From Tychonema sp. LEGE 06208 (lineage in GTDB: Bacteria; Cyanobacteriota; Cyanobacteriia; Cyanobacteriales; Microcoleaceae), in contig NZ_JADEWT010000047.1 in assembly GCF_015207505.1 (NCBI RefSeq), forward strand, positions 1 to 46,036: 46,036 nucleotides of DNA, in the 5' to 3' direction. The position numbers and the translations under genes are program-made. Position 1 is the first letter of the stretch. Every line of letters starts with the position of its first letter. Shown one piece after another: positions 1 through 46,036 of the stretch. The notes below the pieces were generated by a model that saw only the letters and a program-made list of their open reading frames with translations, was not told where the DNA came from and did not search any database.

Positions 1-19
1 CTCCCCTTACCAAGGGGAG
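1..19. repeat. Short GC-rich palindrome, CTCCCCTT-ACC-AAGGGGAG
   Basis: Perfect 8-bp inverted repeat with a 3-nt loop at the window edge. The same kind of hairpin (C-run, TT, 3 nt, AA, G-run) recurs inside the M28 peptidase gene near 5845-5861, so this is probably a dispersed repeat. The following 130 bases are AT-rich with no gene seen. Confidence 0.5.
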
Positions 20-149
20 GGACTAAGAAATTCACAAATGATTTAGGATTGCTATATCACTTTCAAAAAGTAATGAGACTTTCGGTAATTTCCAAGTCTT
101 TACGAATTAAGTTGTGCACCATTTTTAAATCTAAAATCTAAAATCTTCA

Positions 150-179
150 AAGCCTCCAGAACAGCAGTTCTAGAGGCTT
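150..179. terminator. Hairpin downstream of the ChaB-domain gene
   Basis: A 7-bp stem (AAGCCTC/GAGGCTT), one mismatch, a further 5-bp stem (AGAAC/GTTCT) and a 4-nt loop. It lies about 40 bases beyond the stop codon of the leftward gene that ends at 218. The better T-run (TTTTTT at about 187) is on the plus-strand side, while the leftward side is only T-rich, so it may work in both directions. Confidence 0.5.
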
Positions 180-217
180 GATGGTGTTTTTTATTAGTTT
201 ACTGCGCGATTGCAAGA

Positions 218-985
218 CTAGACTTTCGCTAAAGGCTTAGTCCAAACGCCGGTTTCATCTTCTTCGTACTGCTGGTGAATGGCTTCCCAGGCGGTGTGTT
301 CTGCTTGTATCGAGTCGTTGCTTTCGTCAAATGCGGTGTTGTAGGATTCGATGAAGGTTTTTTGTGCTGCTTCCGACAGGTGCGATCGCACTTCTGGAGA
401 TAAGTCTGCCGGACTGTTGCAGCGACCTTTGACGGCGCGCGGCAGCGTCATCTCGCTAACTGAAACTTCTTCGCCACCTGCACTTTCTAGCAATAGTTGA
501 AATTCGCCCGATTTATCTGCGGCGACTTCTGCCATCACGAGAAATTCGCCTGCTTCAACGCGGGTTTGATAGATAGTTGCTTTGTCTTCGGGCATTCCCA
601 AAGCGACTAAAGCGGAAACTAGACCAGCACCGGCCGAACCTGCGATCGCGCCGCTAGCTGCACCCAACAGTACAGCACCCAGCGGGCCTGCGGATACTAC
701 TGCACCGACAAAGGGAATAAACAGCACGCCCACGCCAGTTAGCAAACCCAAAAAAGAACCGAATAAGGAACCAAAAATCGCCCCGCTTCGCAAGCCTCCT
801 AAAATTACATCTTTTTTAGTCAGAAAGCCGGCAATTTTAGTTTTAGACTGAAAGTTTTTGCCCATTACGGAGATGTGGTCGCGGGAGACTCCGCGATCGA
901 GCAACCGCCGAATTACGCCGTCTAATTGTTCTTCTTCCTTAAATACGGCTGAAACTGTGCGTTCTGCTAGATATTCCTCTGTCAT
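218..985 (-). CDS. ChaB-domain / low-temperature-induced stress protein
   Basis: Cyanobacterial protein of 255 residues with two parts. Residues about 1-155 resemble the general stress protein 17M/DUF1269 type: a soluble start (about 1-60), then a long Gly/Ala-rich hydrophobic stretch (about 60-130) that probably spans or associates with a membrane. Residues about 180-250 look like a ChaB domain, with LPRAVKGRC near its start and a [17 protein letters not shown] end. ChaB is named as a regulator of the ChaA cation antiporter in E. coli, but the role of these cyanobacterial fusions is not settled; relatives are called low-temperature-induced or stress proteins. It is the last gene of a leftward group that begins with the DUF433/DUF5615 pair. 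Family assignment is fairly sure; the function is inferred. Confidence 0.75.
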
Positions 986-1167
986 TGTTTCTCCTTGATG
1001 GTTTGTCGATTAGTTGTGCTGGTATTTAGTATAGGAGGACACTGTAGGGCGATCGCATCGATCTTGAGATAGAGGTGAATGCGATCGGAGATAGTTTGAG
1101 GCTCTATCAAAAGAGTTAAGGAATTTTGTAATTGGCGATCGTTCAACTCTGACAAAGACTTATTCAT
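982..1167 (-). CDS. Doubtful 61-residue ORF, possibly a gene remnant
   Basis: This short frame fits exactly between its neighbours: it overlaps the 3' end of the DUF5615 gene by 8 bases and the start of the ChaB-domain gene by 4. The first 20 residues ([18 protein letters not shown]) look like the leucine-rich start of cyanobacterial HNH-type endonuclease proteins, but the rest does not continue that family and a HIP1-like site lies in the middle. It may be a truncated remnant or only spacer DNA that happens to be open. No function is proposed. Confidence 0.25.
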
Positions 1168-1531
1168 CTCTGATATAAGTCCCCAAATATTCCAAGTTAT
1201 TTATCATTTCCTCTGCTGATTTAGTAGCCATCATAGTCACAATTCCTCGCATTTGCTCGCCCACTGAGTAACGCTGTTGTTGTGCAATAATGATTCCGGC
1301 ATGATTTCTATCTTCCGCTAAAAATTGACTGTGCAAACTGCTGAAATCTCTCCTATTAAAGCTGTAAATGACTCGCCCTTGCTCAGTTGCCCAAATTAGC
1401 TGTTCTTCATCTACATAGCTGACTCTGTTAGCTTCTGAGGTAGTCAACACGTCTATTCCAGAATTTCGCAGAGCCAATATCAGAGCTTGTTTCTGAATAT
1501 CTTCATCTAGATACAAACGAATTTGAGTCAC
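1160..1531 (-). CDS. DUF5615 family PIN-like protein (toxin-like)
   Basis: Protein of 123 residues. The start IRLYLDEDI and the later YSFNRRDF are typical of DUF5615, a PIN-like nuclease fold whose acidic residues are thought to bind a metal ion; D8, E9 and D10 and the Asp in NRRDF are candidates. Members usually follow a DUF433 gene and are treated as putative toxins. Here the GTG start overlaps the TGA stop of the DUF433 gene by four bases (GTGA), so translation is probably coupled. The C-terminal third differs from that of the second DUF5615 gene near 18 kb, so the two are not recent duplicates. Family assignment is good; toxin activity is inferred. Confidence 0.8.
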   Translation of the reverse strand: MTQIRLYLDEDIQKQALILALRNSGIDVLTTSEANRVSYVDEEQLIWATEQGRVIYSFNRRDFSSLHSQFLAEDRNHAGIIIAQQQRYSVGEQMRGIVTMMATKSAEEMINNLEYLGTYIRDE

Positions 1532-1821
1532 GATACATTACCTACCATAGATTCTGCTTCCAAGCGCTCCCACTCAGCATTTTCTGCTGCTATATCCGCG
1601 TCGATTTGGTCTTTGTTCGCATAATAGTAGGCTAATGCGCCATAAATTTGTGCTAAATTCAAGTGCGGTTTTTCATCAAGAATTTGTTCTGGAGTCAGCC
1701 CAGCATTGAAATCAATAGCAATATTTTCTACGGTAATTCGAGTTTCGGCGATGCGGGGACGGCCGCCGCAAGTTCCCGGCGTGCGGACAATTAGCGTTCC
1801 TATATCAACGGCAGTTGTCAT
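1528..1821 (-). CDS. DUF433 family antitoxin-like protein
   Basis: Protein of 97 residues with the standard DUF433 pattern: IVRTPGTCGGRPRI (GGxPxI core), then ITVENIAIDFNAGLTPEQIL and an LNLAQIYGALAYYYANK helix. The fold is a short winged/helix-turn-helix-like domain. Such proteins nearly always precede a DUF5615 PIN-like gene and are regarded as the antitoxin or DNA-binding partner. It is the first gene of the leftward group and diverges from the polysaccharide deacetylase gene that starts at 1902, leaving about 80 bases for both promoters. The roles are inferred from family context, not shown by the sequence. Confidence 0.82.
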   Translation of the reverse strand: MTTAVDIGTLIVRTPGTCGGRPRIAETRITVENIAIDFNAGLTPEQILDEKPHLNLAQIYGALAYYYANKDQIDADIAAENAEWERLEAESMVGNVS

Positions 1822-1901
1822 ATTTACCTCGATTGAGTTAACTTTATTTTATTGTAGCGCAGCTTCATTTCTACCCGATCGCACTTTCGCAACATTAACC
1901 A

Positions 1902-2591
1902 ATGCCACTAGCACCTTTGTTTCCTGTCGTTCATCCCATCCTCAAATCTGCTTTTCCCAGATGTCTGTGGACGGGAGATATCAACAGCCGAGAAATTGCC
2001 CTAACATTTGACGACGGGCCGCACCGTCAGCACACACCTCAACTGTTAAAAATTTTAGATAAATACGACATCAAAGCTAGTTTTTTCTGGCTAGGTTTTT
2101 GCGTGGACAGGCATCCAGAAACGGCTAAAGAAGTGTGCGATCGCGGACACTGGATAGGCCTCCACGGCTACCAGCACGTATCGTTTGCCAAACTCAAAAC
2201 CCACGAACTAAAACAAAGTTTAGAAGACACGCAGAAAGCAATTGCCAAAGCTTGCGATTTAGATCGAAAATTAATCCGCGACGTGCGGCCGCCGAACGGC
2301 ATTTTTACGCCGCGAACATTAGAGTTATTGCAACAGTGGGAATATCGTCCCGTAATGTGGAGTGTCGTCCCGGAAGATTGGGTGCGGCCGGGGGTGATGA
2401 AAGTTACTAGCCGCGTCGTGCAGCAAACAGAAAACGGTTCAATTATTGTACTCCACGACGGCTATTCTGGCGGCGAAGATGTTGCGGCTGCTGCTGATAA
2501 AATAATTCCATTGCTTTTGTATAAAGGTTACAAGTTTGTAACAATCGATCGACTGTGGCAACAGGCAAATATTCAAATAACCGGAAATTAA
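1902..2591 (+). CDS. Polysaccharide deacetylase (NodB-type, CE4)
   Basis: Carbohydrate esterase family 4 enzyme of 229 residues that removes N- or O-acetyl groups from cell-wall or surface polysaccharide. The NodB motifs appear in order: LTFDDGPH (catalytic Asp plus metal-binding Asp), HGYQH (the two metal-binding His), RPPNG, a VPEDW segment and SIIVLHDG (catalytic His). There is no clear signal peptide; the N terminus before TFDDGP is only about 35 residues, short for an exported member. The next gene follows after four bases, so the two are probably co-transcribed. Family assignment is firm; the substrate (peptidoglycan, chitin-like or exopolysaccharide) cannot be told. Confidence 0.9.
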   Translation: MPLAPLFPVVHPILKSAFPRCLWTGDINSREIALTFDDGPHRQHTPQLLKILDKYDIKASFFWLGFCVDRHPETAKEVCDRGHWIGLHGYQHVSFAKLKTHELKQSLEDTQKAIAKACDLDRKLIRDVRPPNGIFTPRTLELLQQWEYRPVMWSVVPEDWVRPGVMKVTSRVVQQTENGSIIVLHDGYSGGEDVAAAADKIIPLLLYKGYKFVTIDRLWQQANIQITGN

Positions 2592-2595
2592 GTCA

Positions 2596-3582
2596 ATGAA
2601 AAAAACACTGTTTATTACATCTCTTTGTTTGGCAAGTGCCGGATGGGCGATCGAGCTTTCTCCTGCGTCCCTCAGTGCTGAGATTCCACTTGTCGTTCAG
2701 CAGCCAGCCGGTGACGTATCCGAGCCTAGGAGCGACGCGAAACCCGTTCAAGTCGAACTGCTAAATCCCGGAGTGGAACCCCGACAACAGTTGCGTTTAA
2801 AACCAAGTTTAGGTGTTAAACAAACGACTACTATGGCTGTAAAAATGGAGATGGAAGTCTCTACAGCCGACAGAAGTACGAAGGTGAATAAAGTTCCGAC
2901 AATGGTCTTAACTATAGACACAAAAGCCACGAAACTTGATACTAATGGAGATATTCACTACGATTTTTTATACGCTAGCGCCGATATTGCTGCTGATACT
3001 CCAAATTTGCCAACTGCGGCCCTAGATAGTATGCGATCGGCAGTTAAAAAGTTAGTTGGATTGAAAGGTTCTTTCATCATGGATAGTCGGGGCGCGAGTA
3101 AAGGAGGTAGCTTTACTTTGCCGGAAGAAGCGGACAACAACACCAAACAAATGGTTCAAAATATGTCTAAATCTTTACAACAGCTTGCCTCGCCTCTGCC
3201 GGCAGAAGCAGTTGGGAAAGGCGCTAAATGGCGCATCTCTTTTCCATCTAATGTCAGTGGCATGAATGTGAATCAAACTGCTACCTATGAATTGATTGGC
3301 TTGCAAGATGGAGTTGCTACTCTCAAAACTAGCGTAGAACAACAAGCAAATCCCCAAAATTTGACTTTATCCCAATTACCTGCTGGCTCTACTATGGCCA
3401 TAAAATATTTTGCGTCTCAGGGTCAGGGAGAAGTTATAATGCGACTGAATCAATTAATGCCTGTTCGTTCTGTCGTCTCTATCAATTCTAATTCTGAAAT
3501 AAGCATTAAAGTGGCAGGGAAGCCCGAAGAAGTAACAATTAAAACAAAATTGTTGATGGAGATGACTTTGGATTCTAAATAA
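2596..3582 (+). CDS. Exported DUF6263-like protein of unknown function
   Basis: Protein of 328 residues with a Sec-type signal peptide (MKKTLFITSLCLASAGWA followed by a polar region). The mature part is mostly predicted beta strand. It contains TMAVKMEMEVST, a central KLVGLKGSFIMDSRG segment and a C-terminal KTKLLMEMTLDSK, a layout I associate with DUF6263, a periplasmic family of unknown function. It starts four bases after the deacetylase stop codon, so a shared transcript and a possible cell-envelope role are likely. There are no catalytic residues that I can point to. The next 120 bases hold a MITE-like element. Confidence 0.6.
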   Translation: MKKTLFITSLCLASAGWAIELSPASLSAEIPLVVQQPAGDVSEPRSDAKPVQVELLNPGVEPRQQLRLKPSLGVKQTTTMAVKMEMEVSTADRSTKVNKVPTMVLTIDTKATKLDTNGDIHYDFLYASADIAADTPNLPTAALDSMRSAVKKLVGLKGSFIMDSRGASKGGSFTLPEEADNNTKQMVQNMSKSLQQLASPLPAEAVGKGAKWRISFPSNVSGMNVNQTATYELIGLQDGVATLKTSVEQQANPQNLTLSQLPAGSTMAIKYFASQGQGEVIMRLNQLMPVRSVVSINSNSEISIKVAGKPEEVTIKTKLLMEMTLDSK

Positions 3583-3608
3583 GCGCTCCATCGGGTTGGA
3601 ATACCTGA

Positions 3609-3705
3609 TATAGCAACCGCCAAGGTTGTTAAAGCATTTATGGTTATGGAACCTTTCGACTACGCTCAGGGAGCAATGACCAAAGGGCCTTGGCGACTGC
3701 TATAC
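3609..3705. mobile_element. MITE-like element with TATAGC...GCTATA ends (97 bp)
   Basis: Terminal inverted repeats: left TATAGCAACCGCCAAGG and right CCTTGGCGACTGCTATA, matching at 15 of 17 positions. The interior (about 60 bp) has no coding capacity. The TA at each end would fit the target duplication of IS630/Tc1-type elements. Its right end stops two bases before the left terminal repeat of the neighbouring insertion sequence. The same TATAGC/GCTATA boundaries are seen on the elements at 23352-23482 and 38683-38799. Confidence 0.6.
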
Positions 3706-3706
3706 T

Positions 3707-4884
3707 CAGGGCTATTTCATTCTAAATATATCTTTGAGTATGCTACAACTAAAGCCAGCGAGACGTTGAGCTTGAGCCATGTTTTGAAAGCCATGCTCGG
3801 GATACAAATTAAGGGCAAAGTTTCGTGGGATTGCCCAATACTGAACGAGTCCAACGGTGCGAATGCGACAAGCATCTTCTAGGCCGGGTGACATCACGGA
3901 CATAATGGACTTTGTTTTCGACTCCCCAATAGCCTCGAATTCTTTGAGCAAGGCAAGCTGCTGTTTCAGTTAATGAAGTGACGTAGTAGCGAGTTTCGGT
4001 AGATAATTCAATGATGTTCGCTCGATAGACATGGCGTTCGGATGCAATTCTAATTAAGGTTTTTAGTCCCGGAAAAGCAGGAATTCCCGTCAAGTCTTGA
4101 CTGATGCTGACGGTACGTTTTTCAATCCAACCATGCCCTTTATTAATCTGGAATGACGTTTCTTGTGCTTGAAATGTGGCTTGTACTGCGGTCAATAATC
4201 CAGATTGATTACCTGGGAGTGCACGTAATGATTGCTACTATCAATTATGGTGTGAGCAGTTGTTTTTGGGTGCTGATGGCATCAAAAGCGAACACAACAC
4301 CTTTGAGTGCCATCTGCTCAATAAAAGCAGGGATTGCCGGGATTTCATGGGTTTTTGAATCTACGTCATAGGGCTCGAGAATCAACCCACGTTCTACAAT
4401 GTAGGCACAAACCCAGCATCATTGCTGCATGGGAATCGACTGTTGGGTCGTCACCTTGACATTCATAGGAGCCGCGCAATACTTTCCCATCCAATGCAAT
4501 CGTTTCTCCTGGCAAAGGTTGAATCCCGAAAAACCTCGATAAACAACCAGAATAAGTCTGATATTCTAACCGCAATAATGTCCGCCGAATCGTGCCCTCC
4601 GGAGGGTAAGGGCCCCGAAGGCGGTTGAAATAAAGTTACTAATTGCTCGTGATGGGCTTTTAAGCAATCCCCAATCGCCAGAAATCCACGATTTCCGGCA
4701 GCAACACCTAAGGTAAACAAGGCGGTGTCACAGTGCTTGATGATGGCGTTTTCCTGCTCTTCGACGGGTATTGGGTAGGTCTGCAAAGGCTTCGACAATG
4801 GCAATTTGAGACATCACATATCCTGTGAATGACTACGATAGTTTATTATCATATCAGCTACTCAATCTGAATGAAATAGCCCTG
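3707..4884 (-). mobile_element. Decayed ISAs1-type insertion sequence with intact terminal repeats
   Basis: The element is bounded by a perfect 16-bp inverted repeat, CAGGGCTATTTCATTC at 3707-3722 and its complement at 4869-4884. Inside is a leftward transposase gene with many disruptions. No matching target-site duplication is visible (TGCTATACT on the left, GGGTTGTAA on the right). Together with the absence of the ATPase 3' end on the left side, this points to a deletion next to the element after insertion. Confidence 0.85.
3712..4814 (-). pseudogene. ISAs1 family transposase, broken by several frameshifts
   Basis: DDE transposase of the ISAs1 (H-repeat-associated) type in at least four fragments on different frames. 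It begins at 4814 with MSQIAIVEAFADLP, shifts after about 28 codons, and continues with ALFTLGVAAGNRGFLAIGD. It then shifts at a 19-bp GC-rich insertion (about 4602-4622) into the segment holding GETIALDGKVLRGS, which includes the first catalytic Asp. After a degraded stretch at about 4200-4365 it resumes with ETRYYVTSLTE and RIRGYWGVENKVHYVRDV, which includes the catalytic Glu, and shifts once more before the end (NFALNLYPEHGF). It cannot make an active transposase. The family is clear from the DGKVLRGS and GYWGVENK motifs. Confidence 0.9.
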
Positions 4885-5594
4885 GGGTTGTAATAATGAC
4901 TTGTTTGTCATGTTTTTTTGCTAATTGGACTAATTCTTGCATTAATCGGCGGCACAATCGGGGGTTGAGGGAAGCATCTATGTTATCTATTGCAAAAAAT
5001 TTAGGTGTGATATCGCTGACGAATAAGGTAAAGTAAAAAAGTAAAAACAAAAATCCTTCATTCGAGCTTCTTTGGTCAAAGTAACTTAAATCTGTATCTA
5101 AGTACCTATGTGTGATTTGGATAGAATTTTGCAGTGCTGCTAAATTGTGAGGAATTTCAAAATCTTTAAACTAATCTATCAATTGCAGCTGTGTTTTGAT
5201 TAGATTAAGCTTGTCTTTATTTTGGTCTGCACTCAAGACATTTATAAGTTTAAATAAACCTTCGCCATTAATGCCTAATGGTTGAATTTGTCCTACTTTT
5301 TCACAAACTCGTAACCTTTGGTTTTCTGGTGAGTAAATTATAAATTCATTTAATTCAAATATGGGAATCAAGGATTCGGCATCCTTTTGAAGGTTAAACC
5401 ATTTTTGTTTAAAAAACTCTGTTTTTTTTCAAAAGAGATGTAAATTTATCTAGGCCCCATGTTTCCAAATAAAGAAAATAGCAGCATTTTTTATAGAGGT
5501 TTCAGTATAATCAAAAAAAAAATTACTAACCCACTGAGAATAAGGATAATTATCCTATGGAGTTATAATTTTCGATTCTGACTTCTCCAATCAT
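4885..5594 (-). pseudogene. AAA-family ATPase remnant truncated by the insertion sequence
   Basis: Remains of a RecF/OLD-type AAA ATPase. A start at 5594 gives MIGEVRIENYNSIG, the usual first strand of such ATPases, but the Walker A region that should follow is missing. A run of frameshifted pieces comes next, then an open stretch from about 5400 leftward containing VGQIQPLGINGEGLFKLINVLSADQ. An in-frame TAG at 5171-5173 sits where LID-W-FKDFEIP would be expected, so a single TGG-to-TAG change is likely. The Walker B/D-loop part (FFAIDNIDASLNPRL) and VIITT are intact, but the gene stops at the IS end, where a histidine switch and C-terminal region should follow. It is certainly dead. The ATPase may once have been part of a defence or repair locus. 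Confidence 0.85.
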
Positions 5595-5641
5595 AATTCA
5601 ATCCCATATAATCTGAGTGTACTCATTGTATCTGCGATCGC

Positions 5642-6502
5642 ATGGATCTCAAAGAACGCCTGCAGGGCCACCTAATTCAAATTGTACGCGATCGCAATCC
5701 TTACTTAGCCTCCGCAGGACATTTCTATGTCCAGCAATACATCCGCGAACAGTTGGGACAGTGGGGTACTGTAGAAATCGACGATTTTGCAGTGCGCGGG
5801 CGAATTCATCACAATTTTATCTTGGATTTACCCCCCCTCAATCTCCCCCTTGCTAAGGGGGGGAAGCAAGAAAATTTGCCGATCGTAATTGGTGCTCATT
5901 ACGATTCTGTACCCGGTACGCCTGGGGCTGATGATAATGCTACTGGGCTGGCTGTTTTGCTGGAACTCGCAAGGAATCTCGCACTTCAACCGCTAAAATA
6001 TCCAGTACAATTAGTGGCCTTCGATATGGAAGAATACGGTTGTTGGGGAAGCAGCCATCATGCTGCTAACTTAAAAAAACAAAAACAGCAGATTCGGTTG
6101 ATGATTTCTTTGGAAATGTTGGGTTATTGCAACAACAAACCCAACTCCCAAAGCTATCCGGCGGGACTAAAATATTTTTATCCTAATATTGGCAATTTTA
6201 TTGCTTTAATTGGGAACTTGCGGACTGTTCGCGATATGATTACTTTGAGCGGGAATATTCGCAAATCTGGTCAGCCTTGCGAGTGGTTGCCGGTGCCGAA
6301 TCGAGGTTTGATTGTGCCGGATACTCGCCGCAGCGATCATGCTCCTTTTTGGGATAATGGTTATCCGGCTATTATGGTGACGGATACGGCTAATATGCGG
6401 AATCCGCATTATCATCAAGCGAGTGATAAGATTGAGACTTTGGATTTGGATTTTCTTGCTGGTGTTTGTCGGGGTTTGGTTGAGGCTATTGGGTATCTAT
6501 AA
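5642..6502 (+). CDS. M28 family zinc metallopeptidase
   Basis: Aminopeptidase-like protein of 286 residues. Zinc-site motifs are visible: GAHYDSVPGTPGADDNATG (first His and bridging Asp), FDMEEYG (catalytic and ligand Glu), a SDHAPFW segment and the final NPHYHQASDKIETLD (last His). The start at 5642 directly follows a GCGATCGC site and has no Shine-Dalgarno sequence, but the following residues align with the usual start of this cyanobacterial family. There is no signal peptide, so it is probably cytoplasmic. Between HNFILDLP and LPIVIGAHYDS there is an extra stretch (about PLNLPLAKGGKQEN) encoded by a dispersed GC-rich hairpin repeat inserted in frame. The substrate is unknown. Confidence 0.88.
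   Translation: MDLKERLQGHLIQIVRDRNPYLASAGHFYVQQYIREQLGQWGTVEIDDFAVRGRIHHNFILDLPPLNLPLAKGGKQENLPIVIGAHYDSVPGTPGADDNATGLAVLLELARNLALQPLKYPVQLVAFDMEEYGCWGSSHHAANLKKQKQQIRLMISLEMLGYCNNKPNSQSYPAGLKYFYPNIGNFIALIGNLRTVRDMITLSGNIRKSGQPCEWLPVPNRGLIVPDTRRSDHAPFWDNGYPAIMVTDTANMRNPHYHQASDKIETLDLDFLAGVCRGLVEAIGYL
5831..5863. repeat. GC-rich hairpin repeat inside the M28 peptidase gene
   Basis: A C-run, CAATCT, then CCCCCTT-GCT-AAGGGGG: a perfect 7-bp stem with a 3-nt loop at 5845-5861. It is similar to the palindrome at 1-19. It encodes about 12 residues absent from typical relatives and keeps the frame. Confidence 0.6.
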
Positions 6503-6512
6503 TTTTATTTTA

Positions 6513-6545
6513 ACGAACCGCGAAGACGCGAAGGGCGCGAAGGAA
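6513..6545. repeat. Dispersed 10-bp-period repeat, AACCGCGAAGACGCGAAGGG type
   Basis: Roughly decameric units (AACCGCGAAG, ACGCGAAGGG, CGCGAAGGAA) just upstream of the oxoprolinase start. Related copies lie at 8213-8242, 8684-8734 and, on the other strand, 36447-36484. This family of AACCGC..AGACGC.. repeats is common in cyanobacterial intergenic DNA. Confidence 0.65.
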
Positions 6546-6571
6546 GAAAGAAGAAGATGGGAGAAGAAGAT

Positions 6572-9500
6572 ATGAATGTTTTTTACGATCGCACTTCCTG
6601 GCAATTCTGGATCGATCGCGGTGGCACTTTTACCGATATAGTAGCCCAAAAGCCCGATGGTAAGCTCGTAATTCACAAGCTGCTGTCGGAAAATCCCGAT
6701 CGCTACACGGATGCAGCAGTGCAAGGAATTCGCGATATTTTGGGGATTGGGGCGGGGGAATCGATCCCGGCGGGGGAGATTGCAGCGATTAAAATGGGTA
6801 CGACGGTGGCGACAAATGCTTTGCTGGAACGTAAGGGCGATCGCACTATTCTACTAATTACTAAAGGTTTCGGCGATGCGCTGAGAATTGGCTATCAAAA
6901 CCGCCCGAATATTTTTGCCCGCCACATTATTTTACCAGAAATGCTGTACGATCGCGCGATCGAAGTTGCGGAACGTTACAGCGCTACAGGTGAGGAGTTG
7001 ACTGCTGTCAATCCCGATTTTATCCCGTCTTTGCAGCAAGCCTACGATGAGGGAATTCGCAGTTGTGCGATCGTCTTTATGCACGGCTACCGCTACTCGG
7101 AACACGAAAAACAAGTTGCTAAGATAGCCAGAGAAATTGGCTTTACTCAAATTTCAGTATCTCACGAAGTCAGCCCTTTAATGAAATTAGTTGCGCGGGG
7201 AGATACTGCGGTTGTCGATGCTTATTTGTCTCCGATTTTGCGGCGTTATGTCGAACAAGTAACCAGTGAGTTAATTGAGGTAGATCCTCGGAATGAAGGA
7301 TTATTAATTCCCAAGGCCCAATGCCCAATTCCCAATTCCCAATTCCCCAAATTAATGTTTATGCAGTCAAACGGCGGCTTAGTAGATGCCGCCAAATTCC
7401 AAGGAAAAAATAGTATTTTATCCGGGCCTGCTGGGGGAATTGTCGGTGCAGTTCAAACCAGCAAAAAAGCAGGTTTCGATAAAATTATTACCTTTGATAT
7501 GGGCGGAACTTCGACGGATGTCGCCCATTTTAACGGGGAATACGAACGCGAATTCGAGACAGAAATTGCTGGGGTGAGATTGCGATCGCCCGTGATGGCA
7601 ATTCACACTGTAGCAGCCGGTGGCGGTTCCGTTGTGTTTTTTGACGGGGCGCGCTACCGCGTCGGGCCGGAGTCTGCTGGCGCTAATCCAGGCCCCGCTT
7701 GCTATCGGAAGGGCGGCCCTTTGACGGTGACTGATTGTAATGTGATGTTGGGGAAAATTCAACCGGATTTTTTCCCGAAAGTGTTTGGATTGGATGGAGA
7801 TTTGCCGATCGCCACTGAGGTAGTCAGGCAAAAATTTGTGCAGTTAGCGGGGGAAATTGGGGGCGAGAGGACGGCGGAACAGGTGGCTGAGGGTTTTTTG
7901 GCGATCGCCGTGGAAAAGATGGCTAATGCGGTGAAAAAAATCTCGCTTCAGCGCGGTTATGATGTTTCGGAGTATACATTGTGCTGTTTCGGCGGCGCGG
8001 GCGGTCAACACGCTTGTGCGATCGCCGATAGTTTGGGCATGAAACGGGTATTTATTCACCCTTATGCGGGGGTGTTATCCGCCTACGGTATGGGTTTGGC
8101 TGATGTGCGGGCTATTCGCGAAAGGGCGATCGAGGAATTATTAACTAATGAATTAATTGGTGATTTACAGGATGTTTTAGCGCAATTGGAGGCGGAGGGA
8201 AAGAGGGAATTGAACCGCAGAGACGCAGAGAACACAGAGAAGGAGTCTGAGGTTTTGGTTGTGAGGAAGCTGCATCTTAAATATCAGGGAAGTGATTCGG
8301 TTTTGATGGTCAATTCTGCGGGAAATATTGAGGATATGCAGGCTGAGTTTGAAACATTGCACCGACAGCGATACAGTTTTATTATGCCGGAAAAATCGCT
8401 GATTGTGGAAGCGGTTTCGGTGGAAGTTGTAGAAACCATGAATCTGCCGGATGAATCGATAGTTGCTAATTCTCGTGACGCGGAATCGATCGCCCAACAG
8501 CCAATCTCTACCGTGCAAATGTATGTCGCTGGCGAGTGGCGGGAAACGCCTGTTTATCGGAGGGACGATTTGCGATCGGGCGACTGCATTAGCGGCCCGG
8601 CTACGATCGTAGAAGCAACTGGAACTAATATTATAGAGCCTGGATGGGAAGCGACCATCACCGAAAATAATGATTTAATTTTGAACCGCAGATCCACACA
8701 AATGAATGCAGTTAACACCCATTCATCTGTGGTTAAATCAGATCCTGTTTTGCTGGAAATTTTTAATAATTTATTTCGGGCGATCGCCGAACAAATGGGC
8801 GTTACATTACAAAATACAAGTTCATCCGTCAACATCAAAGAACGCCTCGACTTTTCCTGTGCAATATTCGACAAAAACGGGCAATTAGTTGCCAACGCGC
8901 CGCACATTCCCGTGCATTTAGGTTCGATGAGCGAAAGCGTAGAAGCTTTGATTTTAGCACAAAGTCATACAATTAAACCTGGGGATGTTTATGTTTCTAA
9001 CAATCCCTACAACGGCGGCACGCACTTGCCAGATATCACCGCAATTACTCCCGTATTTGATGATTCTTCCTCCCTTCCTTTGTTTTATGTAGCCTCGCGG
9101 GGACACCACGCCGACATCGGCGGCATCACTCCCGGTTCCATGCCTCCGAATAGTAAAATTGTAACTGAAGAAGGCGTATTACTGGACAATTTTCAGCTAG
9201 TAAGCGAGGGAAATTTTCGCGAACCAGAATTACTGGAAATTCTCACAGCCGGAGATTTTCCTGTTCGCAATGTCGCACAAAATATCGCGGATTTGCAAGC
9301 ACAAGTTGCTGCCAACAATCGCGGTGTAGCAGAACTGATGGAGATGGTAGAATGTTACGGATTAGAAACGGTACAAGCTTATATGGGCTTCGTGCAAGAT
9401 AATGCTGAAGAATCGGTGCGGCGGGTAATTGAGGTTTTGCAAGATGGCGAGTTTACTTATCCGATGGATAGTGGCGGACAGATTAAGGTAGCTATTACAA

Positions 9501-10270
9501 TTAACAAGTCGGCGCGCCGTGCAAAAATAGATTTTACTGGCACATCTCCTCAGCAATTTAACAATTTCAATGCTCCGGCTGCGGTGTGTAAAGCGGCTGT
9601 GTTGTATGTTTTTCGCACCTTGGTAGATGACGATATTCCTCTGAATGCGGGCTGTTTGAAACCTCTGGAAATCATCAATCCTGCGGGCTGTATGCTGAAT
9701 CCGCGCTATCCGGCGGCGGTGGTGGCGGGAAATGTGGAAACGTCCCAGAATATTACGGATGCTTTGTATTGTGCGCTGGGGGCGATCGCATCTTCCCAGG
9801 GCACCATGAATAATTTTACATTTGGAAATAACCGCTATCAATATTATGAAACAATTTGTGGCGGTTCGGGTGCTGGTGCAAATTTTGACGGTACTGATGC
9901 GGTGCAAACTCACATGACTAATTCGCGTTTAACCGATCCAGAAGTATTAGAATGGCGGTTTCCGGTGTTGTTAGAAAGTTTTGCAATCCGGGCTAATAGC
10001 GGCGGGAATGGATGTCATCGCGGGGGTAATGGAGTGGTGCGGCGAGTGCGGTTTTTGGAGGCGATGACGGCGGGAATTTTATCGGGGCGGCGGGTGATTT
10101 CTCCCTGCGGTTTGCATGGGGGTGAATCGGGGAAAGTTGGGCGGAATTATGTTGAGAGATTTGATGGAAATGTTGAGGAGTTGGGAAGTACGGCGAGTGT
10201 GGAAATGCACCCTGGTGATGTGTTTGTAATTGAGACTCCGGGCGGCGGCGGTTATGGTACTATTGTGTAA
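6572..10270 (+). CDS. 5-oxoprolinase / hydantoinase, fused HyuA-HyuB
   Basis: Large cytoplasmic enzyme of 1232 residues that hydrolyses 5-oxoproline to glutamate with ATP, or a related cyclic amide. The N-terminal half (about 1-690) is HyuA-like, with an actin-type nucleotide fold: [12 protein letters not shown] at the start, [29 protein letters not shown] and [18 protein letters not shown]. The C-terminal half (about 725-1232) is HyuB-like: [23 protein letters not shown] and the terminal GGGGYG. ATG 6572 is preferred over the in-frame ATG at 6557 because GGAG lies 8 bases upstream of it and family members begin just before the WIDRGG strand. Three repeat-derived segments sit inside the reading frame (7316-7343, 8213-8242, 8684-8734). 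They lie in loops or in the linker between halves, so activity may be kept. Confidence 0.93.
7316..7343 (+). repeat. Heptamer (G/T)CCCAAT x4 inside the oxoprolinase gene
   Basis: GCCCAAT, GCCCAAT, TCCCAAT, TCCCAAT in tandem, then a degenerate unit. It encodes most of an extra segment ([12 protein letters not shown]) placed between LLIPK and LMFMQSNGG, where related enzymes run straight on. The total insert is about 36 bases, a multiple of three. Confidence 0.65.
8213..8242 (+). repeat. Dispersed decamer repeat inside the oxoprolinase gene
   Basis: AACCGCAG AGACGCAGAG AACACAGAGA, the same family as the copy at 6513. It encodes [11 protein letters not shown], a charged stretch just before [13 protein letters not shown], and keeps the frame. 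Confidence 0.65.
8684..8734 (+). repeat. Dispersed repeat in the HyuA-HyuB linker
   Basis: Starts AACCGCAGATCCACACAAAT and ends ATTCATCTGTGGTT, so the ends form an imperfect inverted repeat. It encodes the linker between the two halves ([17 protein letters not shown]). It may mark where two separate genes became fused. Confidence 0.55.
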
Positions 10271-10307
10271 AACCAGTAAAATCAACTAAAGTTTATAGGT
10301 GACTGTG

Positions 10308-11435
10308 ATGGCTGACAGTTCTTTCTTTGATGAATCCAGAGATAATTCTTTAGTAAAATCAGAAATAGTTGCTAAATACTTTTGGGCCTGGGCAAAGGTA
10401 ATTATACCAACAGCTAAGAAATGGAATAATAACATTGCCTATATTGATTTGTTCTCTGGGCCTGGTCGCTATCAAGACGGTTCTAAGTCTACTCCACTAC
10501 TTATCTTGGAACGCGCTATTGCCGATCCAGATATGTCACAAATGCTAGTAACGCTGTTTAATGATAAAGACTCAAATAATACTCAGTCTCTACAACAGGC
10601 TATAGAATCCATCCCAGATATAAGTAGATTAAGCTCTAAGCCAAGAGTTTTCAATAAAGAGGTTGGAGAAGAAATTATTCAAGCAATCAAACAAATTAAT
10701 AAGAATGTTCCTACACTGTTTTTTATCGATCCTTGGGGTTATAAAGGTTTATCTCTTCGGCTAATTGGAGCAGTTATTAAAGATTGGGGTTGCGATTGCA
10801 TATTTTTCTTTAACTACAACCGGATTAATATGGGTTTGCAAAACACGGCCGTCAAGAACCACATGGATTCTCTTTTCGGTAAAGAACGGGCTGAAAATCT
10901 TAGGGAACAGCTTGCATCAAAGCAACCTGATGAGCGAGAATTAATAATTGTGGAGGCAATTTGTCAGGCTTTAAAAGAAATAGGTGGCGAGTTTGTCCTC
11001 CCATTTTGTTTTAAAAATGAGAGTGGCAATCGGACTACTCATCATCTGATTTTTGTCTCCAAGAATGTACGGGGTTATTCAATTATGAAAGAAATTATGG
11101 CAGGAGAAAGCTCTACTGCTAAACAAGGAGTTCCTTCTTTTGAATACAATCCTGCTCCACCTAAATATCCTCTATTATACGAGCTTTATCGTCCTCTGGA
11201 TGAGCTTGAAAGTTTGTTGCTGGATGAATTTGCGGGTAAAACACTAACAATGGAAGAAATTTATAATCAGCATCATGTTGGCAAGCGTTACATTAGTAAA
11301 AATTACAAGGCAGCTCTGCGGAAACTAGAACAACAAGGTAAAATTATAGCAGATCCACCTGCCAGTAAACGAAGGAAGCACCAAGGAGAAATTACATTTG
11401 GAGATAAGGTGAAAGTTACATTCTCACAAAAGTAG
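10308..11435 (+). CDS. tcmP: Three-Cys-motif partner protein TcmP
   Basis: Protein of 375 residues of the TcmP family, named because it is encoded beside DUF5131 (phage Gp37/Gp68-like) three-cysteine proteins, as here. The N-terminal part contains YIDLFSGPGRYQDGS (about 45-59), which resembles motif I of class I methyltransferases, and TLFFIDPWGYKGLS further on, like motif IV. The last 65 residues look like a winged helix (TMEEIYNQHHVGKRYISKNY) with a basic KRRKHQ tail. The start could be GTG 10299, GTG 10305 or ATG 10308. I chose ATG, with a weak AGG about eight bases upstream. The 3' end overlaps the convergent DUF5131 gene by 20 bases. The biochemical function is not established. Confidence 0.85.
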   Translation: MADSSFFDESRDNSLVKSEIVAKYFWAWAKVIIPTAKKWNNNIAYIDLFSGPGRYQDGSKSTPLLILERAIADPDMSQMLVTLFNDKDSNNTQSLQQAIESIPDISRLSSKPRVFNKEVGEEIIQAIKQINKNVPTLFFIDPWGYKGLSLRLIGAVIKDWGCDCIFFFNYNRINMGLQNTAVKNHMDSLFGKERAENLREQLASKQPDERELIIVEAICQALKEIGGEFVLPFCFKNESGNRTTHHLIFVSKNVRGYSIMKEIMAGESSTAKQGVPSFEYNPAPPKYPLLYELYRPLDELESLLLDEFAGKTLTMEEIYNQHHVGKRYISKNYKAALRKLEQQGKIIADPPASKRRKHQGEITFGDKVKVTFSQK

Positions 11436-12204
11436 GTTTTACTACCTTATTGGAGTTTCGACTCACGCTGAAAGTGTAGCCATTGAATTGCTTTTGATGT
11501 TTATTCCATGCTTCCGGCATCTCATCCCAGATTTTATCATCGAGAAGTCTCCCAGCAGCTTTAGGTGTTCTACCTCCCCATTGCTTGAAGAAAAACGCGA
11601 CTTCAGCCTCTTGACATTGATCCCGAATACTTTGTGCCCATTCTTCCTGCATCGGACGGTGTTTTTGCCCCGACTCTCCACCAACTATTACCCAATGAAT
11701 TCCGGTTAGATCAAGCTGTAACGGCCCTAAAAGTGGTTCGCAGGATAGAAAGCGTACCTTTGCATCGACTTGTCGCAAAGAATCCACACGATGAACATAA
11801 TTTTGATTTTCAACAGACACGCCCATCCAAATATTATCAGACCATTCAAGTTGAGGCGCTAACTCTACTAAACGTTTATCTCGCTTGGTAAGGATTTGAT
11901 AAATATGATGAGGAGTTTCACGCATTACCTCAAAGACTTGTTTCAGAAATTCAATAGAAACATCTTCATGGAACAAATCGCTCATTGAGTTAACAAAAAT
12001 GCGACTCGGCTTTCGCCAACTCTTAGGTTCGTTCAACCGCTTTGGGTATTCCGTTAAAGTAAACCCATTAGGAAAATTAGTATGGAATCGCTTTGTTAAT
12101 GCTTCCGCATAACAATGAGTGCAGCCGGGACTGACTTTATCGCAGCCAGTTGTGGGATTCCATGTGCGATCGCACCATTCGATACCAGTATTAATGCTAG
12201 ACAT
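11416..12204 (-). CDS. DUF5131 / phage Gp37-Gp68 family three-Cys protein
   Basis: Protein of 262 residues with the diagnostic N terminus: IEWCDRTWNPTTGC followed by GCTHCYAE, so Cys21, Cys28 and Cys31 form C-x6-C-x2-C, with another Cys at 11. The later ILTKRDKRL, WMGVSVENQ and FLSCEPLLGPL segments belong to the same family. These look like divergent radical-SAM-type folds with an iron-sulfur or zinc site, but the reaction is unknown. The gene is convergent with tcmP and shares its last 20 bases. This arrangement of the partner pair suggests one functional unit despite opposite transcription. The start ATG is well placed, and a HIP1 site lies inside its first codons. Family assignment is firm; the role is open. 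Confidence 0.88.
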   Translation of the reverse strand: MSSINTGIEWCDRTWNPTTGCDKVSPGCTHCYAEALTKRFHTNFPNGFTLTEYPKRLNEPKSWRKPSRIFVNSMSDLFHEDVSIEFLKQVFEVMRETPHHIYQILTKRDKRLVELAPQLEWSDNIWMGVSVENQNYVHRVDSLRQVDAKVRFLSCEPLLGPLQLDLTGIHWVIVGGESGQKHRPMQEEWAQSIRDQCQEAEVAFFFKQWGGRTPKAAGRLLDDKIWDEMPEAWNKHQKQFNGYTFSVSRNSNKVVKPTFVRM

Positions 12205-12252
12205 ACAAGAATCTTACCCTTGAAACAATAAATTATCTTTTGATGTGCGCTG

Positions 12253-12275
12253 GATACATATAGTTTATATGTATC
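12253..12275. promoter_or_regulatory. Palindrome GATACATATA-GTT-TATATGTATC
   Basis: Perfect 10-bp inverted repeat with a 3-nt centre, about 50 bases upstream of the DUF5131 start and 150 bases before the sigma-like gene. There is no T-run, so an operator is as likely as a terminator. No regulator is known for it here. Confidence 0.4.
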
Positions 12276-12351
12276 AATTTAGATTGATGCAGCATCGCCT
12301 ACAACTCTATTATATAATTAATTGACGTAAATATCAACAAGTTTTAAGCAG

Positions 12352-12381
12352 TTGCATGAACTGTAGATCCTAGTGTAGAAT
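12352..12381 (+). promoter_or_regulatory. Possible sigma-70-type promoter for the sigma-like gene
   Basis: TTGCAT (12352-12357), 18-bp spacer, TAGAAT (12376-12381), 45 bases before the GTG start at 12426. The match is fair but unproven. Confidence 0.3.
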
Positions 12382-12425
12382 CATGCTGCACCAGCATTTA
12401 TTCCCACAACCTTTCCAGAACAATT

Positions 12426-13073
12426 GTGCAAACACCTGTTTTTTCCGAACTCAACCATCCTGTGGTTAAATCCCTGTTCCACCACAGCGATCGCGAATTA
12501 TTGACTTTGTTTCAAAACCATCCCGATCAAGGTCGCTTCTTCACGGCAATTTTTTGCCGCTACGCTCAAATTGTCCACTCCCTGATCCGCCATTCCGTGC
12601 GATCGCCCGTACAAGGCGATTACCTGTTCGCCCACACTTGGCTACACATCTATCACGAGCTCCGAGGCCTCGATTTGCGCCACGAAATCCCAGAGTCTGA
12701 GGGCGAAAATCTCAGCCTCCAAAACTGGCTGATTAATGTCACCGCTATCTGCATCAATCAAGCCGAATTGCCACCTGTAGAGTCGATTCACTACTCCTTG
12801 CAATCCGCTCCGCCTCCCCTCTGGTGTTACGTCAAACAAGCCTTAGAATTGTTAGCGCCACTACCGCGTTTAGTCGTGTTGATGGCTCAGACTTTCCGCT
12901 GGAGCGAAACTCGAATCGCAGCTTATTTGCAAGCAGAAGGTGAAGCAATTTCGCCCGCTCAAGTCAAGGCTTTGCTCCAAAAAGGATATCAAACTTTAGA
13001 ATCAAATCTGCCGGAGGATATTCGCGCTATTTATCTAGATGAACATCTAGAATATCAACAAGCACTTGTCTAG
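12426..13073 (+). CDS. Sigma-70-like (ECF-type) regulatory protein
   Basis: Protein of 215 residues starting with GTG. Residues about 20-85 (ELLTLFQNHPDQGRFFTAIF and SPVQGDYLFAHTWLHIYHEL) resemble region 2 of small sigma factors. Residues about 140-205 (LPRLVVLMAQTFRWSETRIA, then a recognition-helix-like PAQVKALLQKGYQTLE) resemble region 4. A similar protein is found in many cyanobacteria, where it is annotated as a sigma-70 family or sigma-like factor. Region 2 lacks a clear -10-melting motif, so it may be an atypical or anti-sigma-regulated form. The neighbouring ferredoxin gene lies 119 bases downstream on the same strand, and a dispersed repeat lies between them. Its targets cannot be read from the sequence. 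Confidence 0.55.
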   Translation: MQTPVFSELNHPVVKSLFHHSDRELLTLFQNHPDQGRFFTAIFCRYAQIVHSLIRHSVRSPVQGDYLFAHTWLHIYHELRGLDLRHEIPESEGENLSLQNWLINVTAICINQAELPPVESIHYSLQSAPPPLWCYVKQALELLAPLPRLVVLMAQTFRWSETRIAAYLQAEGEAISPAQVKALLQKGYQTLESNLPEDIRAIYLDEHLEYQQALV

Positions 13074-13108
13074 CAGCCGATAATTCCGCTAATATCAATT
13101 ATTCTTCA

Positions 13109-13157
13109 GTCTCGCCTTGCGCGGACTTCCTTTGACAAGAAGCAGTTTCAACCGCCT
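13109..13157. repeat. Dispersed repeat, copy 1 (GTCTCGCCTTGCGCGGACTT type)
   Basis: About 49 bp: GTCTCGCCTTGCGCGGACTT, a short variable part, then CAGTTTCAACCGCC. Related copies lie at 13535-13584 and 24813-24858. Two of the three flank the ferredoxin gene. Confidence 0.6.
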
Positions 13158-13192
13158 CCTTCTTAAACTCGGAAATAATATAAGAGGTGGAA

Positions 13193-13513
13193 ATGGCAAT
13201 TTATCAAGTTCGGCTGGTGAATGAAGCTCTCGCCCTCGATCGCACGATCGCCGTACCGGACGACCAGTATATCTTAGATATGGCAGAAGATGCCGGCATC
13301 CGCTTGCCCAATGGATGCAAGCAAGGAGAGTGTTCTGCTTGCGTTGCTAAACTGCTCAGCGGTGAAATCGACCAAAGCGAACAAAAGTTTTTGAAGCCGT
13401 CAGAATCGCAAGCTGGCTACGCTGTTACCTGTGTAGCTTACCCACTTTCTGATTGTACTTTGTTAACGCATCAAGAACAAGTTTTGTATCAAGCAGCTCT
13501 TTATTTTAAGTAA
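13193..13513 (+). CDS. Plant-type [2Fe-2S] ferredoxin
   Basis: Electron carrier of 106 residues. Cys42, Cys47, Cys50 (NGCKQGECSACVAK, C-x4-C-x2-C) and Cys80 (VTCVAY) are the four iron-sulfur ligands. ATG 13193 is preferred over GTG 13187 because AAGAGG ends five bases before it and the protein then begins MAIYQVRLVNE, as plant-type ferredoxins do. Compared with photosynthetic PetF it has a longer C-terminal tail (LLTHQEQVLYQAALYFK) and replaces the usual YRAGS cluster approach with LPNGCKQGEC. It is therefore likely a specialised isoform rather than the main PSI acceptor. It stands alone between two copies of one dispersed repeat and ends before a strong bidirectional terminator. Confidence 0.92.
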   Translation: MAIYQVRLVNEALALDRTIAVPDDQYILDMAEDAGIRLPNGCKQGECSACVAKLLSGEIDQSEQKFLKPSESQAGYAVTCVAYPLSDCTLLTHQEQVLYQAALYFK

Positions 13514-13534
13514 TGCAAAGTTGTTTATGCTTGA

Positions 13535-13584
13535 GTCTCGCGTTGCGCGGACTTTGTTTGTATAGTCGCGAATTATATTCGCCG
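13535..13584. repeat. Dispersed repeat, copy 2
   Basis: GTCTCGCGTTGCGCGGACTT, then TGTTTGTATAGTCGCG and TATTCGCCG. It matches copy 1 at the left end and copy 3 (24813) through the TTTGTTTGTRTAG part. Confidence 0.6.
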
Positions 13585-13611
13585 ATAAAATCGTTATCAA
13601 AGCAGATTTAG

Positions 13612-13648
13612 TTAATAAAAGGTGCGCGCAGCGCGCACCTTTTATTAA
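13612..13648. terminator. Bidirectional terminator between ferredoxin and treS
   Basis: A near-perfect 37-nt palindrome: 18-bp arms (TTAATAAAAGGTGCGCGC and its complement) around one central base. The GC core is flanked by AAAA on one side and TTTT on the other, so it can end both the rightward ferredoxin transcript and the leftward trehalose synthase transcript. Confidence 0.9.
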
Positions 13649-13662
13649 TACTTAAAAATCAG

Positions 13663-16600
13663 CTAGGACTGACGCTCGACATGAAGCAATTGCAGAATTC
13701 GTTGGAGCGGAATTTCTGCCAAATCCAAGCGGTACTGGAGTTCATCTGACAACTCAGAAACCGCTTTTTCTAAAATGTAAGCATTCAGCAAAACTTCCAA
13801 TTCCGGTACAGATTTTGGCAAGAAACTTGCATCCGCTGCTGTTGACAAATAGCTCTTGAGAAAAGTCAGGCTAACCCAGCGGTGCCAAACATTCGCCCAC
13901 TGCTGCATTTCAGGTAAGTTTTCAGGGCGGATCATCCCACTTTCTACTTCGTTCCGCAGCGCCATAGTAACGGCGTAATTGAAAGATTGCAGCATTCCGG
14001 CAACATCTCGCAAAGGCGACCTCTTCATCCGCCGCTCGCTTAACGGTCGATTCCGTTCTCCTTCAAAATCAATTATTACGAAGTCTTTCCCTGTATACAG
14101 AACTTGTCCGAAATGAAAATCTCCGTGACAGCGAATTCTGTCGGCGGTGATTCTCAAGTTCAAAATAGACTTGAAACGTTCCATCAGCAAGTCTTCGCGG
14201 TTGAGAAGAATTTGTCCCAACTTTTGCGTTTCTGGCGGCAGTTTAGATAGCCGCTTTTTCAGCAACAGCAAAGTTCTTCCTGCCAGATTTCTCATGTATT
14301 GATAGATGGAACGCTGGTAAAATGAGGTGAAATTTTCTGGAGCAAAAGCGGGATTTTCTGTGTCCGAAGCTAAAGCGAGGTGGAGTTCGGCTGTCCGCTG
14401 ACCTAAAAGTTCTGCTGATGCTAGGTAAGAGCTGATTAGTTCGCGAGCTAATGCGGGTACTTCTAGGGATAAATCGGCTAGTAGCGAGCTTGACTGTCGC
14501 ATTTGTGCGGTCAAAGCGCTCGGTAAATAATCTTCGGGGGAAGTAGATAAAATATCGCTGGCATACTTTGCTTCTACTGTCATTACTTGCTCGAAATAGT
14601 CCCGCAGCGCATCTAATGTATAAGACAAAGCATCCCTGCTGTCGGGGATTAGTTTTTGCAGTATTCCGACTGTAACTGCTTTTTGACCGGCTGTGCGATA
14701 TTCCAATTCTCCGGCAATGGGAGCGTAGTTTTCGAGCAAGTGGCGATTGGTTAAAAAGTGGCCGATTTCTAATTCTGGGTTGATTCCTTCCTCGAATTTT
14801 CGCAAGATTTTGAGGACTAACCGATCGCCGTAACCTGCCGATGTATTGCTTTGTTCTTTTTTGAACAGGTACGGTTCTAGTTGCGATAAATCTTGTTCTG
14901 AGTTCAAGAAATTGTCGGCAATTCCTACGAGTTCGCCCGCTGTACCTTGGTAACTGGCATTGGTGGCGATCGCCCCCAGCAGCTCGCTCAGAAAACCTTT
15001 GTCCCCCGCAGCATCAAATAGCACTCCGACTTCCTTGGTTTCTGGGAATTGCAGCCGCGCGATCGTCGGTCGATCGTCCGGCTCGTTTTTGAGTTCTTCC
15101 CAACCTAAAGGCAAAACGTAAGTTTCCGCCATACCTTCGGTATAATTCAAATGCAAAAACAGAATGTAAACCGTAGATTGCTCCCCAGCATTATTTTTAT
15201 ATCCAACAGGCACAATTTCATTGATTTCTAATGATTGAATTATCCTGTCTGCACCGCTAAACCAGCGATTGGATTGCAAGTAATTCGGCAAAAGAGAGAT
15301 CAACATATTGCTGAGCTGACTTTTAGGAGAAAAAGCAGTTTCCCAAGTACCGACGATCGCCAAACTCGGCAAATCTGTATTCAAACCGTTCACCGAAAAA
15401 TCCTCTTGCTTGACAGTAAGAGTAAACCAGTAAAACGTGTGAGGGCTCAAGCTCAAAAAATAAGGCGATTCGCCAACTGGCGGAAACTCAGTCCGGCCGA
15501 AAATCTCTACTGGAACAGCACCTTTAAACGGCGAAAGGTCTAATTCTGCCGTCTGGACGAAGCGCGATAAATTAGTCACTACGAGGATGTGTTCGTCTTG
15601 ATAGGTGCGAACAAAAGCTAAAACTTTGCGGTTTTCTGGGTACAGAAACTCGCAGGTTCCGCGGCCGAATGCTTGGAAGCGCTGGCGCACAGCAATCAAG
15701 CGTTTCATCCACCACCACAGAGAACTCGGATTCCCCCGCTGCGCTTCCACATTAACAGATTCGTAGTGATATTCAGGGTCAACAATTGGCGGCGCGTACA
15801 GTCGCTGCGGGTTAGCGCGGCTGAAACCGGCATTGCGATCGCCACTCCACTGCATCGGAGTTCTCACCCCGTTGCGATCGCCCAAATAGATATTGTCGCC
15901 CATGCCAATTTCATCGCCGTAATAAAGCACCGGCGTACCAGGAAGAGACAGCAACAAAGCATTCATCAACTCAATGCGGCGGCGGTTATTTCCCATCAGC
16001 GGAGCCAAGCGGCGGCGGATACCCAAATTAATTCTCGCCTGAGTGTCTTGAGCGTAAACCCGATACATATAATCTCGGTCTTCATCGCTCACCATTTCCA
16101 GCGTCAATTCATCGTGATTCCGCAAAAACAATGCCCACTGACAGTTATTAGGAATCTGCGGAGTTTGCTGGAGAATGTCGCTAATCGGAAAGCTATCTTC
16201 CATGTGCAAAGCCATAAATAGACGCGGCATCAACGGAAAATGAAAGTTCATGTGACATTCATCCCCAGCCGAATAATATTCAACCGCATCTTCCGGCCAC
16301 TGATTCGCCTCCGCTAGTAGCATCCGGTTGGGGAATTTCTCATCTACGTGCTGGCGCAACTGTTTGAGGAAAGCGTGAGTTTCTGGCAAGTTTTCGCAGT
16401 TAGTACCCTCGCGCTCGTACAGGTAAGGTACAGCATCCATTCGCAATCCGTCTACGCCCAATGCCAACCAGAAATCTACCACATCTAAGATGGCTTGGCG
16501 AACCGCCGGATTGTCGTAATTCAAATCGGGTTGGTGGGAATAAAAACGGTGCCAGTAATAAGCTTTTGCTACCCCATCCCAAGCCCAATTAGATGTTTCA

Positions 16601-17058
16601 AAATCTTGAAAAATAATCCGAGCATCTTGATATTTTTCCAGCGTGTCGCTCCACACATAAAAATCTCTTTCGTTACTGCCTTTCGGAGCGCGCCTCGCTC
16701 GCTGAAACCACTCGTGCTGGTCGGAAGTGTGGTTGACAATCAACTCAATAATGACTCTAATTCCCCGCTGGTGCGCTGCTTCTAAAAGGTTTTTAAAGTC
16801 ATCTAAGGTGCCGTAAATCGGGTTGACGGTGGTATAGTGAGATGTATCGTAGCCGTCGTCTCGGAGCGGTGAGGGAAAAAATGGCAGCACCCAAATGGCT
16901 GTTACTCCCAAATTTTGCAGGTAATCGAGTTTTTTTGTCAGTCCTTGAAAGTCGCCGATGCCGTCTGCATTGCTGTCGGCAAAAGCGCGAATTGGTACTT
17001 CGTAAATGATAGCATCTTTGAACCACAAGGGATCGTCATTTAACATTGAGATTGCCAT
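13663..17058 (-). CDS. treS: Trehalose synthase-maltokinase fusion (TreS-Mak)
   Basis: Bifunctional cytoplasmic protein of 1131 residues. Residues about 1-545 are a GH13 alpha-glucosyltransferase that interconverts maltose and trehalose. Seen there are [30 protein letters not shown] (nucleophile Asp), [11 protein letters not shown] (acid/base Glu) and [11 protein letters not shown]. Residues about 570-1131 are a maltokinase (Pep2-like, aminoglycoside-phosphotransferase fold) with [13 protein letters not shown] (catalytic Asp) and [17 protein letters not shown]. The product maltose-1-phosphate feeds GlgE glucan synthesis in organisms that have it; no glgE is in this window. ATG 17058 is preferred over the longer frame start at 17133, because the extra 25 residues are encoded by a TAATTGG-type repeat and the family begins near [14 protein letters not shown]. 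The role in osmotic or desiccation tolerance is inferred. Confidence 0.93.
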
Positions 17059-17455
17059 AATTTGTCGGGGTAATTGGTAATGGTTATTTGGTAATTGAGA
17101 TTTAGTAATTAAGATTTGTTGTTTCAAATCCAAACTGATAGATCATAACTCATATCTTTGCCCAGTTCCTCATGCTAGCGGCATAGTTTTAATCGTAAAT
17201 TTTAAACGCAAAAATTATAAATTCTTAACTAAAATTTCATCATAAGATGCCATGAATTCTGCGATCGCGGATACAGCATAAAATTCGATTCTGGTGGCGG
17301 ATGCTGCATCGGTGCGGGCTCAGCAGACGCTACATACTGGCGGCGCTGCAGGCCCTACACGCGCAAATTTCCGGTCAAGTCCTCACCTTCTCTCAGTTTC
17401 CTCAAAGGTGTGGTATTTACTACCTCCCGGACGGTTGCCACGAACATACACTACC
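17059..17455. other. Intergenic region upstream of treS and psb35
   Basis: No convincing gene. The first part (17060-17130) is a degenerate TAATTGG-like repeat. A GC-rich patch at about 17290-17370 is open on the plus strand for 70 codons, but the product has no recognisable features and no ribosome site. The right end leads into the psb35 promoter. Confidence 0.5.
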
Positions 17456-17484
17456 TTGACATTCTCATTCACGGTTTGTTACAT
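17456..17484 (+). promoter_or_regulatory. Sigma-70 promoter of the Psb35-like gene
   Basis: TTGACA (17456-17461), 17-bp spacer, TTACAT (17479-17484) preceded by TG. It lies 40 bases upstream of the ATG at 17524, and AAGGA occurs shortly before the start codon. This is the best-formed promoter in the window. Confidence 0.65.
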
Positions 17485-17495
17485 TTGTTTACATA
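17478..17495 (+). promoter_or_regulatory. HLR1 box (RpaB-binding type) overlapping the -10 element
   Basis: GTTACATT-TG-TTTACATA fits the HLR1 consensus of two (G/T)TTACA(T/A)(T/A) half-sites separated by two bases. RpaB binds HLR1 in cyanobacterial high-light and photosystem genes. Overlap with the -10 element would mean repression in low light and release in high light (inference). Confidence 0.65.
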
Positions 17496-17523
17496 ACGCA
17501 ACATAAGTTAAGGAAAAACAGCC

Positions 17524-17751
17524 ATGACTATCGTAATCGCCCTTTTAATCGTCGGTTGGGTAGCAGCCTCAGTGATTGGCACTCAAGCATACTTCCTCGG
17601 CGAACAGTCAAAGCCCATCCACGATCGCAACTGGAACGACGAATCTTTTGAACAACTGGCAAAAGCTGTGACTGGAACAGATATTGATTACAGCGTTCGC
17701 GTTCCGGCTTACAGCATGGATGCTTACGGCAGCCGCACGATGGGCAATTAG
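17524..17751 (+). CDS. Probable photosystem II assembly protein Psb35
   Basis: Small protein of 75 residues with one N-terminal membrane helix (IVIALLIVGWVAASVIGTQA) followed by YFLGEQSKPIHDRNW and a soluble tail of about 40 residues. This pattern matches the cyanobacterial Psb35 family, which associates with high-light-inducible proteins and the CP47 module of photosystem II. The residues YFxGEQxKPIxxRNW are what I recognise. The gene has its own strong promoter with an HLR1 box and stands alone, followed by a hairpin at 17798-17835. The tail (SVRVPAYSMDAYGSRTMGN) is longer than I expect for Psb35, so the assignment is moderate. Otherwise it is a conserved single-helix thylakoid protein. Confidence 0.6.
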   Translation: MTIVIALLIVGWVAASVIGTQAYFLGEQSKPIHDRNWNDESFEQLAKAVTGTDIDYSVRVPAYSMDAYGSRTMGN

Positions 17752-17786
17752 TAATATTAAGTAGCAGGCTTGACTATTTTGAATAA

Positions 17787-17838
17787 CAGGCTTTCTGACC
17801 TGTTCCACAAGCAGATTAATTTTTGTGGAACAGGTAAT
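17787..17838. repeat. Direct repeat left of the second DUF433/DUF5615 module; also a hairpin
   Basis: CAGGCTTTCTGACCTGTTCC followed by ACAAGCAGATTAATTTTT and GTGGAACAGG. The part 17798-17835 forms a 13-bp hairpin (ACCTGTTCCACAA with its complement), usable as terminator of the Psb35-like gene. A diverged direct copy lies at 18458-18501 on the other side of the module. Confidence 0.6.
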
Positions 17839-17844
17839 AAATAA

Positions 17845-18217
17845 TTATCGAAGTGTAATCGGCAAAATTCTCACCCTAGACCGCGTTTCATCCACAGAAA
17901 TGAATGCCCCCGAATCAATTTGTGCCTCAAATTGATGGAACACTTCCACAATCAAACTCTCTATATTAGCAGGCAGCACGTCTTGAATACGTACTTGAAT
18001 GACACGCTAGAGCATCAGCTTGGGTTGCGGCCAGCAGTGCGCCAAAATCTAAATCATGAGTGAATACGGCATAGTCATTTACTCGCGCCCATTCCATAAT
18101 AACACGATCTGTGGCACGAGGATCGCCGACTGTAGACCAATGAAGAGACTCTATTCCGTATTTAGTAAATACGATAGTCCATTCAGGTGACAGATTCATA
18201 TCAATCAAAATTTTCAC
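17845..18217 (-). pseudogene. DUF5615 PIN-like gene with a frameshift
   Basis: The first 70 codons read as an intact DUF5615 protein: MKILIDMNLSPEWT, WARVNDYAVFTHDLDFG (candidate metal-binding Asp residues) and LLAATQADALA. At about 18002 the frame is lost; a one-base shift restores the expected C terminus (VIQVRIQDVLPANIESLIVE, then GAFISVDETRSRVRILPITLR), which ends at 17845. Read without the shift, the protein stops after 83 residues with an unrelated tail. The GTG start overlaps the TGA of the DUF433 gene by four bases, as in the first module at 1.5 kb. It is probably a recent inactivation, since the downstream part is still clean. A sequencing error is possible. Confidence 0.8.
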
Positions 18218-18444
18218 GCTATTTTGAGAGGAATTTCTACTTCTTCAACTCGCCAGGCTGCATAAGCAAGCGCTTCATATATATCTGCTTCTTCCAGGTA
18301 GGGATAGGCCTGCAAAATGCTTGACGGTGAGTGTCCCGATGCCATCAGTCCGACTATCGTGCCAACAGTGACTCGCAAGCCGCGAATGCAGGGTTTTCCT
18401 CCCATTACTTCTGGATTCAGAGTGATTCTAGTTAGTTGTTTCAT
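18214..18444 (-). CDS. DUF433 family antitoxin-like protein (second module)
   Basis: Protein of 76 residues with all DUF433 features: ITLNPEVMGGKPCIRGLRVTV (GGKPxIRGxRxTV), then VGLMASGHSPSSILQAYPYL and ADIYEALAYAAWR. It is intact and could remain as an orphan DNA-binding or antitoxin protein now that its DUF5615 partner is frameshifted. The sequence is clearly different from the DUF433 protein at 1.5-1.8 kb, so the two modules have separate histories. Diverged direct repeats lie on both sides of the pair (17787 and 18458). Confidence 0.85.
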   Translation of the reverse strand: MKQLTRITLNPEVMGGKPCIRGLRVTVGTIVGLMASGHSPSSILQAYPYLEEADIYEALAYAAWRVEEVEIPLKIA

Positions 18445-18457
18445 AATTTTAAACTAC

Positions 18458-18501
18458 CAGGCTTTCTGGGAAACAAGAAGATTTATTTTTGGTGGAACAG
18501 G
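18458..18501. repeat. Direct repeat right of the second DUF433/DUF5615 module
   Basis: CAGGCTTTCTGGGAAACAAG, AAGATTTATTTTTG, GTGGAACAGGC: an imperfect copy, in the same orientation, of 17787-17838. It is followed by a short GGACAGCCTGTTCC stretch just before the clpB stop codon. Confidence 0.55.
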
Positions 18502-18531
18502 CCGGACAGCCTGTTCCTAGCTGTTCGGTAA

Positions 18532-21492
18532 CTACAAACTGTTACCTACTAGCGCGGGGAGAGAGTCTTTTTTGCGAAACTGCAAACTGTTATTTTTGCA
18601 GTCGATCGCAATTGTATCGCCTTCGACAAACGCATTTTCCAGAATCTTGTTAGCCAGCGGGTTTTCCAACTCCCGCTGGATGGCGCGTTTCAAGGGACGA
18701 GCGCCGTAAACTGGATCGTAACCGACATCAGTGATGTGGTTTTTCGCCGCATCTGACAGTTCCAAAGTAATTTTTTGCTCCGCCAACAACCGCTCGATCC
18801 GCTTGACTTGAATAGTGACGATTTGCCGCAGTTCCGTCTTGCTCAAAGTGTGGAACAAAATTATCTCGTCTACCCGATTGAGAAATTCGGGTCGGAAGTG
18901 CGATCGCAAAGCAGTCATCACCCGTTTTAACATTTGTTCGTACTCTTCGTCTGTCTCCCGTTCTTGAGTCAAGGATTTTTCATTGTCATACTTGTTTTCA
19001 GACTTACTTTCAGACTTACTTTCCGTCTTACCTTCACTATCAATATCAACTCGCTGAGCTGACACCTCGACAGTACCATCATCAGCAACTTTATAATCTG
19101 TCTTGGGAATTGATACCTCCTTCGTTTCCTGCTTGCGACTAGCAGGTTTTTTGGGAGTTTTTTCCTTCTTCGCAAACACCTCTAAAATGTGATCGCTACC
19201 GATATTGCTAGTCATCACAATTACGGTATTTCTAAAGTCAACCACTCTACCCTGAGAATCGGTAATTCTGCCATCATCCAACACTTGCAGCAAAATGTTA
19301 AATACATCCGGGTGCGCCTTTTCCACTTCGTCAAACAGCACTACCGAATAAGGATGTCTCCGCACAGCTTCGGAAAGTTGTCCACCTTCGTCGTAACCGA
19401 CATATCCAGGGGGAGCTCCTACCAACCGAGAGACGCTGTGCTTCTCCATGTATTCCGACATATCGATGCGGACGATCGCATCATCGCTGTCAAACAAAAA
19501 CTCCGCCAACGCCCGCGCTAACTCAGTTTTTCCCACGCCTGTCGGGCCCATAAACAAGAAAGAACCGATCGGTCTACCGGGATCTTTCATACCAGCCCGC
19601 GCCCGCCGGATCGCCGCAGCAACCGCCGTTACAGCCTCCTCTTGACCGATGACTTTTTTGTGCAAATGGCTTTCCAATTGCAGCAATTTTTGGCGTTCCG
19701 ACTCTAACAATCGGTTGACCGGAATTCCCGTCCATTTCGCCACAATTTCGGCAATATCGCCCTCAGTAACTTTTTCCCGCAGCAGGGAAGAACCTTGAGC
19801 TTGCTGTTTCAAAAGTTCGGCTTCCTTGGCTTCGCGATCGCGCACCGCTGTTTCAAGTTTACCGTATTTCAACTGCGCGGCTTTATTCAAATCGTAAGCT
19901 CTTTCTGCTTGCTCAATTTGCACTCGCAGTTGGTCTTCTTCTGCTTTCAATTTATTGATGCCATCCAATAACTGCTTTTCGCCCAGCCACTGAGAGGACA
20001 ATTTTTCCTGCTTGACTTTTAAGATGTCAATCTCTGTTTTGATGCGTTCGATCCGGGGGCTGATGGTGGGGCTGGGAGAACCTTTTCCCTCGCCTTCAAT
20101 CGACAATTTTTCCATTTCCAACTGCATCACCCGGCGGTCGATCCCTTCCAGTTCCACGGGTTTGGAGGTAATTTCCATTTTCAAATGGGCGGCCGCTTCA
20201 TCTACGAGGTCGATCGCCTTATCCGGCAAAAAGCGATCGGAAATATAGCGAAAAGACAGAGTTGCAGCAGCAACTAGGGCCGAATCGGTAATTTTCACCC
20301 CGTGATGGCGTTCGTAGCGGTCTTTCAATCCGCGCAAAATTGAAACCGTATCTTCCACAGTCGGTTCGCCGACAAATACTTGTTGAAAGCGGCGTTCTAG
20401 TGCCGGATCTTTTTCAATATTCTTGCGGAATTCATCGAGAGTTGTAGCGCCGATGCAGCGCAATTCGCCTCTGGCCAACATCGGTTTCAACAAATTTCCG
20501 GCATCCATTCCCGAACCGGAACTGCCGCCGCCACCAGTCCCAACTACGGTGTGCAATTCGTCAATAAATAGGACAATTTGCCCGTCGGAATCGATAACTT
20601 CTCGCAGGACAGATCGCAATCTTTCTTCAAATTCACCTCGGAATTTTGCCCCAGCAATTAAACTGCCCATGTCGAGGCTGAATAGCTGGCGGTTTTTCAA
20701 AGATTCGGGCACGTCGCCGTTAACAATTCTCTGCGCTAAACCTTCGGCGATCGCAGTTTTTCCGACTCCGGGATCGCCAATTAATACTGGGTTGTTTTTT
20801 TGACGGCGCGAAAGAACTTGGACGACGCGGCGAATTTCTTCGTCGCGGCCGATTACTGGATCGAGTTTTCCTGCTTTGGCGGCTTCGGTCAAATCCCGGC
20901 CGTATTTGCTGAGGGCGTCGGAATTGGCTTCGCTATCTCCTTGGGGTTTAGGGTTGCGGAGGCCCGCTTTCCCCGTTTCGGAACTTTTTTCTGAGACTTT
21001 AGCGGCGGCGCGGACTGATTTGATTGCTTCTTCGAGTTTTGGTCGATCGATCGTCCCTGGGGCCGGTTTGCGATCGTAACCGGGGCGACCGGGGGGCCCA
21101 TCGCCCCTAGTCAGCAATCGCCTACCAACTCGTTCATCTTCTACTAAGCCAATTAATAAATGTTCAATGGCGATAAAATTATCTTGCCCAGTCTGTCTGG
21201 CAGACTCAGCAGCATCTAACATCACGTCTAAGCCGCGACCGAGGTATAGTTGGTCAGCGTTGGTAACTTTGGGCTGTCGTTTGGCAAAAGCTTCTAACTG
21301 TTGCGCTAAGCGGGTTACATCTACTCCAGCCAAGCTGAGAATCGTGTTTGCTGTCGCGAGCTGTTCGAGAATGGCGATCGCTAAATGTTCAACCTCTAGC
21401 TGCTGATTGGCAAAGCGGCGGGCTACATCCTGGGATTTGACAATCGCTTCCCAGGCTTCATCGGTAAATTTGCTAGGGTCTGTTGGCTGCAC
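18532..21492 (-). CDS. clpB: ATP-dependent disaggregase ClpB, long form
   Basis: Hexameric AAA+ chaperone that pulls apart protein aggregates with DnaK. It has the Clp N domain (about 1-145), first ATPase ([10 protein letters not shown]), a coiled-coil M domain (about 430-530 region) and second ATPase ([10 protein letters not shown], then the [12 protein letters not shown] box). At 986 residues it is about 100 longer than usual ClpB. Most of the excess is one charged, low-complexity insert of about 70 residues (DNA about 18950-19180) directly after [11 protein letters not shown] in the second ATPase. A smaller Gly/Pro/Ser-rich extension joins the N domain to the first ATPase. GTG 21492 is preferred: GAGGAAG precedes it and the protein then starts [14 protein letters not shown], as ClpB does. 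It is transcribed alone. Heat-shock control is likely but no operator was recognised. Confidence 0.93.
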
Positions 21493-21876
21493 GTTGCTTC
21501 CTCGCAATCAAGGGGATTCCTGTTGTTATCCGTTAATATATCGTCTCACAACCATCATAATCTTTAAACACGATTGTGAATCTATGAGTGCGGTTAATTC
21601 TGCCGAAGTTGCAACATAATTGAGCTTTTGCAAAAGCTTGCAGCCCGCAATCCAAGGAGATTTTTTGTACTCTGCGACCGCAGCGCGCGATCGAACTTAT
21701 GAAAATACAGTAGTTCCCCATTCTCTCAACTACTCCAGAGAATCGCCATTCCCCTAAGTTCGTAGTGAGGACTTTAGTCCGCATTCATGAAGGACTTTAG
21801 TCCTCCCTACGAACCTTTTTATTGGTATGTTTAACCTTTATAGATTGCCATAACGTTGTTTGATATTCTAAAATTT
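21493..21876. other. Divergent region between clpB and the MBOAT gene
   Basis: No gene seen. It holds a palindromic repeat (21759-21813) and AT-rich DNA at both ends that must contain two divergent promoters. No convincing heat-shock operator (CIRCE) was found upstream of clpB. Confidence 0.5.
21759..21813. repeat. Palindromic repeat with GGACTTTAGTCC core
   Basis: Two arms of 22 bases (21759-21780, ending GAGGACTTTAGTCC; and 21792-21813, starting GGACTTTAGTCCTCC) form an imperfect inverted repeat around 11 bases; each arm also contains its own GGACT..AGTCC palindrome. Relatives with the same core are at 35627, 38869 and 43506. Confidence 0.65.
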
Positions 21877-23292
21877 ATGCTATTTCCAACTTACCAATTC
21901 CTAGTATTTTTTCTGATTATTTTTAGCATAATTATATCCTTGAAGTCCCAAGTCGGTTTATATAAAATCGTCTTGCTCATTTCCAGTTTATTATTTTATT
22001 CATTTTGGAGTTTCGACTTTCTCTTACTCCTAGTTTTAGGTACTGCCTACAATTATATCATTCTCCGAGCCACCTGCTACGGCAAATATAAAAAACTTGC
22101 CTTAATTTCCGGCATAATTTTCAACATAGCCAACCTCGGCATCTTTAAATATTGCAACTTCTTTGTAACATCCTTGTTTGAGGTACTCAACCAACTACAA
22201 ATTCCCGCCAGCATTCAAATGTTGCAAATAATCGCCCCAGTCGGCGTATCCTTCTACACATTTAGAATGATTTCCCATTTAATCGACTGCTACCAAAAGA
22301 AAATCCCCTGTCCGAAATTTGTAGACTACGCCACATACATTACCTACTTTCCCCAAATTGCCTCCGGGCCCATATCGCGGCCTAGGGAGTTTTACACCCA
22401 GCTAAATTCACCCAAAAAATACGACTATCAAATCGAAGAAGTCATCGTTTTAATTTTGTCTGGACTATTCAAAAAATATACTTTATCGAGTTTTTTATTT
22501 AACTTCACCCAACTCCCATTCACAGTTCCCCAGCAATACAGCAGCATCGATTTAATTCTCGCGGCAATTTCCTATTCCTGTTTAATTTACGTAGATTTTA
22601 GCGGCTACTCGGATTTAGCTAACGGCATCTCTTGTTTGCTGGGTTTCAAACCCATTGCCAACTTTAATATGCCATACCGATCGCTCAGCTTGCAAGAATT
22701 TTGGAAAAGATGGCACATCAGTCTTTCCGAGTGGCTGAGAGATTACGTTTACTTCCCCTTGGGCGGCAATAAATACGGGAAATTAAGGAAGTACGTAAAT
22801 TTACTGATAACAATGGCGATCGGCGGATTTTGGCACGGCGCAGGTTTAAACTTTATTGTCTGGGGAACAATTCACGGTTTAGGATTGATTGTCAACCATT
22901 TATGCAAAGATATTCCCCAAGCTATCCACCTAAAATTAGACTATTCCTTTCCCCGACTTGCTAAATTTTGCAGTTGGCTGCTAACATTTAGCTTTGTGAC
23001 TTGTAGCTGGGTATTTTTCGGCACGCCCAACTGGGAAACTGCAATGAATTTTTTTCAGGGAATTCTGAATTTTTCCGCTGCAACTTTTCAATTTAACTTT
23101 TGGCAATTGTATTTAGTAATTGCCATCATTGGCGCGATCAACATTTGGGGCGAGAGAATTTCCCAACTCTTGCAAAGAGTATTTTCCTTAAAAAATATAT
23201 TCTTGAGAGTTGTCTTAGTTTCGCTGTTCGTGTATGCTATTTTGATGTTGGGGCCGAGCACCGTCCCACCTTTTATTTACTTTAATTTCTAA
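21877..23292 (+). CDS. MBOAT family O-acyltransferase (AlgI-like)
   Basis: Integral membrane protein of 471 residues with about ten hydrophobic segments. The MBOAT signature is present: SLQEFWKRWHISLSEWLRDY, YFPLGGNKYG and the segment GGFWHGAGLNFIVWG with the catalytic His (WHG). AlgI-type members move acetyl groups across the membrane to polysaccharide or other outside acceptors. ATG 21877 is preferred to TTG 21856 because relatives start MLF(N/P)S/TY-F, which is what MLFPTYQFLVFF gives; there is no clear ribosome site. The downstream gene encodes an SGNH protein of DUF459, the usual partner that completes acyl transfer outside. The acceptor is unknown. Confidence 0.9.
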   Translation: MLFPTYQFLVFFLIIFSIIISLKSQVGLYKIVLLISSLLFYSFWSFDFLLLLVLGTAYNYIILRATCYGKYKKLALISGIIFNIANLGIFKYCNFFVTSLFEVLNQLQIPASIQMLQIIAPVGVSFYTFRMISHLIDCYQKKIPCPKFVDYATYITYFPQIASGPISRPREFYTQLNSPKKYDYQIEEVIVLILSGLFKKYTLSSFLFNFTQLPFTVPQQYSSIDLILAAISYSCLIYVDFSGYSDLANGISCLLGFKPIANFNMPYRSLSLQEFWKRWHISLSEWLRDYVYFPLGGNKYGKLRKYVNLLITMAIGGFWHGAGLNFIVWGTIHGLGLIVNHLCKDIPQAIHLKLDYSFPRLAKFCSWLLTFSFVTCSWVFFGTPNWETAMNFFQGILNFSAATFQFNFWQLYLVIAIIGAINIWGERISQLLQRVFSLKNIFLRVVLVSLFVYAILMLGPSTVPPFIYFNF

Positions 23293-23351
23293 AAAAGCAA
23301 ATAAATCCACCTAATTAAACGTAAAATAGCGATCGCTAAAAAGATTCCTGT

Positions 23352-23482
23352 ATATAGCATTTGTCAGAAACATGAGGTACTCTCGTGGCCAAACCGGCCA
23401 AACCGGCCAAACCGGCCAAACCGGCCAAACCGGCCAAACCGGCCAAACCGGGCATACCTCACTTTACTGAGAAAGGCTATAT
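23352..23482. mobile_element. TATAGC...GCTATA element A carrying a 9-bp tandem repeat
   Basis: Bounded by ATATAGC (23352) and GCTATAT (23476-23482). The left flank has CATGAGGTACTCTC and the right flank has CATACCTCACTTT and TGAGAAAGG, so the inner flanks are inverted (GAGGTA/TACCTC). The centre is GGCCAAACC repeated seven times perfectly (23387-23449). Element B at 38683 has the same flanks but an unrelated centre. Confidence 0.7.
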
Positions 23483-23484
23483 GT

Positions 23485-23512
23485 CTTCTTCCTTCTTCCT
23501 TCTTCCTTCTTC
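23485..23512. repeat. Heptamer CTTCTTC x4
   Basis: Four perfect tandem units immediately right of element A. The complement is a rotation of GGAAGAA, the same heptamer type as the array at 43383-43438. Confidence 0.7.
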
Positions 23513-23547
23513 CTGATGACGTTGGACGTTCGCTAGGAGGGGACAGC

Positions 23548-23746
23548 ACTAATGACTAATAACTAATAACTAATAACTAATAACTAATAACCAATAACTA
23601 ATAACTAATAACCAATAACTAATAACTAATAACCCATAACCAATAACTAATAATCCATAACCAATAACTAATAACTAATAACCCATAACCAATAACTAAT
23701 AACCAATAACCAATAACCAATAACTAATAACCAATAACTAATGACT
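23548..23746. repeat. Long heptamer array (ACTAATA type, about 28 units)
   Basis: About 199 bp of 7-bp units, mostly TAACTAA with TAACCAA, TAACCCA and TAATCCA variants. It ends four bases before the ATG at 23751, replacing the normal leader of that gene. It fits the short tandemly repeated repetitive (STRR) heptamers known from filamentous cyanobacteria. Confidence 0.9.
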
Positions 23747-23750
23747 TCCT

Positions 23751-24737
23751 ATGAAAGATCGAGAAATCTTACTGATAGTTACTTCTGTAATTCTCACTTT
23801 AATATTTTCCAACTTATCCTTATTTCTCAAAAGCTTTGCTTCAACTCCTTTCGCAACTCCCGAAATCAAACAAGCAGCGCGGCAGATAGAAATAGACAGT
23901 TTCAGGAAATCAGAACAAGATTTTTGGAGCAAAATCAAAGATATCAATTTCGATAGCATCCCCAAAAAAGCCGAAACTTCTCCAGTCCAAACCGCCACAA
24001 AATCCGCACCTCCTCCCCCAAAACCTGCAAAAAAACCAACTCCAGCCAAACCCAAACTAACCGTACCTTATCGCAAATTTTTATTTATTGGAGATTCCGT
24101 AATGTTCGACTTAGGAATTCAACTCCAGAACACTCTTAAGAACAAATACAACATCGCTGATACAAAACTTGACTACAAAGTATCCAGCGGATTAAATCGG
24201 ATAGATTATTATGACTGGTATGCCAGAACCAGCAAAATCATCCAGGATTACCGCCCAGATGTAGTGATAATTTTGTTTGGAGGAAACGACCCTCAAGATA
24301 TCATTGATTCTCAAGGAAAATATCGGGCAATTCTGACCCCAGAATGGCAAAAAGCTTATCAAGAAAGAGTTGACAAATATGCTAAGTTACTTGGCTCGTC
24401 CTCCGTGAGAAAAGTGTATTGGATAGGTCAATCTAACTCTAATAAATCGCGGTATATCAAAGCTTTTCCTGTCCTGAACAATATTTATAAAAATGCTAAA
24501 AAAGCTTCTCCCAAAATTGAATTTATTTCTACTTGGGAAACCTTTGCAGAATCGGGAAAATTTGTTCCGATAGTTGCTGATAAATCGGGGAAGCGAGGCT
24601 ATGTAAAAATTAATGACGGCGTGCATTTTACCTCCCACGGAGCTCACATTATCAGCGACGTAATCGTTGACAAAATGGCCGCCGACAAAATATTAAAATC
24701 TCCCCAACCTCCCAAATCTCCCAAAAAGAAACCCTAA
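23751..24737 (+). CDS. SGNH hydrolase-like protein, DUF459 family
   Basis: Protein of 328 residues with an N-terminal membrane anchor (about 6-28: LLIVTSVILTLIFSNLSLF). A Pro/Ala/Lys-rich linker follows (about 85-105), then an extracytoplasmic SGNH fold: FIGDSVMFDLG (catalytic Ser in GDS), IILFGGNDPQD (GND block) and NDGVHFTSHGAH (Asp/His). DUF459 proteins are usually encoded beside MBOAT acyltransferases, as here, and probably transfer or remove the acyl group on the outside. The start codon directly follows a heptamer array and lacks a Shine-Dalgarno site, so translation may depend on the array or on the upstream gene. Pairing and fold are clear; the substrate is not. Confidence 0.85.
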   Translation: MKDREILLIVTSVILTLIFSNLSLFLKSFASTPFATPEIKQAARQIEIDSFRKSEQDFWSKIKDINFDSIPKKAETSPVQTATKSAPPPPKPAKKPTPAKPKLTVPYRKFLFIGDSVMFDLGIQLQNTLKNKYNIADTKLDYKVSSGLNRIDYYDWYARTSKIIQDYRPDVVIILFGGNDPQDIIDSQGKYRAILTPEWQKAYQERVDKYAKLLGSSSVRKVYWIGQSNSNKSRYIKAFPVLNNIYKNAKKASPKIEFISTWETFAESGKFVPIVADKSGKRGYVKINDGVHFTSHGAHIISDVIVDKMAADKILKSPQPPKSPKKKP

Positions 24738-24812
24738 ACTTCAGTTTGCTAACGGTGCAGGGGCGCGGCATTGTTATATCAAATCCGGGTTTTGGATACC
24801 CTCGATCGACCA

Positions 24813-24858
24813 GTCGGCGCAGGCCGACTTTGTTTGTGTAGACGCGGTTTCAACCGCC
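24813..24858. repeat. Dispersed repeat, copy 3
   Basis: GTCGGCGCAGGCCGACTTTG, then TTTGTGTAGACGCGG and TTTCAACCGCC: the best-formed member of the family also seen at 13109 and 13535. The ends GGCGCAGGCC and GCGGTTTCAACCGC can each form a small hairpin. Confidence 0.6.
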
Positions 24859-24969
24859 GGATCGTAAAGGGGTTATCTTCCCCGGATTTGCTATCACTAG
24901 GATGCGCCAGAACTAGAGTTAGAAACTAACTCCAAAAGTTGGTTTCCGGGTATCCTAAAAAGAGAGTTT

Positions 24970-25395
24970 CTAGGATGGGTTTGTTGCAGCTCTTTTCTGA
25001 CTGCTGCTTTGATTTTCCAGTTGAATTAATTCAACTTTATATCCATCTGGATCTTCCACAAAAGCAATAACAGTTGAGCCGTGTTTCATCGGCCCGGGTT
25101 CGCGGCTGACTTTACCGCCGCGGGCTTTAATTTGTTCGCAAGTACCGTAAATGTCGTCAACGCCGATCGCAATATGACCGTAAGCATCTCCTAAATTGTA
25201 CTCTGTTACGCCCCAATTGTAGGTTAATTCCAAAACCGTAGTGTCTGATTCGTCGCCGTAGCCCACAAAAGCCAGGGTAAATTTGCCATCAGGATAATCT
25301 TTTTGCCGCAGCAGTTTCATGCCCAACACTTCCGTGTAGAATTTGAGAGATTCTTCCAGGTTGGCGACTCGGAGCATCGTGTGTAGTAGTTGCAT
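24970..25395 (-). CDS. gloA: Lactoylglutathione lyase (glyoxalase I)
   Basis: Cytosolic enzyme of 141 residues that turns the methylglyoxal-glutathione hemithioacetal into S-lactoylglutathione. All four metal ligands of the bacterial enzyme are present at the expected positions: His5, Glu56 (VLELTYNW), His74 (AYGHIAIGV) and Glu122 (YKVELIQ). The motif [20 protein letters not shown] is typical. The first 126 residues match the family length; the short [19 protein letters not shown] tail is extra. It stands alone, between a repeat-rich region and the cupredoxin gene on the same strand 110 bases upstream, with its own likely promoter. It is probably nickel-dependent by family (short form without the insert of zinc enzymes). 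Confidence 0.95.
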
Positions 25396-25505
25396 TTAGC
25401 TCACTCCAAATTTTTTAAGCTTTCATCTATTTTAGCGATTTCTTGCTAAAAAAACTCGCGCCTCAACCGTCGCAGTTGCCGCAGGTTGACAACTGTCTAT
25501 TTGAT

Positions 25506-26015
25506 TTACCTTTTTACTTCTACCACACCCCGAAACATATTCATGCCGCAAGTAAATAGGTATCGTCCGGGTTTTTCAGGGGTGAATTCAACAGCCGTTA
25601 CCTGATTTAAAGGTAATTCTCGCACAATGTGAAAATCTGGTAACAACACTTTTTCAAGACAACTATTCGGGTCGCGCCTCAAGAAATTCAGCCGGACTAA
25701 TTGACCGGATTTCACAACTACACTAGCAGGTTCGTAACCCCCATCTACAGTAATAGTCAACTCTTGTATCCCCTGAATAGATTCAGCTTGCTGACCTTTT
25801 GCTTTACTGAACAAAAACCACCACAACTCCAAACCAATTAATGTCAAACCACCGAGGGTGACACCAACTTTTAAACCTAGCGGCTGTTCGATGCTGCGAA
25901 ATTGAGTGGTTGAATTAGAAGCAGCGACGGGTTCGGCAGCTTGAACTCCCGATGCCATTCCGATCGCAATTCCTAAACTCGCGAGAGTTCCCCACATTTG
26001 ACGATGGTGCAACAT
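25506..26015 (-). CDS. Membrane-anchored cupredoxin-domain protein
   Basis: Protein of 169 residues. It has an N-terminal hydrophobic segment (MWGTLASLGIAIGMASGVQA, possibly a signal peptide), a second membrane helix (VGVTLGGLTLIGLELWWFLF) and then a cupredoxin domain from LTITVDGGYEPASVVV to the end. Likely copper ligands are the Cys in PNSCLEKVL, the His in LPDFHIVREL and Cys/Met in FTCGMNMF. ATG 26015 is preferred over the frame start at 26117, which would overlap the ATPase gene by 83 bases; GGAG lies about 11 bases before 26015. It is directly downstream of the copper ATPase and almost certainly in its operon. A role in handing over or sensing copper at the membrane is inferred. Confidence 0.8.
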   Translation of the reverse strand: MLHHRQMWGTLASLGIAIGMASGVQAAEPVAASNSTTQFRSIEQPLGLKVGVTLGGLTLIGLELWWFLFSKAKGQQAESIQGIQELTITVDGGYEPASVVVKSGQLVRLNFLRRDPNSCLEKVLLPDFHIVRELPLNQVTAVEFTPEKPGRYLFTCGMNMFRGVVEVKR

Positions 26016-26034
26016 TTGTCTAATTACTCCTAAT

Positions 26035-28290
26035 TTAGGCCAGAGACTTTGGTTTGAAATTTCGCAAGCGCAAAGCATTAGTAAGTACGGAAACTGAACT
26101 AAAAGCCATTGCTGCACCGGCGAGAATTGGACTTAGCAGCCAGCCAAAAATCGGGTACAGAACGCCCGCTGCGATCGGAATTCCAGCGATGTTGTAAATA
26201 AAGGCAAAAAACAGATTTTCGCGGATGTTCCGCATGGTGGCGCGCGAAAGTTGAATTGCTGTAACTATGCCTTGCAAGTCTCCAGAAATTAGGGTGATAT
26301 CGCTGGCTGCGATCGCAATATCAGTCCCGGTGCCGATCGCAATTCCCACATCAGAAGCGGCCAAAGCCGGTGCATCGTTGATCCCGTCTCCCACCATCGC
26401 GACAATTTTTCCTTCCCCTTGCAGGGCTTGGATTTTAGCTGCTTTTTGGTCGGGTCTAACTTCCGCAAAAACGCGAGTAATACCAACGGATCGGGCGATC
26501 GACTCCGCAGTCGATCGATTGTCCCCAGTCAGCATCGCCACCTCCAAACCGAGTTTTTGCAGTGCTTTCACCGCCTGCGCTGAGGACGGTTTGAGGGCAT
26601 CGGCAATGCCCATAATTGCCTCTATTTTGCCATCTACAGACATCCAAACAACTGTTTTGCTATCACCTTCCAAAGCTTTCGCGCGCAGTTCCAGATATTC
26701 AGTATCGCAGCCTAGTTCCTGCATCCACCTCAGCGTTCCCAGGGCGATCGGCTTTCCGCCGACAACCCCTCGCACACCACTCCCGGCGATCGCCTCAAAA
26801 TCCTTAACATCCGTCAAATCAACCTCTTGAGATTGAGCGTATCTAACAACAGCTTCCCCCACAGGATGCTCGGAATTTCGCTCGACAGATGCCGCCAATT
26901 GCAGCAATTTTAACTCATTGCTATTCTCCGTTCCTTTAATTGTGACAAAATCAGTAACAGTCGGCTTACCCTCAGTAATAGTTCCTGTTTTATCTAACAC
27001 AATGACTTGAATTTTATGAGCCAACTCTAAACTTTCGGCTCCTTTAATTAAAATCCCATTTCTTGCACCTTTTCCAGTGCCGACCATCACAGCAGTCGGA
27101 GTCGCCAAACCCAAAGCACAAGGACAAGCAATAATCAGCACCTCCACCATTGTAATCGTTGCCAAAGTCAAGTTGCCCGTCGCATTAAACCAGACTACAA
27201 AAGTAGCTAAAGAGACGGCAATTACTGCCGGAACAAACCAACCAGTCACCTCGTCTGCCAACTTTTGAATTGGTGCCTTTGACCCCTGGGCATCCTGCAC
27301 CATCTTGACAATTTGAGCTAAAAAAGTATCCTTACCAATCTTAGTAGTGCGAAACTTAAAGCTGCCCGTTTTGTTAATTGTCGAGCCGATAACTTCATCG
27401 CCAAGCTGCTTTTTGACAGCCAAACTTTCTCCCGTAACCATTGCTTCGTCTACGGTGGAAGCACCTTCAATCACCTCTCCGTCTACGGGAATTTGTTCGC
27501 CGGGCCGCACCTGCACGATGTCGCCAATTTCCACTTGGGCGATCGGCACTTCCAACTCTTGCCCGTTGCGAACAATCCGAGCCGTTTTTGCTTGCAAACC
27601 CATGAGTTTCCGAATAGCTTCCGAAGTCTCTCCCTTCGCCCGACTTTCTAAGGTTTTCCCCAACAAAATTAAAGCGACAACGCTGGCTGCAACTTCGTAG
27701 TAAACGCTAGGAGTCAAATCTTGAGCCGTAAAAAAACCGGGGAAAAATGTCACAAATACCGAATAAAAGTAGGCTGCACTCGTTCCCAAAGCAATCAGAG
27801 TATCCATTGTCGCGACGCGGCGTTTTAGGGATTTCCAAGCTCCCACATAAAACGATTTTCCGCACCAAAACTGTACCGGAGATGTCAGCACTAATTGCAG
27901 CCAAAAATTGTGCAGCCATGCGGGAATGAATGACAGGTGCAAGCCTGTCATCGCCGGAATACCGCCCACAAATAGCAGGATGCTGATGAGACCGGCTGTC
28001 CAGAGTTTTCGCTGCAAGTTTTGAGACTCAGCTTGACGATGTTTTCGCTCGCTGTCATCCTCTTCCGCCGCCATTTCTGGAAGTGGCAAAGCTTCATATC
28101 CCGCTGCATCAACAGCTTCTTGAATTGTTGCTACACTGGTTTGCTGAGAGTCGTATTGAATGCTTGCTTGTTCCATGCCAAAATTGACATGACACTCAAT
28201 TACGCCGGGAACAGACTGAATTGCTTGTTCGATAGAAGAAGCACAAGAAGCACAACTCATGCCCCGCAATTTAAGTGTGAGATTGTCCAT
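26035..28290 (-). CDS. Copper-translocating P1B-type ATPase (CopA/PacS/CtaA type)
   Basis: Membrane copper pump of 751 residues. One N-terminal heavy-metal domain carries GMSCASC (Cys13, Cys16). Eight membrane helices are expected, with the intramembrane CPC in IIACPCALGLATPT. The catalytic DKTGTIT (phosphorylated Asp), SEHPVGEAVV (HP motif) and VGDGINDAPALAASDVG are all present, and LRNFKP occurs near the end. The CPC plus the Met/Cys-rich metal domain and the neighbouring Atx1-type chaperone indicate Cu(I). The sequence does not tell whether it is a PacS-type (thylakoid) or CtaA-type (plasma membrane) pump. It has a TTTCAT direct-repeat box in its own orientation about 155 bases upstream (28445-28461) and is followed by the cupredoxin gene. 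Function is firm; the direction of transport is not shown. Confidence 0.95.
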   Translation of the reverse strand: MDNLTLKLRGMSCASCASSIEQAIQSVPGVIECHVNFGMEQASIQYDSQQTSVATIQEAVDAAGYEALPLPEMAAEEDDSERKHRQAESQNLQRKLWTAGLISILLFVGGIPAMTGLHLSFIPAWLHNFWLQLVLTSPVQFWCGKSFYVGAWKSLKRRVATMDTLIALGTSAAYFYSVFVTFFPGFFTAQDLTPSVYYEVAASVVALILLGKTLESRAKGETSEAIRKLMGLQAKTARIVRNGQELEVPIAQVEIGDIVQVRPGEQIPVDGEVIEGASTVDEAMVTGESLAVKKQLGDEVIGSTINKTGSFKFRTTKIGKDTFLAQIVKMVQDAQGSKAPIQKLADEVTGWFVPAVIAVSLATFVVWFNATGNLTLATITMVEVLIIACPCALGLATPTAVMVGTGKGARNGILIKGAESLELAHKIQVIVLDKTGTITEGKPTVTDFVTIKGTENSNELKLLQLAASVERNSEHPVGEAVVRYAQSQEVDLTDVKDFEAIAGSGVRGVVGGKPIALGTLRWMQELGCDTEYLELRAKALEGDSKTVVWMSVDGKIEAIMGIADALKPSSAQAVKALQKLGLEVAMLTGDNRSTAESIARSVGITRVFAEVRPDQKAAKIQALQGEGKIVAMVGDGINDAPALAASDVGIAIGTGTDIAIAASDITLISGDLQGIVTAIQLSRATMRNIRENLFFAFIYNIAGIPIAAGVLYPIFGWLLSPILAGAAMAFSSVSVLTNALRLRNFKPKSLA

Positions 28291-28444
28291 AGGGGTTACT
28301 CCTAAACTAAATAAGAGTGCAGGTTGTCAAGGTATTTAGTAATTGGCCTAACCGAGTTGACCAATTACATAGGAGAATTGCGATCAAAATGAGTGGTGCG
28401 GTGGCTGGACGCTACATTTGTAATATTCAGCATTTCACCCTAAG

Positions 28445-28461
28445 ATGAAATTACAATGAAA
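28445..28461 (-). promoter_or_regulatory. TTTCAT-N5-TTTCAT box upstream of the copper ATPase
   Basis: On the minus strand TTTCATTGTAATTTCAT, two half-sites 11 bases apart, followed eight bases later by GTGAAA. The order and spacing are the same as at 28906 and 30164. It is the presumed operator of an OmpR-type copper regulator. Confidence 0.7.
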
Positions 28462-28506
28462 TTGCTTTATTCCTAAAGTTAGAACTCGCTGGCGTTAGCC
28501 TTAATA

Positions 28507-28701
28507 TTAATCGACAGGATAGCCAGCAGATGCGATCGCTTTTCTAACCTCACTTTCCGATTTAGCGGTTTGAACCGTGACCGCTTTTGTCTTGAGATCC
28601 ACCTCAACAGTTGCCTCTGAATCCACTGTTTGGACTGCTTTTGTGATTGTAGTCGCACAAGCAGAACAAGCCATCTTGGGAACTTTTAATTGTAGAGTCA
28701 T
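28507..28701 (-). CDS. Atx1-type copper chaperone
   Basis: Cytosolic Cu(I) carrier of exactly 64 residues with one heavy-metal domain: MACSAC puts the two ligands at Cys12 and Cys15, as in Synechocystis ScAtx1. Position 61, a His in ScAtx1, is Tyr here (SAGYPVD), as in many other bacterial chaperones. ATG 28701 is preferred over 28782; the extra 27 residues have no family support, and GAGG lies upstream of 28701. The gene is upstream of the copper ATPase on the same strand, with the TTTCAT box lying between them. It should deliver copper to the ATPase metal domain and on to thylakoid proteins such as plastocyanin; this is inferred from the family. Confidence 0.9.
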   Translation of the reverse strand: MTLQLKVPKMACSACATTITKAVQTVDSEATVEVDLKTKAVTVQTAKSESEVRKAIASAGYPVD

Positions 28702-28905
28702 AATGTGAACCTCAGCAGAAACTACCCTGCTCAATAAATTAATTAACTTCATTGTAAACTCTCCTGTAAGGAGGAGAGTCAAGTCAATTTGAGATTTAAG
28801 ATTTGAGATTTATACCGATTCTACTTGTAGGGCTTAGCATTGCACGCCTTACATATTTATTTAAATAATGGCAATGTAATAATTATTTACAAATCTGAAT
28901 CAAAA

Positions 28906-28922
28906 TTTCATCCTAATTTCAT
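28906..28922 (+). promoter_or_regulatory. TTTCAT-N5-TTTCAT box upstream of the CopM-like gene
   Basis: TTTCATCCTAATTTCAT, half-sites 11 bases apart, then GTGAAAATATCAATATAAAT, which could include a -10 element (ATAAAT or similar). It ends 54 bases before the ATG at 28977, in the same orientation as the gene. Confidence 0.75.
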
Positions 28923-28976
28923 TTATCTGTGAAAATATCAATATAAATGGCAGTTTTAAGGATTTAACTAAAGTCT

Positions 28977-29675
28977 ATGAAATCAATCTCATTAAAAACA
29001 GGCTTTGCAGCGCTGACATTAACCGCCCTCACCAGCGGCGTGCTAGTAGCTTGTTCAAAAGCTCCTTCCAGCGAAACCCAAGCCCCAAATATTACGACAG
29101 CAACCCCTGCTAGCAGCCAGCAAAACATGGCACAAAACCACAACATGAGTGGCATGGATCACGGTATGTCAATGGATTTAGGCCCGGCTGATGCCGACTA
29201 CGATTTGCGATTTATTGATGGCATGAAAGTACACCATCAAGGTGCTGTAAACATGGCTAAAGAGGTGCTGGAAAAATCCAAACGTCCTGAAATGAAAAAA
29301 CTTGCTACTAATATAATCGCTGCTCAAAACCGCGAAATTAATCAAATGAAAGAGTGGCGAACAAATTGGTATCCCAAAGCCAGCAGTACGCCAATGGCTT
29401 ATCAAGCTCAAATGGGTCACATGATGGCAATGACTCCCGAACAGATGCAAAGTATGATGATGAGCATGGATTTAGGTGCTGCTGACGACCAATTTGATTT
29501 GCGGTTTCTGAATGCCATGATTCCCCACCACGAAGGAGCTTTGGTGATGGCCCAAGATGCCTTGAAGAAGTCAAAACGCCCGGAAATGAAGAAATTGTCT
29601 CAAGAGATTATAACTTCGCAAAAGCAAGAAATCGAACAAATGAAAGAGTGGCGACAAAATTGGTACAAACAGTAA
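28977..29675 (+). CDS. copM: Copper-binding DUF305 lipoprotein, CopM-like
   Basis: Exported protein of 232 residues. The signal ends in a lipobox (GVLVAC, Cys26), so it is probably a periplasmic lipoprotein. The mature part has two DUF305 units of about 65 residues with nearly the same sequence (DLRFIDGMKVHHQGAVNMA, and DLRFLNAMIPHHEGALVMA). Each is rich in His and Met; a Met/His-rich spacer (GHMMAMTPEQMQSMMMSM) lies between them. Synechocystis CopM is a DUF305 protein that binds copper and is controlled by CopRS. Here the same kind of protein has a TTTCAT box 54 bases upstream and is followed by RND efflux and two-component genes. The duplicated unit and the copper role are well supported; the symbol is by analogy. 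Confidence 0.85.
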   Translation: MKSISLKTGFAALTLTALTSGVLVACSKAPSSETQAPNITTATPASSQQNMAQNHNMSGMDHGMSMDLGPADADYDLRFIDGMKVHHQGAVNMAKEVLEKSKRPEMKKLATNIIAAQNREINQMKEWRTNWYPKASSTPMAYQAQMGHMMAMTPEQMQSMMMSMDLGAADDQFDLRFLNAMIPHHEGALVMAQDALKKSKRPEMKKLSQEIITSQKQEIEQMKEWRQNWYKQ

Positions 29676-29959
29676 TTTAGCTGGCTCAACCAAATGTGAC
29701 ACAAAGCCAGAAAATGAGTGACATGAATCACATTCTGTTAATTGTTCAGGAAACACTTGCATCACAACAGCCAGAAATTAAGCTAAGGAAATAGTAGCAC
29801 AAGGGTTAGGGATCAACCATAATATCGCTTCTTTACGACTATCAGCAGTTTTACTACTTCCTTTTATTGCATTTTTTACGTAAAATCACTGTAGACAATT
29901 CAACAGCAGTCATTATAAAGTATAACAGTCACTCAAAAAAAAATATAAAGGGGTATTGC

Positions 29960-30157
29960 ATGATGTTGCAGAGCTTGGAACTAAACACAACATCTCAATC
30001 AAATGCAGCAGTACAGGAGCTAGTGAACGGATGGACAAAAGAAATTAAATCGCAAGAATATCTGGCAACAGTGAAAGAAAATAAAAAGCACAATCCCTTG
30101 ACCTTAGGCAAAATTTATATTCGTATTTTAGAATCTGGAGGGCATCTGGGCTGCTGA
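29960..30157 (+). CDS. Unrecognised 65-residue protein ending GGHLGC
   Basis: ATG 29960 follows AAAGGGG by seven bases and the frame stays open for 65 codons; an earlier in-frame start at 29867 has no ribosome site. The protein has no signal peptide or membrane helix. It is polar and mostly helical (VQELVNGWTKEIKSQEYLAT, then ENKKHNPLTLGKIYIRILES) and ends with ESGGHLGC, where the only Cys is the last residue next to a His. I do not recognise the family. It lies between the CopM-like gene and the RND efflux operon, just before the next copper box, so a part in copper handling is likely. A small chaperone, or a precursor modified at its Cys tail, are both possible. Confidence 0.6.
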   Translation: MMLQSLELNTTSQSNAAVQELVNGWTKEIKSQEYLATVKENKKHNPLTLGKIYIRILESGGHLGC

Positions 30158-30163
30158 GGCTAA

Positions 30164-30180
30164 ATTTCATCCTAATTTCA
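30164..30180 (+). promoter_or_regulatory. TTTCAT-N5-TTTCAT box upstream of the RND efflux genes
   Basis: TTTCATCCTAATTTCAT, identical to the box at 28906, again followed by GTGAAA eight bases later. It begins seven bases after the stop of the 65-residue gene and lies 166 bases before the adaptor ATG at 30347. Confidence 0.75.
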
Positions 30181-30346
30181 TTTGGCAGTGAAAGACTAGG
30201 TTGAGGAGAGAAATTTTAGCTCTTGGTCATTGCTTAGCGGTCGTTTATTGAAAAAGGCTCATAAGTAGCTCCCGTTAATTCGGTTAACTTACTTTGGCAA
30301 AATACCAACCGCTAAGCCTTGGGCACTCAACCTGATTTCAAGGAAA

Positions 30347-32275
30347 ATGCCAACAATGATATTGCACAAATATTCTGAGTCTCAGGCAATTATTAGTACC
30401 TTTTCGGGAACTTTTTTCAGCCTAATGGTGCTAACTTCTCCCGCGGCTGTTTTCGCCCACGCGGGACACGGAAATGAATTTAACCAAAGCGGCGAAACCT
30501 CTCAAGCTCCTGCTGCTATTTCTGTCGATGCCGTCACAGCAAAACGGTTAGGAATTAAAGTCTCCCCAGCGGTTCACCAGCGACTAGATATAGGCATCAA
30601 AACCACGGGAGAAATTGAAACTTTGCCCAACCAAAAGGTAGAAGTGACGGCTTCGGTTGCTGGCAAAGTGGTAGAGTTGCTAGTTAAGCCTGGGGACAAA
30701 GTATCAAAAGATCAACCGGTTGCTGTTTTGTCGAGTTCAGAATTAGGACAGTTGCGGGTTGAATCTCTCTCAAAACGTGCCGAAGCTGAGGCGGATTTGC
30801 AGCAAGCGCAAGGTGATTTGAAACTAGCTGCAGAAAATTACGATCGCCAAATTCAAATATCCGCAGCGGAAATCGCCCAAGCCAAAACTCAACTGACAGC
30901 AGCAACTCAGCAGTACCACCGAGAGCAAGAATTAGTAAACAAGCGTTCGGTTGTGAAAGTTGCTAAAGAAAACTATCAGCGTCAAGTTGAAATAGCGCAA
31001 GCAGAAATAGCCCAAGCTGAAACAGAATTAACTGTGGCAAAAGAACAGTTCGATCGCGATCGAGAATTAGTAGCCGCAGGGGCGATCGCGCGGCGGACAA
31101 TGCTGGAATCGCAAGCGCACTTCGCCCAAGCCAAAGCGGCTGTTGCTAAGGCAAAAAGCCGTCCCGAAGTTATCAAAGCGGAAACCGAAATCAAACAAGC
31201 CGAAGTAGACCTGCCAATGCGGGAATTGCGCGATTCTCAAGGCCGAGCAGCAGAAGCACAAGCTCAACTTACCAAGGCTTTGAGCCGCCGGGAAGTGTTG
31301 GAAGCGGAGAACAAAGTCAAACGCGCCAAAACTGCCGTGGAAGTCGCTCAGTCGCGGATTCGCTTGGCTGATGCAGCCTATCAAGCGCGGCTCCAACAAT
31401 TAGGAACTATTGCCAATGACAAAGGATTTGTTACTATTATCACTCCGATTTCTGGCACGGTAGCCGATCGCGCTATCACCCCAGGAGAGTCCGTAAGCGC
31501 TGAAAAACCGTTGATGACTCTCTTAAATGACAGCCGCGTTTTTGCCACAGCCAATATTTACGAAAAAGACCTAAATCAGGTAAAACAGGGCCAGGAAGTC
31601 AGGGTGAAAGTTGCTAATTTGGGCGATCGCATTTTTACGGGAAAAGTTAGCTTCATTGGATCGGTTGTAGGAGAGGAAACACGGGTAGTTCCAGTGAAAG
31701 CCGAACTAAACAACACTGAAGGAGAGTTAAAGCCGGGGATGTTTGCAGAGTTGGACATCTTAACCGACAAAACAGCAACAGATGTTTTGGCAATTCCGGC
31801 TGCTGCTTTAGTTGAAGCCAACGGCAAAAAAATGGTTTACATTCAAAATGGCAATGCCTTTCAGTCAGTTGAAGTTGAACTCGGTCAAACTTCTGGGGAT
31901 TTAGTAGAAATTAAAAGCGGTTTGTTTGAGGGAGATTTGATAGTAACGCAGCGCGCGCCTCAACTTTACGCACAATCTTTGCGGGGCGGAAGCCAACCCT
32001 CAAAAACCGGGGAAAAGCAAGAGGCAACTCCGAAAGTAACAGCAGCTAATTTGAATAATTTACCCGTGCCGTTGTGGGCGGGAGTTGGGGGAGGAATTGC
32101 GCTCGCATCCCTAACTTTTGCCGCCGGAGTCTTTTGGGGAAATCGGCGCCAATTCCCAGTAATAGCAGATGCTGCAAATAATAGTTTTTCCATCTCTCAA
32201 CCAGCCATTGACGATGAATTGTTACACAATGACAACCATCACGTTAAAAATCAACAGGCAGAAGTCAAAAATTAA
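30347..32275 (+). CDS. copB: RND efflux periplasmic adaptor (CusB/CopB type)
   Basis: Membrane-fusion protein of 642 residues that would link the inner-membrane pump to an outer-membrane channel. It has a signal-like N terminus followed by AGHGNEF and a lipoyl half (VEVTASVAGKVVELLVKPGDKV). A very long coiled coil (about 135-350) is built of repeated AEIAQAxxxL heptads. The second lipoyl/barrel region includes TIITPISGTVADRAITPGE and GDRIFTGKVSFIG. A C-terminal membrane helix (LPVPLWAGVGGGIALASLTF) and a His/Asn tail end the protein. At 642 residues it is clearly longer than CusB, mainly through the enlarged coiled coil and the C-terminal helix. AAGGA precedes the ATG at 30347. It is the first gene after the copper box and is followed by the pump gene. 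Confidence 0.9.
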   Translation: MPTMILHKYSESQAIISTFSGTFFSLMVLTSPAAVFAHAGHGNEFNQSGETSQAPAAISVDAVTAKRLGIKVSPAVHQRLDIGIKTTGEIETLPNQKVEVTASVAGKVVELLVKPGDKVSKDQPVAVLSSSELGQLRVESLSKRAEAEADLQQAQGDLKLAAENYDRQIQISAAEIAQAKTQLTAATQQYHREQELVNKRSVVKVAKENYQRQVEIAQAEIAQAETELTVAKEQFDRDRELVAAGAIARRTMLESQAHFAQAKAAVAKAKSRPEVIKAETEIKQAEVDLPMRELRDSQGRAAEAQAQLTKALSRREVLEAENKVKRAKTAVEVAQSRIRLADAAYQARLQQLGTIANDKGFVTIITPISGTVADRAITPGESVSAEKPLMTLLNDSRVFATANIYEKDLNQVKQGQEVRVKVANLGDRIFTGKVSFIGSVVGEETRVVPVKAELNNTEGELKPGMFAELDILTDKTATDVLAIPAAALVEANGKKMVYIQNGNAFQSVEVELGQTSGDLVEIKSGLFEGDLIVTQRAPQLYAQSLRGGSQPSKTGEKQEATPKVTAANLNNLPVPLWAGVGGGIALASLTFAAGVFWGNRRQFPVIADAANNSFSISQPAIDDELLHNDNHHVKNQQAEVKN

Positions 32276-32375
32276 AAGTAAAAGATTGCTATATTTGAGA
32301 AATTTATTTTTCACAACTCCGCCTCTACAAACCAATACGCTTGGGTTAAGGCTGATTACCCTTAACACCCTTAAA

Positions 32376-32409
32376 AAAGGGGAAGAGATTTCTTGAAGTG
32401 CCCCTTTTC
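32376..32409. repeat. Hairpin between adaptor and pump genes
   Basis: AAAAGGGG (32376) pairs with CCCCTTTT (32402-32409) around 18 bases. A second small inverted repeat (GTTAAGG/CCCTTAAC, about 32346-32366) precedes it. Both lie in the 213-base gap of the efflux operon and could act on mRNA stability or adaptor/pump ratio. Confidence 0.45.
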
Positions 32410-32488
32410 AAGGGAGATTTAGGGGAATTTCCAGCTTATAAATAGCGCTAACTGAGCCTTATTGCTCTATAAACTCAAAGCTAATAAA

Positions 32489-35400
32489 ATGTTCAGCACA
32501 ATTCTCAGATTGGTAATTAACCGCCGCTGGCTAGTCGTTCTCGCCACCATTATTATTAGTCTTTGGACATTATATATCCTCCCGAAAATGTCCCTCGATG
32601 TCTTCCCGCCTTTCGCACCTCCGCAAGTCGAAATTCAGACAGAAGCACCGGGTCTCGCACCGGAAGAAATCGAGTCTTTAGTAACACTGCCGATCGAAAG
32701 TGCGATTAACGGAACACCGGGAGTAACAGCAGTGCGATCGTCTTCCGCCGTGGGCCTTTCTGCCATTAAAGTCATCTTTGATTGGGGAACAGAAATATAT
32801 CAAGCACGCCAGTTGATAACTGAAAGGTTGCAGCAAGCTCAAAGCAAACTCCCGGCTGGGGTAGAAACACCGCAAATTTCTCCTACAACTTCTCCTGTCG
32901 GCACTGTTATTTCCTATGCTTTCACATCAGAAACTACTCCGTTAATGGAAGTGCGCCGCCTCGTAGATTGGCAAGTAACAAATCGCCTTTTGGCAGTGAA
33001 TGGTGTTGCTCAAGTTATCGCTTACGGAGGTCAACAACGGCAGTATCAAGTATTAGTTAATCCCGCTAAACTACAAGCTTTTAATGTGTCGTTACAGCAA
33101 GTGGCAGAAGCGGCAGCCGCTGCGAATGTTAACGCGCCTGGGGGGTATTTAATTACGCCCGATCGCGAAACGTTAATTCGAGGCGTGGGGCGGATTGAGT
33201 CTGTGGCAGATTTGCAGCAATCTGCGATCGCATCTCGCCACGGAACGCCAGTCATAATTGGTGATGTTGCTGATGTCAAGATTGGTGGTGCGATCGAGCG
33301 GGGAAACGGTAGTTTTAACGGCAAAAAAGCTGTGATTGTGATGGTAAACAGACAGCCAATTGCTGATACTCCCACGGTAACGAAGGCGGTTGAAGCAGCA
33401 ATGGCTGAAGTGCAGCAATCTCTACCCAAGGATATTAAGGTAACAGTGACTTTCCGGCAGGAAGAATATATCAAATCTTCGGTGGAAAATGTGCGATCGG
33501 CTTTAGTGGAAGGCAGTATTATTGTCACCATTATTCTCATCCCGTTTTTGATGAATTGGCGGACTCTGACGGTGGTTTTGCTCGATTTCTTCCTAACTTG
33601 GCTGTTCGGGCTGCTGGCGATGTATTGGCTGGGACTGGGATTGAATACGATGACTTTGGGCGGATTATCGGTGGCGATCGGAACTGCGATCGATGATGCT
33701 ATTGTCTATGCAGAAAATACCTACCGCAACTTGAGGGAAAATACGTCTTCTCTGCATCCGCGCCCGGTGATGGATGTGATTTTTGACGGCAGTCAAGAGG
33801 TGCGCGATTCTTTAATTGGAGCAACTGTAATTGGGATTGTGGTGTTTTCTCCAATTTTTACTTTGCCCGGTGTAGAAGGGCGAATTTTTACCCCTATGGG
33901 TATTACTTATTTGGTTGTTGTGGTGATTTCTAGTCTAGAATCGCTGTTAATTTCTCCCGCCCTTTGTGCTATTTTGTTGCCCAACAAATCCATGAGTGTG
34001 AAAGAACCTTGGTTGCCAAGATTTTGCAAGCATATCTATCATTTTTGGATCCAGTTTTCAATGCGATATTCGTCGATAATTTTAGCTTTAGCTGCTGCTA
34101 GTATGGTGGCTGCCTTAGTTATTTTACCTTCCTTTGGACGGGTATTTTTGCCGGAGTTTCAGGAGCAAACTTTGGTGAATACTATTCTACTTTATCCTGG
34201 TGTTTCTTTGGAGACGACGGATAGCGCGGCTTTTGCTATGGAAGATGCACTTAAGGATGATAGCAGGTTTGAATACGTGCAAGTGCGATCGGGCAGAGCT
34301 CCGGGCGATGCTGATGCTGCTGGTGTCAATTTAGCTCACATCGATATTGGTTTGAGCGAGGAAGGGATGAAAAATAGGTCGAAAACTTTGGAGTCGCTGC
34401 GGCAAGAATTTGCTAAATTGCCGGGAGTTGCACCAAATATCGGCGGCTTTATTTCTCACCGGATGGATGAGGTTTTGTCTGGTGTCAGGAGTCAGATTGC
34501 TGTCAAAATCTTTGGTCCGGATTTGAATCAACTTCGCAGCCTCGGCGCTCAAGTTGAAGCGCAAATGAAAACAGTTAAGGGAATTGTAGATTTGCAACTA
34601 GAACCGCAAGTGCCGGTGCAGCAAATTCAAATTAAGTTTAACCGCCAAGCTGCCGGTAGATATGGTTTGAAAATTGGAGAACTTTCGGAAATCATTGAAA
34701 CAGCTTTAAATGGCAAAGTTGTATCACAAGTTTTGGAGGTGCAGCAAACTTTTGACTTAGTTGTTTGGTTGCACCTCGAAGCCAGAAATAACCTCGAAAC
34801 TATTCAGAATTTGTTGGTTGATACTCCGAATGGTAATAAAATTCCCCTGGCGCAAGTTGCGACTGTTACATACGGTACGGGCCCAAATACGATTAACCGC
34901 GAGAATGTTTCTCGGTTGATTGTGGTGGCGGCTAATGCTAAAGGTAGGGATTTGCGATCGGTTGTGAATGAAATTCAAGCTAAAGTAAAACGAGAGGTAC
35001 AGTTACCGTTTAGCTATTTTATCCAGTACGGCGGTCAATTTGAAGCGGAACAAAGGGCTTCCCAAAATATTATCGTATTTAGCGCGATCGCCTTTTTGGT
35101 AATTACCGTATTGATGTACTTGTCTGTCAAGTCAATTGCTTCAACTGCTACGATCATGATTAATTTGCCGATCGGCTTAGTTGGAGGAGTGATTGCTGTA
35201 GCTGTGACTGGCGGTATAATTTCCGTAGCTTCCTTGGTTGGCTTTGTCACATTATTCGGCGTTGCTACCCGTAACGGCTTGCTGTTAGTAGACAACTACA
35301 ACTCTAAATTTGCTGAAGGAATGCCCTTTCAAGAAGCTATTATTAAAGGCTCGATGGAACGGCTCAACGCCATCTTGATGACTGCTTTAACTTCAGCCTT

Positions 35401-35584
35401 GGGTTTAGCACCTTTAGTTTTAGAAGGCGGCCCCGGCAAAGAAATTTTACAACCTTTGTCTATCGTAGTTTTAGGAGGATTGTTTACTTCTACTGCCTTA
35501 ACTCTGTTAGTTTTGCCAGCTTTGTACGCTCAATTTAGAAACTTCTTAGCACCTAAAACGACTAATCTCATCTCCGGTAAATAG
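32489..35584 (+). CDS. RND heavy-metal efflux permease (CusA/CzcA family)
   Basis: Inner-membrane proton-driven pump of 1031 residues, twelve helices. The first helix (WLVVLATIIISLWTLYILP) is followed by the porter region SLDVFPPFAPPQVEIQTEAP. The fourth-helix motif SVAIGTAIDDAIVYAEN carries the charged residues of the proton relay in metal-type RND pumps. The C-terminal half repeats the fold (ATRNGLLLVDNYN is in the tenth-helix region). ATG 32489 is preferred over TTG 32462 because homologues begin at MF-x-ILRLVINRRW; no good ribosome site was found. It follows the adaptor on the same strand and is the equivalent of Synechocystis CopA (RND) in copBAC. Copper as substrate is inferred from the operator and neighbours. 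No outer-membrane channel gene is present. Confidence 0.92.
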   Translation: MFSTILRLVINRRWLVVLATIIISLWTLYILPKMSLDVFPPFAPPQVEIQTEAPGLAPEEIESLVTLPIESAINGTPGVTAVRSSSAVGLSAIKVIFDWGTEIYQARQLITERLQQAQSKLPAGVETPQISPTTSPVGTVISYAFTSETTPLMEVRRLVDWQVTNRLLAVNGVAQVIAYGGQQRQYQVLVNPAKLQAFNVSLQQVAEAAAAANVNAPGGYLITPDRETLIRGVGRIESVADLQQSAIASRHGTPVIIGDVADVKIGGAIERGNGSFNGKKAVIVMVNRQPIADTPTVTKAVEAAMAEVQQSLPKDIKVTVTFRQEEYIKSSVENVRSALVEGSIIVTIILIPFLMNWRTLTVVLLDFFLTWLFGLLAMYWLGLGLNTMTLGGLSVAIGTAIDDAIVYAENTYRNLRENTSSLHPRPVMDVIFDGSQEVRDSLIGATVIGIVVFSPIFTLPGVEGRIFTPMGITYLVVVVISSLESLLISPALCAILLPNKSMSVKEPWLPRFCKHIYHFWIQFSMRYSSIILALAAASMVAALVILPSFGRVFLPEFQEQTLVNTILLYPGVSLETTDSAAFAMEDALKDDSRFEYVQVRSGRAPGDADAAGVNLAHIDIGLSEEGMKNRSKTLESLRQEFAKLPGVAPNIGGFISHRMDEVLSGVRSQIAVKIFGPDLNQLRSLGAQVEAQMKTVKGIVDLQLEPQVPVQQIQIKFNRQAAGRYGLKIGELSEIIETALNGKVVSQVLEVQQTFDLVVWLHLEARNNLETIQNLLVDTPNGNKIPLAQVATVTYGTGPNTINRENVSRLIVVAANAKGRDLRSVVNEIQAKVKREVQLPFSYFIQYGGQFEAEQRASQNIIVFSAIAFLVITVLMYLSVKSIASTATIMINLPIGLVGGVIAVAVTGGIISVASLVGFVTLFGVATRNGLLLVDNYNSKFAEGMPFQEAIIKGSMERLNAILMTALTSALGLAPLVLEGGPGKEILQPLSIVVLGGLFTSTALTLLVLPALYAQFRNFLAPKTTNLISGK

Positions 35585-35626
35585 ACCATCATAAAAAACA
35601 GTTAGTAGTGCCACCTTGCATCCACA

Positions 35627-35654
35627 GCAGCATAGGACTTAAGTCCGATGCTGC
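35627..35654. repeat. Palindrome with GGACTTAAGTCC core
   Basis: GCAGCATAGGACTT and its complement with one mismatch, 28 bp, no spacer. It lies between the pump gene and the response regulator and could act as a weak terminator or processing site. Same core as 21759, 38869 and 43506. Confidence 0.6.
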
Positions 35655-35727
35655 GAACTAATCTTATTGCGATCGATCGACCAGGCACGATATCATACTG
35701 TTGAGAAAGATATCTCGATATAAAAAA

Positions 35728-36405
35728 ATGAGAATTTTGTTAGTTGAAGACGATCTTCGCATTGTCAAACCCCTTGCAGAAGACTTAAGGCATCAAAACC
35801 ACGTCGTAGATATAGCGACTGACGGGCTAGAGGGTTGGGAATATGCGCGATCGGTCAATTACGACCTAATTTTGTTAGATTTAATGCTGCCCAAATTAGA
35901 TGGTATATCACTGTGTAAGCGTCTGCGTGCCGATCGCTCTCACGTTCTCATCTTGATGCTGACAGCACGCGATACCACCTTAGATAGAGTCATTGGACTC
36001 GATGCAGGAGCTGATGATTACTTAGTTAAGCCCTTTGAATTAGAAGAATTAGCCGCCCGAATTAGAGCTTTATCTCGGAGAATTCCAGAAACCAAACCCC
36101 TGATTCTAACCCACGGTCATTTGCAACTCAATCCCACTAGCTGCACCGTTACTTATGCAGGAAACGCTTTATCTTTAACTCCCAAAGAGTATATGATATT
36201 AGAATGTTTCTTAAACAATCCCACTCAAGTTTTGACACGCTCCGCCATTTTAGATAAATTGTGGAATTTTGATAAAGCTTCAGGAGAAGGAACAGTCAAA
36301 ACTCACATCACAAATTTGCGTAGCAAGCTCAAAGCAGCCGGAAGTTCAGAAAATTTTATCGAAACAGTTTACGGCATTGGTTATCGACTCAGCAGCCATC
36401 ACTAA
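35728..36405 (+). CDS. copR: OmpR-family response regulator, CopR-like
   Basis: DNA-binding regulator of 225 residues. The receiver domain (about 1-115) has VEDDLRI with the acidic pocket, phospho-acceptor Asp51 (LILLDLMLPKLDG), a Thr in LTARDTT and the Lys in DDYLVKPFE. The winged-helix output domain (about 130-222) has LTPKEYMILE and the recognition-helix region KTHITNLRSKL. ATG 35728 is used rather than TTG 35701, since receivers start MRILLVEDD. The sensor kinase gene follows, and the efflux operon lies 143 bases upstream. OmpR-type regulators bind direct repeats with an 11-base period, which is what the TTTCAT boxes here show. No such box lies in front of this gene itself. The CopR name is by analogy to Synechocystis. 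Confidence 0.85.
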   Translation: MRILLVEDDLRIVKPLAEDLRHQNHVVDIATDGLEGWEYARSVNYDLILLDLMLPKLDGISLCKRLRADRSHVLILMLTARDTTLDRVIGLDAGADDYLVKPFELEELAARIRALSRRIPETKPLILTHGHLQLNPTSCTVTYAGNALSLTPKEYMILECFLNNPTQVLTRSAILDKLWNFDKASGEGTVKTHITNLRSKLKAAGSSENFIETVYGIGYRLSSHH

Positions 36406-36446
36406 CAACCCTAAAAAAACAGCACTCTTTTCTTTTCAATTACTTC

Positions 36447-36484
36447 AAAAAATCTGCGTTGTATCTGTGTTGCATCTGCGGTTT
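36447..36484 (-). repeat. Dispersed decamer repeat (AACCGCAGATG... complement)
   Basis: On the minus strand it reads AACCGCAGATGCAACACAG then ATACAACGCAGATTTTTT, the same family as the copies in and near the oxoprolinase gene (6513, 8213, 8684). It separates the regulator and kinase genes by 175 bases. Confidence 0.6.
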
Positions 36485-36580
36485 CTATATCAAAGATTTA
36501 TGCAATCTTGTTCGAGATCAAATATATTGAAGATCTCCCAATATATTTGAAATTTTTATAGCTAATAATTTGTCCTCATT

Positions 36581-37828
36581 ATGTTTGAAAAAATTCGCTC
36601 TCGTTTGCTATTATCTTACCTGCTTGTACTGGCATCAATATTAAGTATTTTTGCAATTGGCGTTAGACTAATCTTCGCTCGCAGTCTCACCGACCAGCTA
36701 ACAGACAAACTGACAGTTTTAGGAGAAGGAGCCTCTGCCAATACAGAATGGGAAAACGGACGTATAAGATTTGATACTGATTTTAGCGCGCAAACTATAA
36801 TTGATAACAATCAAGGTTTGGAATTATTTGACACTAAAGGAAATACGATAATTCAACAAGGTAGGTTTGTGCTTGCCATACCATTATCATTCAGCGAGAC
36901 AGTACAATTACCAACAGCAAAAAATCGAATTCAAGGAATTACCTTACCAATAATTGAGAGGGGAAATGGTAAACTAATCGGCTATATAAGAGTAAGCCAA
37001 TCCCTCGATGAAATTGACGAAACCTTAAATAAATTCAATTTAGGGCTAGGGAGTGGAATCCTGATAGCCTTGATTTTTAGCGGTGTTGGCGGAGTGATAT
37101 TGACTCGTTTAGCGATGCAGCCAATTGAGGATAGTTTTAAAAGTTTAAAGCAGTTTACCGCCGATGCTTCTCACGAATTTCGCAGCCCCTTGATGGCTAT
37201 AAAAAGTAATCTAGCCGTAGCACTAAAATACCCAGAGGGGATGAGAGAGTTAGATGCAGAAAAGTTTCAGGCTATTGCTAGTGCGGCGAATCAAATGACG
37301 CAGCTAACCGAAGATTTGCTGCTGTTAGCAAGAACCGATAAAGTGGCCAGCATCCATAAAGCTTCTGTCAATTTAACTGTAGTTTTGGAGAATTTGGTTC
37401 AGCTTTATCAGTCTCGGGCCGAACTCAAACAAATTAATTTAAAATCTCAACTAACAGAAAACATTAATTTAGTAGGTGATTCAAACCAACTAACGCGACT
37501 GTTTACCAATTTGATTCAAAATGCACTTCACTACACGCCATCTGGAGGAACAGTAGAAATTACAGTCAACCGTCTCGTTTCCTATTGCATTGTCAGCGTG
37601 CGAGATACGGGTGTGGGAATTGCACCGGAGCAGATTAAGCTGATTTTTGAGCGGTTTTGGCGAGCAGATGAATCTCGTTCCTATTGGAATGGAGGTTCTG
37701 GTTTGGGATTAGCAATCGCCCAAACCATTGCCCAAAATCACGGTGGCTCAATTACCGTCACCAGTAAGCTCGGAGTTGGCAGTTGTTTCACTGTAAAATT
37801 GCCAGATCACTTTTTTAAAATAAGTTAA
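36581..37828 (+). CDS. copS: Sensor histidine kinase, CopS-like
   Basis: Membrane kinase of 415 residues. Its first helix (LLLSYLLVLASILSIFAIGV, about 8-27) and second helix (GILIALIFSGVGGVILTRL, about 155-175) enclose a sensor domain of about 125 residues in the periplasm. That domain has no Cys or His cluster that I can see, so metal sensing is not shown by motif. The H box is ADASHEFRSPL (His is the phospho-acceptor), followed by an N box (LIQNALHYTPSGG), the DTGVGI box and GGSGLGLAI. There is no separate HAMP domain beyond a short linker. It is paired with the regulator gene upstream. Copper sensing is inferred from the neighbours, as for Synechocystis CopS. Confidence 0.85.
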   Translation: MFEKIRSRLLLSYLLVLASILSIFAIGVRLIFARSLTDQLTDKLTVLGEGASANTEWENGRIRFDTDFSAQTIIDNNQGLELFDTKGNTIIQQGRFVLAIPLSFSETVQLPTAKNRIQGITLPIIERGNGKLIGYIRVSQSLDEIDETLNKFNLGLGSGILIALIFSGVGGVILTRLAMQPIEDSFKSLKQFTADASHEFRSPLMAIKSNLAVALKYPEGMRELDAEKFQAIASAANQMTQLTEDLLLLARTDKVASIHKASVNLTVVLENLVQLYQSRAELKQINLKSQLTENINLVGDSNQLTRLFTNLIQNALHYTPSGGTVEITVNRLVSYCIVSVRDTGVGIAPEQIKLIFERFWRADESRSYWNGGSGLGLAIAQTIAQNHGGSITVTSKLGVGSCFTVKLPDHFFKIS

Positions 37829-37920
37829 AATACATCGCTTTATTGATGTTTTATGAATATTAAAAACTATTTAAAAATAGTGAGATAAATTGTACATGAT
37901 TTGAACTTTGTTGAGTTGGA

Positions 37921-38610
37921 TTGATTGTGTTACGAAAAATATATGAATTTTGGTTGCAGCATATCAACCCACGCTTAAATACTTTAATTGTGACAATTGG
38001 TGTAGTTGGACTTACCAGTTGTCTGCTAATCAGTTTTATTTTAGCGTGGCTATTTGAAGAAATATTAGAACGAGAAGCTTTTGCTTTTGATACTTCTTGG
38101 CTGTACTGGCTGCACGGATATGCAAATCCGAGTCTAGATGCTGTGATGCTAACAATTACTCAGCTTGCTGATGCCCGTGTAGTTATAGTGATTGTGGCAG
38201 TCACGCTAGGAATTCTATGGTGGCAGCATCACCGCGAGGAAGCTAAATTTTTTGCTCTTGCTTGTTTGGGAGCCTTGATTCTAAATACTGGATTGAAGTT
38301 GTTTTTTACGAAACCTCGTCCACATCTTTTTCCGAGCTTAATTGCAGAAACATCCTTTAGTTTTCCGAGCGGTCATGCTTTAGGAAGTTTTGTAATGTAT
38401 GGGTTTCTAGCTTACCTGCTTTCCGCTCACTTTCCGAAGTTTTCCAAATTAATATATACTTTAGCTGTTTTGACGATCGCTCTTATTGGCCTGAGTCGGA
38501 TGTATATAGGAGTACACTGGCCAACAGATATCATTGGTGGCTACGGAATCGGCTATCTTTGGCTGACGCTTTGCATCGCAATGCTGAGGTTACAAACCAG
38601 ACAAGTCTAG
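37921..38610 (+). CDS. PAP2-superfamily membrane phosphatase
   Basis: Integral membrane protein of about 229 residues with about five helices. The three phosphatase motifs are in order: LFFTKPRPHLFP (K-x6-RP type), SFPSGHALGS (PSGH) and SRMYIGVHWPTDIIGG (SR-x5-H-x3-D). Such enzymes remove phosphate from phosphatidic acid, undecaprenyl diphosphate or similar lipids. The start may be TTG 37921 or GTG 37927. It lies 92 bases downstream of the kinase gene on the same strand and may be read from the same transcript. A link with copper is not evident; similar genes often occur beside metal two-component systems as envelope-stress functions. Confidence 0.85.
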   Translation: MIVLRKIYEFWLQHINPRLNTLIVTIGVVGLTSCLLISFILAWLFEEILEREAFAFDTSWLYWLHGYANPSLDAVMLTITQLADARVVIVIVAVTLGILWWQHHREEAKFFALACLGALILNTGLKLFFTKPRPHLFPSLIAETSFSFPSGHALGSFVMYGFLAYLLSAHFPKFSKLIYTLAVLTIALIGLSRMYIGVHWPTDIIGGYGIGYLWLTLCIAMLRLQTRQV

Positions 38611-38682
38611 TATTGCTTTGCTCAATTCCAGCGAATGCCAAAGGGTAGCTTGTGATTGTGGTAAAAATCAAGCTACCCTATC

Positions 38683-38799
38683 ATATAGCCTTTCTGTGCT
38701 CTCATATGAGGTACTATCCGGCATAGGGCATAGGGCATAGGGCATAGGGCATAGAGCATAGGGTATACCTCACTTTTGTGAGAACCGCTACCGCTATAT
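38683..38799. mobile_element. TATAGC...GCTATA element B carrying a 7-bp tandem repeat
   Basis: Bounded by ATATAGC (38683-38689) and GCTATAT (38793-38799). Flank features match element A: ATGAGGTACT on the left and ATACCTCACTTT plus TGAGAA on the right. The centre is GGCATAG repeated five times perfectly (38720-38754), then AGCATAG and a partial unit. The left arm also holds CTCATATGAG and the right arm CTCAC-TTTT-GTGAG as small hairpins. Confidence 0.7.
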
Positions 38800-38868
38800 A
38801 ATGTTTGGTTAGTTGCTCGCAATCAGCAGGTGTTTGTAGTAAAAACTGAAGTTTTTATCAAAATATAA

Positions 38869-38892
38869 GGACTAAAGTCCTCACTACCAACC
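38869..38892. repeat. Palindromic repeat with GGACTAAAGTCC core
   Basis: GGACTAAAGTCCTCACTACC, the complement of the arm type seen at 21759. A weaker half (GTAGTAAAAACTGAAGTTTT) precedes it at about 38837. Confidence 0.55.
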
Positions 38893-38896
38893 AATT

Positions 38897-39010
38897 TTAT
38901 TCATCGTTAGATTGCAGGCGATTTAATTCTTGCTTTTCTTTGGCATCGTCGTTAGTTTCGCCGTCGCCATCACTGGCTTCTGCTTGGGGATTGCTGCTAT
39001 TGCGAGGCAT
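38897..39010 (-). CDS. Doubtful 37-residue acidic ORF
   Basis: Reads MPRNSSNPQAEASDGDGETN and continues with DDAKEKQELNRLQSNDE, a strongly acidic, low-complexity peptide. There is no clear ribosome site or relative that I recognise. It could be a small protein or the decayed end of a larger gene. Apart from element B and the palindrome, the rest of the 38611-39131 gap shows nothing convincing. Confidence 0.25.
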   Translation of the reverse strand: MPRNSSNPQAEASDGDGETNDDAKEKQELNRLQSNDE

Positions 39011-39131
39011 GGCGGCAACCAGAGATTTTGCTGGCTGTACACAGTTCGGACTAATCGATTGAGTTATCAACTACCGACAAAAGGTGCTGCTAGAGCGATT
39101 TTTGTTGAAGGTCTTATGGTGTTAAATTTTT

Positions 39132-39440
39132 TCAATTTAGGTTGGTAGTTTCACTGTCGATCGCCAAAGTCAAAAACTTAGCAAGATTTATTTTAGTTAG
39201 CAATTTTTTAAGTGATTTCTCGTTCTCTTCTTCACCGGATAGCAAATCGTTACCTATTGCGCGATCGAGTGGATCGTGCCACATTCTGCCGTCTAAATTA
39301 TTAATGAATGGTGGAACCACATCTTTTGTCTGCCCGCCCAGCATCTTGTCTGTGCTGGCATTATCCGCAGCTAACGAGTCTTCATTAATCTCGCCGTTGC
39401 TTAAGTTGTCAACAAGAGTGATTTTAGTTGAAGTTTTCAC
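39132..39440 (-). CDS. Unrecognised 102-residue acidic protein
   Basis: GTG start at 39440 with AAGGGA eight bases upstream. The protein is acidic and Asn/Asp-rich (VDNLSNGEINEDSLAADNAS) and has no signal peptide or membrane helix. It contains GRMWHDPLDRAIGNDLLSGE and ends LAKFLTLAIDSETTNLN. The DNA encoding that end (39141-39188) is repeated at 39462-39509, just upstream of the gene. There, one frame would read LAKFLTFAL-stop-SEIAN, so the end of a second copy once preceded this gene. The family is unknown; it could be a small tandemly duplicated protein whose other copies have been lost. It might also be chance, although the duplicated end favours a real gene. Confidence 0.4.
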   Translation of the reverse strand: MKTSTKITLVDNLSNGEINEDSLAADNASTDKMLGGQTKDVVPPFINNLDGRMWHDPLDRAIGNDLLSGEEENEKSLKKLLTKINLAKFLTLAIDSETTNLN

Positions 39441-39461
39441 CGTTAAATCCCTTCAATGTGA

Positions 39462-39509
39462 GTTGGCGATTTCACTCTACAGGGCAAATGTCAAGAACTT
39501 GGCAAGATT
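39462..39509. repeat. 48-bp duplicate of 39141-39188
   Basis: GTTGGCGATTTCACT...AACTTGGCAAGATT compared with GTTGGTAGTTTCACT...AACTTAGCAAGATT. Conservation is strong except in the central dozen bases. It is the relic of a duplicated gene end (see the 39132-39440 entry). Confidence 0.6.
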
Positions 39510-39530
39510 ATCTGTCTAAAAGTTAAGAAA

Positions 39531-39547
39531 TTTCATCTTGATTTCAT
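39531..39547 (+). promoter_or_regulatory. TTTCAT-N5-TTTCAT box upstream of an RND remnant
   Basis: TTTCATCTTGATTTCAT, half-sites 11 bases apart, then GGGAGTCAAC where GTGAAA is seen at other sites. The next intact rightward gene is the lipoprotein at 39878, 330 bases away. The decayed RND piece at 39647 lies between them. Confidence 0.65.
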
Positions 39548-39646
39548 TTTTGGGAGTCAACCTAGGTTAAGTGGCGATCGAACATGAATGAGGTGCTGTC
39601 GCGGTGAGGAGTGCGATCGCACTTAAGATAGCAAGTATCAAGCGTG

Positions 39647-39738
39647 CAAGTTTTCGCAGCCACAGACCAAAATACCATCAACCGTGAAAATATCTCTCAA
39701 TTAATAGTCGTCTCTGCTCATATCCAAGGGCGATATGT
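39647..39738 (+). pseudogene. Fragment of a second RND metal pump gene
   Basis: About 30 codons read QVFAATDQNTINRENISQL, then IVVSAHIQGRYV. The intact pump has AQVATVTYGTGPNTINRENV, then SRLIVVAANAKGRDL, so this is clearly a piece of a CusA-type gene (C-terminal porter domain). Nothing recognisable of the rest remains on either side. The surrounding 39548-39877 is otherwise empty and AT-rich. Confidence 0.75.
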
Positions 39739-39877
39739 TTTTAAATTACTGATATTCACCCAGCATTGTTTCAACAGTTATGTTGGCTAATTTATGAATA
39801 AGTTTTAATAATTTTTATTAACTAGCTGTCTCAAAGTGCCATAATTTACCAATCATTGTCCGCCCAGAGTAAATCAC

Positions 39878-40360
39878 ATGAAAACGCTCAAGTCAAGTTT
39901 AATTATTCTAGGCAGTGTCGGATTGCTCTTTTTGGGAGCTTGCGGTAAAGCCGACCAAACAAGCGATACAAATACTACTCCACCACCACCACCTGCGGCC
40001 TCTCAACCTGCGTCTTCCGCTCCCGCCACGACTTCTGCTGCGAAAGGAGCTAACGGGGGTCAAGTTGTCAATTCTGGTGCTTACCATTTAGAGTTTGTAC
40101 CTGAAAAAGAAGCTACGGGAACTCACTTAGATTTGTATCTGCAAAAAGGCGATAAAAAGGAACCAGTTCCTGACGCAAAAGTGACGGCTCAAGTGCAGTT
40201 GCAGAATGGAAAGCAGCAAACCCTAGCTCTCAAATACGATCCAGAGGGCAAACATTACGCTGTTGTGTTTCCCGGCAAAGAACCGGGTCAATATCCTGTG
40301 AAGGTGAATGCGGATATTAACGGAGAAAAAGTAGACGGTCGTTTTACATTCACTCAGTAG
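39878..40360 (+). CDS. Small exported lipoprotein with a C-terminal beta domain
   Basis: Protein of 160 residues with a lipoprotein signal (IILGSVGLLFLGAC, lipidated Cys22). A Pro/Ala/Thr/Ser-rich linker follows (about 30-60), then a domain of about 100 residues beginning NGGQVVNSGAYHLEFVPE and ending VKVNADINGEKVDGRFTF. GGxxxxxGxYHxEFV segments occur in proteins beside metal RND systems (as in some CzcB-like adaptors), so a periplasmic metal-handling role is plausible. There is one copper box 330 bases upstream. No Met- or Cys-rich copper site is visible; the single His of the YHLEF motif and the acidic residues are the only candidates. The gene ends 29 bases before a strong inverted repeat. 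Confidence 0.65.
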   Translation: MKTLKSSLIILGSVGLLFLGACGKADQTSDTNTTPPPPPAASQPASSAPATTSAAKGANGGQVVNSGAYHLEFVPEKEATGTHLDLYLQKGDKKEPVPDAKVTAQVQLQNGKQQTLALKYDPEGKHYAVVFPGKEPGQYPVKVNADINGEKVDGRFTFTQ

Positions 40361-40388
40361 TTTGACAGTCCTGGAGGCACAGATAGCC

Positions 40389-40455
40389 AGAAACCGGGTT
40401 TTTTGCCTAATTTTTGGGGTGCAACGAAGGATTTTCGTGAAAAAACCCGGTTTCT
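40389..40455. terminator. Long-loop hairpin AGAAACCGGGTTTTTT
   Basis: Perfect 16-bp inverted repeat (40389-40404 and 40440-40455) around 35 bases. It lies just after the lipoprotein stop and has T-runs on both strands, so it may end transcription. AGAAACCGGGTTTTTT stretches are a common dispersed repeat in filamentous cyanobacteria. Confidence 0.7.
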
Positions 40456-40766
40456 TTGGTATAAATGCGTAAATCCTGCTTGCATCTAATGCCCCCATTA
40501 CTATTGGAGGAGGAGCCATGCAAAATGCTAATATTCCTCACCTTATTCAAAGATTTTGTGCTTTCCTCTCATTTTACAAAAGTCAAAATTCCCGTTTATT
40601 GTAGCACGAACCTCCCGCCCAGCTAGTGTTAACTTAAGCCAGAAAGACCGCCAAGGACTTTTGCTATTAGACAGGGGTTGAAACCCTTCTTTAATAGCGA
40701 ATTTGACCTGTTTGCTAATACCAACAGTGCCGCCCGTTGGGCTACCTGCCGTTAAAAAGATCAAAT
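40456..40766. other. Intergenic region without a convincing gene
   Basis: Open on the minus strand in part (40543-40770), but that product has no ribosome site or recognisable features. It contains a short palindrome AGGGGTTGAAACCCTT (about 40671) that resembles the end of a CRISPR repeat, but there is only one copy. Confidence 0.5.
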
Positions 40767-42239
40767 TCAAACTGCTTCCTGCATTGCCAATAACCTGCTA
40801 GTTTCAGACTTCTGCTGCCTGATTGGTAGCGAAATTACAAACTCAGTACCTTCTCCAACTCTCGAAAGGCACTCCAAGCTGCCACAGTGCTTTTCTCGAA
40901 CAATCTCGCAGCTAATTGATAACCCTAAACCCGTTCCTTTACCGGCGGGTTTCGTGGTGAAAAAGTGGTTAAATATTTTAGACTTGACTTCTTCAGTCAT
41001 TCCAGCGCCGTTGTCCGAAATGCGGATGATTACCCGATCGCCCTCCGCGACTTCCGTGCTAATCTCAATTGTAGGACAGCCTCTGTGACAATTCAAAACA
41101 CCCGCATTAGAACTATCTCGCAAAACATCAATGGCATTGCTGATAATATTCATAAACACCTGATTTAATTGCCCTGCATAACATTCTACCAGCGGCAAAT
41201 TCCCGTAATCTTTAATCAATTCGATACCCGGAAGTTTGCCGTTCGCTTTCAGTCGGTGCTGGAGAATTAACAGAGTGCTGTCGATTCCTTCGTGAATCGA
41301 AGCCACACTCATGCCATCTTTATCCAAACGCGAAAAATTACGCATCGACGAAACAATCGCGCAAATTCTGTCAGTTCCTACCTTCATTGAAGTAATTAGT
41401 TTGGGCAAATCTTCGCTGAGAAAATTTAATTCTACTGTCTGAATTTTCTCCTGAATTTCTTCTACCGGATTCGGATAATGTTCGCCGTAGAGGTTGACCA
41501 AACGCAACAAATCTTCAACATAATTGCGGGCGTAGGCGATGTTCGCATCAATAAAGTTGATGGGGTTGTTAATTTCGTGGGCAATTCCTGCTGTCAATTC
41601 ACCCAAAGCTGATAATTTTTCGGTATGTACTAATTGAGCTTGACTTTCCTGAAGTTTTTGCAAAGCTCGCTCTAATTCTCGGGCTTTTATTCTCAATTCT
41701 GCTTCAGATTGTTGCAGAGCTTTTTTAGCTTTTTTTCGCTCTTGAACTTCTTTAATTAAATAATTATTTGCTCGGGAAAGTTTGCCAGTTCTTGCTTGCA
41801 CTCGCTGTTCCAATAATTCGGCTAGTTCAGCCAGTGCTGTCTCAGCTTTCCGGCGTTCTGCAATTTCATTTTCTAATGCTAAATTTGCGGCTTCTAGCCT
41901 TGCTGGGCTGGGAAGTGCCAGTGCAAAAGGCATCAATGTTAACAGCAACAAAACTGAACTCCCAGCGACAAAAGCCGTAATTGCTTTCATGAATTGTGAG
42001 ACTAAAGATTCAGGAAACCACAGATACCATGTTTGAATTACGTGAATTGTGCCGCAGGCGACGAAGAATGCTCCGAATACCAGAAACATCCACTGAAACG
42101 GGATATCTCGCCCTTTGTAAAGCGAGTAAACCAGCATTGTGGGAATTGCATAATAGGAAATTACGATGATAACTTGCAGCCATTCCGAATTAAAAAATCC
42201 AGAGTTTGCTGACACCGTAGCAATTGCTAAGTCAATCAT
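40767..42239 (-). CDS. Histidine kinase with an ethylene-receptor-like membrane domain
   Basis: Protein of 490 residues. Three N-terminal helices (about 20-42, 48-70, 80-103) match the ethylene-binding domain of plant ETR1 and cyanobacterial Etr1. Tyr29, Ile32 and Pro33 (SYYAIP) and Cys62/His66 (FVACGTIH) line up with ETR1 Tyr32, Ile35, Pro36 and the Cu(I) ligands Cys65/His69. ETR1 Asp25 is Gln22 here. A long coiled coil follows (about 115-215), with no GAF domain, then a kinase with H box GELTAGIAHEINNP, an N box (MNIISNAIDVL) and GKGTGLGLSI. ATG 42239 is chosen because AAGGA lies six bases upstream; an earlier TTG is weaker. It is transcribed alone, without a paired regulator. Cu(I) binding is inferred from the conserved Cys/His; ethylene binding needs testing. 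Confidence 0.85.
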   Translation of the reverse strand: MIDLAIATVSANSGFFNSEWLQVIIVISYYAIPTMLVYSLYKGRDIPFQWMFLVFGAFFVACGTIHVIQTWYLWFPESLVSQFMKAITAFVAGSSVLLLLTLMPFALALPSPARLEAANLALENEIAERRKAETALAELAELLEQRVQARTGKLSRANNYLIKEVQERKKAKKALQQSEAELRIKARELERALQKLQESQAQLVHTEKLSALGELTAGIAHEINNPINFIDANIAYARNYVEDLLRLVNLYGEHYPNPVEEIQEKIQTVELNFLSEDLPKLITSMKVGTDRICAIVSSMRNFSRLDKDGMSVASIHEGIDSTLLILQHRLKANGKLPGIELIKDYGNLPLVECYAGQLNQVFMNIISNAIDVLRDSSNAGVLNCHRGCPTIEISTEVAEGDRVIIRISDNGAGMTEEVKSKIFNHFFTTKPAGKGTGLGLSISCEIVREKHCGSLECLSRVGEGTEFVISLPIRQQKSETSRLLAMQEAV

Positions 42240-42320
42240 AAACAATCCTTAGTTAATTTGAATTGGGTTTAAATCTCACTAATTTTAAGTTTCTAGATAG
42301 ATGCACCCTGTTGTTTGGAC

Positions 42321-43277
42321 TTAATTTCCTATTTCGTTACTCCTGTTTTTTGATTTGATTGGAAAAAATACTCTACCGCTCAAACTTTGGAGATAAATCC
42401 CACCCACGGTGATTAGAAAGACGAAATAAGCAAAGCCCTGCACCAAATAAAGTTTGTCCGTGTAGCCAAACATCGCGCTCAGCAACAAGCCGGGAAACTT
42501 TTCTTGGGGAAGCACTTTCGAGGTATTCCACACCATCGGCCCGAGAATGCAAGAGTGCTCTTTGGCAAATCTTTCGTAATAGAAACACATCCCTGCTGAC
42601 TCGCGATTGGCTTGCGATAAAATATTCACAGCGCTGTCAAATAATCCCAAAGTAGATACCACTAAACCCGCTACAATAAAGAGCAATAAAATGCCCATAT
42701 ACTTAAAAAATAGGCGGATATTAATTTTTACTCCCCATTTAAACAGCAGCACGCCAATTCCGGCGGCTGAAAGTATTCCTCCCAAAGCGCCGATGGCTGG
42801 AAGAAGGCCTTGTTGAAACTTAGCGACGACAAACAAAACGGTTTCAAATCCTTCGCGCAAAACGGCAATCAAAATTAAACTAAATACGCCCCAGCCTGCA
42901 TGAGATTTGTCCGTTAAGGCAGCACTTACTGCGCCTTCGACTTCGGCTTTCATAAATCGCGCTTGCTTGGTCATCCAGAGCAGCATCCAGCTCAGCATTG
43001 CTATTGCTAAAACTCCAAAACTTGCCTCTAGCAGAGATTCCATAATTGGTGCAAAGGGTTGATTGGATGCGGACAAAATTTGAATTGTCCAGCCAAACAG
43101 TACACCTATCAAAGCGCTGGCAATAAGTCCGACGGCGACACCGCCATAAACCCAAGGACTTAAATAACTTTGTCCCGATTTTTTGAGGCAAGCTAGAACG
43201 ATTCCAACAACTAAGGCGGCTTCTACTCCTTCGCGGAGGGTAATTACAAATGTGGGTAATGCTTCGCTGAAATTCAT
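42321..43277 (-). CDS. Ftr1-family iron permease
   Basis: Membrane permease of 318 residues with about seven helices. The two REGxE motifs of the Ftr1/EfeU family are present: FVITLREGVEAALVVG (residues 10-25) and IAVLREGFETVLFVV (about 134-148). Their acidic residues bind the iron ion during transport. In yeast Ftr1 works only with a copper ferroxidase. Here a Tat-exported multicopper oxidase lies two genes upstream on the same strand, with an exported His-containing lipoprotein between. ATG 43277 is preferred over the longer frame start at 43325 because the extra residues are repeat-encoded and MNFSEALPTFVITLREG matches the family. Two tandem heptamer/nonamer arrays lie directly upstream, in the leader or promoter. 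Confidence 0.93.
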   Translation of the reverse strand: MNFSEALPTFVITLREGVEAALVVGIVLACLKKSGQSYLSPWVYGGVAVGLIASALIGVLFGWTIQILSASNQPFAPIMESLLEASFGVLAIAMLSWMLLWMTKQARFMKAEVEGAVSAALTDKSHAGWGVFSLILIAVLREGFETVLFVVAKFQQGLLPAIGALGGILSAAGIGVLLFKWGVKINIRLFFKYMGILLLFIVAGLVVSTLGLFDSAVNILSQANRESAGMCFYYERFAKEHSCILGPMVWNTSKVLPQEKFPGLLLSAMFGYTDKLYLVQGFAYFVFLITVGGIYLQSLSGRVFFPIKSKNRSNEIGN

Positions 43278-43331
43278 TTTTTTAATTAGAAGGAATAAGG
43301 AAGAAGGAAGTTCGGCAACGAGCAATGTACG

Positions 43332-43376
43332 GGATGTAACGGATGTAACGGATGTAACGGATGTAACGGATGTAAG
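43332..43376. repeat. Nonamer GGATGTAAC x5
   Basis: Four perfect GGATGTAAC units and a fifth ending AAG, 55 bases upstream of the Ftr1 start. The unit is unrelated to the neighbouring heptamer. Confidence 0.9.
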
Positions 43377-43382
43377 TCCGTC

Positions 43383-43438
43383 GGAAGAAGGAAGAGGGAA
43401 GAGGGAAGAGGGAAGAGGGAAGAGGGAAGAGGGAAGAA
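43383..43438. repeat. Heptamer GGAAGAG x6 flanked by GGAAGAA
   Basis: Eight perfectly spaced 7-bp units: GGAAGAA, six GGAAGAG, GGAAGAA. This is an STRR-type array; GGAAGAA also occurs as its complement at 23485-23512. Confidence 0.9.
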
Positions 43439-43505
43439 GGCTTTAGTTATCCGGCGACTTAAGGAAGAAGGAAAAAGACTTACTTAATTTCGATAATATT
43501 TGAAA

Positions 43506-43541
43506 GGTTTGTAGTGCGGACTTAAGTCCGCACTACAAACC
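43506..43541. terminator. Perfect 36-bp palindrome with GGACTTAAGTCC core
   Basis: GGTTTGTAGTGCGGACTT and its exact complement, no spacer. It lies four bases after the stop codon of the leftward lipoprotein gene and is followed on that strand by TTTCAAA, so it may serve as terminator. It is the most regular member of the repeat family at 21759, 35627 and 38869. Confidence 0.65.
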
Positions 43542-43545
43542 GTTT

Positions 43546-44571
43546 TTAAGAGGCGGGTTTGAGCACTTTTTGGCTGTCGTTTTCGATCGCCTTAATGAGC
43601 ACGGCCACTTGTTCGGTGGTTTTTACCGGGGCTGGTGGCGCGATCGCAGTTGGCCAATTTGCCTTAAGTTCAGTCATGTTAGCAACAATTGCTTTGTCGA
43701 TATCCGGGTTAGTTTTAGCCACTTGAGCGGCAATATTTTGGTACAGGGTTTCCGCGTACATGACGAAACCCCGCGAATCTTGGTATTCAATAACTGCGGA
43801 AATTTTGCCGTTAGCAACTGCCGCTCCGTATTCGGAATTAGCTGTATCTAGCAAGCCGTTAATCACTTGCAGCACGAATTTCGGATCTTGGCGCTGCGCT
43901 TCGGGAAGGGCGGCAATTGCTCCATCTACAGCTTGCATTGATGTGTTAAATTCTGCATTTACTTCAGCCGGATCTTTTGCACCCGCTTTAATTAAATCCT
44001 GCAATTTAATTAAAGTTGTCTTGAATTCGGGAACTTTTCGCTCGTTTAGCTGGTCTTCCACATCGGCATAAATTTCTTCTACCGGGTGACCGATGTGCGG
44101 TTCGGCTTGGTCTGGTTTGCCTGCATCCAAGAGTTCTTTTGCTACCAAAAGATGCCCTTTCATCAAGCCAAGTTTAGTCATGTAGTCTACATCTTTAGCT
44201 TCCCCTGTGAGGACAACATCTTCAATAGTTACCATGTCTTTAATTTGGTCAAATTGGGCTTGATTAATGACATTTTTAGATACCAATTCTTCGGTTTTTC
44301 CGTAGGGGCGGCTGGCTTGAATTTTGTTAGAAAGTGCCGGAATTCCTAACTTGGCTTCGAGTTTATCTAACTCCGAAAGAATGGCGGTATTAATGTTAAT
44401 ACCGGGTTTGCCGCCGTGATTCATGCTGTGGCCGCTTGTTGCTGCGGTAGTAGCAGTGGGGGTGGGTGAGGCGGTGCTGCTGGTGTTGGTGGGGGTGGAA
44501 ACGCAACCAGTCAAAGCAACGAGGATGGCTGTAGCAGCGGCTGTCGGTAATTGACGAAAGGATGGTAACAT
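43546..44571 (-). CDS. Exported helix-hairpin-helix lipoprotein of an iron/copper locus
   Basis: Protein of 341 residues with a lipoprotein signal (ILVALTGC, Cys23) and a Thr/Ser/Pro linker containing SGHSMNHGG. A ComEA-like helix-hairpin-helix domain (about 55-120) follows, with ININTAILSELDKLEAKLGI and PYGKTEELVSKNVINQAQFD. The rest (about 125-341) is a helical domain with GHLLVAKELLDAGK and EPHIGHPVEEIYADVE, whose spaced His/Glu residues could bind metal. It is encoded between a multicopper oxidase and an Ftr1 permease, in the place held by EfeO/EfeM-type iron-binding proteins in other systems. I do not recognise the helical domain by name. A periplasmic iron-binding role is inferred from context; a DNA-binding role for the HhH part seems unlikely outside the cell unless in competence. 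Confidence 0.7.
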   Translation of the reverse strand: MLPSFRQLPTAAATAILVALTGCVSTPTNTSSTASPTPTATTAATSGHSMNHGGKPGININTAILSELDKLEAKLGIPALSNKIQASRPYGKTEELVSKNVINQAQFDQIKDMVTIEDVVLTGEAKDVDYMTKLGLMKGHLLVAKELLDAGKPDQAEPHIGHPVEEIYADVEDQLNERKVPEFKTTLIKLQDLIKAGAKDPAEVNAEFNTSMQAVDGAIAALPEAQRQDPKFVLQVINGLLDTANSEYGAAVANGKISAVIEYQDSRGFVMYAETLYQNIAAQVAKTNPDIDKAIVANMTELKANWPTAIAPPAPVKTTEQVAVLIKAIENDSQKVLKPAS

Positions 44572-44733
44572 GGCAGTTGATGATTTTTGGGTTGGGTGCA
44601 GTTTGACTCGCCTGTTATCAAGAAAGTTTCTTAATTATTTGCGAGTTAATGATTCTACCTATTTAGGATAAATTTTGGTAGATAATTTAAGACTTTCTTA
44701 ACTAAAATCGGCGCAGATCGATCGCGATTTGGG

Positions 44734-45738
44734 TTAAGCGATGACTTCAAATAAACCCATGCAGCCTGCTTCGGCGATCGCATCTTGATGGGGATGAAAC
44801 ATATATTTTCCGCCGTAGCTGTAGCTAAATTCTAAAATATGTCGTTCAGCTACTCCCATTGTAATGACATCTGTTTTCTCGCTGGGTGTTAAAGTCATTC
44901 CCGTGCGATATAGGTCAAAAAAATTGGCGTGCAGGTGAAAAGTCACGGCTGATTCATACTCAATCATGTTCATTACATACAGCCGGATAAGCTGATTTTT
45001 GTAAATCTGGATCGGGTTTTTCATATAATAATTGGGTATTCCGTTAAAAGCGTAAAGCTCATTTTTTTGTTTGTCGTTTACGTCGTAACCTCCCATGATT
45101 AACAGAATTTCGTCTGCTGGTGGGCGAGGTTTTGGCGGATCGACAATGAACATTCCATAAAGTCCTTTACCGATGTGGCGGGTCACTGGGGCAATGTGAC
45201 AGTGATATAGATGCACGCCATAGGGAAGTGCGTCGAACTCATAGATAAACGCAGAGCCGTTTCGGATCGGTTTAACGCCGTCCATTTCTACGGGATGAAC
45301 GCCGTGGAAGTGCAGCGAATGAGAATGTCCGGCTTTGTTAGAAAAAATGACCCGGATGCGATCGCCCTCAGTTGCTCTCAATGTCGGCCCGGGCACGCGA
45401 TTGTTCACATTCCAAGTGTTGAAACTAACGGCGCTGTTAAGTTGGACGATCGATGTGTTCGCTTCCATGCGAAATTCCCGCACCGTGCGCCCGTTTTCCC
45501 GCGTCACCGTGCCGTAATCAAAATCCCGCGCAATTTGCATCGGATTGATCGTGCTAGCTGCGACTGGATCGGCAGCCATTGGCGGTATTCTCGGTGCAGC
45601 CGATCGCTTTTGGGTAAAATTTTGCAGTGCGATCGCGCCGGACGCTACCCCAGCACCAGCTATTCCTAGCTGTAGGAGTTGGCGGCGAGTCCAGTACCCC
45701 GGCTTTTTGCTCGCGGAGCGATCGGATAAGTCTGCCAT
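44734..45738 (-). CDS. Tat-exported two-domain multicopper oxidase
   Basis: Protein of 334 residues with a twin-arginine signal (TRRQLLQLGIAGAGVASGAI), so it folds with its copper in the cytoplasm and is then exported. Domain 1 has HSLHFHGVH (copper ligands) and VHLYHCHIAPVTRHIGKGLYGMF, whose Cys-His-Met pattern makes a type 1 site. Domain 2 has TFHLHANFF and MFHPHQDAIAEAGCMGLFEV. The layout is that of two-domain laccase/nitrite-reductase-like oxidases. Ferroxidase or cuprous oxidase activity would fit its neighbours, an Ftr1 permease downstream and copper genes beside. A TTTCAT box lies 109-125 bases upstream (45847-45863), but in the opposite orientation. Family is firm; the true substrate is inferred. 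Confidence 0.9.
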   Translation of the reverse strand: MADLSDRSASKKPGYWTRRQLLQLGIAGAGVASGAIALQNFTQKRSAAPRIPPMAADPVAASTINPMQIARDFDYGTVTRENGRTVREFRMEANTSIVQLNSAVSFNTWNVNNRVPGPTLRATEGDRIRVIFSNKAGHSHSLHFHGVHPVEMDGVKPIRNGSAFIYEFDALPYGVHLYHCHIAPVTRHIGKGLYGMFIVDPPKPRPPADEILLIMGGYDVNDKQKNELYAFNGIPNYYMKNPIQIYKNQLIRLYVMNMIEYESAVTFHLHANFFDLYRTGMTLTPSEKTDVITMGVAERHILEFSYSYGGKYMFHPHQDAIAEAGCMGLFEVIA

Positions 45739-45846
45739 ACTTCTTGATAATTATTCTCAAAACTTGGGCTGCATCCGAGTATAAGACATTTTTAGCTTAT
45801 TGTCAATTTATGTCAACTGTTATTTTTTTATGCGAACTCAAGAAAT

Positions 45847-45863
45847 TTCATAACGATTTCATT
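45847..45863 (+). promoter_or_regulatory. TTTCAT-N5-TTTCAT box upstream of the multicopper oxidase
   Basis: TTTCATAACGATTTCAT, half-sites 11 bases apart, then GTGTGTCAAC, similar to the site at 39531. It points away from the multicopper oxidase gene, so it may serve a rightward gene beyond the window, or both. Confidence 0.6.
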
Positions 45864-46036
45864 TAAGTGTGTCAACTTATATGTTGGGGGTTAGCGCTGG
45901 CGGCAGCTAATAAGCTGTTGTGCAAATAAACATTGTATATTTTGATGACAATCAAAAATCGTCAAATTCTCTCCCCCTCTCCCCTGATCCCCATCGGACC
46001 CTCAATCGCCATACACAATCTATATGAGCAACAGCT
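45864..46036. other. Right edge, no gene seen
   Basis: AT-rich DNA followed by a C-rich stretch (about 45970-46000). It could hold the promoter or leader of a rightward gene outside the window. Confidence 0.4.

Follow-up and report, generated by a model that had tools for sequence, protein, structure and literature searches.

Copper genes of the window carry five exact direct repeats

Which regulator controls the copper genes clustered in this 46,036-nt contig of Tychonema sp. LEGE 06208 (the whole stretch analysed, hereafter the window), and through which DNA sites? The initial annotation had pointed to five copies of TTTCAT-N5-TTTCAT, all of which were recovered as exact matches to TTTCATNNNNNTTTCAT when both strands of the window were searched (n = 5). 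Three positions (28445, 28906 and 39531) stood as given and two moved by one base, from 30164 to 30165-30181 and from 45847 to 45846-45862. Dinucleotide shuffles contained 0.02 exact matches on average and 1 at most, and none of 100 reached 5; the five sites are genuine. With up to two mismatches allowed, the pattern matched 18 times against 11.89 expected, a count reached by 7 of 100 shuffles, which leaves the exact form as the only one to stand out.

The repeats, hereafter boxes 1 to 5, are distributed along a block of metal genes. Box 1 (28445..28461, minus strand, spacer TGTAA) lies 154 bp before the start of a heavy-metal P-type ATPase gene (CopA-like, 26035..28290, minus; Pfam E1-E2_ATPase and HMA), and its counterpart in the related locus L031 occupies the same place. 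A cupredoxin-domain protein (25506..26117, minus; Cupredoxin_1) overlaps the end of the ATPase gene, and an HMA-domain copper chaperone (CopZ-like, 28507..28782, minus; Pfam HMA), whose start codon is uncertain, is encoded on the same strand. Box 2 (28906..28922, plus, spacer CCTAA) is found 54 bp before copM, encoding a CopM-like DUF305 protein (28977..29675, plus), and box 3 (30165..30181, plus, spacer CCTAA) precedes an RND operon encoding a CusB/CopB-like membrane-fusion protein (30347..32275, plus; HlyD_D23) and a CusA/CopA-like pump (32462..35584, plus; ACR_tran). Next in line are an OmpR-family response regulator (35701..36405, plus, with an ATG at 35728; hereafter the 35728-36405 regulator) and its sensor histidine kinase (36581..37828, plus; HisKA and HATPase_c). 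Box 4 (39531..39547, plus, spacer CTTGA) lies 330 bp before a CopC-like lipoprotein (39878..40360, plus), which shares 43% identity over 140 aligned positions with the product of the gene following CusA in Synechocystis copBAC (CopC); this arrangement is repeated in L034. Box 5 (45846..45862, plus, spacer AACGA) is located near the contig end, with genes for a multicopper oxidase (44734-45738) and an iron permease (42321-43325) on the minus strand.

The repeat is followed by a phased extended -10 element

A longer form, TTTCATnnTAATTTCAT followed by GTGAAA, had been described for three sites and is present at 28445, 28906 and 30165, with GTGAAA starting at the seventh base rather than eight bases on. 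As had also been noted, these three sites precede the copper ATPase, DUF305 and RND genes in gene orientation. We found GTGAAA to belong to an extended -10 element, TGN-NANNCT, which lies at one fixed distance from the repeat: TGA-AATGCT for box 1 (28429..28437, minus), TGA-AAATAT for box 2 (28930..28938, plus), TGA-AAGACT for box 3 (30189..30197, plus) and TGT-CAACTT for box 5 (45870..45878, plus), the latter pointing out of the window. At box 4 (AGT-CAACCT, 39555..39563, plus) the TG is degenerate and the A and T are kept.

Sites with a C-N-N-R-A spacer, a class that leaves out boxes 1 and 5, showed the same phasing. Among the matches listed, TG..A...T occurred at this single offset in 47 of 80 non-redundant C-N-N-R-A sites and in at most 3 at each of 19 other offsets. 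The downstream bases kept in 70 non-redundant copper-type sites (T25 0.86, G26 0.86, A29 0.96, T33 0.89) match the extended -10 pattern, which rules out GTGAAA as a third, inverted half-site. Among the matches listed, the phased element was also present in 23 of 61 non-redundant sites whose spacers belong to neither class defined here (C-N-N-R-A or the A-W-T-Y-N class below); most of these have near-copper spacers such as TCTAA, GCTGA or CTTGG, and the copper spacer class is fuzzy at its edges.

PhoB binds pho boxes as an OmpR-family dimer on 11-bp direct repeats that end about 10 bp before the -10 element. The repeat period and the repeat to -10 spacing are alike here, where one offset stands out; the half-site differs and the -10 is of the extended TGN type. 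Site and -10 together look like a complete PhoB-like activated promoter.

The sites resemble the CopR boxes of Synechocystis

A CopR-binding sequence was reportedly described in the pSYSX copMRS and copBAC promoters of Synechocystis sp. PCC 6803 by Giner-Lamia et al. (Plant Physiology, 2012). Both pSYSX promoters carry the same repeat with the same period (TTTCATCCTGATTTCAT for copM and TTTCATCTTGGTTTCAT for copBAC, spacers CCTGA and CTTGG), and both have TGN-NANNCT at the same offset. The copM transcript start, placed 26 nt before the start codon in excerpts of PMC4890671, falls 9 bases past the end of the copM -10. The putative CopR-binding sequence as printed in excerpts of PMC4182526, TTCATN4-5TTCAT, is 1-2 bases shorter than the N6 found between TTCAT cores in pSYSX and here. 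The kinds of gene behind the sites are also the same (copM, copB, copA, copC and copRS), whereas here the sites number five, a P-type ATPase gene is among those that they precede, and copR lies apart from copM. From these likenesses we interpret the five sites as putative CopR boxes of a CopR-type copper regulon, a kind already known from Synechocystis.

Relatives carry sites before copM, cusB and cusA. Collectively, sites were found before copM, copBAC-type and copRS genes, the copRS case in this genome depending on synteny. Within the loci examined, 16 of the 17 copM-like genes whose start was covered had an exact site 67-184 bp upstream; 5 of the 32 loci had none. Thirteen copM promoters were compared that had been selected for carrying an exact site, which makes the 100% identity of the halves a matter of construction; their spacers were 97% identical and their flanks 35-47%. 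Across 195 genomes, C-N-N-R-A sites numbered 336 against 13 control matches. They occurred in 108 of the 137 genomes that have a CopR match (E<=1e-75) and in 12 of the 58 that have none, kinship being ignored; they were absent from 22 of the 115 whose CopR match is strong (E<=1e-86).

A CopR orthologue is encoded on another contig

The initial annotation attributed the sites to an OmpR-type regulator, which agrees with our results, and specifically to the CopRS-like pair of the same block, which does not. The 35728-36405 regulator shares 46% identity with Synechocystis CopR, its recognition helix is a different one (TVKTHITNLRSKL against SNVVAAQVRLLRRKL), and it is not an orthologue of CopR on these measures. 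A regulator on contig C10 (G000:C10:21127-21822) is 66% identical to Synechocystis CopR with a near-identical helix, and its kinase is 52% identical to CopS, so the genome does encode orthologues of both. The C10 regulator is the likely reader of the boxes; the 35728-36405 regulator probably is not.

Box 5 had been proposed to control the multicopper oxidase or a gene beyond the window, and the second option is the one that fits. Its -10 faces away from the oxidase, and counterparts in six relatives lie 82-144 bp before a CopR-type gene, in the order oxidase, site, copR (L031, L032, L041, L054, L187 and L190). Elsewhere the CopR-type gene sits behind a lipoprotein gene (L024, L025, L028, L033, L042, L045 and L051, and also L188 and L189, which have the layouts of L028 and L025). 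We infer that box 5 is the promoter of copRS, past the window end, and that the C10 copR probably adjoins this end. After box 5 the contig terminates in a 124-bp repeat with 8-bp terminal inverted repeats (45913..46036, plus). The 124-bp overlap between the contigs is this repeat, with 40 matches in the genome; a join by overlap alone was not accepted, and the proposed join rests on synteny.

Manganese genes share the half-site with a different spacer

The whole 6.55-Mb genome contains ten exact sites, compared with one match to a reversed control pattern: the five in the window, an inverted pair before an MntC-type gene, and three (C11:1992, C33:28175 and C33:46363) near neither copper nor manganese genes according to ORF lists and two Pfam scans. 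The expectation that hits fall before copper genes only was not borne out, the bare hexamer pair also marking manganese genes and three sites lying near neither. At C11:1992 the spacer is copper-like and a -10 lies in phase.

The places examined for the two metals were chosen among the first matches listed, and part of the 195 genomes supplies most of them. All A-W-T-Y-N places among the matches listed made up a first manganese set (17 places, 19 sites), of which 16 lie before MntC-type, Nramp or GDT1 genes. For a second set, drawn from a search with 161 sites against 21 control matches, gene families were predicted before looking; all 20 places picked from the matches listed agreed, 18 with ZnuA/MntC or GDT1 and 2 seen only as an ABC ATPase. 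These places span several families, some of which contribute more than one, and a single place is from this genome's own family although the prediction was meant for families not seen before. As PF01297 covers zinc as well as manganese binding proteins, MntC was assigned by family and neighbours. In 17 of 18 places the repeat runs opposite to the ZnuA/MntC or GDT1 gene beside it, and sites often come in pairs. Among the matches listed, none of 18 manganese-type sites had the phased -10, and 3 had one three bases closer. The spacer seems to separate the two metal sets, C-N-N-R-A standing before copper genes and A-W-T-Y-N before manganese genes, and the half-site common to both is newly seen here.

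Placement before manganese genes is as expected of a ManR operator. A search of this genome (G000) gave a ManR candidate, the C170 regulator (C170:37254-37925), with a recognition helix nearly that of CopR. JGI annotates its relatives as 'manganese sensing response regulator' and NCBI as 'RppA', a name that NCBI also gives to Synechocystis CopR. With helix and wing positions which we take to be those of OmpR-family structures, one wing residue differs between CopR and the candidate. It is Lys or Arg in 120 of 120 ManR-type proteins and basic in none of 32 CopR-type sequences, a sample that includes overlapping loci and the C10 protein more than once. In Synechocystis, ManS/ManR control of mntCAB is reported as repression in excerpts of PMC7020235; that system has the same half-site. 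Compared with CopR boxes, ManR-type sites have an A/T spacer, no phased -10, frequent pairing and a reversed repeat.

We consider it moderately probable that CopR and ManR share a helix and TTTCAT repeats, with the wing, in the minor groove, reading the five-base spacer and so picking the regulator. Only the copper form has an in-phase extended -10, and the spacer code therefore would also predict activator or repressor use, along with a ManR regulon including Nramp and half-size GDT1/UPF0016 (Hmx-like) manganese transporters. No copper/manganese spacer distinction was found in the literature on the site or the ManR motif, a search that lay outside the primary CopR paper. The literature excerpts consulted contain no mention of Nramp or half-size GDT1 genes being controlled by manganese; those of PMC11649195 give Synechocystis hmx1/2 transcripts as unchanged under manganese excess.

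Alternative readings of the sites

That the 45846 site also controls the multicopper oxidase and iron-permease genes, which lie on the opposite strand, is unlikely. The site is 107 bp upstream of the oxidase start, an arrangement kept in six relatives, yet both its -10 element and its repeat orientation point to copR, and orientation together with synteny disfavours this control. We think it quite improbable that the five sites are read by the 35728-36405 regulator, either by itself or jointly with CopR, even though its gene follows that of CusA in line within the block, and CopR-positive genomes (E<=1e-86) average 5.17 sites with a window-type regulator (n = 24) and 1.91 without (n = 91). It is disfavoured as main reader because of its recognition helix, unlike that of CopR, and of genome co-occurrence: copper-type sites persist in 72 of the 91 genomes that match CopR (E<=1e-86) but not the window-type regulator (E<=1e-87), and occur in 1 of the 3 genomes with the converse combination. 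Moreover, a regulator at least 84% identical to it is found in only 3 of 32 loci (L023, L034 and L040), and 18 of 32 have only a relative at 49% or less.

The hexamer pair could instead be a general site of several OmpR-type regulators, by itself uninformative on copper. Its presence before MntC-type, Nramp and GDT1 genes, the 3 of 10 own-genome sites near neither metal's genes and the phased -10 of other-spacer sites are in keeping with this, yet once spacer and -10 are considered the metal sets separate (47 of 80 against 0 of 18), and no phased -10 was present at 20 places (21 sites) selected for having other spacers. A family scan of 10 genes neighbouring other-spacer places returned no copper or manganese family. 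Excerpts of PMC4182526 note CopR-like sites before mntC, and give mntC and nrs genes as not differentially expressed in the strains used, including a copR mutant. We regard this reading as very unlikely. Chance repeats in an A/T-rich intergenic region would be in line with the lack of clear enrichment of the two-mismatch pattern, and are as good as dismissed by the exact-match count and by conservation of the site at copM-like genes.

Discussion

The five sites are, very probably, CopR boxes in CopR-activated extended -10 promoters, read by the C10 CopR, with the related ManR candidate acting on manganese sites. On a rise in copper, CopS would phosphorylate CopR, and a CopR dimer would occupy the -35 region, with both TTTCAT halves bound head to tail. 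As with PhoB at pho boxes, RNA polymerase would then be brought to a weak -10 of the extended type, which lies ten bases beyond the second TTTCAT. The copper ATPase, CopM, the CusBA pump and the CopC-like lipoprotein would be switched on, as would copRS itself via box 5. The boxes would be read by the regulator at G000:C10:21127-21822, not by the one inside the window, and the ManR candidate would read the same halves around an A/T spacer, with no in-phase -10, before manganese transport genes.

If so, the boxes provide a readable promoter signature for copper control in non-model cyanobacteria, and the likely regulator is placed. Two related regulators on one half-site would form a natural pair in which spacer-based discrimination can be addressed by single substitutions, and Nramp and half-size GDT1 genes are predicted to be under manganese control.

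Probable CopR boxes precede the copper genes of the window

The initial annotation had proposed a copper regulon marked by TTTCAT-N5-TTTCAT repeats, and the window does hold one, of a known kind. All five repeats were present, at 28445 (minus strand), 28906, 30165, 39531 and 45846, against a chance expectation of 0.02; three of the five coordinates were right, and 30164 and 45847 are now corrected to 30165 and 45846. Pfam analysis of the surrounding genes identified a copper ATPase with an HMA chaperone and a cupredoxin, a DUF305 (CopM-like) protein, CusB and CusA. Also among them are the OmpR-type regulator (35728-36405) with its kinase, and a lipoprotein without a Pfam match; aligned over 140 positions, it shares 43% identity with the protein encoded directly after CusA in copBAC of Synechocystis. 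The closest loci are from Microcoleus and Lyngbya sp. CCAP 1446/10, the latter with a 96% identical CusA. The right end of the window encodes FTR1, an HHH protein and a multicopper oxidase; this run (42321-45738), found next to a CopR-type gene in 6 relatives, resembles a copper-dependent iron uptake unit.

The Synechocystis plasmid pSYSX carries TTTCATCCTGATTTCAT upstream of copM and TTTCATCTTGGTTTCAT upstream of copBAC, with the same repeat period of 11 as in the window. By sequence, the five window sites are putative CopR boxes, more numerous than the two cop promoters of pSYSX. One study names a putative CopR-binding sequence, TTCATN4-5TTCAT, places it also upstream of mntC and between the nrs operons, and reports no differential expression of mntC and nrs genes in the strains used (PMC4182526). 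Another describes two direct repeats, likely regulatory, in the 72-nt copM promoter and a transcription start 26 nt upstream of the start codon (PMC4890671).

Among 32 loci surrounding CusA relatives (31 cyanobacterial by title, 1 from Nitrosomonas), 27 contained at least one exact site and 5 contained none, sites recurring before copM, cusB, cusA and the lipoprotein gene. Of the 17 copM-like genes whose start was covered, 16 had an exact site upstream, and in 9 of these the site began exactly 67 bp before the gene. In 13 copM promoters selected because they contain an exact site, spacer identity was 97% and flank identity 35-47%.

The likely regulator is probably encoded just outside the window

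The regulator at 35728-36405, initially proposed as the reader of these sites, is a poor candidate: it is 46% identical to Synechocystis CopR, versus 66% for another regulator of this genome, encoded where contig C10 ends; the recognition helix of the latter matches, and its paired kinase is 52% identical to the Synechocystis counterpart. The regulator of the copper sites is likely encoded just beyond the window end. Across 195 genomes of the order, sites with the copper-type spacer C-N-N-R-A numbered 336 versus 13 control matches. Taking genomes as they stand, shared ancestry included, such a site occurred in 108 of the 137 genomes that matched CopR at E<=1e-75 and in 12 of the 58 that did not; at E<=1e-86, 22 of 115 CopR-bearing genomes had none, and sites were present in 72 of the 91 that lacked a window-type regulator (no match at E<=1e-87). 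The two-component pair inside the window, encoded with a PAP2 gene at 35701-38610, is 90-98% conserved in Lyngbya CCAP 1446/10 and locus L034; its regulator is 95% identical in genome G153 and 74-80% identical on plasmids of cyanobacteria, Nostoc-type ones among them.

The last 124 bp of the window equal the end of C10. Because this overlap is a repeat (40 matches in the genome, 8 full-length and perfect), it is synteny that supports the predicted join. The order oxidase, site, copR was found in L031, L032, L041, L054, L187 (oxidase 95% and regulator 88% identical) and L190; in L039 the oxidase and site lie at a contig end. In L188, L189 and L191 copR lies elsewhere, downstream of CusA and of one further gene, for the lipoprotein or for some other small product, and it is likewise placed elsewhere in L024, L033, L042, L045 and L051. 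The 124-bp multi-copy element (45913-46036) appears MITE-like: its terminal inverted repeats are 8 bp long, and TA borders it on both sides where flanks are readable. It follows the site at 45846-45862 and would lie in the copR leader if the contigs join. Its copies end several contigs.

Many copper-type sites are phased with a predicted extended -10 element

Of 80 non-redundant C-N-N-R-A sites, 47 combined TG at positions 25-26 with A29 and T33 (numbered from the first T of the site); none of 19 other offsets gave this combination more than 3 times. The conserved pattern, TGN-NANNNT, is a predicted extended -10 whose hexamer is separated from the second half-site by ten bases. A29 and T33 were found in all five window sites and TG in four; GTGAAA, initially noted as part of a longer repeat, overlaps the element. 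Both Synechocystis cop promoters also carry it; for copM, the reported transcription start follows 9 bases after the end of the predicted -10. Taken together, site and -10 look like a full promoter. PhoB at pho boxes has the same layout of repeats and -10, which suggests that a bound CopR dimer would substitute for a -35 element.

The phased -10 was also present in 23 of 61 non-redundant sites with a spacer of neither the copper nor the manganese class, which speaks against a sharp class border; most of these sites have spacers close to the copper type, and many come from the fetched copper clusters. At 20 places chosen for their copper-type spacers and lying away from the large clusters (22 sites, 21 C-N-N-R-A), the phased -10 occurred in 11 of 22 sites (10 of the 21), versus 0 of 21 sites at 20 places with neither spacer. 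Long ORFs (>450 bp) contained 10/21 neither-spacer sites and 1/22 copper-set sites. Of the 20 neighbour genes scanned in the copper set, 5 were DUF305 genes and 4 encoded efflux adaptors or channels, two of these by weak matches, and the remaining ones belonged to other families or none; no copper or manganese family appeared among 10 scanned in the other set.

A copper-like site with spacer GCTGA and a phased extended -10 lies upstream of a TylF-type methyltransferase ORF on another contig of the genome (G000:C11:1992-2008, L001), with no copper gene within the 3 kb read. Other observations are a copper-type site before a pyridoxal-phosphate enzyme gene (L140, G015:C16) and a cysteine-synthase-family gene in a metal cluster (L086, PCC 7112 plasmid, 25109-26185); the copper response may thus extend to sulfur supply.

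A second spacer class accompanies manganese genes

The same genome carries an inverted pair of sites, one with spacer AATCG and one with AATCC, upstream of an MntC-type gene. Of all 17 places with the manganese-type spacer A-W-T-Y-N among the matches listed, 16 adjoined MntC-type (7), Nramp (3) or GDT1 (6, one about 315 bp away) genes; the other had a multicopper oxidase gene on one side and a UPF0060 gene on the other. A further 20 places, fetched after a prediction had been written down, gave 11 ZnuA/MntC, 7 GDT1 and 2 ABC ATPase genes. The phased -10 was found in 0 of 18 non-redundant manganese-type sites; in 3 the pattern lay three bases closer. Since the 195 genomes held 161 such sites versus 21 control matches, a real share of single matches to this A/T-rich pattern arises by chance.

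In Synechocystis, one paper describes the two UPF0016 proteins Hmx1/2 as constitutive manganese importers with transcripts unchanged under manganese excess (PMC11649195); control of the short GDT1 genes by ManR, if they are Hmx-like, would differ from this. In L099 (G043:C51, 4571-5730), two manganese-type sites 45 bp apart lie upstream of two genes, at 12 bp from that of a multicopper oxidase, possibly a manganese-linked one, and at 14 bp from a UPF0060 gene. Several manganese-type sites among the matches listed are tandem pairs offset by 34-35 bp (e.g. G085:C5:61194/61228 and G037:C133:93036/93071), and G000, G153 and G015 carry inverted pairs 37-46 bp apart.

The regulator on contig C170 is 50% identical to Synechocystis CopR, and its status as ManR candidate rests on the names of its relatives (manganese-sensing response regulator at JGI, RppA at NCBI). 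One wing position was Lys/Arg in 120/120 of these relatives (mostly H-T-V-Y-G-K/R-G-Y), the best 120 of 7131 by likeness to one query, versus 0/32 CopR-type sequences, which came from loci already fetched and partly overlap, so that the two sets are not random samples. Otherwise both groups have nearly the same helix (SNV[VL]AAQ[VI]RLLRRK in the commonest forms). We infer that the recognition helix would read TTTCAT and the wing would sense the spacer. We found no published account of a copper/manganese spacer distinction in a partial literature coverage that excluded the primary CopR paper, and this distinction between copper and manganese genes may be the new part.
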